DNA of 64,000 bases from Sulfuricystis thermophila (GTDB taxonomy: Bacteria > Pseudomonadota > Gammaproteobacteria > Burkholderiales > Rhodocyclaceae), in the NCBI RefSeq assembly GCF_004323595.1, contig NZ_AP019373.1:2108001-2172000 (forward strand), written 5' to 3'. Of this stretch, positions 1-64,000 are shown piece after piece. Both the position numbers and the translations under genes were made by a program. A model generated the notes under the pieces. It was given only the letters and a program-made list of their open reading frames with translations. It did no database searches and had not been told where the DNA came from. The first letter of the stretch is position 1; each line of letters opens with the position of its first letter.

Positions 1-926
1 CCCGCCTGCATGATGATGTCGGCCAGCTGCTGGGCGCTCTTCGGGCCGATGTCGAAGATCATGTCGTCATCCGCCACTTCATCGGCGTTCTTCAGCACCG
101 CCGGCTCGTTGGCATCGAAGTTCTTGCCGACGACGACATCGACGGCGATCGGAATCGAGGCGCCGCGCTTGGCCATCTTTTCCATCAGGCTCTTGGCGGT
201 GGGAATCAAATCCGTCTCGCACAATGACTTGCCGACGTTCTTGCCAGTCGCGGCCAGGAAGGTGTTGGCGATACCGCCGCCGACGACGAGCTGGTCGACC
301 TTTTCCGACAGCGCTTCGAGGACCGTCAGCTTGGTGGAGACCTTCGAGCCACCGACGATCGCCACCATCGGCCGCGCCGGGTTGGCCAGCGCCTTGTCGA
401 GCGCTTCGAGTTCCTGGGCGACGAGGATGCCGGCGCAGGCCACCGGCGCGAACTGGGCGATGCCGTAGGTCGAGGCCTCGGCACGATGCGCGGTGCCGAA
501 GGCATCCATGACGAAGATGTCGCACAGGGCGGCGTATTTCTTCGCCGTCTCCTCGGCGTTCTTCTTCTCGCCTTTGTTAACACGGCAGTTTTCCAGCAGC
601 ACGACTTCACCGGGTGCGACCTCGAAGCCGCCATCGACCCAGTTCTGGATCAGGCGCACCGGCTTGCCGAGCTTGGCAGACATCACCTCGGCTACAGGCG
701 CGAGCGAATCTTCCGGCTTGAATTCGCCTTCGGTCGGCCGCCCCAGATGCGAGGTCACCATCACCCGGGCGCCCGCCTTCAGCGCGAATTCGATGGTCGG
801 CAGCGAGGCGGTGATGCGCGCGTCGGAAGTGACCTTGCCGTCCTTGACGGGCACGTTCAGATCGGCGCGGATGAAGACGCGCTTGTTCTTGAGATCGAGG
901 TCGGTCATGCGGATGAATTTGGCCAT
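1..926 (-). CDS. pgk: Phosphoglycerate kinase, C-terminus cut by window edge
   Basis: Converts 3-phosphoglycerate and ATP to 1,3-bisphosphoglycerate in the cytoplasmic Calvin cycle, or the reverse in glycolysis. Translation from the ATG at 926-924 begins [20 protein letters not shown] and continues with the family's RADLNVP segment, a TSHLGRP motif, and a VGGSKVSTK segment near the middle. About 308 codons lie in the window and the family is about 390-400 residues, so some 85-90 C-terminal residues, including the nucleotide-binding end, lie beyond base 1. It is the last visible gene of the fbp-prk-tkt-gap-pgk operon, 85 bp after gap. Identification is secure. Confidence 0.95.
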
Positions 927-1011
927 TGTTGTCTCCCAAGTCCTATTTTCGAAATCAACCACTGAAGCATTGCGCCGTGATGACGGCGCAACGCTTGGAT
1001 GGCGGATCTCC

Positions 1012-2043
<1,032 letters not shown>

Positions 2044-4059
2044 TCAAATGAATTGCTCGACGGCCTTCACGACGTTCGCGACGGTGAAGCCGAACTCCTT
2101 GAACAGCACGCCGGCCGGGGCGGATTCGCCGAAACGGTCGATGCCGATCACCGCGCCTTCGCCGCCGATGTATTTCCACCAGCCATCGGTGACGCCGGCT
2201 TCGACGACGATCTTCGGCAGCCCCTTGGGGAGCACGCTGTCTTTGTAAGCCTGGTCCTGGCGGTCGAAGGCATTGGTGTTCGGCATCGAGACGACGGTGA
2301 CTTGGATTTCCTGCTGGGCGAGCGTCTCCTGCGCCTTCAGTGCCAGATCGACTTCGGAGCCGGTGGCAATGATCACCGCGCGCGCATTGCCCTTGGCCGG
2401 CGACAGCACATAACCCCCCTTGGCGATGTTGGCGATCGTCGCGGCATCACGCTTGATGAACGGCAGGTTCTGGCGCGACAGGCAAAGTGCAGTGGGGCCG
2501 TTGCGCTTCTCGACCGCCTGGGTCCAGGCGACGATGGTCTCGACGGTATCGCACGGCCGCCAGACATCCATGTTCGGGATCAGGCGCAGCGTGGCGATCT
2601 GCTCGATCGGCTGGTGCGTCGGGCCGTCTTCGCCGAGACCGATCGAGTCGTGCGTGAACACATAGATCACACGCTGCTTCATCAGCGCCGACATGCGGAT
2701 GGCGTTGCGCATGTATTCGGAGAACATCAGGAAGGTGCCGCCGAAGGGCAGGATGCCGCCGTGCAGCGCCATGCCGTTCATGATGTGCGCCATGCCGAAC
2801 TCGCGCACGCCGTAGGAAATGTAATTGCCCGGCTCCTTCTGGAAGACGTGCTTGCAGCCCGTCCAGTTGGTCAGGTTCGAGCCGGTGAGGTCGGCCGAGC
2901 CGCCGACGAATTCGGGGAGCGCGGGTGCCAGGGCATTGATCGCGATCTGGCTCGCCTTGCGCGTGGCGACGGTCTCGGCCTTGGCGTTGATCGCCTCGAT
3001 GGCCTGCCGCACGATCTCTGGCCAGTTGGCGGGCAGCTCGCCGGCCATGCGGCGCTTGAATTCGGCAGCCTCGGCGGGATACGCCTTGGCATAGTGCTCG
3101 AATTTGCGGTTCCAGTCAGCTTCCAGCACCGCGCCCTTTTTCCTCGCATCCCACGCTTCATAGACTTCCTGGGGGATTTCGAACGGCGGGAAGTTCCAGC
3201 CGATGTGCGGGCGTGCGGCGGCGATTTCGGCCTCGCCCAAGGGTGCACCATGCACGTCATGCGTGCCGGCCTTGTTGGGTGAACCCGCGCCGATGATGGT
3301 CTTGCACTGGATGAAGCTGGGTTTGTCGGTGACGCTCTTCGCTTCCTCGATCGCCCGGTGGATCGCCTCGGGATCGTGGCCATTGACGTTACGCACCACG
3401 TGCCAGCCATAGGCCTCGAAGCGCTTGCAGACATCCTCGGTGAACCAGCCCTCGACATGGCCGTCGATCGAGATGCCGTTGTCGTCCCAGAAGGCGGTCA
3501 GCTTGCCCAGACCCCACGTGCCGGCGAGTGAACAGGCCTCGTGAGAGATGCCTTCCATCAAACAGCCGTCGCCGAGGAACACCCAGGTGCGGTGATCGAC
3601 GATCTCATGCCCCGGCTTGTTGAACTGGGCAGCCAGCAACTTTTCGGCCATCGCCATGCCGACGGCGTTGGTGATGCCCTGCCCCAGCGGGCCGGTGGTG
3701 GTCTCGACACCCGGCGTATAGCCGTATTCCGGATGACCCGGCGTCTTGCTGTGCAGCTGGCGGAACTGCTTGATGTCCTCGATCGTCAGGTCATAGCCGG
3801 TCAGGTGCAGTAGGGCATAGAGCAGCATCGAGCCGTGGCCGTTCGAGAGCACGAAACGGTCGCGGTTGGCCCATTTGGGATTGGCCGGGTTGTGCTTGAG
3901 ATGATGGTTCCACAACACCTCGGCAATCTCGGCCATGCCCATCGGCGCGCCGGGATGGCCCGACTTGGCCTTTTCGACGGCATCCATGGCCAGTGCGCGG
4001 ATCGCGCTGGTGAGGTTGTTGAAGACAGGGGGTTCGAAATCGCTGAAGGTTGCAGACAT
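2044..4059 (-). CDS. tkt: Transketolase
   Basis: Thiamine diphosphate enzyme moving two-carbon ketol units among sugar phosphates; in the Calvin cycle it regenerates ribulose 5-phosphate precursors. The 671 residues are full length. The N-terminal [15 protein letters not shown] motif and the cofactor motif around [13 protein letters not shown] are present, as is a C-terminal GSEVDLAL segment in the third domain. It sits between prk and gap, with 69 bp separating it from prk. The organisation fbp-prk-tkt-gap-pgk is the usual cbb operon order in betaproteobacteria (cbbF-cbbP-cbbT-cbbG-cbbK). Confidence 0.97.
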
Positions 4060-4128
4060 GAAATTTTCCTCCCGGGGAAACGCGTAATTATGCGCGATTC
4101 CCCTCGTTCGTGGTTTGCGTGTCTATGC

Positions 4129-5007
4129 TCAGATCGCCATCGCGCGGCGCTTGTTTTCCATCAGGCGCAGGATCATCGGCGTGAAAATCAGCTGCATCGC
4201 CAGTTCCATCTTGCCGCCCGGCACGACGATGACGTTGGGGCGCGACATGAAGGAATCGTGGATCATCGACAGCAGATATGGGAAATCGATGCCCTTCGGG
4301 TTGGCGAAGCGGATCACGACGAAGCTCTCGTCCGGGGTCGGGATATCCTGGGCGATGAACGGGTTCGAGGTATCCACGGTCGGCACGCGCTGGAAGTTCA
4401 CATGCGTGCGCGAGAACTGCGGGGTGATGTAGTTCACATAGTCGGGCATGCGGCGCAGGATCGTGTCCACCACCGCCTCGGTCGAGTAACCGCGCGCCCC
4501 CTTGTCGCGGATCAGCTTCTGGATCCATTCGAGGTTGATGATCGGCACCACGCCGACCAAGAGATCGGCATGCTGGGCGACGTTCACCTTGTCGGTGACC
4601 ACTGCGCCGTGCAGGCCCTCGTAAAACAGCAGATCGGAGGGCGGCAGGTCCTGCCAGGGCGTGAACGTGCCCGGCTCCTGGTTCCAGGGCGCAGCTTCCT
4701 CGTGGTTGTGCAGGTAGTAGCGGCGCTTGCCGGTGCCGGTCTCGCCGTATTGCTTGAACAGCTGCTCGAGCAGTTCGAGCTCGTTGGCCTCGGGGCCGAA
4801 GTGGCTGAAGTGGTTGTTGCCCTTCTTGGCCTGCTCGGCGGCCACTTCCTTCATCTGCTTGCGATCGTATTTATGGAAGGAATCACCCTCGATGATCGCG
4901 GCGGTGATCTTTTCACGGCGAAAAACATGCTGGAAGGATTTCGTCACCGTGGACGTGCCTGCGCCGGACGAGCCGGTGATGGCGATGATGGGGTGCTTGA
5001 CCGACAT
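4129..5007 (-). CDS. prk: Phosphoribulokinase
   Basis: Phosphorylates ribulose 5-phosphate with ATP to ribulose 1,5-bisphosphate, the RuBisCO substrate; this enzyme is diagnostic of the Calvin cycle. The 292-residue protein has the short proteobacterial (class I) length. The P-loop GSSGAGTST is at residues 12-20, followed by the family motif EGDSFH and the segment YEGLHGAVVTDKVN. A purine-rich stretch reading CCAGGAGACGCAC lies just before the ATG. It lies 29 bp downstream of fbp and is presumably co-transcribed with it. Confidence 0.97.
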   Translation of the reverse strand: MSVKHPIIAITGSSGAGTSTVTKSFQHVFRREKITAAIIEGDSFHKYDRKQMKEVAAEQAKKGNNHFSHFGPEANELELLEQLFKQYGETGTGKRRYYLHNHEEAAPWNQEPGTFTPWQDLPPSDLLFYEGLHGAVVTDKVNVAQHADLLVGVVPIINLEWIQKLIRDKGARGYSTEAVVDTILRRMPDYVNYITPQFSRTHVNFQRVPTVDTSNPFIAQDIPTPDESFVVIRFANPKGIDFPYLLSMIHDSFMSRPNVIVVPGGKMELAMQLIFTPMILRLMENKRRAMAI

Positions 5008-5036
5008 GTGCGTCTCCTGGAGAAATGAAACGAATC

Positions 5037-6074
5037 CTAGCGGAACAGGCTGCGGGTCGAGAACAACGGCATGTCGTAGCTCTCCAGATCCTTGCCCTCG
5101 ATGTATTCCTGATGATAGCGGTGGATGCGCTCCACCTCTTCCTTCGAACCGAAGATGAACGGCGCACGCTGGTGCAACTCGGACGGTTTGATGTCGAGAA
5201 TGCGGTTTCTGCCGGTGATTGCCGCACCGCCGGCCTGTTCGATGATGAAAGCGATCGGGCTGGTCTCATAGATCAGACCCAGGCGACCGCCCTGCCCGCG
5301 GGTGCGTTCGTCATGCGGATAGAGGAACACACCGCCGCGCGTCAGGATACGGTAGGCCTCGGCGACCAAGGACGCCACCCAGCGCATGCCGAAATCCTTG
5401 CCGCGTGGGCCATCCTTGCCCTGCATACACTCATGCACATAGCGGCGCACCGGCGGTTCCCAGTATTTCTCGTTCGACGCGTTGATCGCAAACGTCGATG
5501 CCTCGGTGGGAATCTTGATCTGCGGGTGGGTGAGTATGTACTCGCCGATCTCACGGTCGAGGGTGAAGCCATCCACGCCGTGGCCCGTCGTGAGGATCAG
5601 TCGTGTCGAGGCGCCATACTGGACGATGCCTGCCGCGAGCATTTCCTTGCCGGGCTGCAGGAAATCCTCTTCTTTGGGTTTGCGCTTCGGATCGGGCGCG
5701 CGCATGATCGAAAAGATCGTGCCGGTCTGGAAATTGATGTCGAGATTGCCCGAACCATTGAGAGGATCGAACGCCAGCAGATACTTGCCGCGCGGCTGGG
5801 CCTGGACGATGCCATCGATGTCCTCGGAAGCCATAGCAGCGAGATGGCCCGTCGCCATCGCTGCCTGGAGCATGACATCGTTGGCCAAGGCCTCGATCTT
5901 TTGGTTCAACTCCTTGCCGGAGGCGATCAGCGCACCCTTGCCGACCACGTTGGCGATCACCTTGCTCGCCGTAGCGATATCGGTGAGCAGGCCGGTGAAA
6001 TCCCCGGTCGTACCGGGAATCTTCCGCTGAAATTCGTTCATGAACTGGGACAGCGTAACGCGCCCTGTTTCCAT
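5037..6074 (-). CDS. fbp: Class I fructose-1,6-bisphosphatase, first gene of the Calvin operon
   Basis: Hydrolyses fructose 1,6-bisphosphate to fructose 6-phosphate. At 345 residues it is normal for class I. ASEDID (82-87), GTIFSI and the C-terminal YETSPIAFIIEQAGG segment carrying the metal-binding Glu are present. The metal-site motif normally written DPLDGSSN reads DPLNGSGN here (residues 103-110). The second acidic ligand, equivalent to Asp121 of the mammalian enzyme, is Asn, encoded by AAT where GAT is expected. This may lower or change metal dependence. It leads the operon, with a CbbR-like site and a terminator-like hairpin in the 5' region. Confidence 0.95.
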   Translation of the reverse strand: METGRVTLSQFMNEFQRKIPGTTGDFTGLLTDIATASKVIANVVGKGALIASGKELNQKIEALANDVMLQAAMATGHLAAMASEDIDGIVQAQPRGKYLLAFDPLNGSGNLDINFQTGTIFSIMRAPDPKRKPKEEDFLQPGKEMLAAGIVQYGASTRLILTTGHGVDGFTLDREIGEYILTHPQIKIPTEASTFAINASNEKYWEPPVRRYVHECMQGKDGPRGKDFGMRWVASLVAEAYRILTRGGVFLYPHDERTRGQGGRLGLIYETSPIAFIIEQAGGAAITGRNRILDIKPSELHQRAPFIFGSKEEVERIHRYHQEYIEGKDLESYDMPLFSTRSLFR

Positions 6075-6151
6075 GTTCCCCTCCTAATCGTTGGCCGCCA
6101 GTGAAAAACGACTTATTCTAGGTATCTGCAGGCCGCATTCCCATGCCCGAG

Positions 6152-6187
6152 AAAAATCCCCGCCCCCGCCTTACGGAGGGGGCGGGG
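6152..6187 (-). terminator. Intrinsic terminator-like hairpin in the fbp leader (candidate attenuator)
   Basis: On the minus strand a 10-bp GC stem (CCCCGCCCCC / GGGGGCGGGG, arms 6178-6187 and 6158-6167) is followed directly by ATTTTT. It is oriented with the Calvin operon and lies between the CbbR-like site (6302-6328) and the fbp start (6074). Any transcript starting near the CbbR site must pass through it. Confidence 0.7.
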
Positions 6188-6301
6188 CAAAACTGGCTAA
6201 ACGCCAGAGGGAGTGGAGAAACGGTTAGCCGGCGACCTGCTCTTCCAACCCGACTCAAGCAGGGCCGCCGTGCAGATAAGCGGACTCTAAAGAACAGCAC
6301 C

Positions 6302-6328
6302 CATAAGAACAAGTCACTTTTTCTTATG
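6302..6328. promoter_or_regulatory. CbbR-like binding site upstream of the Calvin operon
   Basis: A perfect 8-bp inverted repeat, CATAAGAA and TTCTTATG, flanks the spacer CAAGTCACTTT. The same layout and the internal AACA/AGTCAC core recur at 12279-12306 and 13116-13142, upstream of the other cbb genes. LysR-type CbbR proteins bind such interrupted palindromes. The assignment rests on recurrence and context and was not tested. Confidence 0.75.
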
Positions 6329-6531
6329 GTGTGAATAAGACGATTACCGCTGCAGCGCAGCATCTCGTGGGATTGTCCGCTCGGCACAGGATGACAACTG
6401 GAATACAGCCACCTATAATCGGCGCCGTCAAACTGCTGCAGAAGGGGTTTCCAAGCCCTCAAAAGGGTGCCCTGAACATCTTCAGCGGTTTTTGACGACT
6501 CCAGCGGTTGGCATAGTTGGGTTGGGGATTT

Positions 6532-6569
6532 TTTTCGCGCCTACCCATGGTTTTCGCGCCTACCCATGG
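6532..6569. repeat. Perfect 19-bp tandem duplication
   Basis: TTTTCGCGCCTACCCATGG occurs twice head to tail (6532-6550 and 6551-6569), immediately 5' of the lipoprotein gene. It may be a replication-slippage product in the leader. No function is apparent. Confidence 0.9.
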
Positions 6570-6622
6570 TGCGAGCTTACTTGCCAACTTGGACTCGACA
6601 ACTTCAAGAAGGGGAGCTTTCC

Positions 6623-7543
6623 ATGCCTGCTTTTCGTTACTCCATCCCGAGCGCAATATTCATAGCCTTGTTTATGGCTGGCTGCGTCAGCACCGGGCCT
6701 ACCATCGGCTCCAAGGATGCAGAAACCGTGGCCACTGGCTCTGCAGCCGGGTCCTCTGCTGAAAATGCCAACACCCAGCTCGAAAAATGCGATAGCCCGT
6801 TAGGTACTGCAGCACTGGTCGAGGAAACCACTGCAGACTGGTATCGTATTTTCACCACTGAATACAAGCTCGGTTCGACTACCCCCGTGCTGCGTTTGCT
6901 CATGCAGCAAAGCAATTGCTTCGTCGTGGTCGAACGTGGCCGCGCCTTCCAAATGATGGAACGCGAACGACAGATTGCCGGAGCGGGTCAAGCCCGGGCT
7001 GGCAGCAATTTCGGTGGTGGTCAGATGGTTGCGGCGGATTACAGCATTTCTCCTGAAGTTCTCGTTTCTGCACGCAATACGGGTGGCGCTGGGGGTGGTT
7101 TGGCGGGTGTCAGCGGCGGACTGGGACTCATTGGCGCAATCGCCGGTTCAATCCGCACCAATGAGGCAGCCGTGATGCTGACCTTGATCGACAACCGATC
7201 CGGCGTGCAGATTGCAGCTTCTCAAGGCGCTTCCAAGAACACCGACTTCAGTCTCGGTGGTTTGCTGATCGGCGGCGGCGCAGGCGCCGGTCTCGGCGGT
7301 TATTCGAATACCCCTCAGGGCAAGGTCGTCGTCGCGGCTTTTACCGACGCCTACAACCAGATGATCCGCGCTTTGCGAAATTACAAGGCACAGCAGGTCC
7401 AAGGGCAGGGATTGGGCACTGGCGGCAAGCTGCAGGTCGATGGCGCACCCGCGCCAGCACCTGCCCCTGCACCGACCACCAAGCCGAAAACCAAGTCCTC
7501 GACTAAAAAGGTTACGTCTTCTACCAGCCAGACGGCCCAATAG
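6623..7543 (+). CDS. CsgG-family-like outer-membrane lipoprotein
   Basis: A 306-residue predicted lipoprotein. A hydrophobic signal segment ends in the lipobox LFMAGC, with lipidated Cys21. The body (about residues 65-265) resembles the CsgG/HfaB curli-secretion fold: VVVERGRAFQMMERERQ, then YSISPEVLV, glycine-rich segments, and AAVMLTLIDNRSGVQIAAS. The tail is Ala-Pro then Lys/Thr/Ser-rich and low in complexity. I chose the ATG at 6623 because GAAGGGGAGC precedes it and it yields the signal peptide; an upstream in-frame ATG at 6566 does not. It stands alone, with no curli genes nearby, so the exported substrate is unknown. Confidence 0.7.
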   Translation: MPAFRYSIPSAIFIALFMAGCVSTGPTIGSKDAETVATGSAAGSSAENANTQLEKCDSPLGTAALVEETTADWYRIFTTEYKLGSTTPVLRLLMQQSNCFVVVERGRAFQMMERERQIAGAGQARAGSNFGGGQMVAADYSISPEVLVSARNTGGAGGGLAGVSGGLGLIGAIAGSIRTNEAAVMLTLIDNRSGVQIAASQGASKNTDFSLGGLLIGGGAGAGLGGYSNTPQGKVVVAAFTDAYNQMIRALRNYKAQQVQGQGLGTGGKLQVDGAPAPAPAPAPTTKPKTKSSTKKVTSSTSQTAQ

Positions 7544-7561
7544 CTTTCTTTTGCCCTCGCA

Positions 7562-7584
7562 CCAGCGCCGACTATCGGCGCTGG
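7562..7584. terminator. Bidirectional terminator-like hairpin built from two inverted repeat cores
   Basis: CCAGCGCCGA, spacer CTA, TCGGCGCTGG form a perfect 10-bp stem between convergent genes; a T-rich tract (GTTTGTTTTC) follows on the plus strand. Each arm resembles the core of the dispersed repeat described elsewhere, so the hairpin may derive from two inverted copies. Confidence 0.7.
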
Positions 7585-7593
7585 CGTTTGTTT

Positions 7594-9933
7594 TCATTTC
7601 GTCAGGCTCAGGTAAAGCATCGGCAACTGCTCAGGCAGCCGCTCGATCCGATCGAGCACCCGCCAGCGGTGGCCGAAGATCTCGCGCACGTAGTCGTCGG
7701 CCTTCGGATCGAGCGAGAGACAAAAGCTCGCAATCCCCTGCGCATCGAGCTCTTCGACGGCCCTCTTTGCATCCGCCTTCAGATGCTCCGGATCGGTGAC
7801 GTCGATGTCGGCCGGTTCGCCGTCGGTCAAGACGAGCAAGATACGTTTGTCGGCCTTGCGGGCGGAAAGATAATGCCCGGCATGCCGAAGCGCCGCGCCC
7901 ATCCGGGTCGAAAAGCGTGCCTGCATCGCAGCGACGCGGGCCTTCACCGTGTCGTCCCAGCGTTCTGAAAAGCCCTTGAGGTGCAGATAGCGCACCTCGT
8001 GGCGCGTGTTGGAATGAAAACCGGCGATCGCCAGCGGGTCGCCGAGGCGGTCGATCGCCCAGGCGAGCAATGACACGGCCTCCTGGCCCAGTTCGAGGAT
8101 GGTTTGTGCCGTGCCGCCAGCGCCGACCTCTCGAGGTGAGTCGGCGCCCGGCGGGACGCTCCGATTTCCGCCAGCGCCGACTTTCTGATTGAGCGATTCG
8201 GAAAGATCGACGAGCAACAGCACGGCGATATTGCGGCCATCGGTTCGATGACTCATGTTGATGCGCGGCTCCGGCTGGCTGCCGGCCTTGAAGTCGATCA
8301 GCGAGCGGATCGCCACGTCGAGATCGAGCTCGCTGCCCTCCTCCTGATAGCGGATGCGCACCTTGTCCTGCGGCTTCAAAAGATCGAGCAAGCGCTTGAG
8401 ATGCTTGGCGAGCGCGGCATGTTTGGCGAGCAAGCGATCGATGTCCGCCGGATTGCCCGACGGATGCAGCGCTTCATAGACACTCACCCAGTCGGGGCGA
8501 TAGGTCTTCGATCCGTAGTCCCATTCCGGATAGTGGCGCGGCGGCAGGCCGACGATTTCGGACTCCTTCGCCAGCCGCCTGTCGGGATCGTCGAAGAATT
8601 CCTCGTCGTCGGAATCCTCGATGTAGCGCCACAGATGCCGGTTGTCGTCGCGGTAATCGACCTCGGTGTCCTCGAAGCGCACCTTCGGCAACTGGTCGCT
8701 CTGGCGGCGTGTCTTCGCGACATAGGCGAGCGCAAGCTCGGCGATTGCGGTAGTGTTCGACGTACCGGAAGCCAGCAGCGCATGAAAGCGCGCCACCGTC
8801 TCATTGATCGCCGCTTCGCGGTAGCCGTGCGCCGGATCGAGGCAGGCGCGCGAGAGCATCGCCAGCCGGTGACGCAGGCAGGAGGTGGTTTCGGGATCAC
8901 AGGCATCCTCCACGGGCTTCGGATGCAGCGCGAGGAAGATGCGCGCCAATCCCGGGTATTCGCGCATCAACAAACAATCGATGCGCGCGTCCTCGAGAAA
9001 TTCGACCGCCAGGCGCTGGAACGGACTCCAGTTGTCGGCGATCTGGGCCTCGCTCCAGCGCCGGTGGCCGACCATGTGAGCCAGCGTCGCCCGATAGCGG
9101 TCGATGCCGGAGACACCGCGAGCGTCGTCATAGACGTCAGGAACGCGCAAACCCAGCTTGTCGAAATAAGGCATCGGCTTGCGCAGCTCATCGAAGGCCG
9201 TCGAATAGGGCACCAGATGGTCGGCCTCATTCCACAGCCCGCGCAAGTAGAGATCGAGCTGGCGTTCGACGTCGGCAAACAAGGTGCCATGTCGCTCCCG
9301 TTGCAAGACCGCGCGGCTGTCGGCCAGCCGCAGCGCGAAATAGTCTTGCTGGCGTTCCGGATGGTGACCGTAGTTGCGGATGCCGTATTCGACCCAGTTC
9401 TTGAGCCCTTTCAGGCTCAACACGTCGAGCAGCCTGGGCGCCTGCTCGAAGAAGTGCGGCAGTCCCGGACTCGGGAAGGTTGCATGATGGCCGTGGATCG
9501 AGCCGGTGGTGCGCATCATCAGCTCGCGTGCGATGGCGAGATAGGTTTCGAGCTGTTCCTGCGATTGCAGCCGCCGTGCCACCGCGGCGAGGGTTTGCAA
9601 AAAAGCACCGATCGCCTTGCCGTTGGGGGATTTTTGCATTGCCCGCACGAAGTCCATCACGGCAGGCAAGGCCGCCATACCGACCGCGCGCACGACCGAC
9701 GGCCACTCTTCGAGGAACACCAGCATCGGCTCCGGCCCGCGGCCGAGCTTGCCCAGGTATCGCGCCGCATCGAGATAGGCATCGAAGTCGGAGCGCTCGA
9801 TGACGAGCAGGGCCTCCGCCATCATTTCCTCGAACACCTCGGCGACTTGCGGAAAGCGCGTGTCGAGGCGCGCCCAGTATTCCCGCATCAGCGGGTGCTG
9901 GTAGCTGGTAAGCGCCGGATCGGCGGACGACAC
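7594..9933 (-). CDS. cbbO: RuBisCO activase component CbbO (VWA-domain protein)
   Basis: With CbbQ it forms the AAA+ activase that removes inhibitory sugar phosphates from RuBisCO. About 779 residues match CbbO. The C-terminal von Willebrand A domain contains the MIDAS motif DLSES (about residue 577) and a downstream LTDGEPAD. I chose the GTG at 9933 because TTTGAGG, overlapping the cbbQ stop, gives a ribosome-binding site; an ATG at 9888 is the alternative. Immediately after the MIDAS motif there is an insertion (about residues 582-606) made of two or three copies of the dispersed repeat (VGAGGNRS...EVGAGGTA). It is co-transcribed with cbbM and cbbQ. Confidence 0.9.
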   Translation of the reverse strand: MSSADPALTSYQHPLMREYWARLDTRFPQVAEVFEEMMAEALLVIERSDFDAYLDAARYLGKLGRGPEPMLVFLEEWPSVVRAVGMAALPAVMDFVRAMQKSPNGKAIGAFLQTLAAVARRLQSQEQLETYLAIARELMMRTTGSIHGHHATFPSPGLPHFFEQAPRLLDVLSLKGLKNWVEYGIRNYGHHPERQQDYFALRLADSRAVLQRERHGTLFADVERQLDLYLRGLWNEADHLVPYSTAFDELRKPMPYFDKLGLRVPDVYDDARGVSGIDRYRATLAHMVGHRRWSEAQIADNWSPFQRLAVEFLEDARIDCLLMREYPGLARIFLALHPKPVEDACDPETTSCLRHRLAMLSRACLDPAHGYREAAINETVARFHALLASGTSNTTAIAELALAYVAKTRRQSDQLPKVRFEDTEVDYRDDNRHLWRYIEDSDDEEFFDDPDRRLAKESEIVGLPPRHYPEWDYGSKTYRPDWVSVYEALHPSGNPADIDRLLAKHAALAKHLKRLLDLLKPQDKVRIRYQEEGSELDLDVAIRSLIDFKAGSQPEPRINMSHRTDGRNIAVLLLVDLSESLNQKVGAGGNRSVPPGADSPREVGAGGTAQTILELGQEAVSLLAWAIDRLGDPLAIAGFHSNTRHEVRYLHLKGFSERWDDTVKARVAAMQARFSTRMGAALRHAGHYLSARKADKRILLVLTDGEPADIDVTDPEHLKADAKRAVEELDAQGIASFCLSLDPKADDYVREIFGHRWRVLDRIERLPEQLPMLYLSLTK
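8106..8184. repeat. Composite cluster of three dispersed-repeat units inside cbbO
   Basis: Two units in the gene's sense orientation (8106-8127 and 8168-8184) flank an inverted, diverged unit (8140-8157). Neighbouring units can pair (CCGCC.GCGCCGAC against GTCGGCGC.CGGCGG). The cluster is translated without a stop. Confidence 0.8.
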
Positions 9934-9940
9934 GGCCACC

Positions 9941-10744
9941 TCAAACGAACGTGGCGTCGATGGCGTGGTCGAGCGTGGCGCGGATGTCGGCGTCATCGGT
10001 GATCGGGCGCACCAGCGCCATGCGGCAGGCATCGGTCTCCGGCACGCCGCGGCGGATCAAGGTCGCGGCATAGACCAACAGGCGCGTCGAGATGCCTTCA
10101 TCCAGGCCGTGGCCTTTGAGGTTGCGGCCAATCTCACCGATCTTGACGAGCTTTGCCGCGGTGCCTTCCGCGAGGCCCGTTTCCCTGGCGATGATCGTCG
10201 TTTCGAGCTCCGGCGGTGGATAGGTGAAATCGAAGGCGGTGAAGCGCTGTTTCGTTGATTGCTTCAAATCCTTCATCAGGGACTGATAACCGGGGTTGTA
10301 GGAGATCACCAGCTGGAAATCGGGATGCGCCTCGACGAGTTCCCCTTTCTTGTCGAGCGGCAGCACGCGACGATGATCGGTGAGCGGATGGATGACGACC
10401 GTGGTGTCCTGGCGCGCCTCGACGATCTCGTCGAGATAGCAGATCGCACCGATCCTCGCCGCCGTGGTGAGCGGGCCGTCGAGCCAGCGCGTGCCGTTGG
10501 CATCCAAAAGCCAGCGGCCGACCAGGTCGGAAGCCGTCATGTCCTCGTTGCAGGCCACGGTGATCAAGGGCTTCTCGAGCTTCCAGGCCATGTATTCGAC
10601 GAAGCGGCTCTTGCCGCAGCCGGTGGGGCCCTTGACCATCACCGGCAGCCGCGCGGCATAGGCTGCCGCGAAGAGCTCGACCTCCCTGCCCTGCGGCTGG
10701 TAAAAGGGTTCCTGCTTGACGAGGTATTGCGTCTTGTCGGTCAT
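9941..10744 (-). CDS. cbbQ: RuBisCO activase AAA+ ATPase CbbQ
   Basis: MoxR/NorQ-type AAA+ ATPase that powers RuBisCO reactivation together with CbbO. It has 267 residues, normal length. Walker A GPTGCGKS is at residues 39-46, Walker B is ICYLDEI, and the sensor-like SYNPGYQ and the STRLLVYAA segment are present. It lies 77 bp downstream of cbbM, with a weak terminator-like hairpin between, and its stop codon overlaps the ribosome-binding site of cbbO. Its position behind cbbM assigns it to the form II enzyme. A paralogue lies at 62483-63304. Confidence 0.93.
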
Positions 10745-10781
10745 CTCGTTATCCGATCAGAAAAGTCAGGAATTGCCAGCG

Positions 10782-10803
10782 AAAAATCCCCGCCGCAGCG
10801 GGG
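10782..10803 (-). terminator. Terminator-like hairpin between cbbM and cbbQ
   Basis: On the minus strand CCCCGC, loop TGCG, GCGGGG is followed by ATTTTT. The short stem suggests partial termination, which would give much more cbbM than cbbQO transcript. That fits the stoichiometry of enzyme and activase, but it is an inference. Confidence 0.65.
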
Positions 10804-10821
10804 AGAGTGCCCGAAATCGAC

Positions 10822-12207
10822 TTACTTGTGGATGCCGAGCTTTTCGCGCCAGCCCGGATAGAGCTTGTCGGCGTCGTGCGGGAAGGATTCGAAGGCGCGG
10901 GCGAATTCCTTGTGTTCCTTCGCCCATTCGATCGGATCGGCCTTGGCCTTCCAGCACTCGTAGGCCTGGCGCAGGCTCTTGGCGCCGGCGGCCGGGGAAT
11001 CGATGTGACCGTAGGAGCCGCCGCCCGCGGTGTTGATGACGTTGCCGTGGCCGAGGTTCTCGAAGAACCCAGGCAGGCGCAGCGCGTTCATACCGCCGGA
11101 GATGATCGGCGTGGTCGGCTTCATGCCATACCACTTCTGGTAGTAGGCCGGGCCCTGGAACTCGTCACGCTCGATGATGTAGGCGATCGCACGGTCATCC
11201 TTGTCGCCCTCCATCTTGCCGTAACCCATCGTGCCGACGTGAATGCCGGAGGCACCTTGCAGACGGGCCATCTTGGCCAGCACATAGGCGGTGTAACCGC
11301 GCTTGCTCTGCGGCGAGGTGACCGCGCCGTGACCGGCACGGTGGTAGTGCAGATACTGGTTCGGGAAGTAACGGCGCGCCGTGGTGACCATGCCGGGGCC
11401 GCCGACGTAACCATCGACCAGAAAAGCCACCTTGTCGGCATCGGGGCCGAAGGTTTCGAGGATGTATTCGCCGCGGGCGATCATTTCGTAGTGATCGTCG
11501 GCGGTGATGTTGGCGGAGAAGATCTTCGCCTCGCCGGTCTCGTCCATCGCGCGCTTCATGGCATCATAAATGAGCGGCATCACCTTCTTCATCGGGCAGA
11601 ACACCTGGTTGCCCTGCGGCTCGTCGTTCTTGATGAAGTCGCCGCCGAGCCAGAATTGATAGGCCGCCTGGGCGAAGGGTTCCGGGCGCAGGCCGAGCTT
11701 GGGCTTGATGATGGTGCCGGCGATGTAGCCGCCATCCTTGATCGGGCGGCCGAGGATGCGCCAGAGGTCGGAGATGTCCTTGGCCGGGCCGTCGAACAGC
11801 TCGATGGCGCGCTTGGGCATGTAGAAGTCATACATCTTGGCGTATTCGATGTCGCCCATGCCCTGGTTGTTGCCGATGGTCAGCGTCAGGAACGAGACCA
11901 TCATCATGCGACCGTCGGTGACGTTGCGGTCGAAGAGATCGAGCGGATAGGCGATGCGCATCTCTTCGGTGGCCTCGTCGATGTGATAGACCAGCGCATC
12001 GACGCCCTTGGTGAAATCGTCGGTGGTGCACACCTCGACATTGGTGCCGGTCGAGGACTCGGCGGCAAAGTGCGCGGCGGCCTCGAGATAACCATAGCCG
12101 GCCTTCGGCTTCATCTTGTAGGCGCAGAGAATGTGCTTGCCGCCCTTGATCAGGTCTTCCTCTTTCAGGGAGAGATCGGCGTAGCGGCTGGATTGATCGA
12201 GTGCCAT
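10822..12207 (-). CDS. cbbM: Ribulose-1,5-bisphosphate carboxylase, form II
   Basis: Fixes CO2 onto ribulose 1,5-bisphosphate. The 461 residues and clear form II sequence indicate a homo-oligomer of large subunits only. Key residues are intact: catalytic Lys168 in IIKPK, and the carbamylated Lys193 with Asp195 and Glu196 in [10 protein letters not shown] (numbering two above the Rhodospirillum enzyme). Asn113 of IGNNQG and the loop KMEGDKDD are also present. No small-subunit gene and no form I RuBisCO lie in this window. Form II enzymes tolerate high CO2 and low O2. A CbbR-like site lies 70-100 bp upstream of the ATG. Confidence 0.98.
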
Positions 12208-12278
12208 CGTGGGTTTCCTCCGTAAGTGGTGGTGTGTCGTTTTCAGTGAAGCAATGCAAGCATCTTAAGCAAATCGTT

Positions 12279-12306
12279 CATAAATAACAGTCACGTGTTT
12301 TTATCG
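12279..12306. promoter_or_regulatory. CbbR-like binding site upstream of cbbM
   Basis: CATAAATAACAGTCACGTG continuing into TTTTTATCG matches the two other sites in this window (same CATAA start, AACAGTCACG core, TTAT end). It lies just beyond the cbbY stop codon, so cbbM appears to have its own regulated promoter in addition to read-through from cbbY. Confidence 0.75.
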
Positions 12307-12312
12307 TGACCA

Positions 12313-13089
12313 TCATCGATTTCTGATGATCTCCTCGTGCCAGAGGCGCAGCAGCTCGACATTGACGAAAGTCTTGCCATGCATGTCGCCGCGCCGTACC
12401 TCGCAAGGCTTGTCGGGTTCGCCCAGGTCGGAGAGCACTGCGAAAGCCCCCGTGAAATCGTGATCGAGGGTGTATTCGCTCTCGGTCACGAGGGTCGGCA
12501 GGCCTGCGGCGAGTGCCGCTTTCAGCCCGTTGGCGGAATCCTCGAAGGCGAGACAGGCGGCAGGCGACAGCTTCATCTTTTCGAGCACCCAAAGGTAGAT
12601 GTCGGGCGCCGGCTTTTTCTTCGGCACCACGTCGCCGGCGCCGATCACCTCGAACCAGGACTCGGCCTCTGGTGCAAGACTGGCCTTGAGCAGACTCGTG
12701 ACGTTCTCGGGCGTCGTCGTCGTGGCGATCGCCAGCCGTAACCCCGCCGCGCGCGCTTCGCGCATCAAGCGCGCCACGCCCGGCTGAAGCGGAATGCCGC
12801 CTTGGTCGATCAGTTCCAGGTAGTGCCTCGTCTTGGCGGCATGCAGCGCCTTGATCCGTTCATCGGCATCGGCCCGCTCCAAAAATTCCGGATAGTGCTT
12901 CTCGCAGAAGAAGCGGATACGTTCCTTGCCACCCGTGACCGCGAGCAGTTCGCCATAGAGCGCGGCATCCCAGTGCCAGGGCAGACCGGCCTCCGCAAAC
13001 GCGGCATTGAAAGCCAGACGATGGCCGTCGCGCTCGGTATCGGCCAGCGTGCCATCGACATCGAAGATCAGGGCTTGCAGTGTTTCCAT
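12313..13089 (-). CDS. cbbY: HAD-family phosphatase CbbY
   Basis: A 258-residue haloacid-dehalogenase phosphatase. CbbY of autotrophs removes xylulose 1,5-bisphosphate, an inhibitory RuBisCO by-product. The nucleophile motif FDVDGT uses Asp10 with Asp12; motif II threonine lies in IATTTTPENV; the lysine and terminal acidic motifs are in KKKPAPDIY and AFEDSANGL. It is upstream of cbbM on the same strand and opposite cbbR, with a CbbR-like site in the shared promoter. Assignment as CbbY rather than a general HAD phosphatase rests on this context and the family resemblance. Confidence 0.88.
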   Translation of the reverse strand: METLQALIFDVDGTLADTERDGHRLAFNAAFAEAGLPWHWDAALYGELLAVTGGKERIRFFCEKHYPEFLERADADERIKALHAAKTRHYLELIDQGGIPLQPGVARLMREARAAGLRLAIATTTTPENVTSLLKASLAPEAESWFEVIGAGDVVPKKKPAPDIYLWVLEKMKLSPAACLAFEDSANGLKAALAAGLPTLVTESEYTLDHDFTGAFAVLSDLGEPDKPCEVRRGDMHGKTFVNVELLRLWHEEIIRNR

Positions 13090-13115
13090 GACGGCGAAAG
13101 ATAGCCATCAATGAC

Positions 13116-13142
13116 CATAAGCAACAGTCACGATTTCTTATC
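13116..13142. promoter_or_regulatory. CbbR-like binding site between cbbY and cbbR
   Basis: CATAAGCAACAGTCACGATT and then TCTTATC: ATAAG and CTTAT arms enclose the shared AACAGTCACG core, and a further GATAAGAT lies just downstream. It sits in the divergent cbbY/cbbR spacer, where LysR-type regulators typically control both their own gene and the target. Confidence 0.8.
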
Positions 13143-13274
13143 TGGATGATAAGATCGAAATGAGACAAAATCGGCACTGAAACCGCGAACAGCGGAGGGG
13201 AGCCCGCCGTGGGCGGGGGCGTAGCGCCCGTGAGCGGTGCCAAGAGGCACCCGTGGCAGCCTGGAGTGGATGAA

Positions 13275-14195
13275 ATGAAGCACGTCACCTTGCGTCAGCT
13301 CAGGGTCTTCGAGTCCGTCGCGCGTCATCTGTCGTTCTCACGCGCGGCGGAAGAACTGCATCTGACTCAACCGGCCGTGTCGATGCAGGTCAAGCAGCTC
13401 GAAGAGCTGGCAGGACTGCCGCTCACCGAAATGATCGGCAAGAAGGTCTATCTCACCCAGGCGGGGGAAGAAGTCGCGCGTCATGCCCGGCGCATCGCCC
13501 AGCAATTGCGTGAGGCCGAAGAAGCGCTCGATGCCTTGAAAGGCGTCAAGGGCGGCCGTCTGTCGATCGGCGTCGTCAGCACTGCGAAGTATTTCGCACC
13601 GCGCCTCTTGGCCGAGTTCCGCCGTCGTCATGACGGCATCGTGCTGGATCTGCGCGTCGGCAATCGCGAGACGGTGGTGCATCAACTCGCCGACAACGAG
13701 ATCGATCTGGCGATCATGGGCCAACCGCCGCAGGAATTCCCCACCGTCGCCGAACCTTTCGCCGATCACCCGCTGGTCATCGTCGCCTCCCCTGATCACC
13801 GGCTGGCACGGCTCGCCCGCGTGACACCGGCAGACCTTGCCGCAGAGACCTTCCTGATCCGCGAGCCCGGCTCCGGAACCCGCGCGACGATGGAACGCTT
13901 CTTTGCCGATGCCGGCATCGCACCGCGCCAGCTCCTCGAACTCGCCGGCAACAACGAAACGATCAAACAGGCCGTGATGGCCGGCCTGGGACTAGCCTTC
14001 ATCTCCGGGCACAGCGTCGCGCTCGAATGCGAGGTCGGCCGGCTGGTCCAGCTGCCGGTCGCCGGCACGCCGGTGATGCGCCGCTGGTTCGTCGTGCAGC
14101 GCGCCGAGAAGGAGCTGCTCCCGCTCGCCGCAGCCTTCCGCGCCTTCCTGCTCACCGAGGCGCCGGCGCTGATGGGCGCGAAAACCGCGCACTGA
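13275..14195 (+). CDS. cbbR: LysR-type transcriptional regulator of the Calvin genes
   Basis: A 306-residue LysR regulator. The N-terminal winged helix (residues about 1-60) reads LRQLRVFESVARHLSFSRAA and AVSMQVKQLE; the C-terminal substrate-binding half includes REPGSGTRATMERFF and a late ISGHSVALE segment. It is divergent from cbbY-cbbM-cbbQ-cbbO, the standard arrangement for CbbR. I chose the ATG at 13275 because translation then begins MKHVTLRQLRVFE, as in CbbR proteins; an in-frame ATG at 13209 only adds residues from GC-rich leader sequence. It presumably binds the three sites listed here. Confidence 0.93.
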   Translation: MKHVTLRQLRVFESVARHLSFSRAAEELHLTQPAVSMQVKQLEELAGLPLTEMIGKKVYLTQAGEEVARHARRIAQQLREAEEALDALKGVKGGRLSIGVVSTAKYFAPRLLAEFRRRHDGIVLDLRVGNRETVVHQLADNEIDLAIMGQPPQEFPTVAEPFADHPLVIVASPDHRLARLARVTPADLAAETFLIREPGSGTRATMERFFADAGIAPRQLLELAGNNETIKQAVMAGLGLAFISGHSVALECEVGRLVQLPVAGTPVMRRWFVVQRAEKELLPLAAAFRAFLLTEAPALMGAKTAH

Positions 14196-14208
14196 AAATC
14201 GGCGCTGG
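14195..14208. repeat. Partial dispersed-repeat core after the cbbR stop
   Basis: AAAATCGGCGCTGG begins on the last base of the cbbR stop codon and matches only the first part of the repeat. This could be coincidental. Confidence 0.35.
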
Positions 14209-14219
14209 ATAGAGGGCAC

Positions 14220-14705
14220 TTATTTTCTTGGCGGCGCCTTCCACAGCGTGACGGTCACGCCCAGTTTGCCGACGAAGGCTTTGGCGTAGTAGCCATCGAG
14301 CCGCAATCGCGGTCCGCCCTCGGGCAGCGCGGAGAGGACGATGTCGGTCAGTTGTGCATCGGTGAGCTGTGTTGTCCCTTCGGCATGCCAGAGTTTGATG
14401 TGGCCGCAGGCGTCGCGGTCGACGAGCAGCGCCCGGTCTTTCACTGCGGCCGGCAGCCGGATCAGCACGCCTTCCGGCAGTTCATAGGCGCGCGCCGGGC
14501 CGAACTCGGTTGGCCGCTCCGGCCCGCCTTCCGGCGTCGCGCTCGCCATCAGCTCGAGGGCCGTGTCGTCGTCGAGCCGGCTTTCCCCTTCGCCATGCCA
14601 GACGACGAAGCCCTGCGGGCCCTGCTGGATCAGCAGGACATTGTCTTCGGCATGGGCAAGCCATGCACAGCAAAGCGCCAGCGCGGCGAGCAGGAGGCGC
14701 TTCAT
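14220..14705 (-). CDS. Periplasmic hypothetical protein
   Basis: I do not recognise this 161-residue protein. It starts with a clear signal peptide (MKRLLLAALALCCAWLAHA) and predicted cleavage after AHA. The mature part contains two similar ~60-residue halves: ESRLDDDTALELMASATPEGGP and TQLTDAQLTDIVLSALPEGGP share the pattern followed by PEGGPR/E, suggesting an internal duplication. One Cys (DRDACGH) remains in the mature part. The start overlaps the upstream thioredoxin-like gene by ATGA, so the two are probably translated together. Exported function is inferred from the signal only. Confidence 0.75.
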   Translation of the reverse strand: MKRLLLAALALCCAWLAHAEDNVLLIQQGPQGFVVWHGEGESRLDDDTALELMASATPEGGPERPTEFGPARAYELPEGVLIRLPAAVKDRALLVDRDACGHIKLWHAEGTTQLTDAQLTDIVLSALPEGGPRLRLDGYYAKAFVGKLGVTVTLWKAPPRK

Positions 14706-15259
14706 GCGGCTTTCCACTTGATCGAGCAGCCGATGCTCGGAATCTGCTCGCGCGGGCCCTGGCCGGTCTGGGCGATCTGCTTCATCGCCTCGAACAAATC
14801 GCGGCGTACGCCTTCCGGTGCGGTCTCCTTGCGCGACTCATCGAGCCGGCCGCGGTATTGCAGTTCGAGATTCGCATTGAAACCGAAGAAGTCGGGCGTG
14901 CACACCGCGCCGTAGGCCTTGGCGACTTCCTGTGTTTCATCGAGCACATAGGGAAAGGGAAACTGCTTCTCGCGCGCGATCCTCACCATGTTGTCCCAGG
15001 AATCCTCGGGGTAGTCGCTGGGGTCGTTGGACATGATGGCGATCGAACCGATGCCGTAGTGCTTCAGCTCCTGCGTGTCGCGCACGATGCGGTCGATCAC
15101 TGCTTTCACATACGGGCAGTGGTTGCAGATGAACATCACCAGCAGTCCATTCGGCCCGCGCACTGTATCGAGGGTGTAGCGCCGGCCATCGACGCCGGGC
15201 AGATCGAAATCGACGGCCTTCCAGCCGAAATCACAGACAGGGGTTGGGGTGCTGACCAT
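14702..15259 (-). CDS. Thioredoxin-fold AhpC/TSA-type protein
   Basis: A 185-residue thioredoxin-fold protein of the redoxin family. DFDLPGVDGRRYTLD is the usual redoxin start, and the active-site region is CNHCPYV with Cys45 and Cys48, a CxxC of the type seen in TlpA/ResA-like and related cytoplasmic proteins. No signal peptide is visible, so it is probably cytoplasmic. It follows the DUF748 gene by 12 bp and overlaps the exported hypothetical gene. The substrate is unknown; disulfide exchange or peroxide reduction are both possible. Confidence 0.85.
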   Translation of the reverse strand: MVSTPTPVCDFGWKAVDFDLPGVDGRRYTLDTVRGPNGLLVMFICNHCPYVKAVIDRIVRDTQELKHYGIGSIAIMSNDPSDYPEDSWDNMVRIAREKQFPFPYVLDETQEVAKAYGAVCTPDFFGFNANLELQYRGRLDESRKETAPEGVRRDLFEAMKQIAQTGQGPREQIPSIGCSIKWKAA

Positions 15260-15271
15260 TTTTTCTCTCCT

Positions 15272-18200
15272 TCAGTGGTTGGTTTTCGCTGTTTCCAGTG
15301 CCATGCGCAGGGCGATGCCGCGTGCCGAGACTTCTTCCGCCTTCGCCTTTTCCGCGGCGGCGACGGTGAGGCGCGACGCCGGCACACCCGCGGATTCGAG
15401 CAGCACGCGCAGTGTATTGCTGCGTTGCTGGGCGAGCTCCTGCAAGCGGGCATCCGGAATCTCCTCGCGCTCGCGCAGGCGCTCGAACAGCACGGCGTAG
15501 AAATCGGCGCCTTTCAGGCGTCCGATCTCATCCTCGCTCAGGGTCTTCTTCTCGCGCAGCAGACCGGAAAGCCTCGAGATGAACTTGCCGGCGACGCTCT
15601 CCTCGAGCTGGCCGGGATTGGCCTTGCGGAAACCCTCCTTCAGCGCGGCGAGATCGGCGGCGCCGAAACGTTCCTTGTAGAGCGCTTCGAGCGCCTCGCG
15701 GATTTTCGGCTGCTGGGTCGAGATTGGACCGGGATCGCCGGTCTCCGGCACGGACTGGCCGGAGCGCGCCAGCACGGTGCGACGCAGGCGCACATCCTGC
15801 AACGCGGTGCGGTCGGCATCGGCATACACGCCGGTCAGCATGAGCGAGAGCTTCGGCCGTTTGCCCAGCGCCGTCGCCAGTTTCATCGCCTTTTCGCGCT
15901 CGGGGGGCGTAAGTTCCAAAGCGCCCGGCTCGAAAGTGATTTCCTCGAGCTGCTCGCCACTGCCGAACAGCGCGCCGAGCGCACGGAACGGCGCCGTGAC
16001 GATCTTGGTGATCACGTTGGTGATCGCCTTCCAGATCAGCGCGCCATAGCTGAATTGCGGATCGTCGAGACTGCCGGACACCGGCAGGCCCAGATCGATG
16101 CGGCCATCGGCATCCTGCAGCAGGGCGATCGCCAGATCGAGCGGCAGATCCTTCGCCGTCGGGCTCTCGACGCGTTCGCCGAGAGTGAGCCGATCCATGA
16201 TCACCTGGTTGTCGCCGGTGAGCTGACGCTGTTTGATCCTGTATTCGAGGTCGAGCGAGAGCTTGCCGGAATCGATCTTGCGCCCGGCGAACGTCGCCAT
16301 GTAGGGGGTGAGCCGCGTCATTTCGATGTTGCGGAACTGCACGCGCATGTCGAGGCCATTGGTCGGGTTGCCGAGCTCGACCTGGCCCGCGGCGCGCGCC
16401 ATGCCATATTCATCGACGGCGCCTTCCAGCTCGATCTGCCCCACCGCGCCGGGCCGGTTCGAGAGGCCGGCAATGCTGCCCCGCAAGTCATGGATGCGCG
16501 TGGCGAAGGGCAGGATCAGCGATTCGTCGGCGAAATCCATCTCGCCCTTGATGAAGCGCAGCCGGTCGATATTCACCGTGAAAGTCGGCGCTGGCGGAGC
16601 GGCACTCGGTGGGCTCTGCGCCGCGGCGGGCTTCTCTTCGCTTTGCGCTTTCAGCACCCGTTTCACGTTAATGTTCTTTTCCTTGTCGATCAGCAGCTGG
16701 GTATCGAGGCCAGCGAGCGTCAGCTCACCGAGATCGAGCCGGTTCGGTGCAAAGGAAAAGCGCCGCGTGGCCAGGCTCTTCCAGGCCAGCAGCGGCTTGC
16801 TGCTGCCCGGTTCGCTCAGGCGCAGGTCCTTGAGCGCGAACTCGCCTTTCACGTTCGGGCCCTTGTCGTCGTAGAGCGCCCGGCCGAGCAGCGACAGCTT
16901 GCCATCGGCCAAGGTCAACGTGGTTTTCGCGGCGAGGAAAGGCTGGGCGGGTTTGAGCGCCAGGTCAGCGAGCCTGAATTCGACATCGGCGGCGGCAGCC
17001 GCTGGCACGACCCTGCCCTGCGCTTCGAAGCGACCGCCGCTGGCGAAGTCGAATGACAACTTCACCGGCAGCGGCGCGCTCATGTCTTCACTCAACCCTG
17101 TGGTTTCCGCCGCGACATGCTCGAGCACGAGCTCGAACGCGGGCTGGACGCTCGCATCGACGAGGCGCAAACCGAGATCGGCGACCTCGACCTTGCCCAC
17201 CTGATAGCGCCAGAGCGGTGCTGCTTCGCTGACCGAGGCGGCGGCCTTGTCTGCCGGCCGCTTGCCGGCGCCCAGCGCCTTCAGCGCTTCGACGAGTTCG
17301 ATACGCCCTGCCCGGTCACGCTGCAATTCGACGCGTCCGCCTTCGAGCCGAACTCCGCCGACCGATGCCCGGCGCTCGGCCAGCCTGACCTGGATGTCCT
17401 CGGCGTGCAGCGCTGCGAATCGGGGCGACGGGTCGACACCCGGCAGCGCGAGCCGACCGTTGCCGACGCTCACCGCGGCGATGCCGAGCTGCTGGTCGGC
17501 GAGGCGGAAGCGGCCGTCCTCGAGCTCGATCGCTTCGACGCTGGCCACCGGACCGGCGGCATCCTTGAGCGCGATGCGCAGCCCGATCACTTTCGCCTGA
17601 AGATGGTCGACCGCCGCATCGAAGCGCTTGCCGTCATTGCCCGCCACTACCTCGGCGGACAATGCCAGCACCCCTTCCGGCGGCACGGGCAGCGCGTTCT
17701 GCAGATAGGGCGCCAGCTTGGCAAGCTGCAGATCGGCCAGCGAAAGGGTGCCGGCGACACGCAGCGGATCGAGATCGATCTTGCCCGCCAACTCGATCTG
17801 CGCACCAAGCGCCGTGCGTGCCGTGAGCCGGTATTGGCCTTCCTGGTCCGGCAATGTCGACAGCTCCTTCAGCTCCAGATCCAGCGGTTCGATGCGTGTG
17901 CTGAAACCCGCCGCGGTGCGCCGACGGTCGGCATAGTCGAGGCGACCTGCGGTCAGCACGAAGCTGCGAATCGACAGCCGCGGCAGGCCCTTTTTTGCCT
18001 CGGGGCTTTCTTCCTTGCTCTTCAGCGCGTCGAGCAACGGCGTCCAGTTGAGCCTGCCTTCGGGCAGTTCGACGAGCGTGGCCGCCGGTGCGTCGAGACG
18101 GATCGCGTCGAACACCAGCGCGCGCTGCGTGAGGCTGGCCGCCGAAATATCGACCAGCAGGCCGTCGAAGGCCAGCAGCGGTTGTCCACTCGGGTCGACG

Positions 18201-18412
18201 AGCTGCAGCTTGCCCAGACGCAGGCTGAGCTCGAAGGGGTTGAACTCCGGTGGCTCCATCACGAGCCGATGGCCGGTCTTTTCGGCGATGAATTTCTCGG
18301 CCTGCCAATGGAGGAGGCGCGGCAGCGCCTGCCAGAGGAACAGCAGCGTGACGATGACGAAAACGCCTAGGGCAAGCGCGATCTTCTTCAACACGGACCA
18401 CGAGAGTTTCAT
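15272..18412 (-). CDS. DUF748 / AsmA-like envelope protein
   Basis: A 1046-residue protein with one N-terminal membrane segment (about residues 9-28, ALALGVFVIVTLLFLWQAL). A long beta-rich periplasmic region follows with repeated amphipathic strands, as in DUF748 and AsmA-like proteins thought to help lipid transport or outer-membrane homeostasis. N-terminal hallmarks include NPFELSLRLGKLQL and the region following LVDISAASL. A proline/alanine linker near residues 590-612 contains a translated copy of the dispersed repeat (AAPPAPTF). The C-terminal part (about 840-1046) is helical and charged. Role is inferred from family and topology. Confidence 0.85.
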   Translation of the reverse strand: MKLSWSVLKKIALALGVFVIVTLLFLWQALPRLLHWQAEKFIAEKTGHRLVMEPPEFNPFELSLRLGKLQLVDPSGQPLLAFDGLLVDISAASLTQRALVFDAIRLDAPAATLVELPEGRLNWTPLLDALKSKEESPEAKKGLPRLSIRSFVLTAGRLDYADRRRTAAGFSTRIEPLDLELKELSTLPDQEGQYRLTARTALGAQIELAGKIDLDPLRVAGTLSLADLQLAKLAPYLQNALPVPPEGVLALSAEVVAGNDGKRFDAAVDHLQAKVIGLRIALKDAAGPVASVEAIELEDGRFRLADQQLGIAAVSVGNGRLALPGVDPSPRFAALHAEDIQVRLAERRASVGGVRLEGGRVELQRDRAGRIELVEALKALGAGKRPADKAAASVSEAAPLWRYQVGKVEVADLGLRLVDASVQPAFELVLEHVAAETTGLSEDMSAPLPVKLSFDFASGGRFEAQGRVVPAAAAADVEFRLADLALKPAQPFLAAKTTLTLADGKLSLLGRALYDDKGPNVKGEFALKDLRLSEPGSSKPLLAWKSLATRRFSFAPNRLDLGELTLAGLDTQLLIDKEKNINVKRVLKAQSEEKPAAAQSPPSAAPPAPTFTVNIDRLRFIKGEMDFADESLILPFATRIHDLRGSIAGLSNRPGAVGQIELEGAVDEYGMARAAGQVELGNPTNGLDMRVQFRNIEMTRLTPYMATFAGRKIDSGKLSLDLEYRIKQRQLTGDNQVIMDRLTLGERVESPTAKDLPLDLAIALLQDADGRIDLGLPVSGSLDDPQFSYGALIWKAITNVITKIVTAPFRALGALFGSGEQLEEITFEPGALELTPPEREKAMKLATALGKRPKLSLMLTGVYADADRTALQDVRLRRTVLARSGQSVPETGDPGPISTQQPKIREALEALYKERFGAADLAALKEGFRKANPGQLEESVAGKFISRLSGLLREKKTLSEDEIGRLKGADFYAVLFERLREREEIPDARLQELAQQRSNTLRVLLESAGVPASRLTVAAAEKAKAEEVSARGIALRMALETAKTNH
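16581..16606 (+). repeat. Dispersed mini-repeat copy in the DUF748 gene
   Basis: AAAGTCGGCGCTGGCGGAGC then GGCACT. It is antisense to the host gene and read as APPAPTF at residues about 603-611, in a flexible linker. Confidence 0.85.
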
Positions 18413-18449
18413 CGCTTAAGCCGTTCAGTCGTTGTGGAATAATGCAGTC

Positions 18450-19181
18450 ATGATACCGCGCTTCCACTGCCCCGCTCCGCTGGCGCCCGGTGCGCTCGTC
18501 GAGCTGCCCGAGACGGTTGGCCATCATGCCCTGCGCGTGCTGCGCATGAAAAGCGGCGATCATCTCATCCTCTTCGATGGCAACGGCGGCGAGTGGCGCG
18601 CGACGCTCAAACTCGGCGCTGGCGGCACGGCACAAGCGCTGTTGGGCGAATTCGCCGCGATCGAACGCGAATCCCCCTTGCAGGTCACACTGGCGCAAGC
18701 ATTGCCTGCCGGCGACAAGATGGACTGGATCGTCGAGAAATGCGTCGAGCTCGGTGTCGCCGCGATCCAGCCGCTCGCCGCGAAGCGCAGCGTGATGCGG
18801 CTCTCTCCGGAACGCATGGCGCGCCGTGTTGCGCACTGGAATGCGATCGCCCGCACCGCCTGCGAACAATGTGGCCGCAACCGCGTGCCAGCGGTCATGC
18901 CGGTCCTTGACCTGCCTCAATATCTGGGGACAGCGCAGGCGCAAAATGCCTGTCGTCTGCTGCTCGAACCACAAGGCGAGGACACGCTCCGCTCGCTGGC
19001 CAGGCCAACGGCGCCGGTCGTGGTGATGGTGGGGCCTGAAGGCGGCTGGGAGGATGCGGAGCGTTCGGCTGCACACGCCGCTGGTTTCACCGTGCTGCGG
19101 CTCGGGCCACGGGTATTGCGCACCGAGACCGCCGGTATGGCGCTGTTGGCGGCGCTGCAGGCGCTGGGGGGCGACTTTTAA
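18450..19181 (+). CDS. rsmE: 16S rRNA (uracil-1498-N3)-methyltransferase
   Basis: SPOUT-class methyltransferase modifying U1498 of 16S rRNA with S-adenosylmethionine. The protein is 243 residues, normal for RsmE. The N-terminal PUA-like part includes HHALRVLRMKSGD. The trefoil-knot motifs are GPEGGWEDAE and LRLGPRVLRTETA at the C-terminus. I chose the ATG at 18450 (MIPRFHCPA) because RsmE proteins begin like this; an in-frame ATG at 18432 is less likely. A dispersed-repeat copy encodes LGAGGTAQ at residues 54-62, between strands of the N-terminal domain. Confidence 0.95.
   Translation: MIPRFHCPAPLAPGALVELPETVGHHALRVLRMKSGDHLILFDGNGGEWRATLKLGAGGTAQALLGEFAAIERESPLQVTLAQALPAGDKMDWIVEKCVELGVAAIQPLAAKRSVMRLSPERMARRVAHWNAIARTACEQCGRNRVPAVMPVLDLPQYLGTAQAQNACRLLLEPQGEDTLRSLARPTAPVVVMVGPEGGWEDAERSAAHAAGFTVLRLGPRVLRTETAGMALLAALQALGGDF
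18609..18634 (+). repeat. Dispersed mini-repeat copy in rsmE
   Basis: AAACTCGGCGCTGGCGGCAC and then GGCACA, in sense orientation, translated KLGAGGTA. Confidence 0.85.
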
Positions 19182-19407
19182 CGTGAGATCCAAAGCAAAA
19201 AAATGAGCCAGCCTTTGTGGCGCGACGTCCATCAACGATCGCGGCGAAGCCGCGCAAACAGTCTCCCCTCCCGGGAGGGGCGGAGGCGGAGTTTCGCGAA
19301 GCACTGCTTCTCCGCCTGCGCCGGCCGGCCGTGCAAAGCCGGCCGTGGGACAGGCGGGGGGTGGCAGGTGTTTATTTTGCGCAAGGGTATTTCATCCTCC
19401 GTGGGTG
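19182..19407 (+). other. GC-rich spacer with stacked inverted repeats upstream of pap
   Basis: This 226-bp spacer has three potential hairpins in series: CCCCTCCCGGGAGGGG, GGCGGAG...CTTCTCCGCC, and GCCGGCC-GTGCAAA-GCCGGCC. The first may help terminate rsmE, but no T-run follows any of them. No gene is evident. The promoter of pap is not obvious. Confidence 0.55.
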
Positions 19408-20964
19408 ATGGCTGCCTTCAAGCGCGTTAGGGAGGATGAATTGTTCGAATCCGCAGAAATCGGCCACAAGATCGACAAGGCCACCTGGAAGAGCACGGTG
19501 CCGCGACTGCGCACCGATTTGCTCGACGCACAATACGAGCTCAAGGAGCAGGGCAAGTTTCCGGTGATCGTGCTGGTTTCCGGCCAGGATGGCGCCGGCA
19601 AGGGCGAGACGATCAACCTGCTCTACGAATGGATGGACCCGCGCTTTCTGTCGACGCTGGCGTTTTCCGCGCCCACCGACGAGGAGCGCGAACGGCCCGT
19701 GATGTGGCGCTACTGGCGCGCGCTGCCGCCGAAGGGGCGCATCGGCATCTTCGCCGGCTCGTGGTATTCGGGGCCGATCCACGAGCGCATCGCCGGTACC
19801 CTGAAGCAGGCGGCGCTCGATGCGAGCATCGACCAGATCAACCGCTTCGAGCAGATGCTCGTCAATGAAGGCGCGCTGGTGCTCAAATTCTGGCTGCACC
19901 TCACCAAGGAAGGCCAGAAGCGACGCTTGAAGGCACTGGAAAAAGACCCGCGCACCGCCTGGCGGGTGACGAAATGGAACTGGGAGCGCTTGAAGACCTA
20001 CGACCAGCTGCAGGAAGTCGCCGGCCATGTGCTGCGCATGACCAACACGCCCTGGGCGCCGTGGATCATCGTCTCGGGCGAAGACGAGCGCTTTCGCGGC
20101 TTGACCGTCGGCAAGATCCTCCTCGACGCGATCAGGAAACGGCTGGCCGAGCAGGAAAAGCATTCCACCCCCGTGGCACCGCCGATCCAGCCGAACATCG
20201 ATGGCCGCGACGTGATCACCGAGCTCGACCTGACGCAGAAGCTGTCCAAGAAGCAGTATGAGACCCAGCTCGCGCACTGGCAGGGACGCCTGTCCGAATT
20301 GGTGCGCGATCCGCGCTTCCGGAAACATTCGCTGATCTGCGTCTTCGAAGGCGTCGATGCCGCCGGCAAAGGCGGGGCGATCCGCCGCGTCGCGACGGCG
20401 ATGGATGCCCGCCAGTACCAGATCGTGCCGATCGCCGCGCCGACCGAGGAAGAACGCGCCCAGCCCTATCTGTGGCGTTTCTGGCGGCACGTACCGCGCA
20501 ACGGACGGGTGACGATCTTCGACCGCTCCTGGTATGGCCGGGTACTGGTCGAACGCATCGAGGGCTTTTGCGGCGAGGCCGACTGGCTGCGCGCCTATTC
20601 GGAAATCAACGACTTCGAACACGAGCTCGCGCAGGCCGGCGCCGTCATCGTCAAGTTCTGGCTGCAGATCAGCAAGGAAGAACAATTGCGACGTTTCAAG
20701 GAACGCGAGAAGACCGACTACAAGCGCTTCAAGATCACCGACGAGGACTGGCGCAACCGCGAGAAATGGGATGACTACCACCGTGCGGTCTGCGACATGG
20801 TCGACCGCACCAGCACCGGCACGGCGCCCTGGACGCTGGTCGAGGCGGAAGACAAGGCCTATGCGCGCGTCAAGGTATTGCGTACCATCTGCGAACGGCT
20901 CTCTGCGGCACTGGCAGGAGAAAATCCCGCCGCCAGCGATAAAGGAAAGAAAGGCAGGCAATGA
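19408..20964 (+). CDS. pap: Polyphosphate:AMP phosphotransferase (two-domain PPK2)
   Basis: A 518-residue protein with two tandem PPK2 domains, the layout of enzymes that phosphorylate AMP to ADP using polyphosphate. The first domain has Walker A GQDGAGKG (residues 59-66) and the lid region WRYWRALPPKGRIGIFAGSW. The second has GVDAAGKGG (near residue 316) and WRFWRHVPRNGRVTIFDRSW. The second domain's DRSWYGRV is the canonical active form and the first has the AGSWYSGP variant, as expected in this class. The ATG at 19408 follows GTGGGTG; upstream in-frame starts read through hairpin sequence. It overlaps argA by ATGA. Confidence 0.93.
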   Translation: MAAFKRVREDELFESAEIGHKIDKATWKSTVPRLRTDLLDAQYELKEQGKFPVIVLVSGQDGAGKGETINLLYEWMDPRFLSTLAFSAPTDEERERPVMWRYWRALPPKGRIGIFAGSWYSGPIHERIAGTLKQAALDASIDQINRFEQMLVNEGALVLKFWLHLTKEGQKRRLKALEKDPRTAWRVTKWNWERLKTYDQLQEVAGHVLRMTNTPWAPWIIVSGEDERFRGLTVGKILLDAIRKRLAEQEKHSTPVAPPIQPNIDGRDVITELDLTQKLSKKQYETQLAHWQGRLSELVRDPRFRKHSLICVFEGVDAAGKGGAIRRVATAMDARQYQIVPIAAPTEEERAQPYLWRFWRHVPRNGRVTIFDRSWYGRVLVERIEGFCGEADWLRAYSEINDFEHELAQAGAVIVKFWLQISKEEQLRRFKEREKTDYKRFKITDEDWRNREKWDDYHRAVCDMVDRTSTGTAPWTLVEAEDKAYARVKVLRTICERLSAALAGENPAASDKGKKGRQ

Positions 20965-22301
20965 CGGAATCGAACGAGGCAACGCTCAGCGACGAACGAC
21001 TGGTGGCCTGGGTACGCCAGGCGGCACCGTACATCCATGCCTTTCGCGGCCGCACTTTCGTGATCGCCTTCGGCGGCGAAGCGCTCGAGGATCGCGCCAG
21101 CGCGCAAGCCCTGATCCACGACATCGCGCTCCTCGACAGCATGGGCATCCGCCTCGTACTGGTGCACGGCGCGCGGCCGCAGATCGACGCCGAAATGGCG
21201 GCGCGCGGCCTCAAACCCCGCTTCCACAAGGGGCTGCGCATCACCGATGCCGCCGCGCTCGAATGCGTCAAGCGCGCGCTGGGCGTCACCCGCATCGAGA
21301 TCGAGGCGATGCTCTCGCAGGGTCTGCCGAACACGCCGCTGGCCGGCGGCTTCCTGCGCGTCACCGGCGGCAACTTCATCTCCGCCAAGCCGGTCGGCGT
21401 CGTCGATGGCATCGACCATCACTACACCGGCGCGGTGCGTAACGTCATCGCCGAGGAAATCCAGGCCGACCTCGCCCAGGAAAACGTCGTGCTGATCTCG
21501 CCGATCGGCGCCTCGCCCTCGGGCGAGATCTTCAATCTCGCCTGGGAAGAAGTCGCCGAAGCGGTCGCCAGCGCCATCCACGCCGACAAGCTGATCTTCC
21601 TCTGCGATGCGCCGGGCCTCGTCGACCGCAAAGGTCAGCGCATCGACGCCCTCACCGCCGACGAGGGCGAGGCGCTGCTCAAGAAGCGCATCAAGCAGTC
21701 GCCCGAAGTGACCCGGGTGCTGCCGGGCGCGCTGCGCGCGGTGCGCGGCGGCAAGGTCGGCCGCGTGCACTTCCTCGACCGGCGGCGCGACGGCGCAATG
21801 TTGATGGAATTCTTCACGCGCGACGGCATCGGCACCGTGCTCACCCATGCACCGCTCGAACGCATCCGCGATGCGACGATCCATGACGTCGCCGCGATCC
21901 TCGCGCTGATCGCGCCACTGGAAGCGGACGGCACGCTGGTCAAGCGCGGCCGCGAGCGCATCGAAATGGAGATCGAGCGCTTCTCGGTGCTGGAGCTCGA
22001 CGGCACGGTGGTCGGCTGTGCGGCGCTGTATCCGTTTTCGGATGCCAAGGCTGGCGAACTCGCCTGTCTGGCGGTGATGCCCGAATACCGCGAGATCGGC
22101 TATGGCGACCGGCTGCGGCGCCACATCGAACAGCGCGCGAAAAAGCTGGGCTTGAAACGCCTGTTCGTGCTGACGACCCGCACCGCACATTGGTTCACCG
22201 AACGCGGCTTCGTGCCCACCGATGTCGGCGCGCTGCCCGAGCAGCGCCGCGAGCTCTACAACTTCCGGCGCCGCTCGAAGGTGCTGGTGAAGAATCTGTA
22301 G
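20961..22301 (+). CDS. argA: Amino-acid N-acetyltransferase (N-acetylglutamate synthase)
   Basis: First step of arginine synthesis: acetyl-CoA plus glutamate gives N-acetylglutamate. The 446 residues include an N-terminal amino-acid-kinase-like domain (about 1-290; RTFVIAFGGEAL and VLVHGARPQID), which senses arginine in ArgA. A C-terminal GNAT domain follows (about 295-446; ACLAVMPEYREIGYGDRLRR is the acetyl-CoA loop, and LFVLTTRTAHWFTERGF the late strand). It overlaps pap by four bases, so the two genes are translationally coupled. Confidence 0.95.
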   Translation: MTESNEATLSDERLVAWVRQAAPYIHAFRGRTFVIAFGGEALEDRASAQALIHDIALLDSMGIRLVLVHGARPQIDAEMAARGLKPRFHKGLRITDAAALECVKRALGVTRIEIEAMLSQGLPNTPLAGGFLRVTGGNFISAKPVGVVDGIDHHYTGAVRNVIAEEIQADLAQENVVLISPIGASPSGEIFNLAWEEVAEAVASAIHADKLIFLCDAPGLVDRKGQRIDALTADEGEALLKKRIKQSPEVTRVLPGALRAVRGGKVGRVHFLDRRRDGAMLMEFFTRDGIGTVLTHAPLERIRDATIHDVAAILALIAPLEADGTLVKRGRERIEMEIERFSVLELDGTVVGCAALYPFSDAKAGELACLAVMPEYREIGYGDRLRRHIEQRAKKLGLKRLFVLTTRTAHWFTERGFVPTDVGALPEQRRELYNFRRRSKVLVKNL

Positions 22302-22336
22302 AATGAGGATTCCAACCCGCGAAAAAGGAATTCCCC

Positions 22337-22609
22337 ATGGCCAGAACCGTCAAATGCGTCAAGCTCGGCCGCGAGGCCGAAGGTCTCGATTTTCCGCCGC
22401 TGCCCGGCGAGCTCGGCAAGCGCATCTTCGAAAACGTCTCGAAAGAAGCCTGGCAGCAGTGGATTCGCATGCAGACGATGATCATCAACGAAAACCGTCT
22501 GAACCTCGCCGATCCCTCACACCGCAAATATCTCGCCGAACAGGTTGAAAAGCACTTCTTCGGTTCCGGCGCCGACCGCGTTCAAGGCTACGTACCACCG
22601 CGCAGCTGA
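22337..22609 (+). CDS. yggX: Oxidative-damage protection / Fe(2+)-trafficking protein YggX
   Basis: A 90-residue YggX, full length, cytoplasmic, linked in enteric bacteria to protection of iron-sulfur clusters and iron trafficking. [20 protein letters not shown] contains conserved Cys7; the core [20 protein letters not shown] and the C-terminal [12 protein letters not shown] are typical. The last 19 codons are copied twice more downstream (22690-22752 and 22980-23042) in association with a palindromic repeat. Confidence 0.95.
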
Positions 22610-22630
22610 ACGAAGTCTTACGAAGAAAAA

Positions 22631-22750
22631 AGTGCTTTCGGCGGAGGCTAACGTGAGCGCAAGCGAACGTTAAGCGCAGCGGCCGGAGCCAAAAGCACTT
22701 CTTCGGCGCTGGCGCCGACCGCGTTCAGGGTTACGTACCGCCGCGCAGCT
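22631..22750 (+). repeat. 120-bp direct repeat, copy 1: palindromic element plus copy of the yggX 3' end
   Basis: The first 60 bp (AGTGCTTTCGGCGG... to GGCCGGAGCC) have inverted ends (AAGTGCTTT and AAAAGCACTT) and an inner palindrome (AACGT...ACGTT). The second 60 bp repeat the end of yggX, reading [19 protein letters not shown] and stop. Copy 2 is at 22921-23040, with only a few substitutions. Confidence 0.9.
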
Positions 22751-22774
22751 AAGGCACATCTCGCGGAGAGAAGG

Positions 22775-22919
22775 TGAAACCCCTGCGAAACGCCGTGAGC
22801 GGGATGGGATGCAAGGCGCACGGAGCGCAGCGACCGAGACATACCTGGTAGGTAGGCGAGGGAGCGAGTACCGCGCAACGCAGCAGACCGCCCGCGCAGC
22901 CAGTTTCGCAGGGGTTTCA
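22775..22919 (-). mobile_element. MITE-like element, ~145 bp, copy A
   Basis: Perfect 17-bp terminal inverted repeats, TGAAACCCCTGCGAAAC and its complement, bound 145 bp. The interior, read on the minus strand, matches the interior of 36182-36324 over about 100 bp (shared TATGTCTCGGTCGCTGCGCT and CCGTGCGCCTTGC). No transposase is encoded. It lies between the two 120-bp direct repeats. Confidence 0.8.
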
Positions 22920-22920
22920 A

Positions 22921-23040
22921 AGTGCTTTCGGCGGAGGCTAACGTGAGCGCAAGCGAACGTTAAGCGCAGCGGCCGGAGCCAAAAGCACTTCTTCGGTTCC
23001 GGCGCCGACCGCGTTCAGGGCTACGTGCCGCCGCGCAGCT
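22921..23040 (+). repeat. 120-bp direct repeat, copy 2
   Basis: Near-identical to 22631-22750; it ends in a third copy of the yggX tail followed by TGA. Together with the MITE-like element, the 22610-23100 spacer is entirely repeat-derived apart from the next promoter. Confidence 0.9.
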
Positions 23041-23100
23041 GACTAGCGCTGCCAAGCCGCTTGCTGAGCGGCGTGTCTTTTCAATATCCTTTGCTTCCGT

Positions 23101-23129
23101 TTGACACGATGTAGCCTATTGGCTACATT
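23101..23129 (+). promoter_or_regulatory. Promoter and palindromic operator of the toxin-antitoxin pair
   Basis: A -35 box TTGACA (23101-23106), a 17-bp spacer and a -10 box TACATT (23124-23129). The spacer and -10 overlap a perfect palindrome ATGTAGCC-TATT-GGCTACAT (23109-23128), the expected autorepression operator. The start codon lies only five bases after the -10, so the message may be leaderless. Confidence 0.75.
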
Positions 23130-23134
23130 ATTGC

Positions 23135-23431
23135 ATGATCGAGATTCGGAAGACCGACCTATTTGCCGAGTGGCTCGATGGACTTCGTGATATCCAGGGG
23201 AGGGCCCGAATCCAGGCCAGGATCGAAAGGCTTGCGGCCGGGAATCCTGGCGATGTCGAGCCCGTTGGCGAAGGCGTTTCAGAATTACGTATCGACTACG
23301 GACCGGGCTACCGGGTGTATTTCAAGCAGCGCGGACGCAAGCTGATCATTTTGTTGGCAGGCGGTGACAAGAGCACTCAGGCCAAGGACATCAAAACAGC
23401 TTTGCGTATCGCCAGAAACCTTTTGGAGTAG
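23135..23431 (+). CDS. RelE/HigB-type toxin (addiction module killer protein)
   Basis: A 98-residue protein of the addiction-module killer (RelE/ParE superfamily, Gp49/HigB-like) group. MIEIRKTDLFAEWLDGLRD, then RIQARIERLAAGNPGDVEPV and ELRIDYGPGYRVYF, are the family hallmarks. Such toxins typically cleave mRNA on the ribosome. The antitoxin gene follows after five bases, so the order is toxin first. No Shine-Dalgarno sequence precedes the ATG and the promoter ends just before it, which suggests leaderless translation. Confidence 0.85.
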   Translation: MIEIRKTDLFAEWLDGLRDIQGRARIQARIERLAAGNPGDVEPVGEGVSELRIDYGPGYRVYFKQRGRKLIILLAGGDKSTQAKDIKTALRIARNLLE

Positions 23432-23436
23432 CTGCA

Positions 23437-23736
23437 ATGGCAAAGATCGTCACCACTCGCTACGACGTTGCAGAACACCTCAGAACGCCTGAAGAAATGG
23501 CCGCCTATCTCGAAGCCTGCCTAGAAGAAGCGAACGGAGATGCGGCCTTTATCGCCAAGGCGCTCGGCGACATCGCTCGCGCAAAAGGAATGGCACAGGT
23601 TGCCCGCGACGCGGGTCTTTCCCGCGAAAGTCTCTATAAGGCGCTTTCGGGCGAACGTAGCCCGAGCTTCGACACGATCCTCAAGGTGATCAGCGCCTTG
23701 GGATTGAAATTGCATGCCGAAGCCAGTCACGGCTGA
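23437..23736 (+). CDS. HTH antitoxin partner (addiction module antidote protein)
   Basis: A 99-residue putative antidote protein. The N-terminal part TTRYDVAEHLRTPEEMAAYL is typical. A helix-turn-helix lies at residues about 55-80 (MAQVARDAGLSRESLYKALS), followed by SFDTILKVISALGLKL. It would neutralise the upstream toxin and, with it, repress the palindromic operator at 23109-23128. It is convergent with rpiA, 42 bp apart. Confidence 0.88.
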   Translation: MAKIVTTRYDVAEHLRTPEEMAAYLEACLEEANGDAAFIAKALGDIARAKGMAQVARDAGLSRESLYKALSGERSPSFDTILKVISALGLKLHAEASHG

Positions 23737-23778
23737 CAAGCGGCCACCGTCTGCAAGGGATCGATGCCGTGCCGCCGG

Positions 23779-24456
23779 TCAGCGCGTCAGCTGCCGCACG
23801 CCCTCCGGCGTCGCCAGCAGCAGCAAATCGGCGCCCCGGCGCGCGAACAGGCCGTTGGTGACGACGCCGACGATCTGGTTGAGCGTCGTCTCCAGGCCGG
23901 CGGGATCACTGATCTGCCAGCCATGCACGTCGAGGATCACGTTGCCGTTGTCGGTGACGAAGCCTTCGCGCAACTTGGGCTGACCCCCCAGCTTGACGAT
24001 CTCGCGCGCCACGTACTCGCGCGCCATCGGGATCACCTCGATGGGCAGCGGGAACTTGCCGAGCACGGCGACCAGCTTGCTCGCGTCGCAGACGCAGACG
24101 AATTTCTCGGCCACGGCAGCGACGATCTTCTCACGCGTCAGCGCCCCACCGCCGCCCTTGATCATCTCGAGCCTTTCCGTGATCTCGTCGGCGCCATCGA
24201 CATAGACCGGCATCGTCGTCACGTCGTTGAGATCCAGCACCTTGATGCCGTGTCCTTCGAGCCGCTTTCTCGTCGCCTCGGAGCTCGCCACCGTCGCGGC
24301 GATGTGGCCCTTGATTCCGGCCAGCGCGTCGATGAAGAAATTGGCCGTCGAGCCGGTGCCGACGCCGATGATGCTGCCGGCCGGCACGTTGTGCGCGACA
24401 TAGTCCGCCGCCGCCTGGGCGACGGCTCGCTTGAGTTCGTCTTGGGTCATGCCCAT
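23779..24456 (-). CDS. rpiA: Ribose-5-phosphate isomerase A
   Basis: Interconverts ribose 5-phosphate and ribulose 5-phosphate in the pentose phosphate and Calvin pathways. It has 225 residues, normal length. [15 protein letters not shown] and [14 protein letters not shown] are substrate-binding segments, YVDGADEI and [14 protein letters not shown] carry the catalytic residues, and [15 protein letters not shown] is present. AGGAGG lies seven bases before the chosen ATG. It is monocistronic here, away from the other Calvin genes. Confidence 0.97.
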
Positions 24457-24568
24457 CGATCATCCTCCTTGAATGAAGCGTCCGGTCGTGCCGGACTTGT
24501 GTTGTGATCGTGCAGTATAGCCGCACCGTTGCGGCATACTGCGGCTTTTCGAACCTGTCCAGACTGCC

Positions 24569-25141
24569 ATGAAACACCATCTCGACGAACTGCTCGAACG
24601 CTTGCGCGCATTGCAGGAAGAAATCGAAGCCGAATATCAAGCCGCGCTGATGGAGTTCGAGCAAAAACGCGCGCGCCTCGCCGGCGAGCTCGCCCGCCAG
24701 CAGCGGCGCTACAAGGTCGGCCTGCTGCGCTATCTGCGCCAGGCGCGCCTCCTGGTGATCCTGACCGCGCCGGTCATCTATGCCGGCTGGATTCCCTTTC
24801 TGCTGATGGATCTGTTCGTCACCGTCTATCAGGCGGTCTGTTTTCCGATCTACCGCATCCCGAAGGTGCGGCGCGCCGACTACATCATCTTCGACCGTGA
24901 ATTTCTGCCCTATCTGAACATCGTCGAAAAGATCAATTGCTTCTACTGCTCCTATGCCAACGGCGTAGCGGCCTACACGCGCGAGGTGGCAGCGCGCACC
25001 GAGCAGTACTGGTGCCCGATCAAGCATGCGCGGCGCCTGAAGGCGGCACATGAACGCTATCCGCGCTTTTTCGACTACGGCGACGCCGAAAGCTTTCGCC
25101 AGGGGCTCAGGCGTCTGCGCCGGCAGTACGAGAAGGATTGA
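24569..25141 (+). CDS. Conserved hypothetical membrane protein with N-terminal coiled coil
   Basis: I do not recognise a named family. The 190-residue protein starts with about 55 residues of charged heptad-like sequence (LDELLERLRALQEEIEAEYQ), probably coiled coil. A hydrophobic stretch follows at about 60-95 (LLVILTAPVIYAGWIPFLLM and DLFVTVYQAVCFPIY), enough for one or two membrane helices. The C-terminal half is soluble, with NCFYCSYANGVAAY (a CxxC) and a later Cys in YWCPIKHARR. The three cysteines could bind a metal. It stands alone between rpiA and the VapBC-like pair. Confidence 0.7.
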   Translation: MKHHLDELLERLRALQEEIEAEYQAALMEFEQKRARLAGELARQQRRYKVGLLRYLRQARLLVILTAPVIYAGWIPFLLMDLFVTVYQAVCFPIYRIPKVRRADYIIFDREFLPYLNIVEKINCFYCSYANGVAAYTREVAARTEQYWCPIKHARRLKAAHERYPRFFDYGDAESFRQGLRRLRRQYEKD

Positions 25142-25173
25142 CAGGACGGCGGGAAGTTTTCGTGTCTTGTCTT

Positions 25174-25197
25174 GCCGTCCCGCCAGCGCCGACTTTC
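25174..25197 (-). repeat. Dispersed mini-repeat copy at the 3' end of the PIN toxin gene
   Basis: GCCGTCCCGCCAGCGCCGAC then TTTC on the plus strand, that is GTCGGCGCTGGCGGGACGGC on the minus strand. The toxin's TGA (25196-25198) overlaps its edge. Confidence 0.85.
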
Positions 25198-25597
25198 AAG
25201 TTCGCCAGTCTTCGATGGCAAGCGTTTCGATACGCCGGAATTCATCGGTGTTACGAGTGGCCACACTCAACCCATGAGCAAGAGCCGTAGCCGCAATCAT
25301 CAGGTCGTGGGCGCCGATAAGCGTTCCGGCGCTGCGTAGGCGCGCATGCCATTCGGCATGGATATCGGCGGCACGCGCATCGAATGGCAGGCAGGGAAAC
25401 AGCGCACAGAAATCTTCGGCGATACGCCGATTTTCTTCCGCACGAGACGAAAGCAAGGCACCGGCCAGCAATTCGCTGCGGACGACGGCGCAAAGCGCAA
25501 TGTCGGTGCGTGGCAACGACGCGTAGCGGGCTAGCAGGACTGAGTCCCTGCCGCGCAGGATTTCGATGCAAATGTTGGTGTCGAAAAGCAGCCGCAC
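25196..25597 (-). CDS. vapC: VapC-type PIN-domain ribonuclease toxin
   Basis: A 133-residue PIN-domain protein. Acidic active-site residues are in FDTNICIEIL (Asp6), RSELLAGAL (Glu), GAHDLMIAATAL (Asp) and TRNTDEF. VapC toxins are Mg-dependent RNases that often cleave tRNA. The antitoxin gene is five bases upstream on the same strand. The stop codon lies at the border of a dispersed-repeat copy, so the repeat abuts or shapes the very C-terminus. Family is secure; the RNA target is unknown. Confidence 0.88.
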   Translation of the reverse strand: MRLLFDTNICIEILRGRDSVLLARYASLPRTDIALCAVVRSELLAGALLSSRAEENRRIAEDFCALFPCLPFDARAADIHAEWHARLRSAGTLIGAHDLMIAATALAHGLSVATRNTDEFRRIETLAIEDWRT

Positions 25598-25602
25598 GTA
25601 GG

Positions 25603-25818
25603 CTACCAGTGGGCGGGTTCCGCTGGCGGAACGTCCGGCAAGCGCTCAGGAAAATCGGGAGCCGCACCGAAGAAGCGCAGCATTTCCATGTCTGCTCCGC
25701 TGACACGACCGGCATGAGCGGCCTTCATGCGCAAGAACAGCAGGAAGTCCAGGGCCTCCCGTTGCATGTCCTCGGGCAGTGCGTCGGCTTGGGCGCGGAT
25801 GAGTTCGGCAACGGTCAA
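25603..25818 (-). CDS. vapB: Short antitoxin upstream of vapC (DUF2281/VapB-like)
   Basis: A 71-residue protein beginning MTVAELIRAQADALPEDMQR, with EALDFLLFLRMKAAH. This pattern of small helical antitoxins (DUF2281-like) often precedes VapC genes. The C-terminal half is proline-rich and probably unstructured until it binds the toxin. It is five bases upstream of vapC. Assignment rests on size, position and the N-terminal helix pattern. Confidence 0.75.
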   Translation of the reverse strand: MTVAELIRAQADALPEDMQREALDFLLFLRMKAAHAGRVSGADMEMLRFFGAAPDFPERLPDVPPAEPAHW

Positions 25819-25900
25819 AACACTCTCCTCGTCGGCTATGGCACGCGTATAAGACGCGTTGATCTTACTCCGTCCACAGACGCCCCGGCAATCACCGCCA

Positions 25901-25921
25901 TTTCGCCAGCGTCGACTTGCC
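25901..25921 (-). repeat. Degenerate dispersed mini-repeat downstream of lpd
   Basis: TTTCGCCAGCGTCGACTTGC on the plus strand resembles the complement of the repeat, with several mismatches. It lies in the 114-bp spacer between the vapB start and the lpd stop. Confidence 0.45.
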
Positions 25922-25932
25922 CGGTGGATCGC

Positions 25933-27372
25933 TCAGCGCCTCTTCAGCGGTGGTAGATCGGTGCAGCTGCCGTGGGCCACTTCCGCGGCCATGCCGATCG
26001 TCTCGCCCAGCGTCGGATGCGGATGGATGGTCTTGCCGATGTCGATCGCGTCGGCGCCCATCTCGATCGCCAGCGCGATCTCGCCGATCATGTCGCCTGC
26101 CGACGGGCCGACGATCGTGCCGCCGACGATGCGATGGGTTTCGGCATCGAAGATGAGCTTCGTAAAACCATACTCGGCGCCGTTGGCAATCGCCCGGCCG
26201 GAGGCCGCCCACGGAAATTTGGCCACCTCGACCGCTCTCCCCTGCTTTTTCGCTTCGTCCTCGCCCAAGCCCACCCAGGCGACTTCGGGGTGTGTGTAGG
26301 CCACCCCCGGAATCACCGCCGCATCGAAATGCGCCTGCTGCCCGGCGGCGGCCTCGGCAGCGACATGCCCTTCATGCACCGCCTTGTGCGCCAGCATCGG
26401 CTGACCGACGATGTCGCCGATGGCGTAGATGTGCGGCACGTTGGTGCGCCGCTGCGAATCGACCGCGATAAAGCCGCGTTCATCGACCGCAACCCCCGCT
26501 TTTTCCGCGCCGATCTTCTTGCCATTCGGGCTGCGCCCGGCAGCCTGCAGAATCAGGTCGTAACGCTGGGCTTCGGCGGGCGCATGCTCACCATCAAACG
26601 TCACCCAAAGTCCATCGTCCTTCGCCTCGACGGCGGTGGTCTTCGTCTTCAGCATGATCCGGTCGAAGCGATGGGCATTGTGCTTTTCCCAGACCTTCAC
26701 CGCATCGCGGTCGGGGCCTTGCATCAGGCCGTCGAGCATCTCGACGACATCGACCCGGGCGCCGAGCGTCGAATAGACGGTGGCCATTTCCAGGCCGATG
26801 ATGCCGCCGCCGATGACGAGCATTTTGCCCGGCGCCTGGCGCAGTTCGAGCGCGCCGGTCGAATCGACGATGCGCGGGTCACGCGGCAGGAAGGGCAGAT
26901 GCACGGCCGCGGAACCGGCGGCGATGATGCACTTCTCGAAGCGGATGACGCGCTTGTTGCCGGTCTTTTCCTGCGCCGGCCCCGTGGTTTCCTCCACTTC
27001 GAGATGATGCGCGTCGAGGAAATGGCCGTAGCCGCGCACCACCTCGACCTTGCGGGCTTTCGCCATGCCGGCAAGCCCTTGGGTCAGCTTGCCGACCACC
27101 TTCTCTTTATGTGCGCGCAGCTTGTCGATGTCGATCTTCGGGGCGGCGAAGCTCACGCCGGCAGAGGAGACGTGCTGCGCTGCCTCGATCACCGCCGCGA
27201 CATGCAACAGCGCCTTCGACGGAATGCAGCCGACATTGAGGCAGACGCCGCCGAGCGTCGCATAGCGCTCGACCAGCACGGTCTTCATGCCGAGGTCGGC
27301 GCTGCGGAAGGCGGCCGAGTAGCCGCCGGGGCCGGCGCCGAGCACCAGCATTTCGGTCTCGATGGGCGTCAT
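25933..27372 (-). CDS. lpdA: Dihydrolipoyl dehydrogenase (E3)
   Basis: Flavoprotein that reoxidises the dihydrolipoyl groups of the E2 core with NAD. It is 479 residues. The FAD-binding GAGPGG is at 12-17, the redox disulfide CLNVGCIPSK uses Cys44 and Cys49, a second Rossmann GGGIIGLE binds NAD, and the C-terminal base is in HPHPTLGET. There is no N-terminal lipoyl domain. The ATG overlaps the aceF stop. It is the only E3 gene in the window, so it probably also serves the second dehydrogenase cluster at 48-51 kb. Confidence 0.97.
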   Translation of the reverse strand: MTPIETEMLVLGAGPGGYSAAFRSADLGMKTVLVERYATLGGVCLNVGCIPSKALLHVAAVIEAAQHVSSAGVSFAAPKIDIDKLRAHKEKVVGKLTQGLAGMAKARKVEVVRGYGHFLDAHHLEVEETTGPAQEKTGNKRVIRFEKCIIAAGSAAVHLPFLPRDPRIVDSTGALELRQAPGKMLVIGGGIIGLEMATVYSTLGARVDVVEMLDGLMQGPDRDAVKVWEKHNAHRFDRIMLKTKTTAVEAKDDGLWVTFDGEHAPAEAQRYDLILQAAGRSPNGKKIGAEKAGVAVDERGFIAVDSQRRTNVPHIYAIGDIVGQPMLAHKAVHEGHVAAEAAAGQQAHFDAAVIPGVAYTHPEVAWVGLGEDEAKKQGRAVEVAKFPWAASGRAIANGAEYGFTKLIFDAETHRIVGGTIVGPSAGDMIGEIALAIEMGADAIDIGKTIHPHPTLGETIGMAAEVAHGSCTDLPPLKRR

Positions 27373-28748
27373 AGCAGCACCCTGCGGAAGTCGCTGAGCA
27401 GTTGGGCCAGATACGCATTGAAGCGCGTCGCCAGCGCGCCATCGATGACGCGATGATCGGCCGAGAGCGACAAGGGCAGGATCAAGCGCGGCAGGAAGGT
27501 TTCGTCATTCCAGACCGGTTTCATCGCCGCCTTGGAGACGCCGAGGATCGCCACCTCGGGCGCATTGACGATCGGCGAGAAGGCCGTGCCGCCGATGCCG
27601 CCGACGCTGGAGATCGTGAATGTCGCCCCTTGCATCTCGGTCGGGGAAAGCTTGCCTTCGCGCGCCTTTTTCGCGAGCTCGGCGGTTTCCTGCGCGATCT
27701 CGATGACGCCCTTCTTGTCGGCGTCCTTGAGCACCGGCACGACCAGGCCGTTCGGGGTATCGGCGGCGAAGCCGATGTGCCAGTAATGCTTGTAGATGAG
27801 GTTCTCGCCGTCGAGCGAGCTGTTGAGCTCGGGATATTTCTTCAGCGCCGCGACGCAAGCCTTGATCAGGAAGGCGAGCATCGTGATCTTGATGCCGGTT
27901 TTCTCGTTTTCCTTGTTGAGCTGAACGCGCAGGGCTTCCAGCTCGGTGATGTCGGCCTCCTCGTGATAGGTCACCGCCGGGATCATCACCCAGTTGCGGG
28001 CGAGGTTCGGCCCGGAAATCTTCTTGATGCGCGACAGCGGCTTGGCCTCGATCGGCCCGAACTTGGCGAAATCGACCTGCGGCCAGGGCGGCAGGTTCAA
28101 GCCCGGCCCGCTGAAAGTCGGCGCTGGCGGGACGGCACCCCCGCTCACCGCCGCCTTGACGAAGTTTTTGACATCCTCATGGGTGATGCGCCCCTTCGGG
28201 CCGCTCCCCTTGACCTGCGCGATGTCGACGCCGAGCTCGCGCGCGAAGCGGCGCACCGAGGGACTCGCATGCGACTTGACGCCATCGAGTTCGGCGACGA
28301 TCTCGGCAGGCGAGGGCATGCGCACGGGGGGCGGCAGGATGGCGATGGTCGGTGTCGGCGGCGTGGGTCCGGTCGACGCAGGGGCGGCAACGGCCGGCGC
28401 AGGCGTTTCGACCGCTCGTGGCGCCATCGGCGTTTCAGGCACGGCAGCGGGTGCGGAAATGGGAGCCGGCGGCGCTTGCGGAGCCGGCGACGCCTGCGGA
28501 GCTGGCGCGGCTGCTTCGCTGGCCGGTTCGAGCACGACGATCGTCGTGCCTTCCGAGACCTTGTCGCCGAGCTTGACCTTGACTTCCTTGACGATGCCCG
28601 CGGCAGGACTGGGCACGTCCATCGTCGCCTTGTCCGATTCGAGCGTGATCAGCGCATCCTCGGCCTTGACTGCATCGCCCGGTTTGACATGCACTTCGAT
28701 GACCGGCACATCATGGAAATCGCCGATGTCGGGAACTTTGATTTCCAT
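27369..28748 (-). CDS. aceF: Pyruvate dehydrogenase E2, dihydrolipoyl acetyltransferase
   Basis: Core acetyltransferase of the pyruvate dehydrogenase complex, 459 residues. It has one lipoyl domain (residues 1-75, lipoyl Lys40 in LESDKATMD), an Ala/Pro linker, a peripheral-subunit-binding domain (SPSVRRFARELGVDIAQVKG) and a catalytic domain ending in SADHRVIDGALA. The E. coli enzyme has three lipoyl domains; one is common elsewhere. A dispersed-repeat copy encodes [10 protein letters not shown] in the second linker (residues about 203-212). The ATG at 28748 lies five bases past the aceE stop. Confidence 0.96.
   Translation of the reverse strand: MEIKVPDIGDFHDVPVIEVHVKPGDAVKAEDALITLESDKATMDVPSPAAGIVKEVKVKLGDKVSEGTTIVVLEPASEAAAPAPQASPAPQAPPAPISAPAAVPETPMAPRAVETPAPAVAAPASTGPTPPTPTIAILPPPVRMPSPAEIVAELDGVKSHASPSVRRFARELGVDIAQVKGSGPKGRITHEDVKNFVKAAVSGGAVPPAPTFSGPGLNLPPWPQVDFAKFGPIEAKPLSRIKKISGPNLARNWVMIPAVTYHEEADITELEALRVQLNKENEKTGIKITMLAFLIKACVAALKKYPELNSSLDGENLIYKHYWHIGFAADTPNGLVVPVLKDADKKGVIEIAQETAELAKKAREGKLSPTEMQGATFTISSVGGIGGTAFSPIVNAPEVAILGVSKAAMKPVWNDETFLPRLILPLSLSADHRVIDGALATRFNAYLAQLLSDFRRVLL
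28114..28140 (+). repeat. Dispersed mini-repeat copy in aceF
   Basis: AAAGTCGGCGCTGGCGGGAC and then GGCACCC. It is antisense to aceF and translated GAVPPAPTF within the linker. Confidence 0.9.
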
Positions 28749-28752
28749 GGCG

Positions 28753-31455
28753 TCAGACCCCCAGCGGATTCGGTTTGGCCGGATCGATGCCGTATTTCTC
28801 GATCGCCGCTTTGACGACCTGCGTCTCGATCGCTCCGTCATCGGCGAGCGCCGAGAGCGCCGCCAGCGTGATCCAGCGCCGGTCCACCTCGAAGAAATCG
28901 CGCAGCTTCTCGCGTGTGTCGGAACGGCCGAAGCCGTCGGTGCCGAGCACCGTGTAGCGACGTCCGCCTTCGGTGATGAAGGGACGGATCTGCTCGGCAT
29001 ACAGGCGCACGTAATCGGTCGCGGCAATGATCGGCCCGCGCGTGTCGGCGAGCAGTCCCTTGGCGTGGCAGACCGGTTTCGGCTCGTCCGGATGCAGCAG
29101 GTGGTAGCGCGTGCAGTTGTGACCATCGCGCGCAAGCTCGGTGAAACTCGGGCAGCTCCACAGATCCGCTTCCACCCCCCAGTCATCACGCAACAGGTCG
29201 GCAGCACTGATCACTTCGCGGAAGATCGCTCCGGAGCCGAGCAGTTGCACGCGTGGGCCATTGCTGTTGGCACCCTTCCGGAACAGATACATGCCCTTGA
29301 CGATGTCCTGCTCGACCCCGGCCGGCATTGCCGGATGCTCGTAGTTCTCGTTCATCACGGTGATGTAATAGAACACGTCCTGCTGCTCGGCGAGCATGCG
29401 CCGCAGACCATCCTGGATGATCACCGCCAGCTCGTAGGCGAAGGTCGGGTCATACGAAATGCAGTTGGGAATCGTCGCCGCGAGCACGTGCGAATGGCCG
29501 TCTTCGTGCTGCAGGCCCTCGCCGTTCAGCGTCGTGCGCCCGGCGGTGCCGCCCAGCAAAAAGCCGCGTGCGCGCGAATCGCCCGCCGCCCAGGCCAGAT
29601 CCATCGTGCGCTGCAGGCCGAACATCGAATAGAAGATGTAGAAGGGGATCATCTGCACGCCGTGCGTCGAATAGCTCGTCGCCGCGGCGATCCAGTCGGC
29701 CATCGCGCCGGCTTCGTTGATGCCCTCCTGCAGGATCTGGCCGTCCTTCGATTCCTTGTAGAACATCAGCTGGTCGGCATCCTGCGGCACATACTTTTGC
29801 CCTTCCTGGTTCCAGATGCCGATCTGGCGGAACAGACCCTCCATGCCGAAGGTGCGCGACTCGTCCGGCACGATCGGCACCACGCGCCGCCCCAGGGTCT
29901 TGTCCTTGATCAACAGGCCGAGCAGGCGCACAAAGGCCATCGTCGTCGAGAACTCGCGGCCTTCACCCGATGCCTTCAACAAGGGCTCGAATGCCGCCAG
30001 TTCCGGCACCGGCAAGGGCTCGACCTTGCGGCGCCGTTGCGGCAGATAGCCGCCGAGAGCAAGGCGCCGGCTCTTCATGTATTCGAGCTCGGCCGAACCT
30101 TCGGGGAATTTCAGATACGGCAGCTTTTCGAGATCTTCGTCGGCGATCGGCAGACGGAAGCGGTCGCGGAAGGCCTTGAGCGAAGTCGTGCCCATCTTCT
30201 TCTGCTGATGGGTGATGTTCTGCGCCTCGCCGGATTCGCCCATGCCATAGCCCTTGATGGTCTTGGCGAGGATCACCGTCGGCTGGCCGGTGTGCTCCAT
30301 CGCGGCCTTGTAGGCGGCATAGATCTTGTGCGGATCGTGCCCACCGCGATTGAGGCGCCAGATGTCGTCGTCGGTCCAGTTGGCGACCATCGCCTTCAAT
30401 TCCGGCGTGTTGAAGAAGTGCTCGCGCACATAGGCGCCATCCTTCGACTTGAAGGTCTGGTAGTCGCCATCGACACATTCCATCATGCGCTTCCTGAGCA
30501 GGCCCTTCTTGTCCTGCGCCAGCAGCGCATCCCAGTAGCTGCCCCAGATCACCTTGATCACATTCCAGCCGGCGCCGCGGAATTCGGCTTCCAGCTCCTG
30601 GATGATCTTGCCGTTGCCCCGCACCGGCCCGTCGAGACGCTGCAGGTTGCAGTTGATGACGAAGATCAGATTGTCGAGCTTCTCGCGCCCGGCCATGCCG
30701 ATCGCGCCCATCGACTCGGGCTCGTCCATCTCGCCATCGCCCATGAAGGCCCAGACCTTGCGACCGGAGGTGTCGGCCAGGCCGCGGTCGGCAAGGTATT
30801 TCATGAAGCGCGCCTGGTAGATCGCCTGCAGGGGCCCCAGGCCCATCGACACGGTGGGGAACTGCCAGAAATCGGGCAACAACCACGGGTGCGGATAAGA
30901 CGGCAGGCCGCGGCCGGAGACCTCCTGGCGGAAACCGTCGAGCTGCTCCTCGGTGAGCCGGCCGAGCAGGAAGGCGCGGGCGTAGATGCCGGGGGCGGAA
31001 TGTCCCTGGAAGTAGATCAGATCGCCGCCCGAAGGATGGTTCGGGCCGCGCCAGAAATGCTGGAAGCCGACATCGTAGAGCGTCGCCGCCGAGGCGAAGC
31101 TGGCGATGTGGCCGCCGAGGTTGGACTTGTCGCGGTTGGCGCGCAACACCATGGCCAGCGCATTCCAGCGCACATAGGAACGGATGCGGTTTTCGATCGC
31201 ATAGTCGCCGGGCGCCAGCGGCTGGCGGTCGACCGGGATGGTATTGACGTAATCGGTATTGGCGGAATACGGCAGGTTGATGCCGGCGCGCTGGCCGAGC
31301 GTGATCAACTGCTCGATGAGGTAGTGGGCGCGCTCGGCGCCCTCCTGCTCGATGACGGCTTCCAGCGCATCGAGCCACTCACGGGTCTCCTGCGGATCGC
31401 CATCTTCGGTTTGGGCGGCGAAAACGGCAGCCGCGCCAGGCAAAGTCTCGGACAT
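28753..31455 (-). CDS. aceE: Pyruvate dehydrogenase E1, homodimeric
   Basis: Thiamine diphosphate E1 that decarboxylates pyruvate and acetylates the lipoyl group of E2. About 900 residues, the homodimeric proteobacterial type. FMGDGEMDEPES is the thiamine diphosphate/Mg motif, WRGPNHPSGGDLIYFQGH and the later YYITVMNENYEHPAMP are typical. I chose the ATG at 31455 (MSETLPGAAAV) because AGGAGGAGAC precedes it; an in-frame ATG at 31521 is less likely. It leads aceE-aceF-lpdA and diverges from the oxidoreductase genes. A GCTTCGCG/CGCGAAGC hairpin (31485-31505) lies in its leader. Confidence 0.97.
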   Translation of the reverse strand: MSETLPGAAAVFAAQTEDGDPQETREWLDALEAVIEQEGAERAHYLIEQLITLGQRAGINLPYSANTDYVNTIPVDRQPLAPGDYAIENRIRSYVRWNALAMVLRANRDKSNLGGHIASFASAATLYDVGFQHFWRGPNHPSGGDLIYFQGHSAPGIYARAFLLGRLTEEQLDGFRQEVSGRGLPSYPHPWLLPDFWQFPTVSMGLGPLQAIYQARFMKYLADRGLADTSGRKVWAFMGDGEMDEPESMGAIGMAGREKLDNLIFVINCNLQRLDGPVRGNGKIIQELEAEFRGAGWNVIKVIWGSYWDALLAQDKKGLLRKRMMECVDGDYQTFKSKDGAYVREHFFNTPELKAMVANWTDDDIWRLNRGGHDPHKIYAAYKAAMEHTGQPTVILAKTIKGYGMGESGEAQNITHQQKKMGTTSLKAFRDRFRLPIADEDLEKLPYLKFPEGSAELEYMKSRRLALGGYLPQRRRKVEPLPVPELAAFEPLLKASGEGREFSTTMAFVRLLGLLIKDKTLGRRVVPIVPDESRTFGMEGLFRQIGIWNQEGQKYVPQDADQLMFYKESKDGQILQEGINEAGAMADWIAAATSYSTHGVQMIPFYIFYSMFGLQRTMDLAWAAGDSRARGFLLGGTAGRTTLNGEGLQHEDGHSHVLAATIPNCISYDPTFAYELAVIIQDGLRRMLAEQQDVFYYITVMNENYEHPAMPAGVEQDIVKGMYLFRKGANSNGPRVQLLGSGAIFREVISAADLLRDDWGVEADLWSCPSFTELARDGHNCTRYHLLHPDEPKPVCHAKGLLADTRGPIIAATDYVRLYAEQIRPFITEGGRRYTVLGTDGFGRSDTREKLRDFFEVDRRWITLAALSALADDGAIETQVVKAAIEKYGIDPAKPNPLGV

Positions 31456-31484
31456 GTCTCCTCCTGTTGGAGTGATGGAATTGG

Positions 31485-31505
31485 GCTTCGCGGGGTGCGC
31501 GAAGC
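31485..31505. other. Hairpin in the aceE leader
   Basis: Perfect 8-bp arms GCTTCGCG and CGCGAAGC around GGGTG lie 30 bp upstream of the aceE ATG, in the divergent promoter region. This could be an operator or a leader structure; no regulator is assignable. Confidence 0.5.
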
Positions 31506-31633
31506 GGCTGTTCGTATGCACCGCCGGGTAGGCGGCGCTGCCGATGTTAAAGGGTTAAACTAGCCTTCGCAATCGGGCAGCGCAACATGACGCAAGCAAA
31601 CAGCGGCCCGGCCAAAGACGAGGAGAACGCGCA

Positions 31634-32293
31634 ATGTTCCAGGTTCGCTTTCACGGCCGCGGCGGCCAGGGGGTCGTCACCGCAGCGGAGATGCTCTCCA
31701 TCGCCGCCTTCGACGAAGGACGCCATGCCCAGGCCTTTCCCAGCTTCGGCTCGGAACGCACCGGCGCGCCGGTGGTCGCCTTCTGCCGCATCGACGACAG
31801 GGAAATCCGTCTGCGTGAACCGATCGTGGCACCCGATGCGCTGATCATCCAGGACTCCACGCTACTGCATCAGGTGGACTGTTTCGCCGGGCTCAAGCCC
31901 GACGGCTACATCCTGATCAACACCGGCAAGAGCTTTGCCGAGCTGGGGCTGGGCGAATTCGTCGCGAACTACCGCCGAGAGCGGCTGTGCACCCTGCCCG
32001 CCACCGAGCTGGCCTTGAAGCATGTCAGCCGGCCGGTGCCCAATGTGCCACTGCTGGGCGCCTTCGCCGCCATCACCGGCATCGTCCGGCTCGATTCGGT
32101 CCTCAAGGCGATCCGCGAAAGATTTTCTGGCAAGGTGGCCGAGGGCAATGCCGCCGCGGCAAAGGAAGCCTACGCCATTGCCAAAGCTGAAATGGAGGAA
32201 GCAAAATTGGCCCCCACGCTCGCTTCACTCGCTGCCCCCACAGGGGGCGCTGCCCTCCTCGGCACGGCCCATCGGAGGGCAGGCCATGCTTAA
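31634..32293 (+). CDS. 2-oxoacid:acceptor oxidoreductase, gamma subunit
   Basis: The 219-residue gamma domain begins with FHGRGGQGVVTAAEML, typical of pyruvate and related 2-oxoacid oxidoreductases. SFGSERTGAPVVAFCRID and PNVPLLGAFAAITG are also conserved. The family is usually about 185-190 residues. The extra tail from about residue 193 (APTLASLAAPTGGAALLGTA) is encoded by a repeat-like segment with a CCCCC-ACA-GGGGG inverted repeat, so the natural C-terminus has been extended. It overlaps the alpha gene by eight bases. The four-gene set resembles phenylglyoxylate dehydrogenase (Pad) and pyruvate oxidoreductases. Confidence 0.9.
   Translation: MFQVRFHGRGGQGVVTAAEMLSIAAFDEGRHAQAFPSFGSERTGAPVVAFCRIDDREIRLREPIVAPDALIIQDSTLLHQVDCFAGLKPDGYILINTGKSFAELGLGEFVANYRRERLCTLPATELALKHVSRPVPNVPLLGAFAAITGIVRLDSVLKAIRERFSGKVAEGNAAAAKEAYAIAKAEMEEAKLAPTLASLAAPTGGAALLGTAHRRAGHA
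32210..32284 (+). repeat. Repeat-like insertion at the 3' end of the gamma subunit gene
   Basis: CCCCCACGCTCGCTTCACTC and GCTGCCCCC-ACA-GGGGGCG, followed by GGCACGGCCC. From memory this resembles dispersed intergenic repeats in Burkholderiales. Here it is translated as the C-terminal tail of the gamma subunit. Confidence 0.6.
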
Positions 32294-33539
32294 ACAGATC
32301 GAAGGTTCGCGCGCCGTCGCCGAAGCGGTGGCGCTGTGCCGTCCCGAGGTGATCTGCGCCTATCCGATCTCGCCTCAGACGCACATCGTCGAAGCGCTCG
32401 GCGAGATGGTCAAGGAAGGCACGCTCAGCCCCTGCGAGTTCATCAATGTCGAATCCGAATTCGCCGCGATGTCGGTGGCCATCGGTGCCTCGGCCGCCGG
32501 CGCACGCAGCTACACCGCGACGGCATCGCAGGGCCTGCTGTTCATGGCTGAAGCCGTGTTCAACGCTTCCGGCCTGGGGCTGCCGATCGTGATGACGGTG
32601 GCCAACCGCGCGATCGGCGCGCCGATCAACATCTGGAACGACCACTCGGATGCGCTGGCGATGCGCGACGCCGGCTGGATCCAGCTCTTCGCCGAGAACA
32701 ATCAGGAGGCGCTGGATCTGCACATCCAGGCCTTCCGCCTCGGCGAGGAGCTGTCGCTGCCGGTGATGGTCTGCATGGACGGCTTCATCCTCACCCATGC
32801 CGTCGAGCGCGTCGACATGCCGACGCAGGAGCAGGTCGATGCCTATCTGCCGAAATACGAGCCACGCCAGGTGCTCGATCCGGCCGAGCCGGTGTCGATC
32901 GGCGCGATGGTCGGCCCGGAGGCCTTCATGGAGGTGCGCTATCTCGCCCATGCCAAGCAGATGGAAGCGCTGAAGCTGATCCCAGCGTATGCGGCCGAGT
33001 TCCGCAGCATCTTCGGCCGCGATTCGGGCGGTCTTGCGCACACCTATCGCTGCGAGGACGCCGAGACCATCGTCGTCGCGATGGGCTCGGTGCTCGGCAC
33101 GATCAAGGACGTCATCGATGAAATGCGTGAAGCCGGCCACAAGATCGGCGCCTTGGGCATCACGCTGTTCCGCCCCTTCCCACTCGACGGTGTGCGCGCG
33201 GGTCTCGTGGGGGCGAAACGCGTCGTGGTGATCGAGAAGAGCATGGCGGTGGGGCTGGGCGGGATACTCTCGACCAACGTGCGCATGGCGCTGTCGGGCT
33301 TGCACATGCACGGTTATACGGTCATCGCCGGGCTGGGCGGCCGCGCGATCACCAAGAAGTCGCTGACGGAACTGTTCCTCAAGGCAGAGCAAGACGCGCT
33401 CGAACACGTCACTTTCCTCGACCTCGACTGGGCGATGGTCAACAAGCAGCTCGAACGCGAGAAGGCGCACCGCCGTTCCGGCCCGGTGGCCGAAAACCTG
33501 CTGCGCGACATCGGCGTCGTCGCTGCACGTAATTATTGA
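32286..33539 (+). CDS. 2-oxoacid:acceptor oxidoreductase, alpha subunit
   Basis: A 417-residue alpha subunit, normal length. It begins LKQIEGSRAVAEAVALCRPE and then has AYPISPQTHIVEALGE, the substrate-binding start of this family. GARSYTATASQGLLFMAEAV and ANRAIGAPINIWNDHSDALA follow. The C-terminal domain II is intact (KRVVVIEKSMAVGLGG). The ATG at 32286 lies within the tail of the gamma gene. Lengths of alpha (417) and beta (335) fit the Pad and Por enzymes of denitrifying betaproteobacteria, from memory. The 2-oxoacid cannot be fixed from sequence; proximity to aceE suggests pyruvate. Confidence 0.92.
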   Translation: MLKQIEGSRAVAEAVALCRPEVICAYPISPQTHIVEALGEMVKEGTLSPCEFINVESEFAAMSVAIGASAAGARSYTATASQGLLFMAEAVFNASGLGLPIVMTVANRAIGAPINIWNDHSDALAMRDAGWIQLFAENNQEALDLHIQAFRLGEELSLPVMVCMDGFILTHAVERVDMPTQEQVDAYLPKYEPRQVLDPAEPVSIGAMVGPEAFMEVRYLAHAKQMEALKLIPAYAAEFRSIFGRDSGGLAHTYRCEDAETIVVAMGSVLGTIKDVIDEMREAGHKIGALGITLFRPFPLDGVRAGLVGAKRVVVIEKSMAVGLGGILSTNVRMALSGLHMHGYTVIAGLGGRAITKKSLTELFLKAEQDALEHVTFLDLDWAMVNKQLEREKAHRRSGPVAENLLRDIGVVAARNY

Positions 33540-33552
33540 GAAGGAGCCCGCT

Positions 33553-34560
33553 ATGTCCTTCCAGCCCATCAAGTTCTACCAGACCGGCACCTTCACCGTC
33601 GGCAACCGCCTGCTGCCGCCGGAACAGCGTAGCGTGCAAGCGCAGGTCAAGCGCTACAACTCGCTCAACTCTGGCCACCGCGCCTGCCAGGGCTGCGGCG
33701 AGGCGCTCGGCGCGCGTTATGCGATCGACGCGGCGATGGAAGCGACCAACGGCCGCGTGATCTGCGCCAACGCCACCGGCTGCCTGGAAGTGTTCTCGAC
33801 GCCTTATCCGGAAACGAGCTGGCAGGTGCCGTGGCTCCACTCGCTGTTCGGCAACACCGCGGCGGTGGCGACCGGGATCGCCGCGGCGCTCAAGGTGAAG
33901 ATGCAGAAAGGCGAACGGCGCCACATACGTGTCGTCGCCCAGGGCGGTGACGGCGGCACCACCGACATCGGCTTTGGTTGTCTGTCCGGCATGTTCGAGC
34001 GCAATGACGACGTGCTCTACATCTGCTATGACAACAACGGCTACATGAACACCGGCATCCAGCGCTCTTCCGCCACGCCGCCAGCCGCGCGCACCGCGAC
34101 CACGCCGGCCGTCGGTCCGGAGCCGGGCAACCCGTTCGGTCAGGGCAAGTTCGTGCCGGCGATCGCGCTGGCGCACGAGATCCCCTATGTGGCCACCGCG
34201 ACGGTCGCCGATCTGCGCGATCTCGAAGCCAAGGTGCGCCGCGCGATGGAATTTCACGGCGCGCGTTATCTGCACATCCTCGTGCCCTGCCCGCTCGGCT
34301 GGGGCACGCAGCCCCATGAAACCATCAAGATGGCGCGGCTCGCCAAGGAGACCGGCCTGTTTCCGGTCTTCGAGGCCGAATACGGCGAACAAAAGTCGGC
34401 GCTGGCGATACGGCACCCACGGCCCGTCGAGGACTATCTGAAGCCGCAGAAACGCTTCGCCCATCTGTTCGCGCCCAAGCTGCGCACCGATGTGATCGCG
34501 AAACTACAAGCGCTCGCCGACCGCAACATCCGGAAATACAGGCTGCTCGAAGGAATGTGA
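33553..34560 (+). CDS. 2-oxoacid:acceptor oxidoreductase, beta (thiamine diphosphate) subunit
   Basis: A 335-residue thiamine diphosphate-binding subunit. HRACQGCGEALGARYA supplies iron-sulfur cysteines, CANATGCLEVFSTPYP is the usual next block, and the cofactor motif is GGDGGTTDIGFGCLSGMFERND with CYDNNGYMNTGIQRS. Sense-strand insertion of a dispersed repeat at residues about 280-288 gives EQKSALAIRHPRP, in a different frame from the other in-gene copies. It follows alpha by 13 bp and precedes the NAD-linked subunit by one base. Confidence 0.92.
   Translation: MSFQPIKFYQTGTFTVGNRLLPPEQRSVQAQVKRYNSLNSGHRACQGCGEALGARYAIDAAMEATNGRVICANATGCLEVFSTPYPETSWQVPWLHSLFGNTAAVATGIAAALKVKMQKGERRHIRVVAQGGDGGTTDIGFGCLSGMFERNDDVLYICYDNNGYMNTGIQRSSATPPAARTATTPAVGPEPGNPFGQGKFVPAIALAHEIPYVATATVADLRDLEAKVRRAMEFHGARYLHILVPCPLGWGTQPHETIKMARLAKETGLFPVFEAEYGEQKSALAIRHPRPVEDYLKPQKRFAHLFAPKLRTDVIAKLQALADRNIRKYRLLEGM
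34392..34417 (+). repeat. Dispersed mini-repeat copy in the beta subunit gene
   Basis: AAAGTCGGCGCTGGCGATAC and GGCACC, sense orientation, read KSALAIRH, a frame distinct from VGAGGTAP. Confidence 0.85.
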
Positions 34561-34561
34561 C

Positions 34562-36181
34562 ATGGACAAGCCCTTTGCCATCACTCTCGATCCGGGCTCT
34601 TCGCTCGCCAACCGCACCGGCTCCTGGCGCACTTTCCGTCCCGTCTATGTCGACCGCCTGCCGCCCTGCAACGCCGCATGCCCGGCGGGCGAGAACATCC
34701 AGGGCTGGCTCTATCACGCCGAGAGCGGCGACTATGAGGCCGCCTGGCGCGCGCTGGTGGAGAACAACCCGCTGCCCGCGATCATGGGCCGCGTCTGCTA
34801 CCACCCCTGCGAGGGCGCCTGCAACCGCCAGCATCTCGATGAAGCGGTCGGCATCAATTCGATCGAACGCTTTCTGGGCGACGAGGCGATCAAACGCGGC
34901 TGGCGCTTCGAGAAGCCGCAAACCTCGAGCGGCAAGCGGGTGCTCATCGTCGGCGCCGGGCCATCGGGCCTGTCGGCTGCCTATCATCTCGCCCGCCTGG
35001 GCCATGCAGTGGAAATCCGCGAAGCCGGCCCCTATCCCGGCGGCATGATGCGCTTCGGCATCCCGAAATACCGCCTGCCGCGCGAAGTGATCGACGCCGA
35101 AGTGGCGCGCATCCTCGAGCTGGGCGTGACCCTCAAGCTCGATACCAAGGTCGGCGATCTCGAAGCGGCGATGCAGGAAGGTTTCGATGCCGCCTTTCTC
35201 GCCGTCGGTGCACACATCGGCAAGCGCGCCTACATTCCCGCCGGCACCGCCGCGAAGATGCTCGATGCGGTCTCCGTGCTGCGCTCGATGGAAGGTGACG
35301 AGAAACCGCAGCTCGGCCGGCGGGTGGTCGTCTATGGCGGCGGCAACACGGCGATCGACGTCGCGCGCACGGTGAAGCGTCTCGGCGCCGAGCCGGTGAT
35401 CGTCTATCGCCGCACGCGCGACAAGGCGCCGGCGCACGATTCCGAGATCGAAGAAGCGCTCGAAGAAGGCGTGATGATCAAGTGGCTGTCGACGATCAAG
35501 CATGCCGATGCCGGCGCGATCACCATCGAGAAGATGGTGCTCGACGACAAGGGTTTTCCGCAACCGACCGGCGAGTACGAGACGCTGGCGGCCGATTCGG
35601 TGGTGCTGGCGCTCGGCCAGGACGTCGATCTGTCGCTGCTGGAAAACGTGCCGGGACTCGAAGTCAAAGACGGTGTCGTACAGGTCGGCCCGAACATGAT
35701 GACCGGCCGCCCCGGTGTCTTCGCCGGCGGCGACATGGTGCCCTCGGAACGCACCGTCACCGTCGCCGTCGGTCACGGCAAGAAGGCCGCGCGTCACATC
35801 GACGCCTGGCTGAAAGGCGAAACCCATCTGCCGCCGCCGAAGCATGAGCTTGCCACCTTCGACAAGCTCAACCCTTGGTATTACGCCGAAGCGCCGCATC
35901 AGGTGCGGCCGATGCTCGACATCCTGCGCCGCCAGTCCACTTTCGACGAAGTGGTGCAGGGCCTGGACGAATCGAACGCCTTGTTCGAAGCGCGCCGCTG
36001 CTTATCCTGCGGCAACTGCTTCGAATGCGACAATTGCTACGGCGTTTGCCCGGACAATGCGGTGATCAAGCTCGGCCCTGGCAAGCGTTTCCAGTTCAAC
36101 TATGACTATTGCAAGGGCTGCGGTCTGTGCGCGGCGGAATGCCCGTGCGGGGCCATCAAAATGGTGCCAGAGGAAAACTAA
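34562..36181 (+). CDS. FAD/NAD(P)-binding oxidoreductase fused to a 2[4Fe-4S] ferredoxin domain
   Basis: A 539-residue electron-transfer subunit. The N-terminal part is like the small subunit of glutamate synthase: CNAACPAGENIQGW and CYHPCEGACNRQ bind iron-sulfur, VGAGPSGLSAAYHLAR binds FAD, and VYGGGNTAIDVARTVKRLGA binds a pyridine nucleotide. The C-terminal ~80 residues form a ferredoxin domain with CLSCGNCFECDNCYGVCP and CKGCGLCAAECPCGAI. In the Azoarcus phenylglyoxylate dehydrogenase I recall these as separate PadH-like and PadF-like subunits; here they are one chain. It probably passes electrons from the 2-oxoacid to NAD(P). Confidence 0.9.
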   Translation: MDKPFAITLDPGSSLANRTGSWRTFRPVYVDRLPPCNAACPAGENIQGWLYHAESGDYEAAWRALVENNPLPAIMGRVCYHPCEGACNRQHLDEAVGINSIERFLGDEAIKRGWRFEKPQTSSGKRVLIVGAGPSGLSAAYHLARLGHAVEIREAGPYPGGMMRFGIPKYRLPREVIDAEVARILELGVTLKLDTKVGDLEAAMQEGFDAAFLAVGAHIGKRAYIPAGTAAKMLDAVSVLRSMEGDEKPQLGRRVVVYGGGNTAIDVARTVKRLGAEPVIVYRRTRDKAPAHDSEIEEALEEGVMIKWLSTIKHADAGAITIEKMVLDDKGFPQPTGEYETLAADSVVLALGQDVDLSLLENVPGLEVKDGVVQVGPNMMTGRPGVFAGGDMVPSERTVTVAVGHGKKAARHIDAWLKGETHLPPPKHELATFDKLNPWYYAEAPHQVRPMLDILRRQSTFDEVVQGLDESNALFEARRCLSCGNCFECDNCYGVCPDNAVIKLGPGKRFQFNYDYCKGCGLCAAECPCGAIKMVPEEN

Positions 36182-36324
36182 GAAACACTGAATAAGTCTG
36201 CTGCGCGACCGGATGGCGGCGTTGCGCGGTGCTCGCTCCCTCGCCTATCTGTTTGATATGTCTCGGTCGCTGCGCTCCGTGCGCCTTGCCCTCCGGCCGC
36301 TCGCAACGACTTCTTCAGCGTTTC
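36182..36324 (+). mobile_element. MITE-like element, ~143 bp, copy B
   Basis: Imperfect 17-bp terminal inverted repeats: GAAACACTGAATAAGTC (36182-36198) and, at 36308-36324, the complement of GAAACGCTGAAGAAGTC. The interior matches the minus strand of copy A at 22775-22919. It begins just after the stop codon at 36179-36181 and separates the convergent oxidoreductase and cyclic-nucleotide-binding genes. Confidence 0.8.
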
Positions 36325-36335
36325 CCTCAGCCTCC

Positions 36336-36812
36336 CTACCGAGGCGTGAGCGCCAAGCGGCGAAGCTTCTCGTGCATCCGTTCGAGGTTGATGTTGAGCA
36401 TGCGGAACAGGCCGCGCATGAAGTTATAGACCTGGCGCGGATGGGTTTCGATCAGCAGCTCGAAATCGTCCGGCCGCACGGCATACACCACCGTCGGCCC
36501 CTTGGCCTGCAAGGTCACCTGGCGCGGCGTGCGCTCGACGAAACAGCGGATGCCGGCGCAATCGCCGGCCTTCATCGTATTCACGATCCGGTTACGGCCA
36601 TTGACCTTGCTGCTCACCTTGAGGCTGCCGGCGGTGACGATGAATAGCGTGTAATCCTCGTCGCCCTCGCGCACCAACACTTCGCCATCCGTCAGTTCGC
36701 GCACTTCCATGACGGTGGCCAAGACCTGGCAGTCGAGGTCGCCAAGGAACCTGCCAAGCTCCGAATCCTTGATGAGCAAGCGCGCCGGTTCGTGTTCTGA
36801 CGTGATGGGCAT
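36336..36812 (-). CDS. Cyclic-nucleotide-binding-domain protein
   Basis: A 158-residue protein made mostly of one Crp-type cyclic-nucleotide-binding domain (residues about 25-140): LTDGEVLVREGDEDYTLFIV is the usual beta-roll start, then AGDCAGIRCFVERTPRQVTL and TVVYAVRPDDFELLIETHP. No helix-turn-helix follows, so it is not a typical DNA-binding Crp/Fnr. The chosen ATG at 36812 starts MPITSEHEPARLLIK; longer in-frame starts would run into the pyruvyl transferase region. Ligand and partner are unknown. Confidence 0.85.
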   Translation of the reverse strand: MPITSEHEPARLLIKDSELGRFLGDLDCQVLATVMEVRELTDGEVLVREGDEDYTLFIVTAGSLKVSSKVNGRNRIVNTMKAGDCAGIRCFVERTPRQVTLQAKGPTVVYAVRPDDFELLIETHPRQVYNFMRGLFRMLNINLERMHEKLRRLALTPR

Positions 36813-36881
36813 GGGCGACAAACCTGCGATTTCGAGACGAAAAAAGTATATCGACCCCTGCCGAGTCGCCCCATTGTTAGA

Positions 36882-37064
36882 TTTTGGGTGGGAATAGGAC
36901 GCTTCTATGCCGCCACGTCCGCTGAGGCAGTGATCGACCAACTGCCGCCTTCGGTGCGGCAACATCAACAGCGTTTTCGTCGCTGTCCGAGCTGCCAACG
37001 CATCTATTGGCCCGGCTCGCACTGGGAACGGATGCAGGCGATGCTGTCGGCGGCAGCCCGCTGA
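36882..37064 (+). pseudogene. Remnant of a Mut7-C-type RNase domain protein (C-terminus only)
   Basis: In one plus-strand frame about 40 residues read AVIDQLPPSVRQHQQRFRRC then PSCQRIYWPGSHWERMQAML, ending in TGA at 37062-37064. The paired CxxC and the ending YWPGSHWERM are typical of the zinc-ribbon end of Mut7-C RNase domain proteins. There is no start or catalytic N-terminal part upstream. It overlaps, on the opposite strand, the end of the pyruvyl transferase gene. I interpret it as a leftover of a deletion or rearrangement. Confidence 0.65.
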
Positions 37065-38248
37065 TAAAGCTCCGCCAGCCGACGGGCATGGCTTTGCCGG
37101 GCCTCGGCAGCGACCCCGATCGCCCGTGAAAAGCCCTCGGCGAGCCGCGCGAGGCCGACCACGCCCGGCATTTCCGGCATCTCCCAGGTGGCCAGATAGG
37201 CGGCGAGTTTGTTGCTGCGGCCGGCCAGCGATGGTGACAGAAAACTCACTCGCGGCAGGGCAAACGCGCTGGCCACGATATGGCCATGGAGACTCGTGCC
37301 AACGAATCCCCGGCTCGCCGCGATCAGCGCCGTGATCTGCCAGACATCGAGCGCGGCGAAGATGCGCCATGGGGCCGTTGCAAACCGCGCAGCGCAGCGC
37401 CGATACGCTTCGAGGTCATCATGCCAGGGGGCGGTGCCGGCACGGAAAAAGACGATGCCCCAGCCGGTTTCCGCCGCGATGGCATCAAAGCCACGGGCCA
37501 GCGAGTCCAGCGTCGCGTCATCGCCGCATTCGGCGGCGAATTGCACGGCGACGAAGCCGGCAGGAAAGCACGAGCGGATCTCGGCCACCTCGCCTCGCAT
37601 CGTCTCCTGCGCGATACCTGCGCCGAAGCGCGCGGCGATGACCGCCACCGGATCGGGCGCGAGTGCGGCCGCAATACCGTCCGCGGCCAGTGCGGCCTGG
37701 GTGGCCCGATCGCGCACACAAAGGGCATCAGCCCCTGCCAGCTTCGCCAGCACCTCGCGCCGCAACGACGCATCGGCATTGATGAAATCCGCCCCGCCGA
37801 CGGCATTGAACACGACGCGCCGTGCCGCCGGAAAAAGCTCGCGGCCGATCACATAAGGCGCTGCGGCAGTGAAGCCGAAGCGCTCGCTTGCATAGGCACG
37901 CGCGCCCACAGGGTCGGCGTCGAAACGCGCGATCAGCCCGGGAGCTTCCTCCGGTTCGGCCAGCATCACCGCCGCCTGCCAGGCGGTGGTGGTCAGGATC
38001 TCGCCGCCGATGTGGATGATCTCGAGCGGCACGCCGCGATACCTCGCTGCCAGATCGGCGATCGCTTCGATGCGAAAGCCGCCATAGGGCGTCAGGTCGC
38101 GTGCCACCAGACCCGCCGGGATGAGCGTTCTGCCCTCACACAGCACCGCCGCGACGTGGCCGAACAGCAGATCGCCGAAGTTGTGGCGATCGTGGGCGCC
38201 GAAGAGCAGCGTCGGTGCCGTCCCGCCAGCGCCGACTTCGTCACCCAT
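37004..38248 (-). CDS. Polysaccharide pyruvyl transferase family protein
   Basis: A 414-residue protein of the polysaccharide pyruvyl transferase family (CsaB/WcaK type), which adds ketal pyruvate to sugars of cell-envelope polymers. HDRHNFGDLLFGHVAAVL is the start of the domain, HIGGEILTTTAW and the C-terminal FVGTSLHGHIVASAFALPRV are typical. The predicted N-terminus [16 protein letters not shown] comes from a dispersed-repeat copy just inside the ATG, so the native start may have been altered. The last residues overlap the Mut7-C remnant on the other strand, and the true C-terminus may also be changed. No other polysaccharide genes are nearby. Confidence 0.8.
   Translation of the reverse strand: MGDEVGAGGTAPTLLFGAHDRHNFGDLLFGHVAAVLCEGRTLIPAGLVARDLTPYGGFRIEAIADLAARYRGVPLEIIHIGGEILTTTAWQAAVMLAEPEEAPGLIARFDADPVGARAYASERFGFTAAAPYVIGRELFPAARRVVFNAVGGADFINADASLRREVLAKLAGADALCVRDRATQAALAADGIAAALAPDPVAVIAARFGAGIAQETMRGEVAEIRSCFPAGFVAVQFAAECGDDATLDSLARGFDAIAAETGWGIVFFRAGTAPWHDDLEAYRRCAARFATAPWRIFAALDVWQITALIAASRGFVGTSLHGHIVASAFALPRVSFLSPSLAGRSNKLAAYLATWEMPEMPGVVGLARLAEGFSRAIGVAAEARQSHARRLAELYQRAAADSIACIRSQCEPGQ
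38215..38238 (-). repeat. Dispersed mini-repeat copy at the 5' end of the pyruvyl transferase gene
   Basis: On the minus strand GTCGGCGCTGGCGGGACGGC and then ACC, translated VGAGGTAP at residues 5-12, directly after the start codon region. Confidence 0.9.
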
Positions 38249-38269
38249 GCTCGCCGTGGCGTTCCTCCG

Positions 38270-39400
38270 CTAACTACGTGCCAGACGCCGCCCCAAAGCC
38301 GCAGGCAGCAGGACGATCAGCATGAGCCAGAGCGTCGCCGGTTCGGGCATCCGCATGGTATTGACGAAAGCAGTGGCGACCAACTGATGGCCGTATGTGG
38401 TCGGATGGATGCCATCCCAGAAGAGGTAGCCGGTTGGATCGGCGACACAAGCCGGATCCACCGCACAAGCACTCGAGACATTCGTTAAAGAATAGTCGGA
38501 ATAATTTGTGACGATGTTGGCCATCACATCATGGAGATCAAACAGGATGAGATCGTCGAAGAGGCTTGTATAACCTCCTAGCAGATTCTCCAGTTCATAA
38601 TTCATCGTCCCGACAGCTCCTCCAGCGATCAATTTCGCCATCGGATCAATGGAAAGTAAAGAGTTGACAGCAGGGGTAAGCGAAATATCCGGCACATTCC
38701 AGACTGCAACATGTTTCGCACCGATGTCAGCAAGTGTTTGGAAGATAGTGTTCATCCCGTCGATATATGCTTGTATGAATGTAGCTGGATCGGTGCTGTC
38801 GTCGCCATCAAGGGTCGCAGCAAGAACGTCGCGGGCATCATTGCCGCCGCCCTCGACGATGAACAGCGCATCTGCCGGCGCAGGATTTCCGTTGAGGAGC
38901 AGCACAAAGGCAGAAACCTGATCGACGAGGCTGAACGGGAACCCCAGGGGCGGTGTGGTACCGACCCGCGCTCCGCCGAAGGCGAAATTGGTGCCCGTCA
39001 CAGTCGGAGCGGGTCCTCCCATCATGAAGTTGTACAGGTCAGGAAAACTCACCCCGTTCAGGGCATTTTGGGTCGGCAGCCCGGTGATCGCAGAGACATA
39101 ATCCGGCCACACCCCGCCGTTCGAATAGCGGTTCGAGGTGTAAGGGAAAGTCGGCACCAGAGACGTATCGACTTCATCGACACCGGGCGAAATCGGTGCT
39201 TCGGTGCGCTGGAAGGCATAGCCGGTGGAATTGGTGGGATCAAGGGCAGGCAAGGCATTGTCGAACACCCAGGCATTGTTGCCGGTATCGGCAAGGCTGT
39301 CGCCAAAGATGTAGAGGCTGCTGTAACTCGCGGCCTGGCTGGGGGTGCTGCAAAAGAGCCCACAGGCACAAAGGCCAAGGAATAAAGAACGCGCTTTCAT
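38270..39400 (-). CDS. SGNH/GDSL-family esterase with PEP-CTERM anchor
   Basis: A 376-residue exported hydrolase. A signal peptide (MKARSLFLGLCACGLFCSTP, ending near SQAA) is followed by block I FGDSLADTGNN with nucleophile Ser35, a GGGND block, and the terminal acid/base motif WDGIHPTTYGH. The C-terminus is a PEP-CTERM sorting signal: MPEPATLWLMLIVLLPAA followed by LGRRLARS, a target for exosortase. The ATG at 39400 has GGGAGAAAACA before it. Base composition looks noticeably more AT-rich than its neighbours (AATAGTCGGAATAATTTGTG is an example), hinting at a different origin. The substrate is unknown. Confidence 0.9.
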   Translation of the reverse strand: MKARSLFLGLCACGLFCSTPSQAASYSSLYIFGDSLADTGNNAWVFDNALPALDPTNSTGYAFQRTEAPISPGVDEVDTSLVPTFPYTSNRYSNGGVWPDYVSAITGLPTQNALNGVSFPDLYNFMMGGPAPTVTGTNFAFGGARVGTTPPLGFPFSLVDQVSAFVLLLNGNPAPADALFIVEGGGNDARDVLAATLDGDDSTDPATFIQAYIDGMNTIFQTLADIGAKHVAVWNVPDISLTPAVNSLLSIDPMAKLIAGGAVGTMNYELENLLGGYTSLFDDLILFDLHDVMANIVTNYSDYSLTNVSSACAVDPACVADPTGYLFWDGIHPTTYGHQLVATAFVNTMRMPEPATLWLMLIVLLPAALGRRLARS

Positions 39401-39578
39401 TGTTTTCTCCCTGAAGCACATACGGAAACCCGTTGTTTCCATGCAAGATTCATGCTTGTTGGCGTTTTCGTTGCATCTCATTGGCTTGCGTTTTTCAATC
39501 GAACAGCCATGTAAAGAAAAGCGACACTTTCAGCCGGCTCACGGCCTCGCGCTGGCGATGCTCCGTTTCATTCCGGCC

Positions 39579-39887
39579 TCATCCCGTCTGCAGCCGGTTT
39601 GGCGCCGACCGGCCATAGAGCCTGCGCAGCTCCTCTTTCGCGGCTTCCAGGATCGCCCGCCGTTCGCTGGGCAGCTTGCGGCCGGCGCGGTTGATGTAGA
39701 AGTTGAGCATCGACATCGCCGACTGGAAGGGACTCGCCTTGCGGCGCGTGCTCGCCTCGGCCGAGGCCGCGAGCGAGCGCGCGATCGCGGCCGGGTCGTC
39801 CCAGGTGAATACCCCGGCTTCGAGATCGAGCGCAAAGCTCGTCTCGGTCACCTGCTGCGACCAGCGCCTGGGTTTCATCTCATCCAT
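39579..39887 (-). CDS. DUF3175 domain protein
   Basis: A 102-residue protein matching my recollection of DUF3175: RRWSQQVTETSFALDLEAGV followed by FTWDDPAAIARSLAASAEAS and SPFQSAMSMLNFYINRAGR. It is predicted soluble and mostly helical, with no catalytic motif I can name. It is the last gene of the polX-archease-rtcB-DUF504 run and its start overlaps the end of the DUF504 gene by eight bases. That points to a role related to RNA or DNA repair, an inference from position only. Confidence 0.75.
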   Translation of the reverse strand: MDEMKPRRWSQQVTETSFALDLEAGVFTWDDPAAIARSLAASAEASTRRKASPFQSAMSMLNFYINRAGRKLPSERRAILEAAKEELRRLYGRSAPNRLQTG

Positions 39888-40164
39888 CCTTGGCTGCGGG
39901 CGCTGCCCGCTCCGGTGCCCGCCGCCAGATCAACCGCCCATCGCGCCAGACTTCGCGGATGCGGTGCAGCGGGATGTCATGCACGCGTCCTTCCTCATCG
40001 ATGAGGGTGAGGAGTTCGGGATTGTCGGGGTCGCGACCAATGTCGGAAAGTTTGACATGCCGGATGGCACCGGCAACACGATCCCAATAGCCGAGCACGA
40101 ATTCGCCCTTGCCAAACGCCGCATCCCAGCGGATGCGGGCGAGCAGTTCGTGGATCGGTTGCAT
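39880..40164 (-). CDS. DUF504 (MJ1316-type) RNA-end recognition domain protein
   Basis: A 94-residue protein: MQPIHELLARIRWDAAFGKG, then FVLGYWDRVAGAIRHVKLSD and VHDIPLHRIREVWRDGRLIW. This is the single-domain DUF504/MJ1316 family, proposed to recognise cyclic-phosphate RNA ends. It lies immediately after rtcB (its start codon meets the rtcB stop) and before the DUF3175 gene. The pairing with rtcB and archease supports an RNA-repair role. Confidence 0.85.
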   Translation of the reverse strand: MQPIHELLARIRWDAAFGKGEFVLGYWDRVAGAIRHVKLSDIGRDPDNPELLTLIDEEGRVHDIPLHRIREVWRDGRLIWRRAPERAAPAAKDG

Positions 40165-41594
40165 CAGCCCTTAACGCAGACGAGCGGCACGAGCCGCGCC
40201 ACCTTGCGCGCCAGACCCGCGCGATGGGCTGCCTCGACGACGCTGCTCACGTCTTTGTAGGCCAGCGGCGCTTCTTCGGCAACGCCGCGCAGGCTCGGGC
40301 TGCGAATCAGCACGCCGCGCGCGGCCAGATCATCGACGATCTTGCGGCCCGAAAAGCGGCGCGTCGCCTCGTTGCGGCTCATCGCACGGCCGGCGCCGTG
40401 ACAGGCCGAGCCGAAGGCGCGTTCCTCGGTGCCGGCGGCGCCGGCGAGCACCCAGGAGGCGGTGCCCATGCTGCCGCCGATCAGGACCGGCTGGCCTACG
40501 GCGCGATATTCCGCCGGCAATTCGGGATGCCCGGGCCCGAAGGCGCGCGTCGCGCCCTTGCGATGCACGAACAGACGGCGCTGTTCGCCCGCCACGGCAT
40601 GGATCTCCTCTTTGCAGGTATTGTGCGAGACGTCGTAGAGCAGCGGCAGCGCAGCCCCAGGAAAGAATTCGGCGAACACTTCGCGCGTCAGATGGGTGAG
40701 GATCTGCCGGTTGGCCAGCGCGCAGTTGATGCCGGCGCGCATCGCTCCCAGATAACGCCTGCCGAGCGCGGAAGCCAGCGGCGCGCAGGCGAGCTCGCGA
40801 TCGGGCAGCGCCAACCCGAAGCCCGGCGCGGCGATCGCCATCTCGCGCAGATAGTCGGTGCCGATCTGGTGTCCCAGGCCGCGCGAGCCGCAGTGGATGC
40901 TGACCACCACTTCGTCCTGCCTCAAACCATAAGCCGCCGCAGCCTCGTGGTCGAAGATCTCGGCCACCCGCTGCACTTCGAGGTAATGGTTGCCTGAGCC
41001 GAGCGTGCCCATCTCGTCGCGCTGGCGCTTCTTGGCCTGAGCCGAAACCGCGGCCGGATCGGCGCCGGCGACACGGCCGCCTTCCTCGATGCGGGCGAGA
41101 TCCTCGGCCCGTCCCCAGCCCTGGGCAACCGCCCAGCGTGCGCCGCCGGCGAGCATCGCGTCCATTTCAACCTCCGACAGACGGATCGCCCCGGTGCTGC
41201 CGACGCCAGCCGGAATCCTGGCGAACAGGCGATCGGCCAGCCGCGGCTTGACGGCCTCGACCTCGCCGACCGACAGGCCGGTGAGCAGGCAGCGCACGCC
41301 GCAGGAAATGTCGAAACCGACGCCGCCGGCCGAGATCACGCCGCCCTCGTCGGGATCGAAGGCGGCCACACCGCCGATCGGAAAGCCATAACCCCAGTGG
41401 GCATCGGGCATCGCGAACGATGCTGCGACGATGCCCGGCAGTTTGGCGACGTTCGCCACTTGCTCGCGCACCTTCTCGTCCATCGCCGCAACCAGATCGC
41501 GGTCGGCGAAGAGGATGCCCGGCACGCGCATCGCACCGGTCTGCGGTATTTCCCACGTGTATTCGCTACGCTGGATCAGGCTGTTCAGTTCCAT
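40164..41594 (-). CDS. rtcB: RNA-splicing ligase RtcB
   Basis: GTP- and Mn-dependent ligase joining 2',3'-cyclic-phosphate (or 3'-phosphate) and 5'-OH RNA ends. It has 476 residues. Metal-binding motifs include GGVGFDISCGVR with the conserved Asp and Cys, VVSIHCGSRGLGHQIG, and a His in YDVSHNTCKEE. The guanylylation histidine is expected in the GSACHGAGR segment. Near the C-terminus VCVKG closes the protein. It is separated from the archease gene by a 63-bp spacer with a long hairpin. In bacteria it repairs cleaved rRNA, tRNA or mRNA. Confidence 0.95.
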   Translation of the reverse strand: MELNSLIQRSEYTWEIPQTGAMRVPGILFADRDLVAAMDEKVREQVANVAKLPGIVAASFAMPDAHWGYGFPIGGVAAFDPDEGGVISAGGVGFDISCGVRCLLTGLSVGEVEAVKPRLADRLFARIPAGVGSTGAIRLSEVEMDAMLAGGARWAVAQGWGRAEDLARIEEGGRVAGADPAAVSAQAKKRQRDEMGTLGSGNHYLEVQRVAEIFDHEAAAAYGLRQDEVVVSIHCGSRGLGHQIGTDYLREMAIAAPGFGLALPDRELACAPLASALGRRYLGAMRAGINCALANRQILTHLTREVFAEFFPGAALPLLYDVSHNTCKEEIHAVAGEQRRLFVHRKGATRAFGPGHPELPAEYRAVGQPVLIGGSMGTASWVLAGAAGTEERAFGSACHGAGRAMSRNEATRRFSGRKIVDDLAARGVLIRSPSLRGVAEEAPLAYKDVSSVVEAAHRAGLARKVARLVPLVCVKG

Positions 41595-41608
41595 GTCCGC
41601 TCCTCAGA

Positions 41609-41655
41609 GCTTGTGAAAAAAATTCGTCGCGAGCGCAGCAGAATTTTTCACAAGC
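41609..41655 (-). other. Long inverted repeat between archease and rtcB
   Basis: GCTTGTGAAAAAAATTC (41609-41625) and GAATTTTTCACAAGC (41641-41655) can form a 14-15-bp stem around a 15-base GC-rich loop. It could set the ratio of archease to RtcB (processing or partial termination) or be a small mobile palindrome. No clean T-run marks it as a standard terminator. Confidence 0.7.
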
Positions 41656-41657
41656 GC

Positions 41658-42071
41658 TCAGACATCGACCACACACTGCGCGAGCCATTGCCCATCGGGA
41701 AGGCGCTCGACTTTCAGTTCGCAGAAACTCGCCCCCTTGATCTCGGCGGCCGGCTGGTGACGCGCGACATCGATGGCTTCGCCCCAGGCGGTCGCCACGA
41801 GATGATGATCTTCGATGCTCACCGCGAAGCGCGAGAACAAGAGCTTCCGTGTCGCCATCTCGTAGATCAGCGCATTGAGCCAGTCGAGCAGCAGCAGTTC
41901 GTCATCGGGCGCGGCGCACTCGATCCGTGCCGTCTCGGAACCGCCGACTTTCGTGGGATCGGTGATCACCGCGGTGAGCGCCATGGCCGCGCCGGCAAAG
42001 GCCTCGGCCAGCGTCGCGCCCAGCCCGCGCACGCCGACGTCGGCATCGTGTGCGAATGTCTCCCATTTCAT
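41658..42071 (-). CDS. Archease (RtcB activator)
   Basis: A 137-residue archease, which speeds RtcB guanylylation and turnover. MKWETFAHDADVGVRGLGAT shows the conserved HxADVG metal-binding start; LLLDWLNALIYEMATRKLLF is the typical next block, and a KGASFCELKV segment and C-terminal VVDV complete the fold. Its ATG overlaps the polX stop. It is cotranscribed with rtcB, the common bacterial pairing. Confidence 0.93.
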   Translation of the reverse strand: MKWETFAHDADVGVRGLGATLAEAFAGAAMALTAVITDPTKVGGSETARIECAAPDDELLLLDWLNALIYEMATRKLLFSRFAVSIEDHHLVATAWGEAIDVARHQPAAEIKGASFCELKVERLPDGQWLAQCVVDV

Positions 42072-43795
42072 TTCCGTGTCCTCGCCAACAGGGACGACAG
42101 CTCGGCCAACGGCCGCGTGTTCAGCACGTCCTTGGCTTCCAGCCAGCCGCGCCGCGCCTGACCGACACCAAAGCGCAGGTTGGCGAAATCGGCGCGGCTG
42201 TGCGCATCGGAATCGATCGCCACCAGCACGCCTTCATCCTTGGCCAACAGGCAATCGCTGTCGGTCAAATCGAGCCGCTCGGGATGGGCATTGAGTTCGA
42301 GGAAACAGCCGCGCTGTTTCGCCGCGCGCACGATCCGCGCCATATCGACGTCGAACGGCGGCCGCGCGTCGATCAGCCGCCCGCTCGGATGGGCGAGGAT
42401 GCTGACATAGGGATGATCGAGCGCGCGCAGGATGCGCTCGGTCTGCTTGGCGCGCGGCAGGTCGAAACGGCTGTGGATCGCCGCCACCACCAGATCGAGC
42501 TCGCCGAGCACGTCGTCGGGCAGGTCGAGACGGCCATCTTCGAGGATGTCGACCTCGATGCCTTTCAACAGCCGGAAACCCTTGAAGCCTTCGTTGAGCC
42601 GGTCGATCTTCGCGCACTGTTCGCGCAGCCGTCGCGCATCGAGGCCATGCACCATCTTCAGCCGCTGCGAATGTTCGGTGATCGCCAGATATTCGAAGCC
42701 CAGCCGCTGCGCTTCGGCAGCCATCGCCTCGAGCGTGTCGTGGCCGTCGGTGGCCTGGGTATGCACGTGCAGGTCGCCGCGCAGGTCGGCCAGCGTGACC
42801 AGCTTCGGCAGACGGTGTGTGCGCGCCGCGCCGATCTCGCCGCGATCTTCACGCAGCTCGGGCGGGATCCAGTCGAGTCCCAGCGCCGCATAGACGTCCT
42901 CTTCGCTGCCCCCGGCGAGACGCTGCCGGCCGCGGAACAGCCCGTATTCGTTGAGCTTGAGGCCAGCCTCCTGGGCGAGCCTGCGCAAGGCGATGTTGTG
43001 CGCTTTCGAGCCGGTGAAGTAGAGCAGCGCCGCACCCCAGGACTCCGGTTCGATCACGCGCAGATCGACCTGCAGGCCGCTTTTCAGGATCACGCTGCCG
43101 CGCGTCTCGCCGGCTGCGAGCACGTCGCGCATCTCCTCATAGGCCGTGAAGCGCCGCATCACGGCTTGCGCATCATGCGTGGCGACGAGGAGGTCGAGAT
43201 CGCCGACGGTCTCCCGCGAACGGCGGAAACTGCCGGCGACTTCGATCCGCTCCACCGCCGGCGCGCCTTTCAGCCAGGCAGCCAAAGAGTCCGCATACTG
43301 CGCGGCGATCGCGAGCTTGAGCCGTTTGCTCTGCGACAGATGCTGCTCGACCGCCTGCAGGATGTTCGCCTCGGTCTTCGCGCCGAAACCGGGCAAGGCG
43401 CGGATGCGCCCGTCGCGTGCGGCGCGCGCGAGCTGCTCGAGGGTCTGCACGTCGAGTTCGTGCCACAGCGTGCGCACGCGCTTCGGGCCCAGGCCCGGAA
43501 TGTGCAGCAGCTCGGTGATCGCCGGCGGCAGTTCCTGGCGCAGCTTTTCCAGCGCACGGCATTTGCCGGTCTCCACGATCTCGCGGATCTTCGCCGCGAG
43601 ATCCGCGCCGATACCGGGCAGCCGCGTCAGATCCTCACCGCGCTCGACGAGGGTGCGCAGTTCGCGTGACCATTCGCCGACGATGCGTGCCGCATTGCGG
43701 TAGGCGCGGATGCGAAACGGGTTGGCGCCCTCGATCTCGAGCAGATCGGCGATCTCGGTGAAGATCGCCGCGATGTCGGCATTATGGATGGGCAT
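42068..43795 (-). CDS. polX: DNA polymerase/3'-5' exonuclease PolX
   Basis: A 575-residue family X DNA polymerase fused to a PHP exonuclease. The N-terminal helix-hairpin-helix region contains RLPGIGADLAAKIREIVETG and HIPGLGPKRVRTLW. The nucleotidyltransferase core has AGSFRRSRETVGDLDLLVAT with catalytic aspartates. The C-terminal PHP domain shows DLHVHTQATDGHDTLEAMAA and EYLAITEHSQRL. Bacterial PolX fills gaps in base-excision repair. It is the first gene of the operon with archease, rtcB, DUF504 and DUF3175 genes, and overlaps archease by four bases. Confidence 0.94.
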   Translation of the reverse strand: MPIHNADIAAIFTEIADLLEIEGANPFRIRAYRNAARIVGEWSRELRTLVERGEDLTRLPGIGADLAAKIREIVETGKCRALEKLRQELPPAITELLHIPGLGPKRVRTLWHELDVQTLEQLARAARDGRIRALPGFGAKTEANILQAVEQHLSQSKRLKLAIAAQYADSLAAWLKGAPAVERIEVAGSFRRSRETVGDLDLLVATHDAQAVMRRFTAYEEMRDVLAAGETRGSVILKSGLQVDLRVIEPESWGAALLYFTGSKAHNIALRRLAQEAGLKLNEYGLFRGRQRLAGGSEEDVYAALGLDWIPPELREDRGEIGAARTHRLPKLVTLADLRGDLHVHTQATDGHDTLEAMAAEAQRLGFEYLAITEHSQRLKMVHGLDARRLREQCAKIDRLNEGFKGFRLLKGIEVDILEDGRLDLPDDVLGELDLVVAAIHSRFDLPRAKQTERILRALDHPYVSILAHPSGRLIDARPPFDVDMARIVRAAKQRGCFLELNAHPERLDLTDSDCLLAKDEGVLVAIDSDAHSRADFANLRFGVGQARRGWLEAKDVLNTRPLAELSSLLARTRK

Positions 43796-43900
43796 CTCCG
43801 AGCCTTTCCGGCAAAGCGAGCGATTTCATTATCCACTGAAATTGTCGGGGTGCGCTCCCTATAATCGGGCGATCCTCATGTCGAAGCCAACGATCGCCTC

Positions 43901-46324
43901 ATGACCGTCCCCGCTCCCCTCAGTCCCGATCAGCTCAGCCGTCGCTGCGACCCCGCGCAGCTGGGCTTTGCCACGACGGCCGACGCCCCTGCGGCCTCTT
44001 CCGGCATCACCCAGGAACGCGCCCTCGCGGCGCTGCAGTTCGCGATCGAGACGCGCGCGCCGGGCTTCAATGTCTTCCTGCTCGGCGAACCTGGCTGCGG
44101 CCGCCATCGTCTGGTGGCCAGGCTGCTCGATGAACAGGCGCCACGGCAAGCCGTGCCGCCGGACCTTTGCTATGTCTATAACTTCGCCGACAGCAACCGG
44201 CCGCGGCTTTTGATCCTGCCGTCCGGTCGCGGCGCGCGCCTGAAGGCCGACATGCAGCATTTCGTCGCCGAACTGGCCAAGGCGATCGCCGCCGCCTTCG
44301 AGAGCGACACCTTCCGCGGCCAGGCCGAGGCCCTGCAGGAGGAATACAAGGAGCGAGAAGACCAGGCGCTGCGCCAGCTCGGACAAACCGCCAGCGAAAA
44401 CGGCATCGCGCTGTTGCGCACCCCGCAGGGCTTCATGTTCGCGCCGCTCAAGGGCGAGGAAACGATGGGGCCGGAAGATTTCGAAGCTCTGCCCGACGCA
44501 GAGAAGGAACGCCTCAACAAGCTGATCGAAGCATACGGGGACCAGCTGCGCGAGCTCTTGCATCAGTTCCCGCGCTGGCGGCGCGAGTTGCAGGCGCGCC
44601 TGTTGGCGCTGAGCCGGGAGACCATGACCCTGGCGGTCGGTCATCTGATCGAGGAACTCAAGGCGCACTATGCCGATCTCGCCAACGTCGTCGCCTTCCT
44701 CGACGAAGTGATGCGCGACGTCGTCGACAGCGCCGAGGAACTGCGCGAAACGAAGGGCGAGGCGGAAGGCCCCGCCAGCGCCATCGCCGGCAACCTGCCG
44801 CTGTCGCGCTATCAGGTCAACCTCTTCATCGACCACGGCGCGACGCAAGGTGCGCCGGTGATCTTCGAAGACCAGCCGAGCTTCCAGAACCTGATCGGCC
44901 GTGTCGACCACATCGCCCACATGGGCACGCTGATCACCCATTTCACGATGATCCGCGCCGGCGCGCTCGCCCGCGCCAACGGCGGCTATCTGGTGCTCGA
45001 CGTCGAGAAAGTCCTCGGCCAGCCCTATGCCTGGGAAGGGCTGAAACGCGCACTGCGCGCGCGCGAGCTGCGCATCGAATCGCTCGGCCAGATTTTCGGT
45101 CTGCTCTCGACGCTGACCATCGAGCCGGAGCCGATTCCGCTCGACCTCAAGGTGATCCTGATCGGCGAGCGCCATCTCTACTATCTGCTCAAGGAATACG
45201 ATCCGGAATTCGAACAGCTCTTCAAGGTGGCGGCCGATTTCGACGATGCGGTGCCGCGCGATGCCCCGACCATCGCCCGCTATGCCGGCTTCATCGCCGA
45301 CGAAGTGCGCGCCAAAGCGCTGCGCCCCTTCGATGCCGCGGCGGTAGCGCGGGTGATCGATCATGCGGCGCGGCTGGCCGACGATGCCGCGCGCCTGACC
45401 ACCGCGACGCGCCTGATCGCCGACCTCTTGGTCGAGGCCGATTACCACGCCGCGCGCGCGCAGCACACCGTCGTCGGCGCCGCCGATGTCGAGGCCGCAC
45501 TCGCCGCCCGCCGCACGCGCAGCGAGCGCCTGCAGCGGCTGGGCATCGACGAGATCCACCGTGGCGTGCGCCTGATCGACCTGGCCGGCAGCCAGGTCGG
45601 GCAAATCAATGGTCTGGTGGTCTTCGATCTCGGTGGGGAGCGCTTCGGCCAGCCGGTGCGCATCAGCGCGACGATCCGCCTCGGCGAGGGCGAGGTGATC
45701 GACATCGAGCGTGAGGCCGAACTCGGCGGCCCGATCCACTCGAAGGGCGTGATGATCCTCGCCTCCTTCCTCGCCGCCCGTTATGCGCGGCTGCAGCCCT
45801 TCTCGCTCACCGCCAGCCTGGTGTTCGAGCAGTCCTACGGCCCGGTCGAGGGCGATTCCGCGTCGCTCGCCGAACTCGCGGCACTGCTTTCGGCGCTGGC
45901 CAATGCACCGATCCGCCAAGCCATCGCCGTCACCGGCTCGGTCAACCAGTTCGGCCAGGTGCAGGCGATCGGCGGCGTCAACGAAAAGGTCGAGGGTTTC
46001 TTCGACACCTGTCAGGCCGCGGGGCTCACCGGTGAGCAGGGCGTGATCATCCCTCAAGCCAACCTCGCCCATCTGATGCTGCGTCCGGATGTGGTGGAAG
46101 CCTGCGCGGCCGGCCGCTTCCACCTCTGGGCCGTGTCTACCGTCGATCAGGCTATCGAGCTCTTGACCGGCGTGCCCGCCGGCCTGCCCGACGAACAGGG
46201 CAACATCCCACCCGACACGATCAATTATCTCGTCGCCGTGCAGCTCGCCGAGATGGCCACCCTGCGCCAGGCGTTCGCCGAGGCCCATGGCGGCGGCCAC
46301 AAGAAGCAGCAGAAAAAACACTGA
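43901..46324 (+). CDS. Lon-related AAA+ protease (LonB/YcbZ-like)
   Basis: An 807-residue putative ATP-dependent protease of the Lon-related AAA_32 group. The P-loop-like motif is [10 protein letters not shown] (residues about 64-73), with Arg where Walker A normally has Lys, as I recall for this group. A helical insertion occupies about 130-290. The C-terminal Lon peptidase domain has the catalytic Ser in [17 protein letters not shown] and Lys in [11 protein letters not shown]. There is no membrane segment, so it is cytosolic. It is divergent from polX across 105 bp, with no strong Shine-Dalgarno sequence before the ATG. Confidence 0.9.
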
Positions 46325-46382
46325 CCTCGCTGCCTTCCCACCTTCCCTTCCCCGGGCTATAGTAATCTCGAAAGGGGAAGCG

Positions 46383-48143
<1,761 letters not shown>

Positions 48144-48144
48144 G

Positions 48145-49149
48145 ATGGTCATCGAGCATCGCCCGCCACCGCCGCCTTCCGGTCCCGTGCCCTGGGAGAA
48201 AGACTTTGCGCTGAAGCTGCTCGCCGACATGGTGCGCATCCGGCGCATGGAAGAGAAATGCGCCGAACTCTACGGCGTCGGCAAGATCCGCGGTTTCTTG
48301 CACCTCTACATCGGCGAGGAAGCGGTCGCCGTCGGCGCACTGCACGCGCTCACGCCGCAAGACAACGTCGTCGCCACCTACCGCGAGCATGGCCATGCGC
48401 TGGTGCGGGGACTGTCGATGAATGCGATCATGGCTGAGATGTATGGCAAGCAGGAGGGCTGCGTGAAGGGCCGCGGCGGTTCGATGCACCTGTTCGACAA
48501 AGCGACGCGGCTGTATGGCGGCAATGCGATCGTCGGCGGTGGTCTGCCGCTCGCCACCGGGCTTGCGCTGGCGGCGAAGATGCTGGCTGAGGATCGCATC
48601 ACCGCCTGCTTCTTCGGTGACGGCGCGGTCGCCGAAGGCGCCTTTCACGAGGCGATGAACCTCGCCGCGCTGTGGCGGCTGCCGGTGCTGTTCTGCTGCG
48701 AGAACAATCTATACGGCATGGGCACGGCGATCGAGCGCGCCGAGGCGGTGACCGATCTTTCCGCCAAGGCAGCCGCCTATGGCATGCCGGGCCTCGCCGC
48801 CGATGGCATGGACATCGTTGCGGTGCATGAGACCACGCGCGCGGCGCTGGCTCGCATCAAAAGCGACGGTGGGCCGGTGTTCGTCGAATATCGCACCTAC
48901 CGCTTCCGCGCCCACTCGATGTTCGATGCCGAGCTCTACCGCGACAAGGACGAGGTCGAAGCCTGGAAGACGCGCGGACCGATCCACACCTTCACGGCTC
49001 GCCTCAAGAGCGAGGGCAAGCTCAGCGAGGCGGAATTCCTCGCCCTCGATGCCGCCGCGCAGCGCGAAGTGGATGAGGCGGTGGCCTTCGCCGAAGCCGG
49101 CAGCTGGGAACCCGTCGAGGCGATGCTCAGGGACGTGTATTCATCATGA
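48145..49149 (+). CDS. 2-oxoacid dehydrogenase E1, alpha subunit
   Basis: A 334-residue alpha subunit of a heterotetrameric pyruvate or acetoin dehydrogenase E1. [20 protein letters not shown] and [19 protein letters not shown] are usual; the thiamine diphosphate motif is [20 protein letters not shown] with [34 protein letters not shown] is the late block. It follows acsA by one base and overlaps E1-beta. With aceE elsewhere in the window, the cell has both E1 types. Substrate could be pyruvate, acetoin or a branched 2-oxoacid. Confidence 0.92.
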
Positions 49150-50120
49150 GCCGGAAGCTCACTTACCGCGAGGCGATGCGCGAAGCGATGCGCGAAGCGC
49201 TGCAGCGCGACCCGCGCGTCATCCTGATCGGCGAGGATGTCGGCCGCTATGGCGGCACCTATGCGTTCTCGAAGGGCTTCCTCGACGAGTTCGGCCCGGA
49301 ACGCATCCGCGACACGCCCCTGGCGGAGCTCGGTTTCGTCGGCACCGGCATCGGCGCGGCGCTGGGCGGGCTGCGGCCGATCGTCGAGGTGATGACGGTG
49401 AATTTCAGCCTGCTGGCGCTCGATCAGATCGTCAATACCGCAGCGCTGTTCCACCATATGTCGGGCGGACAGTTCTCGGTGCCGCTGGTGATCCGCATGG
49501 CCACCGGCGCCGGTCGCCAGCTCGCCGCGCAGCATTCGCACAGCCTCGAAGGCTGGTATGCGCACATCCCCGGCATCAAGGTGCTGGCGCCGGCGACGAT
49601 CGAGGATGCCCGCCACATGCTCGCCCCCGCGCTGGCCGATCCCGATCCGGTGGTGATCTTCGAACATGCCGGCCTGTTCAACCTGGAAGGCGAGCTGCCG
49701 GACATCGATGGCGTCGACATCGCCTCTGCGAAGCTGCGCCGCACGGGCCGCGATGTGGCGCTGATCACCTATGGCGGCTGCCTGCCCAAAACCCTCGCCG
49801 CCGCGGAGATGCTCGCAGCCGAAGGCATCGAAGCCGAGGTGCTCGACCTGCGCGTGCTGCGGCCGCTCGACACGGCGGGCATCGTCGCCACGGTGGCGAA
49901 ATGCCATCGCGCAGTGGTCATCGACGAGAACTGGAAGAGCGGCGGCTTCGCGGCGGAGGTGATGGCGCGCATCATGGAAAATGCCTTCTATGAGCTCGAT
50001 GCGCCGGTGGCGCGCGTCTGCGCCGAGGAAGTGCCGATCCCCTATGCGAAACATCTGGAGGAGGCGGCGCTGCCACAAGCCGAGAAGATCGTCGCCGCCG
50101 TGAAGGAGATGTTCGCATGA
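49146..50120 (+). CDS. 2-oxoacid dehydrogenase E1, beta subunit
   Basis: A 324-residue beta subunit: [20 protein letters not shown], then [20 protein letters not shown] and [20 protein letters not shown] are family blocks, and [20 protein letters not shown] contributes to the active site. The C-terminal transketolase-like domain includes [19 protein letters not shown]. It overlaps the alpha gene by four bases and the E2 gene by four, so subunit synthesis is coupled. Confidence 0.92.
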
Positions 50121-51319
50121 TCGAATTCAGGCTGCCATCGCTCGGTGCCGACATGGACGAGGGCACCCTGCTCGAATGGAAGGTGAAGCCGGGCGACAGG
50201 GTCGAAAAGGGCCAGGTGATCGCGATCGTCGATACCGCGAAGGCCGCGATCGACGTCGAATGCTGGCAGGAAGGCACCGTGCATCGCCTGATCGCCGAGC
50301 CGGGGCAGAAGATGCCGGTCGGCACGGTGATGGCACTGCTGCTCGAACCCGGCGAGACAGTGCCGGCCGAAGCGGCGACGGCAACCCCGCACACCGGCAG
50401 CAACGAAAGCCGAGAAGTCTCCTCGGGTAGCGGCGCACTGCGCGAAGTCGGCGCTGGTGGAACGGCACCCCCGCCCGCTCCAGAGGCGGGTGAGCGGCGC
50501 CGCATCTCGCCGGCGGCGAGGAAACGCGCCGCCGAGCTGGGCGTCGCTGTCGAAAAGCTCATCGGCAGCGGGCCGCAGGGCGCAGTGACGCTCGAAGACG
50601 TCGAGAAAGCGGCGGCCCGACCCGCGCCCGCCGCGCCGCCGGGCGATCGTTTCCTGGCGATGCGCCAGACCATCGCCGCGGCGATGAGCCGTTCCAAGCG
50701 CGAGATTCCGCATTACTACGTCAGCGAGGACATTCCGCTCGCCCGCATGCTGGCCTGGCTGCAGGAAACGAACGCGCAGCGGCCGATGACCGAGCGCCTC
50801 TTGCCGGCCGCGGTGCTGCTCAAAGCCGTGGCACGCGCCTTGGCAAACTATCCCGAGCTCAACGGCCATTACCGCGATGGCGCCTTCCAGCCGGCGCAAG
50901 CGGTGCATCTGGGCGTGGCGATCTCGTTGCGCGCGGGCGGGCTGATCGCCCCGGCGATCCTCGATGCCGGCGCGAAGCCGCTCACAAAGCTGATGCAGGA
51001 ACTCGCCGATCTCGTCCGGCGCACCCGTGCCGGCTCGCTGAAAAGCGCCGAGCTTTCCGCGGCGACGATCACCGTGACCAATCTCGGCGACCAGGGCAGT
51101 CATGGCGTGTTCGGCGTCATCACCCCGCCGCAGGTGGCGCTGGTCGGATTCGGGCGCATCGCCGAACGGCCGTGGGCGGAGAATGGTGGGCTGAAAGCGC
51201 TGCCGGTGGTCACCGCCAGCCTTTCGGCCGACCACCGCGTCTCGGACGGCCATCGCGGCGCGCTGTTCCTGCGCGAACTTTCCGACCTGCTGCAACAACC
51301 GGAGGAACTCGCGCGATGA
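50117..51319 (+). CDS. 2-oxoacid dehydrogenase E2, dihydrolipoyl acyltransferase
   Basis: A 400-residue E2: lipoyl domain (residues 1-78; [20 protein letters not shown], lipoyl Lys in [11 protein letters not shown]), a linker holding a dispersed-repeat copy ([16 protein letters not shown], residues about 109-120), a peripheral-subunit-binding domain ([20 protein letters not shown]) and a catalytic domain ending [20 protein letters not shown]. No E3 gene is in this cluster; lpdA at 26-27 kb is the likely partner. It overlaps the acyl carrier protein gene by four bases. Confidence 0.93.
50444..50470 (+). repeat. Dispersed mini-repeat copy in the second E2 gene
   Basis: GAAGTCGGCGCTGGTGGAAC then GGCACCC, sense orientation, translated VGAGGTAP in the flexible linker. 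Confidence 0.9.
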
Positions 51320-51576
51320 ACCCCAGCGAATTGCGCCAACGGGTCATCACCACGCTGCAGGGCATCGCCCCGGAGGTGGATGCCGCGCGCCTGCGCGACG
51401 ATCTGCCGCTCAGGCGCCAGGTCGATCTCGATTCGATGGACTGGCTCAACTTCCTGCTCGGCCTGAACAAAGCGCTGGGCATCGAGATTCCCGAAAAGGA
51501 TTATGCCCGGCTCACCACGCTGAGCGCGCTGCTCGATTACTTGCAACACAAACTCACCGAAAGGAGTGCATCATGA
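51316..51576 (+). CDS. Stand-alone acyl carrier protein
   Basis: An 86-residue phosphopantetheine-binding protein. The attachment serine lies in VDLDSMDWLNFLLGLNKAL, matching the DSxxx-F/L pattern of acyl carrier proteins, and the rest is acidic and four-helical (PEKDYARLTTLSALLDYLQ). Its ATG overlaps the stop of the E2 gene and its stop overlaps the next start. An ACP inside a dehydrogenase operon suggests that the acyl group made by E1/E2, or by the ligase, is moved to a carrier. No partner for the ACP is visible nearby. Confidence 0.9.
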   Translation: MNPSELRQRVITTLQGIAPEVDAARLRDDLPLRRQVDLDSMDWLNFLLGLNKALGIEIPEKDYARLTTLSALLDYLQHKLTERSAS

Positions 51577-52076
51577 AAGCCAACGTTCCAGCTGCCGGTT
51601 TCCGTCCCGTGCGGCGCGACCAGCTGCGCCCGGAACGGATCCACGACACCTACCAGCTCACCCACAAGCTCGCCGAGCCGTCGGTGTGCAAGGTCTGTGG
51701 CGCGATCTACCATGCCGGACGCTGGCAATGGGGCAGCCCACCGGGCGGCGCCCATGAAGTCACCTGCCCGGCCTGCGCGCGCATCCGCGACCATCTGCCG
51801 ATGGGCTATGTGCAGCTTTCCGGCGATTACTTCGCCGCCCATCGAGACGAGCTGCTCAAGCTCGTGCGCCACCGCGAGGAAAAGGAAAAGGCCGAACACC
51901 CGCTGGCGCGCATCATGGCCATCGAGGATCAGGCCGACGGCGGCGTGCTGGTGACCACCACCGACAGCCATCTCGCACGCTCCATCGGCGAGGCGTTGGA
52001 GCACGCCCACAAAGGCGAGCTGGAATTCCATTACAACGAAGGGGACAACCTGCTGCGCGTGTTCTGGGAACGGTAG
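51573..52076 (+). CDS. Zinc-ribbon protein of the BCAM0308 type
   Basis: A 167-residue soluble protein. Two CxxC pairs (SVCKVCGAIYHAGRW and VTCPACARIRDHLPMGY) form a probable zinc ribbon in the N-terminal half. The C-terminal half (about 110-167; IMAIEDQADGGVLVTTTDSH, then ARSIGEALEHAHKGELEFHY) resembles BCAM0308-family proteins, whose biochemical role I do not know. It is translationally coupled to the ACP gene, and iorA follows after a terminator-like hairpin. No function is assigned. Confidence 0.7.
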   Translation: MKANVPAAGFRPVRRDQLRPERIHDTYQLTHKLAEPSVCKVCGAIYHAGRWQWGSPPGGAHEVTCPACARIRDHLPMGYVQLSGDYFAAHRDELLKLVRHREEKEKAEHPLARIMAIEDQADGGVLVTTTDSHLARSIGEALEHAHKGELEFHYNEGDNLLRVFWER

Positions 52077-52115
52077 ACGATTGCAGGCCGAAGCCGGATA
52101 ATCGCCGTTAGCGCG

Positions 52116-52142
52116 GCCCGTCGCGACACCAGCGCGGCGGGC
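52116..52142 (+). terminator. Terminator-like hairpin between the zinc-ribbon gene and iorA
   Basis: GCCCG-T-CGCG and CGCG-G-CGGGC pair around ACACCAG, followed by TTTCCATTTCTC. It may separate the acs-dehydrogenase-ACP transcript from iorAB, or attenuate it. The tract has only three consecutive T's. Confidence 0.55.
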
Positions 52143-52174
52143 TTTCCATTTCTCAATTCGAAGACGAGACTTCT

Positions 52175-54049
52175 ATGGCTTCAGTCATGCCCGCCCCGAG
52201 CCCGACCATTTCAGAGAACCGGCTGTTCCTCTCCGGCAACGAGGCCGTTGCCCGCGCCGTCTGGGAATCCGGCTGCAAGGTCGCCGCCGCCTATCCCGGC
52301 ACGCCTTCCACCGAAATGCTGGAAGTGATTTCGACCTACCCCGAGATTTATTCCGAATGGTCGGTCAATGAAAAGGTGTCGCTCGAAGTCGCCATCGGCG
52401 CCGCGTTTGCCGGCAGCCGGGCGTTTTGCGCGATGAAACACGTCGGCATGAACGTCGCCTCGGATGCCTTGATGACATTGACGCTGACCGGCGTGATCGG
52501 CGGGCTGGTGATCGCCATCGCCGACGACGTGGGGCTCTCCTCGTCGCAGAACGAGCAGGATTCGCGCTTTTGGGGACGCTTTGCGCATGTGCCGGTGTTC
52601 GAGCCGTCCGACTCGCAGGAAGCGTATGAGATGACGAAGCTCGCCTTCGACTTTTCGGAAAAGCACCAGGTGCCGGTGATCCTGCGCATGACCACGCGCA
52701 TCAATCACGTCAAGGGGCTGGTCGTGGTGGGCGAGCGTGTCGCCCACCCGAATACCGGCGGCTTCCAGAAGAATCCGGCACGCTGGGTGATGACGCCTGC
52801 CGGCGCGGGCAAGCGCATTCCGCTCATGTTCGAGCGCGACCAGGCCTTGCGCGCCGCAGCCGAGGCCAGCCCACTCAATGTCGTGGATGGCGGACGCGAT
52901 CGCCGTGTCGGTTTCGTCGCCTCCGGCCCGGCCTGGATGCACGTCAAGGAAAGCTTCCCGGATGCGCCGGTGCTGAAACTCGGCTTTTCCTGCCCGGTGC
53001 CGGTCGAGAAGATTCGCGCCTTTGCAAAGACGGTCGATAATCTCGTCGTCGTCGAGGAAGTCGAACCGCTGGTCGAGACCGAACTCAAGGCCGCCGGCAT
53101 TCACTGCCACGGCAAGGACATCCTGCCCAAGCAGGGCGAACTGGCGCCCAATGTGCTCAAGCCGGCGATCGCCAAGCTCCTCGGTGAGCCGGCGCCGGAA
53201 AATCTCGCCAAGCCGGCACCGGTGTTTCCGCGCCCGCCGACGATGTGCGTCGCCTGTCCGCATCTGGGCGTCTATTACACGCTCTCGCAGATCAAGAACA
53301 TCACCATCTCCGGCGACATCGGCTGCTACACGCTCGGCGCGGGACATCCCTGGAACGCGCTCGACACGACGATCTCGATGGGCGCCTCGATGGGCATCGC
53401 ACTCGGCCTCGACAAGGGCCGTGGCGAGGCCGACAAGGACAAGCGGATCCTGGCCGTGATCGGCGATTCGACCTTCCTGCACATGGGCATGCAGGGCCTG
53501 CTCGACATCGTCTACAACCGCGGCAACGTCACGGTGCTCTTGCTCGACAACCGCGCCGTCGGCATGACCGGTGGCCAACCCGATCCGGGCAGCGGCCGCG
53601 ACATCCATGGCGAGCCCGCGCCGCGTGTCGATTTCGCCAAACTGGTCGAGGCGCTCGGCGTCAAGAAGGAACGCATCCACGTCGTCGACCCCTATCAGCT
53701 GCCGGTGCTGTTCAAGACCATCCGCGAAGAGATCAAGATCCCCGAGGTGTCGGTGATCATCACGAACCAGCCCTGCGTGCTGATCGACGACTACAAGAAG
53801 CAAAAGCCCTACGAGGTGATCGACGAGAAATGCACCGGTTGCGGCAACTGCGTCGAGGTCGGCTGCCCGGCGATCCATGTCGTGCGCCGCGAAAAGGTCG
53901 TCAAACCCTCCGGCAAGGAAGTCGAGCTGCAGTTCGTCCGCATCGAAACCTCGGTGTGCACCGGCTGTGGTCTGTGCGTGCAGCCTTGCGCACCGGACGC
54001 GATCGTCCCGGCCGATCCGAGCAAACCCATTCGCCTCGTCAAGCATTGA
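52175..54049 (+). CDS. iorA: Indolepyruvate-type ferredoxin oxidoreductase, alpha subunit
   Basis: A 624-residue alpha subunit of the IorA group, oxidatively decarboxylating aryl or similar 2-oxoacids to acyl-CoA and reduced ferredoxin. It begins NRLFLSGNEAVARAVWESGC, with AAAYPGTPSTEMLEVISTYP in the substrate domain. The thiamine diphosphate motif is in DIGCYTLGAGHPWNALDTTI and GDSTFLHMGMQGLLDIVYNR. The C-terminal ferredoxin domain has CTGCGNCVEVGCP and CTGCGLCVQPCAPDAI for two [4Fe-4S] clusters. The exact substrate is not fixed by sequence. It pairs with iorB ten bases downstream. Confidence 0.93.
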   Translation: MASVMPAPSPTISENRLFLSGNEAVARAVWESGCKVAAAYPGTPSTEMLEVISTYPEIYSEWSVNEKVSLEVAIGAAFAGSRAFCAMKHVGMNVASDALMTLTLTGVIGGLVIAIADDVGLSSSQNEQDSRFWGRFAHVPVFEPSDSQEAYEMTKLAFDFSEKHQVPVILRMTTRINHVKGLVVVGERVAHPNTGGFQKNPARWVMTPAGAGKRIPLMFERDQALRAAAEASPLNVVDGGRDRRVGFVASGPAWMHVKESFPDAPVLKLGFSCPVPVEKIRAFAKTVDNLVVVEEVEPLVETELKAAGIHCHGKDILPKQGELAPNVLKPAIAKLLGEPAPENLAKPAPVFPRPPTMCVACPHLGVYYTLSQIKNITISGDIGCYTLGAGHPWNALDTTISMGASMGIALGLDKGRGEADKDKRILAVIGDSTFLHMGMQGLLDIVYNRGNVTVLLLDNRAVGMTGGQPDPGSGRDIHGEPAPRVDFAKLVEALGVKKERIHVVDPYQLPVLFKTIREEIKIPEVSVIITNQPCVLIDDYKKQKPYEVIDEKCTGCGNCVEVGCPAIHVVRREKVVKPSGKEVELQFVRIETSVCTGCGLCVQPCAPDAIVPADPSKPIRLVKH

Positions 54050-54058
54050 GAAGCCACC

Positions 54059-54688
54059 ATGCCTGAAAGCAATGTCACCAACATCCTCGTCGTCGGCATC
54101 GGCGGCCAGGGCGTCATGACCGCCACGGAGATCCTCGCCGAGGCCGCGATCGCGCTTGGCCACGATGTCAAGAAAACCGAAGTCGCCGGCATGGCGCAGC
54201 GCGGCGGGGTGGTCTCCTCGCATCTTAGGTTCGGCCCCAAGGTGCTCTCGCCGCAGATCATGCCGGGCACGGCCGATCTCTTGGTCGCCTTCGAAGCCGC
54301 CGAGGGCTTGCGCTGGTGCCACTATCTCAAACCCGGCGGCCTGGTGCTCCTCAACACCGCACACATCGTGCCGCCGGTGGTCGACATCGGCCTCTACGAG
54401 TATCCGGCCGATCCGATCGCCGAGATTCGCGCCAAGGGTTACCGCGTGCATGCCTTCGATGCGATGAAGATCGCGCTGGAACTGGGCGATGTGCGGCTCG
54501 GCAACACGGTGATGCTCGGCGCAATGGCCGATCATCTGCCCTTCCCGGCCGAGGTGTTGCTGGAAGCGATCGTCAAGCGCTTCCGTGCCAGAAAACCGCA
54601 GATGGTCGAACTCAACCAGAGGGCCTTCGAGGCCGGCCGGGCGGCGGAAAAGGCCGCCGCTCACCAGAAAGCAGAGGCGATTGCGTGA
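54059..54688 (+). CDS. iorB: Indolepyruvate-type ferredoxin oxidoreductase, beta subunit
   Basis: A 209-residue partner of IorA, of the gamma-domain fold. NILVVGIGGQGVMTATEILA is the start of the domain; KKTEVAGMAQRGGVVSSHLR and VNTVMLGAMADHLPFP-like segments follow (here GNTVMLGAMADHLPFP). It begins nine bases after iorA and its stop overlaps the GTG start of the MNT gene, extending the operon into the toxin-antitoxin-like pair and folD. Confidence 0.93.
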   Translation: MPESNVTNILVVGIGGQGVMTATEILAEAAIALGHDVKKTEVAGMAQRGGVVSSHLRFGPKVLSPQIMPGTADLLVAFEAAEGLRWCHYLKPGGLVLLNTAHIVPPVVDIGLYEYPADPIAEIRAKGYRVHAFDAMKIALELGDVRLGNTVMLGAMADHLPFPAEVLLEAIVKRFRARKPQMVELNQRAFEAGRAAEKAAAHQKAEAIA

Positions 54689-54999
54689 CGACGGATTTGC
54701 AACGGGCGATCGATTGCCTTGCCACCGCATTGCCCGTCGGCAGCAAGGTGATCTTGTTCGGCTCGGCAGCCGAGAACCGCGCGCGTGCCGACAGCGACCT
54801 CGATCTGTTCGTCATCGAACCCGAGGTCGCCAATCGCAGCGAGGAAGCGGCCCGTCTCGCGGCATTGCTCGGCCGCCAGCTGATCGCCGCCGATGTCGTG
54901 GTTCAGGATGCGGCCACCTTCGACAAGCAGCGAAGGATTCCCAACACACTCGCATGGCATGTCGCGAGGCGAGGCATCGCCTATGGAATCGAGCATTGA
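54685..54999 (+). CDS. MNT-type nucleotidyltransferase (MntA-like antitoxin candidate), GTG start
   Basis: A 104-residue minimal nucleotidyltransferase starting at GTG 54685, which overlaps the iorB stop. The motif GS-x10-DxD is exact: Gly26, Ser27, then Asp38 and Asp40 (VILFGSAAENRARADSDLDL). In studied MNT/HEPN modules this enzyme AMPylates and silences the HEPN toxin. The HEPN gene overlaps its end by 17 bases. Being GTG-started and small, it is easily missed. Pairing is strong evidence of a module; activity is not shown. Confidence 0.85.
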   Translation: MTTDLQRAIDCLATALPVGSKVILFGSAAENRARADSDLDLFVIEPEVANRSEEAARLAALLGRQLIAADVVVQDAATFDKQRRIPNTLAWHVARRGIAYGIEH

Positions 55000-55387
55000 C
55001 TTTGCGCGACTGTTACTCGACAAGGCCCGCGATGATGCCTACGTCGTCGTTCGGCTGTGCGACGACCCTGCTGCCCCCGACTGGGTGATCGGTTTCCATG
55101 CCGAACAGGCTGTGGAAAAAGCGATGAAAGCCATGCTCGCCAGCCGCGAGATCGAATACCCGCGCACTCACAACATCGCGATGCTCATCGAACTGCTACG
55201 GCAAAATACATTGCCAGTGCCACCCGAGGCAGACGAGCTGCCACGTCTCGTCCCTTTTGGCGTCGCTCTCCGTTACGACGACGCAGCAGGCGAAGAGAAC
55301 TTCCCATTGGATCGCACATGGGCAAGACGCATGGTTTCGGCTACGATTGCCTGGGTTGAACGACAACTCGACAAAGGAATGACATGA
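54983..55387 (+). CDS. HEPN-domain protein (toxin candidate)
   Basis: A 134-residue HEPN-domain protein starting at ATG 54983. [20 protein letters not shown] and [17 protein letters not shown] form the HEPN helices. The classic HepT catalytic pattern RxxxxH in an RN.LAH.Y context is not present; only RTH is seen, so it may be a different HEPN subgroup with weak or no RNase activity. It overlaps both the MNT gene (17 bases) and folD (four bases). It sits within a housekeeping operon, which is unusual for a mobile toxin module. Confidence 0.82.
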
Positions 55388-56238
55388 CCGCCAAAATCAT
55401 CGACGGCAATGCACTGGCACAAGCCGTGCGCGCCGAATTGGCCGAGAAGGCCGCGGCACTCAAAGCCACCCAGGGGATCACGCCCTGTCTCGCCGTGATC
55501 CTCGTTGGCGAGGATCCGGCTTCCCAGGTGTATGTCCGCAACAAGGTCGCCGCCTGCGAGAAGGCCGGCTTTCGCTCGATCCGCGAGACCTACCCGGCCA
55601 ACGTCGAACCGGCGGTGGTGCTCGGCAAGATCGCCGAGTTGAACGCCGATCCGACGGTGCATGGCATCCTCGTCCAGCTGCCGCTGCCCAAGCACTTCGA
55701 CACCGACGCGGTGCTCGAAGCGATCTTGCCCGAGAAGGACGTCGACGGCTTTCATGCCGAGAACGTCGGCGCGCTGATGCAGGGCACGCCGCGCTTCATC
55801 CCCTGCACGCCCTATGGCGTGATGAAGATGCTCGAGTCCGCGAACGTGCCCCTGAAGGGCGCCGAGGCGGTGATCGTCGGCCGCTCCAACATCGTCGGCA
55901 AGCCGATGGCGATGCTGCTGCTGCAACGAGACAGCACCGTGACCATCTGCCATTCGCGCACCCAGGACCTGACTTTTCACACCAAGCGCGCCGACATCCT
56001 CGTCGCCGCGGTGGGCCGCGCGAAGATGATCAGCGGCGAGATGATCAAGCCGGGCGCGACGGTGATCGACGTCGGCATCAACCGCCTGCCGGACGGGAAG
56101 CTGTGTGGCGACGTCGATTTCGCATCGGCCAAGGAAGTGGCCGGCGCGATCACGCCGGTGCCCGGCGGCGTCGGGCCGATGACGATCACCATGTTGCTCG
56201 CCAATACCCTAGCAGCGGCGGAAAGGACATTGAAATGA
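55384..56238 (+). CDS. folD: Bifunctional methylenetetrahydrofolate dehydrogenase/cyclohydrolase
   Basis: Interconverts methylene- and formyl-tetrahydrofolate, supplying C1 units for purines. 284 residues, normal. [20 protein letters not shown] with the catalytic Tyr-x3-Lys, [25 protein letters not shown] and the NADP-binding [15 protein letters not shown] with CHSRT are all present. The stop overlaps the purE start. The order folD-purE-purK makes a coherent purine/C1 block behind the MNT/HEPN pair. Confidence 0.97.
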
Positions 56239-56732
56239 CCCATCCCCTCGTCGGCATCGTCATGGGTTCGGATTCCGACTGGCCGGTGATGCAAGCCGCA
56301 GCGCAGCTGCTGGATGAATTCGGCGTCGCTTACGAGGCGAAGGTCGTCTCGGCGCATCGCACCCCAGATCTCCTTTTCGACTACGCGGCCAGCGCTTACG
56401 ATCGCGGCCTGAAAGCGATCATCGCCGGCGCCGGCGGCGCGGCCCATCTGCCGGGTATGCTCGCCGCCAAGACCATCGTTCCTATCTTGGGCGTGCCAGT
56501 GCCCTCGAAGCACCTCAACGGCCTCGACTCGCTGCTCTCCATCGTGCAGATGCCCAAGGGCGTGCCGGTAGCGACCTTTGCGATCGGCGAGGCCGGTGCA
56601 GCCAACGCGGCACTGACGGCGATCGCGATTCTCGCCACGGCGGACGATACGGTCGGCAAAGAACTGGCGAAGCAGCTCACCGCCTTCCGCACCCAGCTGC
56701 GCGAGAAGGTGCTGGCGATGAAGCTGGGATAA
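56235..56732 (+). CDS. purE: N5-carboxyaminoimidazole ribonucleotide mutase
   Basis: Moves the carboxyl group of N5-CAIR to C4 in purine synthesis. 165 residues. [20 protein letters not shown] is the substrate loop, [15 protein letters not shown] carries the catalytic His, and [17 protein letters not shown] and GVPVPSKHL follow. It is class I PurE and needs PurK, which is next. The start overlaps the folD stop. Confidence 0.97.
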
Positions 56733-56743
56733 ATCTGGTAACG

Positions 56744-57898
56744 ATGACCGCGATTCTTCCTCCCGCCACGCTCGGCATGCTCGGCGGCGGCCAGCTCGGC
56801 CGCTTCTTCGTGATCGCCGCGCACGAAATGGGCTACCGCGTCGTCGTGCTCGATCCCGACCCGGCTAGCCCCGCGGGCAAGATCGCCGACCTCCACATCG
56901 CCGCGGCCTACGACGACGCGGACGCGCTGGAGCGCCTGGCCGGCCAGTGTGCAGCGGTGACCACCGAGTTCGAGAACGTGCCAGCCGACACCCTTGCCTA
57001 CCTCGCCAAATTCGTCACCGTGCGGCCATCGGCCGAGGCCGTGGCCATCTGCCAGAACCGCAGCGCGGAAAAAGCCTTTCTCAAACGGCATGGCTTCCCG
57101 CATGCGCCTTACGCCGACATCACGAGCGAGGATGATCTCAGGAATGCCAACGCCGGTCTCTTCCCAGGCATCCTGAAAGTGTCCCGTTTCGGCTACGACG
57201 GCAAGGGCCAGGCGCGCGTGGATTCGCGCGAGGAAGCCATCGCCGCCTGGGCGAGCTTCCGCCGCGAGCCGTGCGTGCTCGAGCAGCAACTGAAGCTCGA
57301 CTATGAAGTTTCGGTGGTGCTCGCGCGCGACGAGGCGGGGCGCGTCAAGTGTTTCCCGACCGTCGAAAACCGCCACAGAAAGGGCATCCTCGACGTCTCG
57401 ATCGCGCCGGCGCGCACCTCGGGCTGCCTGGCCGGCAACGCAGAAGAGATCGCCGAGGGCATCGCGCAAAAGATGGACTACGTCGGCACGCTCGGCGTCG
57501 AATTCTTCGTCGTCCATGGCCAGCTCTATGTCAACGAAATGGCGCCACGCCCGCACAATTCGGGCCACTACACGCTCGATGCCTGTGTGACCAACCAGTT
57601 CGAGCAACAGCTGCGCGCGCTCTGCGGCCTGCCGCTCGCCGATCCGCGCCAGCACTCGGCCGCCGTCATGGTCAATCTGCTCGGCGACATCTGGTACCGT
57701 GAGGACCCGCATCACGCCAAGGAGCCGGACTGGTCGCAGCTGCTCGCCATCCCGAATCTCAAACTGCATCTCTACGGCAAACACCATCCGCGCCCGGGGC
57801 GCAAGATGGGGCATTTCACCGTGATCGGCAATGACGCAGCAGTCGTGCAAAAGTCGGCGCTGGCGGCGCGGCACGCGATGGGGATCGGCGATGACTGA
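56744..57898 (+). CDS. purK: N5-carboxyaminoimidazole ribonucleotide synthase
   Basis: ATP-grasp ligase forming N5-CAIR from AIR, bicarbonate and ATP. 384 residues. LGMLGGGQLGRFFVIAAHEM is the N-terminal domain; KVSRFGYDGKGQARV is the ATP-grasp glycine-rich loop and NEMAPRPHNSGHYTLDAC closes the active site. The final residues (AVVQKSALAARHAMGIGDD) come from a dispersed-repeat copy, so the C-terminal tail is not native to the family. The gene overlaps the following Sua5-type gene by eight bases. Confidence 0.96.
   Translation: MTAILPPATLGMLGGGQLGRFFVIAAHEMGYRVVVLDPDPASPAGKIADLHIAAAYDDADALERLAGQCAAVTTEFENVPADTLAYLAKFVTVRPSAEAVAICQNRSAEKAFLKRHGFPHAPYADITSEDDLRNANAGLFPGILKVSRFGYDGKGQARVDSREEAIAAWASFRREPCVLEQQLKLDYEVSVVLARDEAGRVKCFPTVENRHRKGILDVSIAPARTSGCLAGNAEEIAEGIAQKMDYVGTLGVEFFVVHGQLYVNEMAPRPHNSGHYTLDACVTNQFEQQLRALCGLPLADPRQHSAAVMVNLLGDIWYREDPHHAKEPDWSQLLAIPNLKLHLYGKHHPRPGRKMGHFTVIGNDAAVVQKSALAARHAMGIGDD
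57849..57874 (+). repeat. Dispersed mini-repeat copy forming the purK tail
   Basis: AAAAGTCGGCGCTGGCGGCG then CGGCAC, sense orientation, read KSALAARH, the same frame as in the beta subunit gene at 34392. Confidence 0.88.
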
Positions 57899-58856
57899 AG
57901 CGCACCCGGACATCCAGCGCGCCGTCGAGTTGCTCAAGGCCGGCGAGCTGGTCGCCTTTCCGACCGAGACCGTCTATGGCCTCGGCGCCGATGCGATGAA
58001 TCCCGCCGCGGTGGCGAAGATCTTCGCCGTCAAGGGCCGGCCCGCCGACCATCCGTTGATCGTGCATATTCCGGATGCATCACAGCTGGATCGCTGGGCG
58101 CGCGAGATCTCGCCGGCGGCGCGCGCGGTGGCAGAAAAGTTCTGGCCCGGCCCGCTGACATTGATCCTCAAGCGTCATCCCGACGTGCCCGACTGTGTGA
58201 CCGGCGGCCAGGACACGGTGGGCCTGCGCGTGCCGAACCATCCGCTGGCGCTCGCACTGCTGCGCGCCTTCGGCGGCGGCATCGCCGCGCCGTCGGCCAA
58301 CAAATTCGGCCGCATCAGCCCGACCACTGCGCAGCACGTCCGCGACGATCTCGGCGATGCGGTGGCCATGATCCTCGATGGCGGGCCGTGCGCGGTCGGC
58401 ATCGAATCGACGATCGTCGACATGAGCAGCGAGCGCACCACGATCCTGCGCCCCGGCATGATCAGCGCCTTCGATATCGGCATCTTCCTCGGCCGCATGC
58501 CGGCGGAAAAGGGCAATGCCCATTCGGTGAAGACGCCGGGCTCGCACCTCGCCCATTACGCACCGCGCACGCCGCTCCTCTTGGTGCCCGACGACACGGT
58601 GGCGGTCGCGGTGCGCACCGCGCTGGGCAAAGGCGAGAAGATCGCCGTGCTCGCCCCTTATCCGGCGCCGATCGAACACCCGCTGATCGTCGCCTGGCAG
58701 GTGGCGCCGACCGATGCCACCGCCTATGCGCATGCGCTGTATGCTACGCTGCGCACCCTGGATGCGGCCGGCGCCGACCTGATCATCGTGCAGCGGCCGC
58801 CCTGGCCTGCCGTCATCGACCGGCTGATGCGCGCTTCGGCCGGCTCCGGCACATGA
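57891..58856 (+). CDS. L-threonylcarbamoyladenylate synthase (Sua5/YrdC type)
   Basis: Makes threonylcarbamoyl-AMP for the t6A37 modification of ANN-decoding tRNAs. 321 residues: N-terminal YrdC domain (AFPTETVYGLGADAMNP and RPADHPLIVHI), then SPTTAQHVRDDLGDA and GGPCAVGIESTIVD, plus the C-terminal Sua5 domain from about residue 215 (VKTPGSHLAHYAPRTPLLLV). This longer two-domain form is Sua5 rather than TsaC. It overlaps purK by eight bases. Confidence 0.93.
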   Translation: MTEAHPDIQRAVELLKAGELVAFPTETVYGLGADAMNPAAVAKIFAVKGRPADHPLIVHIPDASQLDRWAREISPAARAVAEKFWPGPLTLILKRHPDVPDCVTGGQDTVGLRVPNHPLALALLRAFGGGIAAPSANKFGRISPTTAQHVRDDLGDAVAMILDGGPCAVGIESTIVDMSSERTTILRPGMISAFDIGIFLGRMPAEKGNAHSVKTPGSHLAHYAPRTPLLLVPDDTVAVAVRTALGKGEKIAVLAPYPAPIEHPLIVAWQVAPTDATAYAHALYATLRTLDAAGADLIIVQRPPWPAVIDRLMRASAGSGT

Positions 58857-58878
58857 CCCTCAAGGAGGAAAGCAGATC

Positions 58879-59496
58879 ATGAGCAAGATCGAAAAAGAAG
58901 CTCCCGTCCATCACCCGTTGCCCACGGTGAAGGCCCCGCCGGGCACCGGCTTTTCCGAGCCCTCCACCTTCACGCCCGTGCGGGCCGACTCGCCGGCGAT
59001 GTCCGTGATGACCGACCTGAAACAGGTCTCCGCGGCGACGATCGGCCCCGACGTGCCGCTTTCCGTGGCGACCCAAACGATGATCTCGCGCGGCGTGCGC
59101 CTGCTGCTGGTGGTGAATCGCGACGACGAGGTGCTCGGCGTGATCACCGCGCGCGACACCACTGGCGAGCGGCCGATCCAGATGGTGCAGAAACTCGGCG
59201 GCAAGTTCGGTGACCTATTGGTCAGGGATCTGATGTGTCCGCGCGAGGACATCGATCTGATCATGCTCAGCGACGTTCTGAAAGCCAAGGTCAGCGACGT
59301 GATCGACACCCTGCAGGCGTTGAAGCGCCAGCATGCGCTGGTCGGCGAGCGCGATCCGCTCACCGGCCGGATGCGCATCCGCGGCATCTTCTCGGCCACG
59401 CAGATCGGCCGCCAGCTCGGCGCCCCCATCCAGACCTTCGATGTCGCCTCGACGTTCACCGAGATCGAAGGCTATCTCGCGCGGGACAACAGCTGA
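58879..59496 (+). CDS. CBS-domain protein
   Basis: A 205-residue protein with two CBS motifs (about residues 53-110 and 115-190: VSAATIGPDVPLSVATQTMI with GVRLLLVVNRDDEVLGVITA, then RDLMCPREDIDLIMLSDVLK and RQHALVGERDP). CBS pairs bind adenosyl ligands and often regulate a partner. The first 50 residues are Pro-rich and probably flexible. It has a strong Shine-Dalgarno sequence (AAGGAGGAAAGC) and is followed by the methyltransferase gene in another frame. The ligand is unknown. Confidence 0.85.
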   Translation: MSKIEKEAPVHHPLPTVKAPPGTGFSEPSTFTPVRADSPAMSVMTDLKQVSAATIGPDVPLSVATQTMISRGVRLLLVVNRDDEVLGVITARDTTGERPIQMVQKLGGKFGDLLVRDLMCPREDIDLIMLSDVLKAKVSDVIDTLQALKRQHALVGERDPLTGRMRIRGIFSATQIGRQLGAPIQTFDVASTFTEIEGYLARDNS

Positions 59497-60422
59497 ATCT
59501 GAGTCTCGAACTGGCGCTGGAGTGGCACAGCGCCTTGGCCGTTCATCGGGATCGGCATTGGTTCGCCGGTGTCGACCCGCTGGAAACCGACCTACCCGCC
59601 GGTTTCGCTACGGCAATCGCGAAACTCGGCGCTGGCGAGACGGCATGCTGGCCCATCGCCACCCCCAGCGGCACACTCGAAGCACGCGTGCTTGCCCGTG
59701 ATGATGGGCCGGCGGATGGTTATCTCGCCGTGCTCGCCGCGCTCAAGCAGGGCATCGGCCGGCAGGCAGAGCTCGCGCCCCTCGAAGCGCTCACCGAACC
59801 CTACCCGCGGCCGCACGAGGACGATGCCGCCTTCTACGCCCCGCCGCGCCTCGTCGATCACCTCGATGCCACGGCGCTGAATGAATGGCGCACCTTCACC
59901 GGCCGTTTCGTGCGCGACGGCATGGCCGTGCTCGATCTGATGGCCAGTCACGACTCGCATCTGCCGGCTGAAGTCCGGCCGGCGCGCGTCGTCGGCCTGG
60001 GCATGAACGCCGTCGAACTCGGACACAACCCGAGGCTCACGGAAAGCATCGTCCATGACCTCAACGCCAAGCCGACGCTTCCCTTCGCCGCCCGGGAATT
60101 CGACCTCGTACTCTGCGCGCTGTCGATCGAATATCTCGCCCGCCCGGAAGCCGTGCTGCGCGAAGCGCGTCGCGTGCTCAAGCCCGGAGGCCGCTGCGTG
60201 GTGAGTTTCTCGGAGCGCTGGTTTCCGCCCAAGGCCGTCGAGCCCTGGCCGAAGCTGCATCCCTTCGCACGCGTCGCCTGGGTGCTGCGCCATCTGCAGC
60301 GCGCCGGCTTCACTGCTTTGCACACCGAATCGCTGCGCGGTCTACCGCGCCCGGCCGATGACAAATACATCGCGCAGACGAAATTTTCCGATCCGCTCTA
60401 TGCGGTGTGGGGCACGGCCTGA
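59493..60422 (+). CDS. Class I SAM-dependent methyltransferase-like protein
   Basis: About 309 residues with a Rossmann methyltransferase core in the second half: VLDLMASHDSHLPAEVRPAR, then VVGLGMNAVELGHNPRLTES and EFDLVLCALSIEYLARPEAV and LREARRVLKPGGRCVVSFSE, as in type 11 domains. SAM-binding is weakly typical (DLMAS in place of DLGCG). No ATG, GTG or good Shine-Dalgarno sequence opens the frame: candidates are CTG at 59493 or TTG at 59535, so the start is uncertain. A dispersed-repeat copy encodes KLGAGETAC near residue 45. The stop codon meets that of the convergent gene. Confidence 0.72.
   Translation: MNLSLELALEWHSALAVHRDRHWFAGVDPLETDLPAGFATAIAKLGAGETACWPIATPSGTLEARVLARDDGPADGYLAVLAALKQGIGRQAELAPLEALTEPYPRPHEDDAAFYAPPRLVDHLDATALNEWRTFTGRFVRDGMAVLDLMASHDSHLPAEVRPARVVGLGMNAVELGHNPRLTESIVHDLNAKPTLPFAAREFDLVLCALSIEYLARPEAVLREARRVLKPGGRCVVSFSERWFPPKAVEPWPKLHPFARVAWVLRHLQRAGFTALHTESLRGLPRPADDKYIAQTKFSDPLYAVWGTA
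59622..59646 (+). repeat. Dispersed mini-repeat copy in the methyltransferase gene
   Basis: AAACTCGGCGCTGGCGAGAC and GGCAT, sense orientation, translated LGAGETA; slightly diverged. Confidence 0.75.
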
Positions 60423-60431
60423 TCAGGCCGT
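60414..60431. other. 18-bp perfect palindrome joining two convergent stop codons
   Basis: ACGGCCTGATCAGGCCGT is its own complement. The methyltransferase TGA (60420-60422) and the cbbO-like TGA (60425-60423) abut, and both genes end in the same codons. It could act as a small bidirectional end or simply be chance. Confidence 0.7.
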
Positions 60432-62486
60432 CAGCTTGCGGTAGATGTCGGCGACCTTGAGCGGCAGTTTCTTCACGTCGTCGAGCACCGTGTAGGCGGC
60501 CGGACCCATCATGTGCTTCAGATAGTCGGCCCCCTGGCGGTCGATGGTGATGCAGTAACTCCGGATGCCCTGCTCGCGCGCTTCCTGCAGCGCGCGGCGT
60601 GTGTCTTCGATGCCATAGGTGCCGCGATATTCGTCGCCGAAATCGTCGGGGCGGCCATCCGAGAGCGTCACCAGGAGCTTGTGGCGTGCCGGCTGTGCGG
60701 CGAGCAGGCGCGTCAGATGGCGGATCGCCACGCCCATACGCGTGTAATCCTTGGCTTCGATGCCGTCGATGCGCGCGCGCACTGACTCGTCGTAACGATC
60801 GGCGAAATCCTTGATGCGATAGATGTCGCAGCGCGTGCGCGTCCAGCCCGAGAAGCCGTAGATCGCATAGGCATCGCCGAGCTTCTCCAGCGCCTCGCAG
60901 AGCATCACCAGCGCTTCGCGCTCGGCGTCATTGACCCAGCCCTTGGTCGAGCCGCTCATGTCGATCATGAACAGCGCCGCCAGACTGCGCTCGTTCCTGA
61001 CGCGCCGGGAAAACAGGCGTGTGGAAGGTTCGGCGCCGCTCTTCCGGTCATTGACCGCCTCGATCAGCGCATCGAGGTCGATCTCCTCGCCCTCCACCTG
61101 ACGGCCGAGCATGCGATCTTCCCCGCGCACCGCTTCGAAACGGCGCTTCAGCTGCGCAATGAAATGCGCATAACGCTGGCGCGTCTCGCGCACGAAGGCG
61201 CCATCACCGGGTTTGACGTCGCTGACATAGACATGGCACCAGCCGCGCCGGTAGGCGTTGCGATGGTAATCCCACTCGTCATAGCGATGATCGGGCTCAC
61301 GGCTATTCACCATTTCCCGCGCGCCCTCTTTCGGCCGATCGTCGGGCGTCCACGGTGCCTCCCCGGCGGGTGAGAGCGCCTCGGGCGGCACCTGGCCGAG
61401 ATCCTGCAGGAGCGACTGCACCGCCGTGCGCGCCGCCTCCGGCAACTGCACGGCCTGGCCATCGATGCGCACTTCCAGCTCACCCGTCGCGGTGTTCACC
61501 TCGGCCGTGAATTCGCGGCCATCCGCCTCGCGCTTGCCCGCCGCACCCCTCAAGGCGCCGAGCGCTTTTTTCAGTGTCTCGGTGTCGCGCGCGATGCGCT
61601 CACTGCGCACGCGCCAGGCGATCCCCGGTTCCAGCCGGGCAATGAAAGTCGGCGCTGGCGGAACGGCACCCGCCGCCATCAAACGGGATAACCAGTCGAG
61701 CGAGACGCGCACGTCGGCGTTTTCCCCCTGCAGATCGGCAAGCGCCGGATGCAAGGCTTCCGGCCAGGGCTCGCGCAACTCGGCGAGCAACGCCCCCAGA
61801 CCCGGCAGATCGCGTGCGACGCAGGCTTCCAGCCGCACCGCTTCGAGATGCGCCAGCCAGGCGAGCGCCTGCTCGCGCTCAGGCCACTGTGATAGCGCCG
61901 CCTCCAGATCGACGTCGAAGGTGCCATAGCGCGTCTGCGCCCACAGCTGTACCGCGAGTCCCTGATAGACGCGGCGGTTGTCCTCGGCATTGGCAAAGCG
62001 GGCAATGCGTTCGGGCAGGAAGATCGTCTCGGTGTCGGTCCACGGATAGCTGCCGCTCTTGAGCGCCAGCGGCCGGCCGGAGAGCCCCAGCACGAACCGC
62101 GACAAGCGGGGTTCGACCTCGGCGAACTTCGCCGGCAGCCGGCCTTCGCGGGCAGCGAGGAAAGCCTCGACGTCGCGCAGAGTCTCGATCGCCGGACGCA
62201 ACCCCTGCTTGTCGAACACGTCGAGCCCTGCGATCACCCAGGCCTCGAAATCCTTTTCGCTGAAGCGTCCGAGCATTTCGGGCGCCAAGGTGGCGATCAG
62301 ATAGGCGAGCTCGGTATTGGTCTTCGCCGCGCCGCGCGCGACGCGCAGCACGAACTCCTGCTGCTGGCGCGGCAGCGCTTCGAGCATCGCCGCGAGCCGT
62401 TCGATCGAGCGGTGCGACGGCGAAGCGAACAGAAAGGCGTCGAGCAGTTCCTCGAGCTCGTGGGCGAACAGCTTTCTTGCGCTCAA
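60423..62486 (-). CDS. Second CbbO/NorD-like VWA protein
   Basis: A 687-residue VWA-domain partner of a MoxR-type ATPase. The C-terminal VWA domain has MIDAS motif [11 protein letters not shown] (DxSxS intact) and [12 protein letters not shown]. The first half is helical. It is shorter than the cbbO at 7594-9933. In the middle a dispersed-repeat copy encodes [10 protein letters not shown] (residues about 272-281). It is coupled to the upstream ATPase gene by an ATGA overlap. Proteins of this type serve RuBisCO (CbbO) or nitric oxide reductase (NorD); neither a RuBisCO nor norCB gene is adjacent, so the client is unknown. Confidence 0.82.
61644..61671 (+). repeat. Dispersed mini-repeat copy in the second cbbO-like gene
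   Basis: GAAAGTCGGCGCTGGCGGAA then CGGCACCC, antisense to the gene, read GAVPPAPTF. Confidence 0.9.
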
Positions 62487-63304
62487 AACACCGCCCGCAC
62501 CAGATCGTCGAGAGTCTGCGTCATGTCCGGATCGTCGGAGAGCGCCCGCGCCACGGCCGCCCGCGCGGCGGCGGCGGGCGCCATGCCGGCGTCGATCAAC
62601 TGTGCGGCATGCACCAAAAGCCGCGTGCTGGCGCCCTCGTCCAATCCCGCGCCCTTGAGGTTGCGGGTGAGCTGCCCGAGCTTGACGAGCCGTTGCGCCG
62701 TCGCCTCATCGACGCCGCCTTCGCTGGCGACGATACGCGCTTCGATCTCGGCGGCCGGATAGTCGAATTCGAGCGCGACGAAGCGCTGGCGCGTCGAGGG
62801 CTTGATCTCCTTGAGCACGCTCTGATAGCCCGGGTTGTAGGAAATCACCAGCATGAATTCCGGCGGCGCCGGAATCAGCTCACCCCGTTTATCGACCGCC
62901 AGCGCGCGGCGCGAATCGGCGAGCGGATGGATCACCACGGTGGTGTCCTTCCTCGCCTCGACGATCTCGTCGAGATAGCAGATCGCGCCGGCGCGCACCG
63001 CGGCGGTCAAGGGGCCGTCGAGCCACACCGTCTCGTCGCCGACGATCAGATAGCGGCCGACCAGATCGGCGGTGGTCAAATCGTCGTGACAGGCCACGGT
63101 GACGAGCGGGCGACCGAGCTTCCAGGCCATGTATTCGACGAAACGCGTCTTGCCGCAGCCGGTCGGGCCTTTCAAGAGCACCGGCAGGCGCTTTTGCGCC
63201 GCGGCCTGGAAGATCGCGATCTCGTCGCCGACGGGTTGGTAATAGGGTTCGGTGGGCAGCCGTTCGAGTTCGGGCGTGATGATGCGCAAATGTCTGGGAG
63301 TCAT
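62483..63304 (-). CDS. Second CbbQ/NorQ-like AAA+ ATPase
   Basis: A 273-residue MoxR-type ATPase. Walker A GPTGCGKT is at residues 46-53, Walker B is [12 protein letters not shown], and [12 protein letters not shown] and STRLLVHAA are conserved with the cbbQ of this window. It has a longer N-terminus ([16 protein letters not shown]). It forms a two-gene unit with the VWA gene that follows, overlapping by four bases. It may activate a second RuBisCO elsewhere in the genome or a nitric oxide reductase; I cannot decide from this window. Confidence 0.85.
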
Positions 63305-63393
63305 CTGGAAACGAAACGTCGCGGAAGGAGCGGCGCAGTCTCCAACATCTTAGCGGTGGCGTCAAATACCCGTGGGCACACCGTGGTCGCGCG

Positions 63394-63957
63394 TCAGAGT
63401 TCCTCGTCGACGTTCTCATAGAGCGTCGCCGCATCGATCGTCACGCCGATGCTCTGGAACTCGACCCGCTCTTCGCCGCTGAATTCGTAGAGCACCCAAC
63501 GTCCCTCGGCATTGCGCCGGAAAACCTCGGTGCGCCGCACATCGATGTCGATCAGCGCATATTCCTCCAGCGTGTCGATCAGCCGGCAGGCGGCGAACTT
63601 CGCGCCGCGGTCGAAGGCCGCGGTCGAATCCGACAGCACTTCGATGACCAGCTTCGGATGAGCCAGCCACAGCGGCGTGGCGCGGTCGCGCGCATCGCAG
63701 CTCACCATCACGTCCGGATAGAACACCGCGTCGGCCGCGTCGATGCGCAGCTTCATGTCGGCGACGAAGGCGCGGCAGGGTGTGCCGCGCAGCGCGGCTT
63801 TGCAGGCAGAGTAAATATTGCCCGCCACATGCGCATGCGCCTGACGAACGCCGACCATCGCGAAGACTTCGCCGCGATAGTAGAAGTTGCGCTCGGGCTG
63901 CTTGGCCTCCCAGTCGAGATACTCATCGAGGCGCCATTTCGGCTGGGGAAGATTCAT
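63394..63957 (-). CDS. Uma2-family (DUF820) putative endonuclease
   Basis: A 187-residue Uma2/DUF820 protein with the PD-(D/E)xK-like fold. Likely active-site residues are Asp in AVFYPDVMVSC and Glu in HPKLVIEVLSDST; the loop RGEVFAMVGVRQAH lies ahead of them. The family is abundant in cyanobacteria and scattered in proteobacteria; its nuclease activity is largely predicted. I chose the ATG at 63957, which follows GTCAGGGAGACGAAGG; an in-frame ATG at 63975 lies upstream. It is 89 bp upstream of the second CbbQ-like gene. Confidence 0.85.
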   Translation of the reverse strand: MNLPQPKWRLDEYLDWEAKQPERNFYYRGEVFAMVGVRQAHAHVAGNIYSACKAALRGTPCRAFVADMKLRIDAADAVFYPDVMVSCDARDRATPLWLAHPKLVIEVLSDSTAAFDRGAKFAACRLIDTLEEYALIDIDVRRTEVFRRNAEGRWVLYEFSGEERVEFQSIGVTIDAATLYENVDEEL

Positions 63958-64000
63958 CCTTCGTCTCCCTGACAATCCTTCCAGCGCAATTATGCGCGTA

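What the first reader, a model, noticed from the sequence alone, without database searches (positions are those of the whole stretch)
8106..61671. A short dispersed repeat invades many unrelated genes and is translated in several frames
A ~24-27-bp sequence (core GTCGGCGCTGGCGG, one variable base, then ACGGCACC) occurs about a dozen times in 64 kb. Copies lie inside cbbO, the DUF748 gene, rsmE, aceF, the oxidoreductase beta gene, the pyruvyl transferase gene, the second E2 gene, purK, the methyltransferase gene and the second cbbO-like gene; another abuts the vapC stop. In-gene copies read [15 protein letters not shown] or (antisense) GAVPPAPTF and never stop the frame. Positions are surface loops, interdomain linkers or protein ends. 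Rickettsia palindromic elements are a known analogue. I know no named family for this one.
Basis: partly seen in the sequence, partly recalled or inferred. Interest (0 to 1): 0.8.

Follow-up and report, generated by a model that had tools for sequence, protein, structure and literature searches.

The report
Probable DNA-uptake tag in Rhodocyclaceae
Hundreds of copies of a 26-letter DNA tag are scattered through this bacterium's genes and those of many relatives; they look like the 'self' labels some bacteria use to pick their own kind of DNA from the environment, which have been described as known in only two other bacterial families.

Summary
The repeat is real and genome-wide: AAAGTCGGCGCTGGCGGnACGGCACC occurs 401 times (up to 3 mismatches; 198 forward, 203 reverse; reversed-pattern control 0) in a 2.74-Mb genome whose named relatives are Rhodocyclaceae. 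Insertion is not supported: of 179 orthologous pairs, 140 keep the site and one shows a clean motif-length loss; in a conserved enzyme, relatives without the motif have other residues at equal length. Sites are spaced more evenly than chance, are rare in DNA not shared with a relative, conserve third codon positions, and prefer certain frames. Related genera carry their own versions ('dialects'). A 54-bp palindromic unit built from the motif expands at some loci. ComEC, DprA and prepilins are present; RAYT transposases are absent from G000, G002 and G004. Best explanation: a DNA uptake sequence for natural transformation, as in Neisseriaceae and Pasteurellaceae, but about twice as long and in a family where my searches found none reported. 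Uptake was not tested, and a motif-free relative also has the competence genes. Main rival: sites of an intracellular DNA-binding protein.

The parts
7550..7575 (-). degenerate copy (6 mismatches), called intergenic
8105..8130 (-). motif copy (3 mismatches) in the VWA-domain gene 7594-10032, read EVGAGGTA
8131..8184 (-). 54-bp palindromic unit (18 codons) directly before the 8105 copy; absent from the orthologous place in G002
14195..14220 (+). degenerate copy (6 mismatches) starting at the last base of the LysR-type gene 13209-14195
16581..16606 (+). motif copy, antisense in the DUF748 gene 15272-18412, read SAAPPAPT
18609..18634 (+). motif copy in rsmE, read KLGAGGTA
25171..25196 (-). motif copy starting at the stop codon of the PIN-domain (VapC-type) ORF 25196-25597
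28114..28139 (+). exact motif copy, antisense in the E2 (aceF-like) gene 27369-29207, read GAVPPAPT
   Evidence: the home-made gene caller missed this gene
34392..34417 (+). motif copy in the TPP oxidoreductase beta gene, read KSALAIRH
38214..38239 (-). motif copy in the polysaccharide pyruvyl transferase gene, read EVGAGGTA
41926..41951 (-). degenerate copy (5 mismatches) in predicted gene 41658-42071, read KVGGSETA
50444..50469 (+). motif copy in the second E2 gene, read EVGAGGTA; G002 carries one extra 54-bp unit here
57850..57875 (+). motif copy near the 3' end of purK, read KSALAARH; also within the 5' part of the Sua5/YrdC ORF 57831-58856
59622..59647 (+). motif copy (4 mismatches) in the ORF 59235-60422 with a methyltransferase domain, read (K)LGAGETA; the home-made caller chose the opposite strand
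61645..61670 (+). exact motif copy, antisense in the second VWA-domain gene 60423-62486, read GAVPPAPT

Best explanation
The repeat is a DNA uptake sequence (DUS/USS-like self tag). A surface DNA receptor, probably a minor type IV pilin, binds it on free DNA and favours uptake of DNA from the same or related species. Homologous recombination of that DNA then spreads and maintains the motif in the core genome. Copies arise by base replacement and gene conversion, in positions and frames the proteins tolerate. When receptor specificity shifts, the set of copies follows, giving lineage dialects. Inverted partner copies form hairpins, and a palindromic 54-bp unit built from the same sequence has expanded in tandem at some loci. 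Shown: abundance, frame preference, same-length replacement, site conservation, even spacing, rarity in unshared DNA, dialects, presence of competence genes. Inferred: that uptake is what the motif does, the receptor, and the drive.
For: 401 copies, strand-balanced, control 0. In 464 kb, 103 sites at up to 6 mismatches against 0 for the reversed pattern; in G002, 107 against 1 in 480 kb. Spacing CV 0.71 against 0.98 for random placement, P = 0.0006, for 86 sites after merging arrays. 75 of 103 sites called genic, six-frame counts 27/20/12/10/5/1 (P = 6e-7 against equal use). Third-codon divergence from G002 14.2% in sites against 24.9% in flanks, P = 6e-6, 48 of 75 genic sites usable. 78 of 79 sites lie in DNA shared with the fetched G002 stretch; 1 in 31.8 kb of unshared DNA, about 7 expected, P = 0.009. 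140 of 179 orthologous pairs keep the site. In the TPP subunit, replacement at equal length, and the dialect change H to R in G026 at the same site. Lineage consensi in G017, G026, G028, G086, G107. ComEC, DprA and 15 prepilin matches over cut-off (17 at E up to 0.1) in G000. [quoted passage not shown]
Against: No uptake or transformation data. ComEC and DprA also occur in the motif-free G006 and nearly all other genomes searched (38 and 40 of 41), so their presence does not discriminate. G019 has 627 copies but only a sub-cut-off DprA match at 99% completeness. The motif spans 24-26 bp against 9-12 nt for known uptake motifs (PMC12616744, passage), and copies are several-fold fewer than in Neisseria (about 1,900 10-mers; PMC3630211, passage). 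No receptor was identified: a FimT-like (GspH) pilin exists in both G000 and G006, 37% identical. One of 179 pairs fits a clean 29-bp indel. Most genera of the family lack the motif under the patterns tried.
Confidence: 0.75

Rival explanations
1. The motif is the binding site of an abundant intracellular DNA-binding protein that organises, segregates or repairs the chromosome (nucleoid, KOPS-like or Chi-like function).
For: Even spacing, rarity in unshared DNA and conservation would also fit; no receptor or uptake was shown.
Against: Lineage-wide dialect shifts, one of them inside the genus, would need hundreds of compensating changes without a spreading mechanism (inference). No strong strand bias in the 400 kb examined (42 plus, 47 minus), though replichore-wide skew was not mapped. 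24-26 bp is very long for Chi or KOPS (recalled).
Confidence: 0.15
2. The motif is a small mobile or palindromic element (Rickettsia-palindromic-element-, REP- or MITE-like) that inserts into genes.
For: 54-bp palindromic units are gained and lost inside genes; a MITE-like insertion of about 146 bp beside one site shows the genomes host such elements; Y1/RAYT transposases occur in 5 of 19 genus genomes, G003, G008, G010, G011 and G013.
Against: One clean motif-length empty site among 179 pairs; same-length replacement in the TPP subunit; no Y1/RAYT match in G000, G002 or G004, which carry 401, 231 and 492 copies; by inspection the single 26-mer is not a palindrome.
Confidence: 0.07
3. The repeat reflects recurrent peptides or codon bias of a GC-rich genome.
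For: Most sites are coding and a few frames dominate.
Against: The same DNA is read in all six frames and occurs between genes; the reversed-pattern control is 0.
Confidence: 0.01

Closest known systems
Neisseriaceae DNA uptake sequence (DUS) and its dialects
   Same: Highly repeated motif in the core genome, in genes and as inverted pairs; dialects by lineage; some family members without it (PMC3630211 abstract and passages; PMC2397512 abstract and passages).
   Different: 24-26 bp instead of 10-12; about 400-800 copies instead of about 1,900 or more; unrelated consensus; tandem 54-bp palindromic units; uptake not demonstrated.
Pasteurellaceae uptake signal sequence (USS)
   Same: Enriched genomic motif with two sequence types, Hin and Apl (PMC12616744 passages); genic copies in preferred frames (recalled).
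   Different: Consensus AAGTGCGGT or ACAAGCGGT is unrelated and 9 nt (PMC12616744 passages); gammaproteobacterial.
Rickettsia palindromic elements
   Same: A repeat translated in several frames inside unrelated genes (recalled).
   Different: Those are much longer insertions (recalled); here the empty-site test fails for the 26-mer.
REP elements mobilised by RAYT transposases
   Same: The 54-bp unit is an imperfect palindrome, found between and inside genes, in tandem.
   Different: No Y1_Tnp/RAYT protein in G000, G002 or G004.

Membership tests
DNA uptake sequence (DUS/USS) | Motif far over-represented, on both strands, genome-wide | tested here: met
   401 copies, 198/203, control 0
DNA uptake sequence (DUS/USS) | Concentrated in long-resident core DNA, rare in recently acquired DNA | tested here: met
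   78 sites in 328 kb shared with the fetched 400 kb of G002, 1 in 31.8 kb unshared, P = 0.009
DNA uptake sequence (DUS/USS) | Arises by base replacement or recombination, not insertion; position conserved between species | tested here: met
   140 of 179 pairs keep the site, 9 same-length replacements from 4 loci, 30 gapped of which one is a clean motif-length indel; TPP subunit orthologues
DNA uptake sequence (DUS/USS) | Inverted pairs near gene ends, terminator-like | tested here: inconclusive
   Hairpin units found; 12 of 28 sites not inside called genes lie between convergent genes; gene calls crude, termination not testable
DNA uptake sequence (DUS/USS) | Lineage dialects | tested here: met
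DNA uptake sequence (DUS/USS) | Host has type IV pilus and competence genes | tested here: met
   ComEC, DprA and 15 prepilin matches over cut-off in G000; not discriminating, because motif-free G006 has them too; PilQ and the pilus motors were not searched
DNA uptake sequence (DUS/USS) | Motif enhances DNA binding, uptake or transformation through a receptor | not testable with these tools
   needs experiment
DNA uptake sequence (DUS/USS) | Motif of about 9-12 nt (usual in the two known families, not what defines them) | tested here: not met
   information spans 24-26 bp
Rickettsia palindromic element | Insertion with empty sites in orthologues | tested here: not met
REP/RAYT | Cognate Y1 transposase in the genome | tested here: not met
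   0 matches in G000, G002, G004; 5 of 19 genus genomes do have one

The most novel reading that the evidence does not exclude
Rhodocyclaceae have a third, separately evolved system of self-DNA recognition in natural transformation: a 24-26-bp uptake code with at least five dialects across about ten genera, read by a type IV minor pilin, which rewrites protein sequences at hundreds of sites and has spawned its own tandem palindromic units.
Probability: 0.6. Interest if true: 0.9.

Novelty: new variant of a known kind. Interest (0 to 1): 0.82.

Why it matters
[quoted passage not shown] A third lineage, with a motif about twice as long and in a family known mainly from environmental samples (recalled), would show that self-tagging of DNA evolves repeatedly. 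It would give a new comparative system for how receptor and motif change together, including a dialect shift inside one genus, and would explain odd residues in Rhodocyclaceae proteins. It also turns natural transformation in these bacteria into a direct, testable prediction.

Tried and rejected
Rejected: insertion element (empty-site test; TPP subunit); RAYT-mobilised REP for G000, G002 and G004; chance or codon bias. A k-mer search for another dialect in motif-free G006 (78 kb) and in G036 (60 kb) found none convincing. Prepilins of G000, G002 and G006 were compared to look for a receptor missing from G006; G006 has a FimT-like homologue, so nothing was settled. Viral contigs: an exact 22-bp pattern matched 22 stretches, not analysed. 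In the three-sequence folding call one stretch was mis-chosen and is uninformative. Literature: no paper in the library prints GTCGGCGCTGGCGG; 'DNA uptake sequence' with 'Rhodocyclaceae' gave 0 papers; the listings (of, 12 of 330 papers seen, 8 of 43) showed no such report. Most subscription papers are not held.

Limits: gene calls are home-made and missed at least the E2 gene at 28114, so counts outside genes are upper bounds. In one search the 'complement' control is the same set of words as the reversed one, so there is one control, not two. Some genomes appear both under G handles and as named loci: 8 near-identical pairs were dropped, but at least one comparison (G010 and its named record against G002) is counted twice. 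The nine same-length replacements come from four loci, and some of the replaced sequences still resemble part of the motif (8-11 mismatches). Consensi rest on 2 to 119 sites each and on a scan fitted to its own hits (reversed-matrix control 0 to 2 hits per genome); the stretches of G028 and G086 and part of those of G017 were chosen where hits were listed, so their densities are biased upward. The patterns would miss more distant dialects. 40 of 120 loci were not printed by name.
Full report
What is there. The motif is longer than reported and starts with AAA: AAAGTCGGCGCTGGCGGnACGGCACC (logo of 42 sites). The window lies in a one-contig genome of 2,737,315 bp that holds 401 copies at up to 3 mismatches, 198 forward and 203 reverse, with 0 for the reversed pattern. 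In a 464-kb sample (window plus 400 kb) mismatch classes 0 to 6 hold 103 sites against 0 for the reversed control; from class 7 the motif merges with background. In 480 kb of G002 the same classes hold 107 against 1. Scaling 103 per 464 kb gives about 600 per genome (inference).

Who has it. The printed rows are mostly Rhodocyclaceae or Rhodocyclales MAGs, Sulfurisoma, Sulfuritalea and one Propionivibrio, with one Accumulibacter and some MAGs named only as beta-, gamma- or Proteobacteria. Matching contig lengths tie several G handles to these records (for example G010:C1 and VMSX01000029.1, 362,875 bases), so the window's family is read as Rhodocyclaceae; its own species name was not obtained. 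In 61 whole genomes, 18 of 19 of the genus carry it (34 to 492 copies; G006 has none), as do G019 and G026 of the same family; the other 40 have 0 to 4. In 150 family genomes a degenerate pattern gives 100 or more copies in 15, from genera g1, g2, g9, g62, g70 and g88. A looser pattern in 96 family genomes gives 90 or more in 14, adding g11, g47, g69 and g90; the other 82 have at most 19. Of 194 genomes from other families of the order, none exceeds 15. More distant dialects would be missed by these patterns.

Dialects. The consensus differs between lineages: AAAGTCGGCGCTGGCGGnACGGCAC in G000 and G002; AAACTCGGCGCTGGCGGGGCGGCG in G017 of the same genus; AAAAGTCGGTGCTGGCGGGACGGCG in G026; AAAGTCAGTCCCGGCGGGACGGCG in G028; AAAAGTCGACGCTGG.GA.ACGGCG in G086; AAAGTCAGCCGTGGCGGCACGCCG in G107. 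In stretches not chosen for hits the density is 0.22 (G000), 0.25 (G002), 0.25 (G026), 0.24 (G107), 0.21 (G019) and 0.14 (G064) per kb; G028, G086 and G017 give 0.25-0.26, but their stretches were partly chosen for hits. Reversed-matrix controls gave 0 to 2 hits per genome. Such coordinated change points to one recognising factor and a mechanism that spreads its preferred sequence (inference).

Insertion or replacement. I took the 380 sites with at most 4 mismatches and 250-bp flanks in the fetched loci and aligned their flanks to orthologous places in other genomes: 187 pairs, 8 dropped as near-identical, 179 kept. The site is present (at most 6 mismatches) in 140, replaced at equal length in 9 (four loci), and gapped in 30. 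Among the 30, five have net length changes of 51-102 bp that involve the 54-bp unit, others are small shifts, variable linkers or differing intergenic DNA, and one is a clean 29-bp difference. The method does see insertions: a MITE-like block of about 146 bp beside one site in G002 appears as a clean empty site in G000. In the TPP oxidoreductase beta subunit, G000 and the 11 other sequences of 73% identity or more align without a gap across the site; motif-free ones read VTGVLKIR or similar, carriers read KSALAIRH, and G026, of the GGCG dialect, reads KSALAIRR at the same place. Five paralogous sequences at about 35% identity do show gaps nearby. In RsmE the site falls in a stretch that varies by at most one residue in length among the 30 sequences compared (40 of 41 genomes had a match).

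DNA-level constraint and placement. Of 75 genic sites, 53 had a G002 alignment spanning them and 48 were ungapped; in these, third-codon divergence is 14.2% inside the motif and 24.9% in the flanks (P = 6e-6), while first and second positions do not differ significantly. Of 103 sites, 75 are genic by my crude gene calls, with frame counts 27, 20, 12, 10, 5 and 1. After merging arrays, spacing of 86 sites is more even than random (CV 0.71 against 0.98, P = 0.0006). Of 79 sites in 360 kb, 1 lies in the 31.8 kb without a counterpart in the fetched G002 stretch, about 7 expected (P = 0.009); some of that DNA may lie elsewhere in G002. Of the 28 sites not inside called genes, 12 lie between convergent, 13 between tandem and 3 between divergent genes, although convergent gaps make up 6.6 of 42.2 kb.

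The palindromic unit. Some sites are preceded by one or more 54-bp units of the type AAAGTCGGCGCTGGCGGAAATGAAGACGTCCCGCCGGGCGCCGACTCnyCTCG, whose second half is an inverted version of the motif. I found 8 units in 464 kb of G000 and 16 in 480 kb of G002. One lies in the window at 8131-8184 inside the VWA gene and adds 18 codons relative to G002; G002 has an extra unit in the second E2 gene. A single unit folds into a strong hairpin (-28.6 kcal/mol, z = -2.6, 3 of 200 shuffles as good); unit plus motif together are not exceptional (z = -1.0).

Machinery. G000 has one ComEC, one DprA and 17 prepilin-type N-methylation matches at E up to 0.1, 15 of them over the cut-off, including a cluster with a GspH/FimT-like pilin beside ispH (the names ispH, pilE, fimT, pilV and pilW are my reading). 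It has no Y1/RAYT transposase, nor do G002 and G004, but 5 of 19 genus genomes do. Motif-free G006 also has ComEC, DprA and a FimT-like pilin 37% identical to that of G000, so machinery alone does not explain who carries the motif.

Interpretation. Abundance, replacement or recombination origin, core-genome restriction, inverted pairs and dialects are traits reported for the neisserial uptake sequence (PMC2397512, abstract and passages; PMC3630211, abstract and passages). [quoted passage not shown] I therefore read this as an uptake sequence of Rhodocyclaceae, at 0.75, with uptake, receptor and drive inferred. It works like a DUS; formal membership awaits an uptake experiment.

Noticed in passing
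window 22486-23040 and 36200-36289: Near-identical 122-nt duplications at the 3' end of a gene around an intervening block whose 90-bp arm is 86% complementary to 36200-36289; similar sequence occurs in MITE-like insertions in G002.
   Followed up: partly
G002, beside the orthologue of G000 C1:1162023: A MITE-like element of about 146 bp with inverted ends, inserted cleanly next to a motif site.
   Followed up: partly
G000 and G002 sample sequence: Other dispersed repeats: AACCCAGATTGTCC, 9 copies in 464 kb of G000 and 17 in 480 kb of G002; TTGTGAAAAA, 7 in G000 and 0 in G002.
   Followed up: no
G002 sample sequence: A CRISPR-like array with a repeat around TAGCTCCCTCTCTCACCCCGGATAGCT; its core matched 15 times.
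   Followed up: no
G002: A sub-variant of the motif, TCGGCGGCTTCGG in place of TCGGCGCTGGCGG, in 4 otherwise normal sites; possibly a nascent dialect.
   Followed up: partly
L370 around 1784 (G000 prepilin): A prepilin-like ORF whose leader reads [11 protein letters not shown], that is, the motif in an antisense frame at the protein start.
   Followed up: no
L367 5054-5983 minus strand (G000, IspH-like): The ORF carries a motif read as [10 protein letters not shown] where the homologue in G006 has a shorter, different stretch.
   Followed up: no
G198 contig C3:26361-30944: 4 of the 6 motif copies of a genome from another family lie within 5 kb; looks like DNA received from a carrier.
   Followed up: no
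G019: A genome at 99% completeness with 627 motif copies but no DprA match above cut-off.
   Followed up: no
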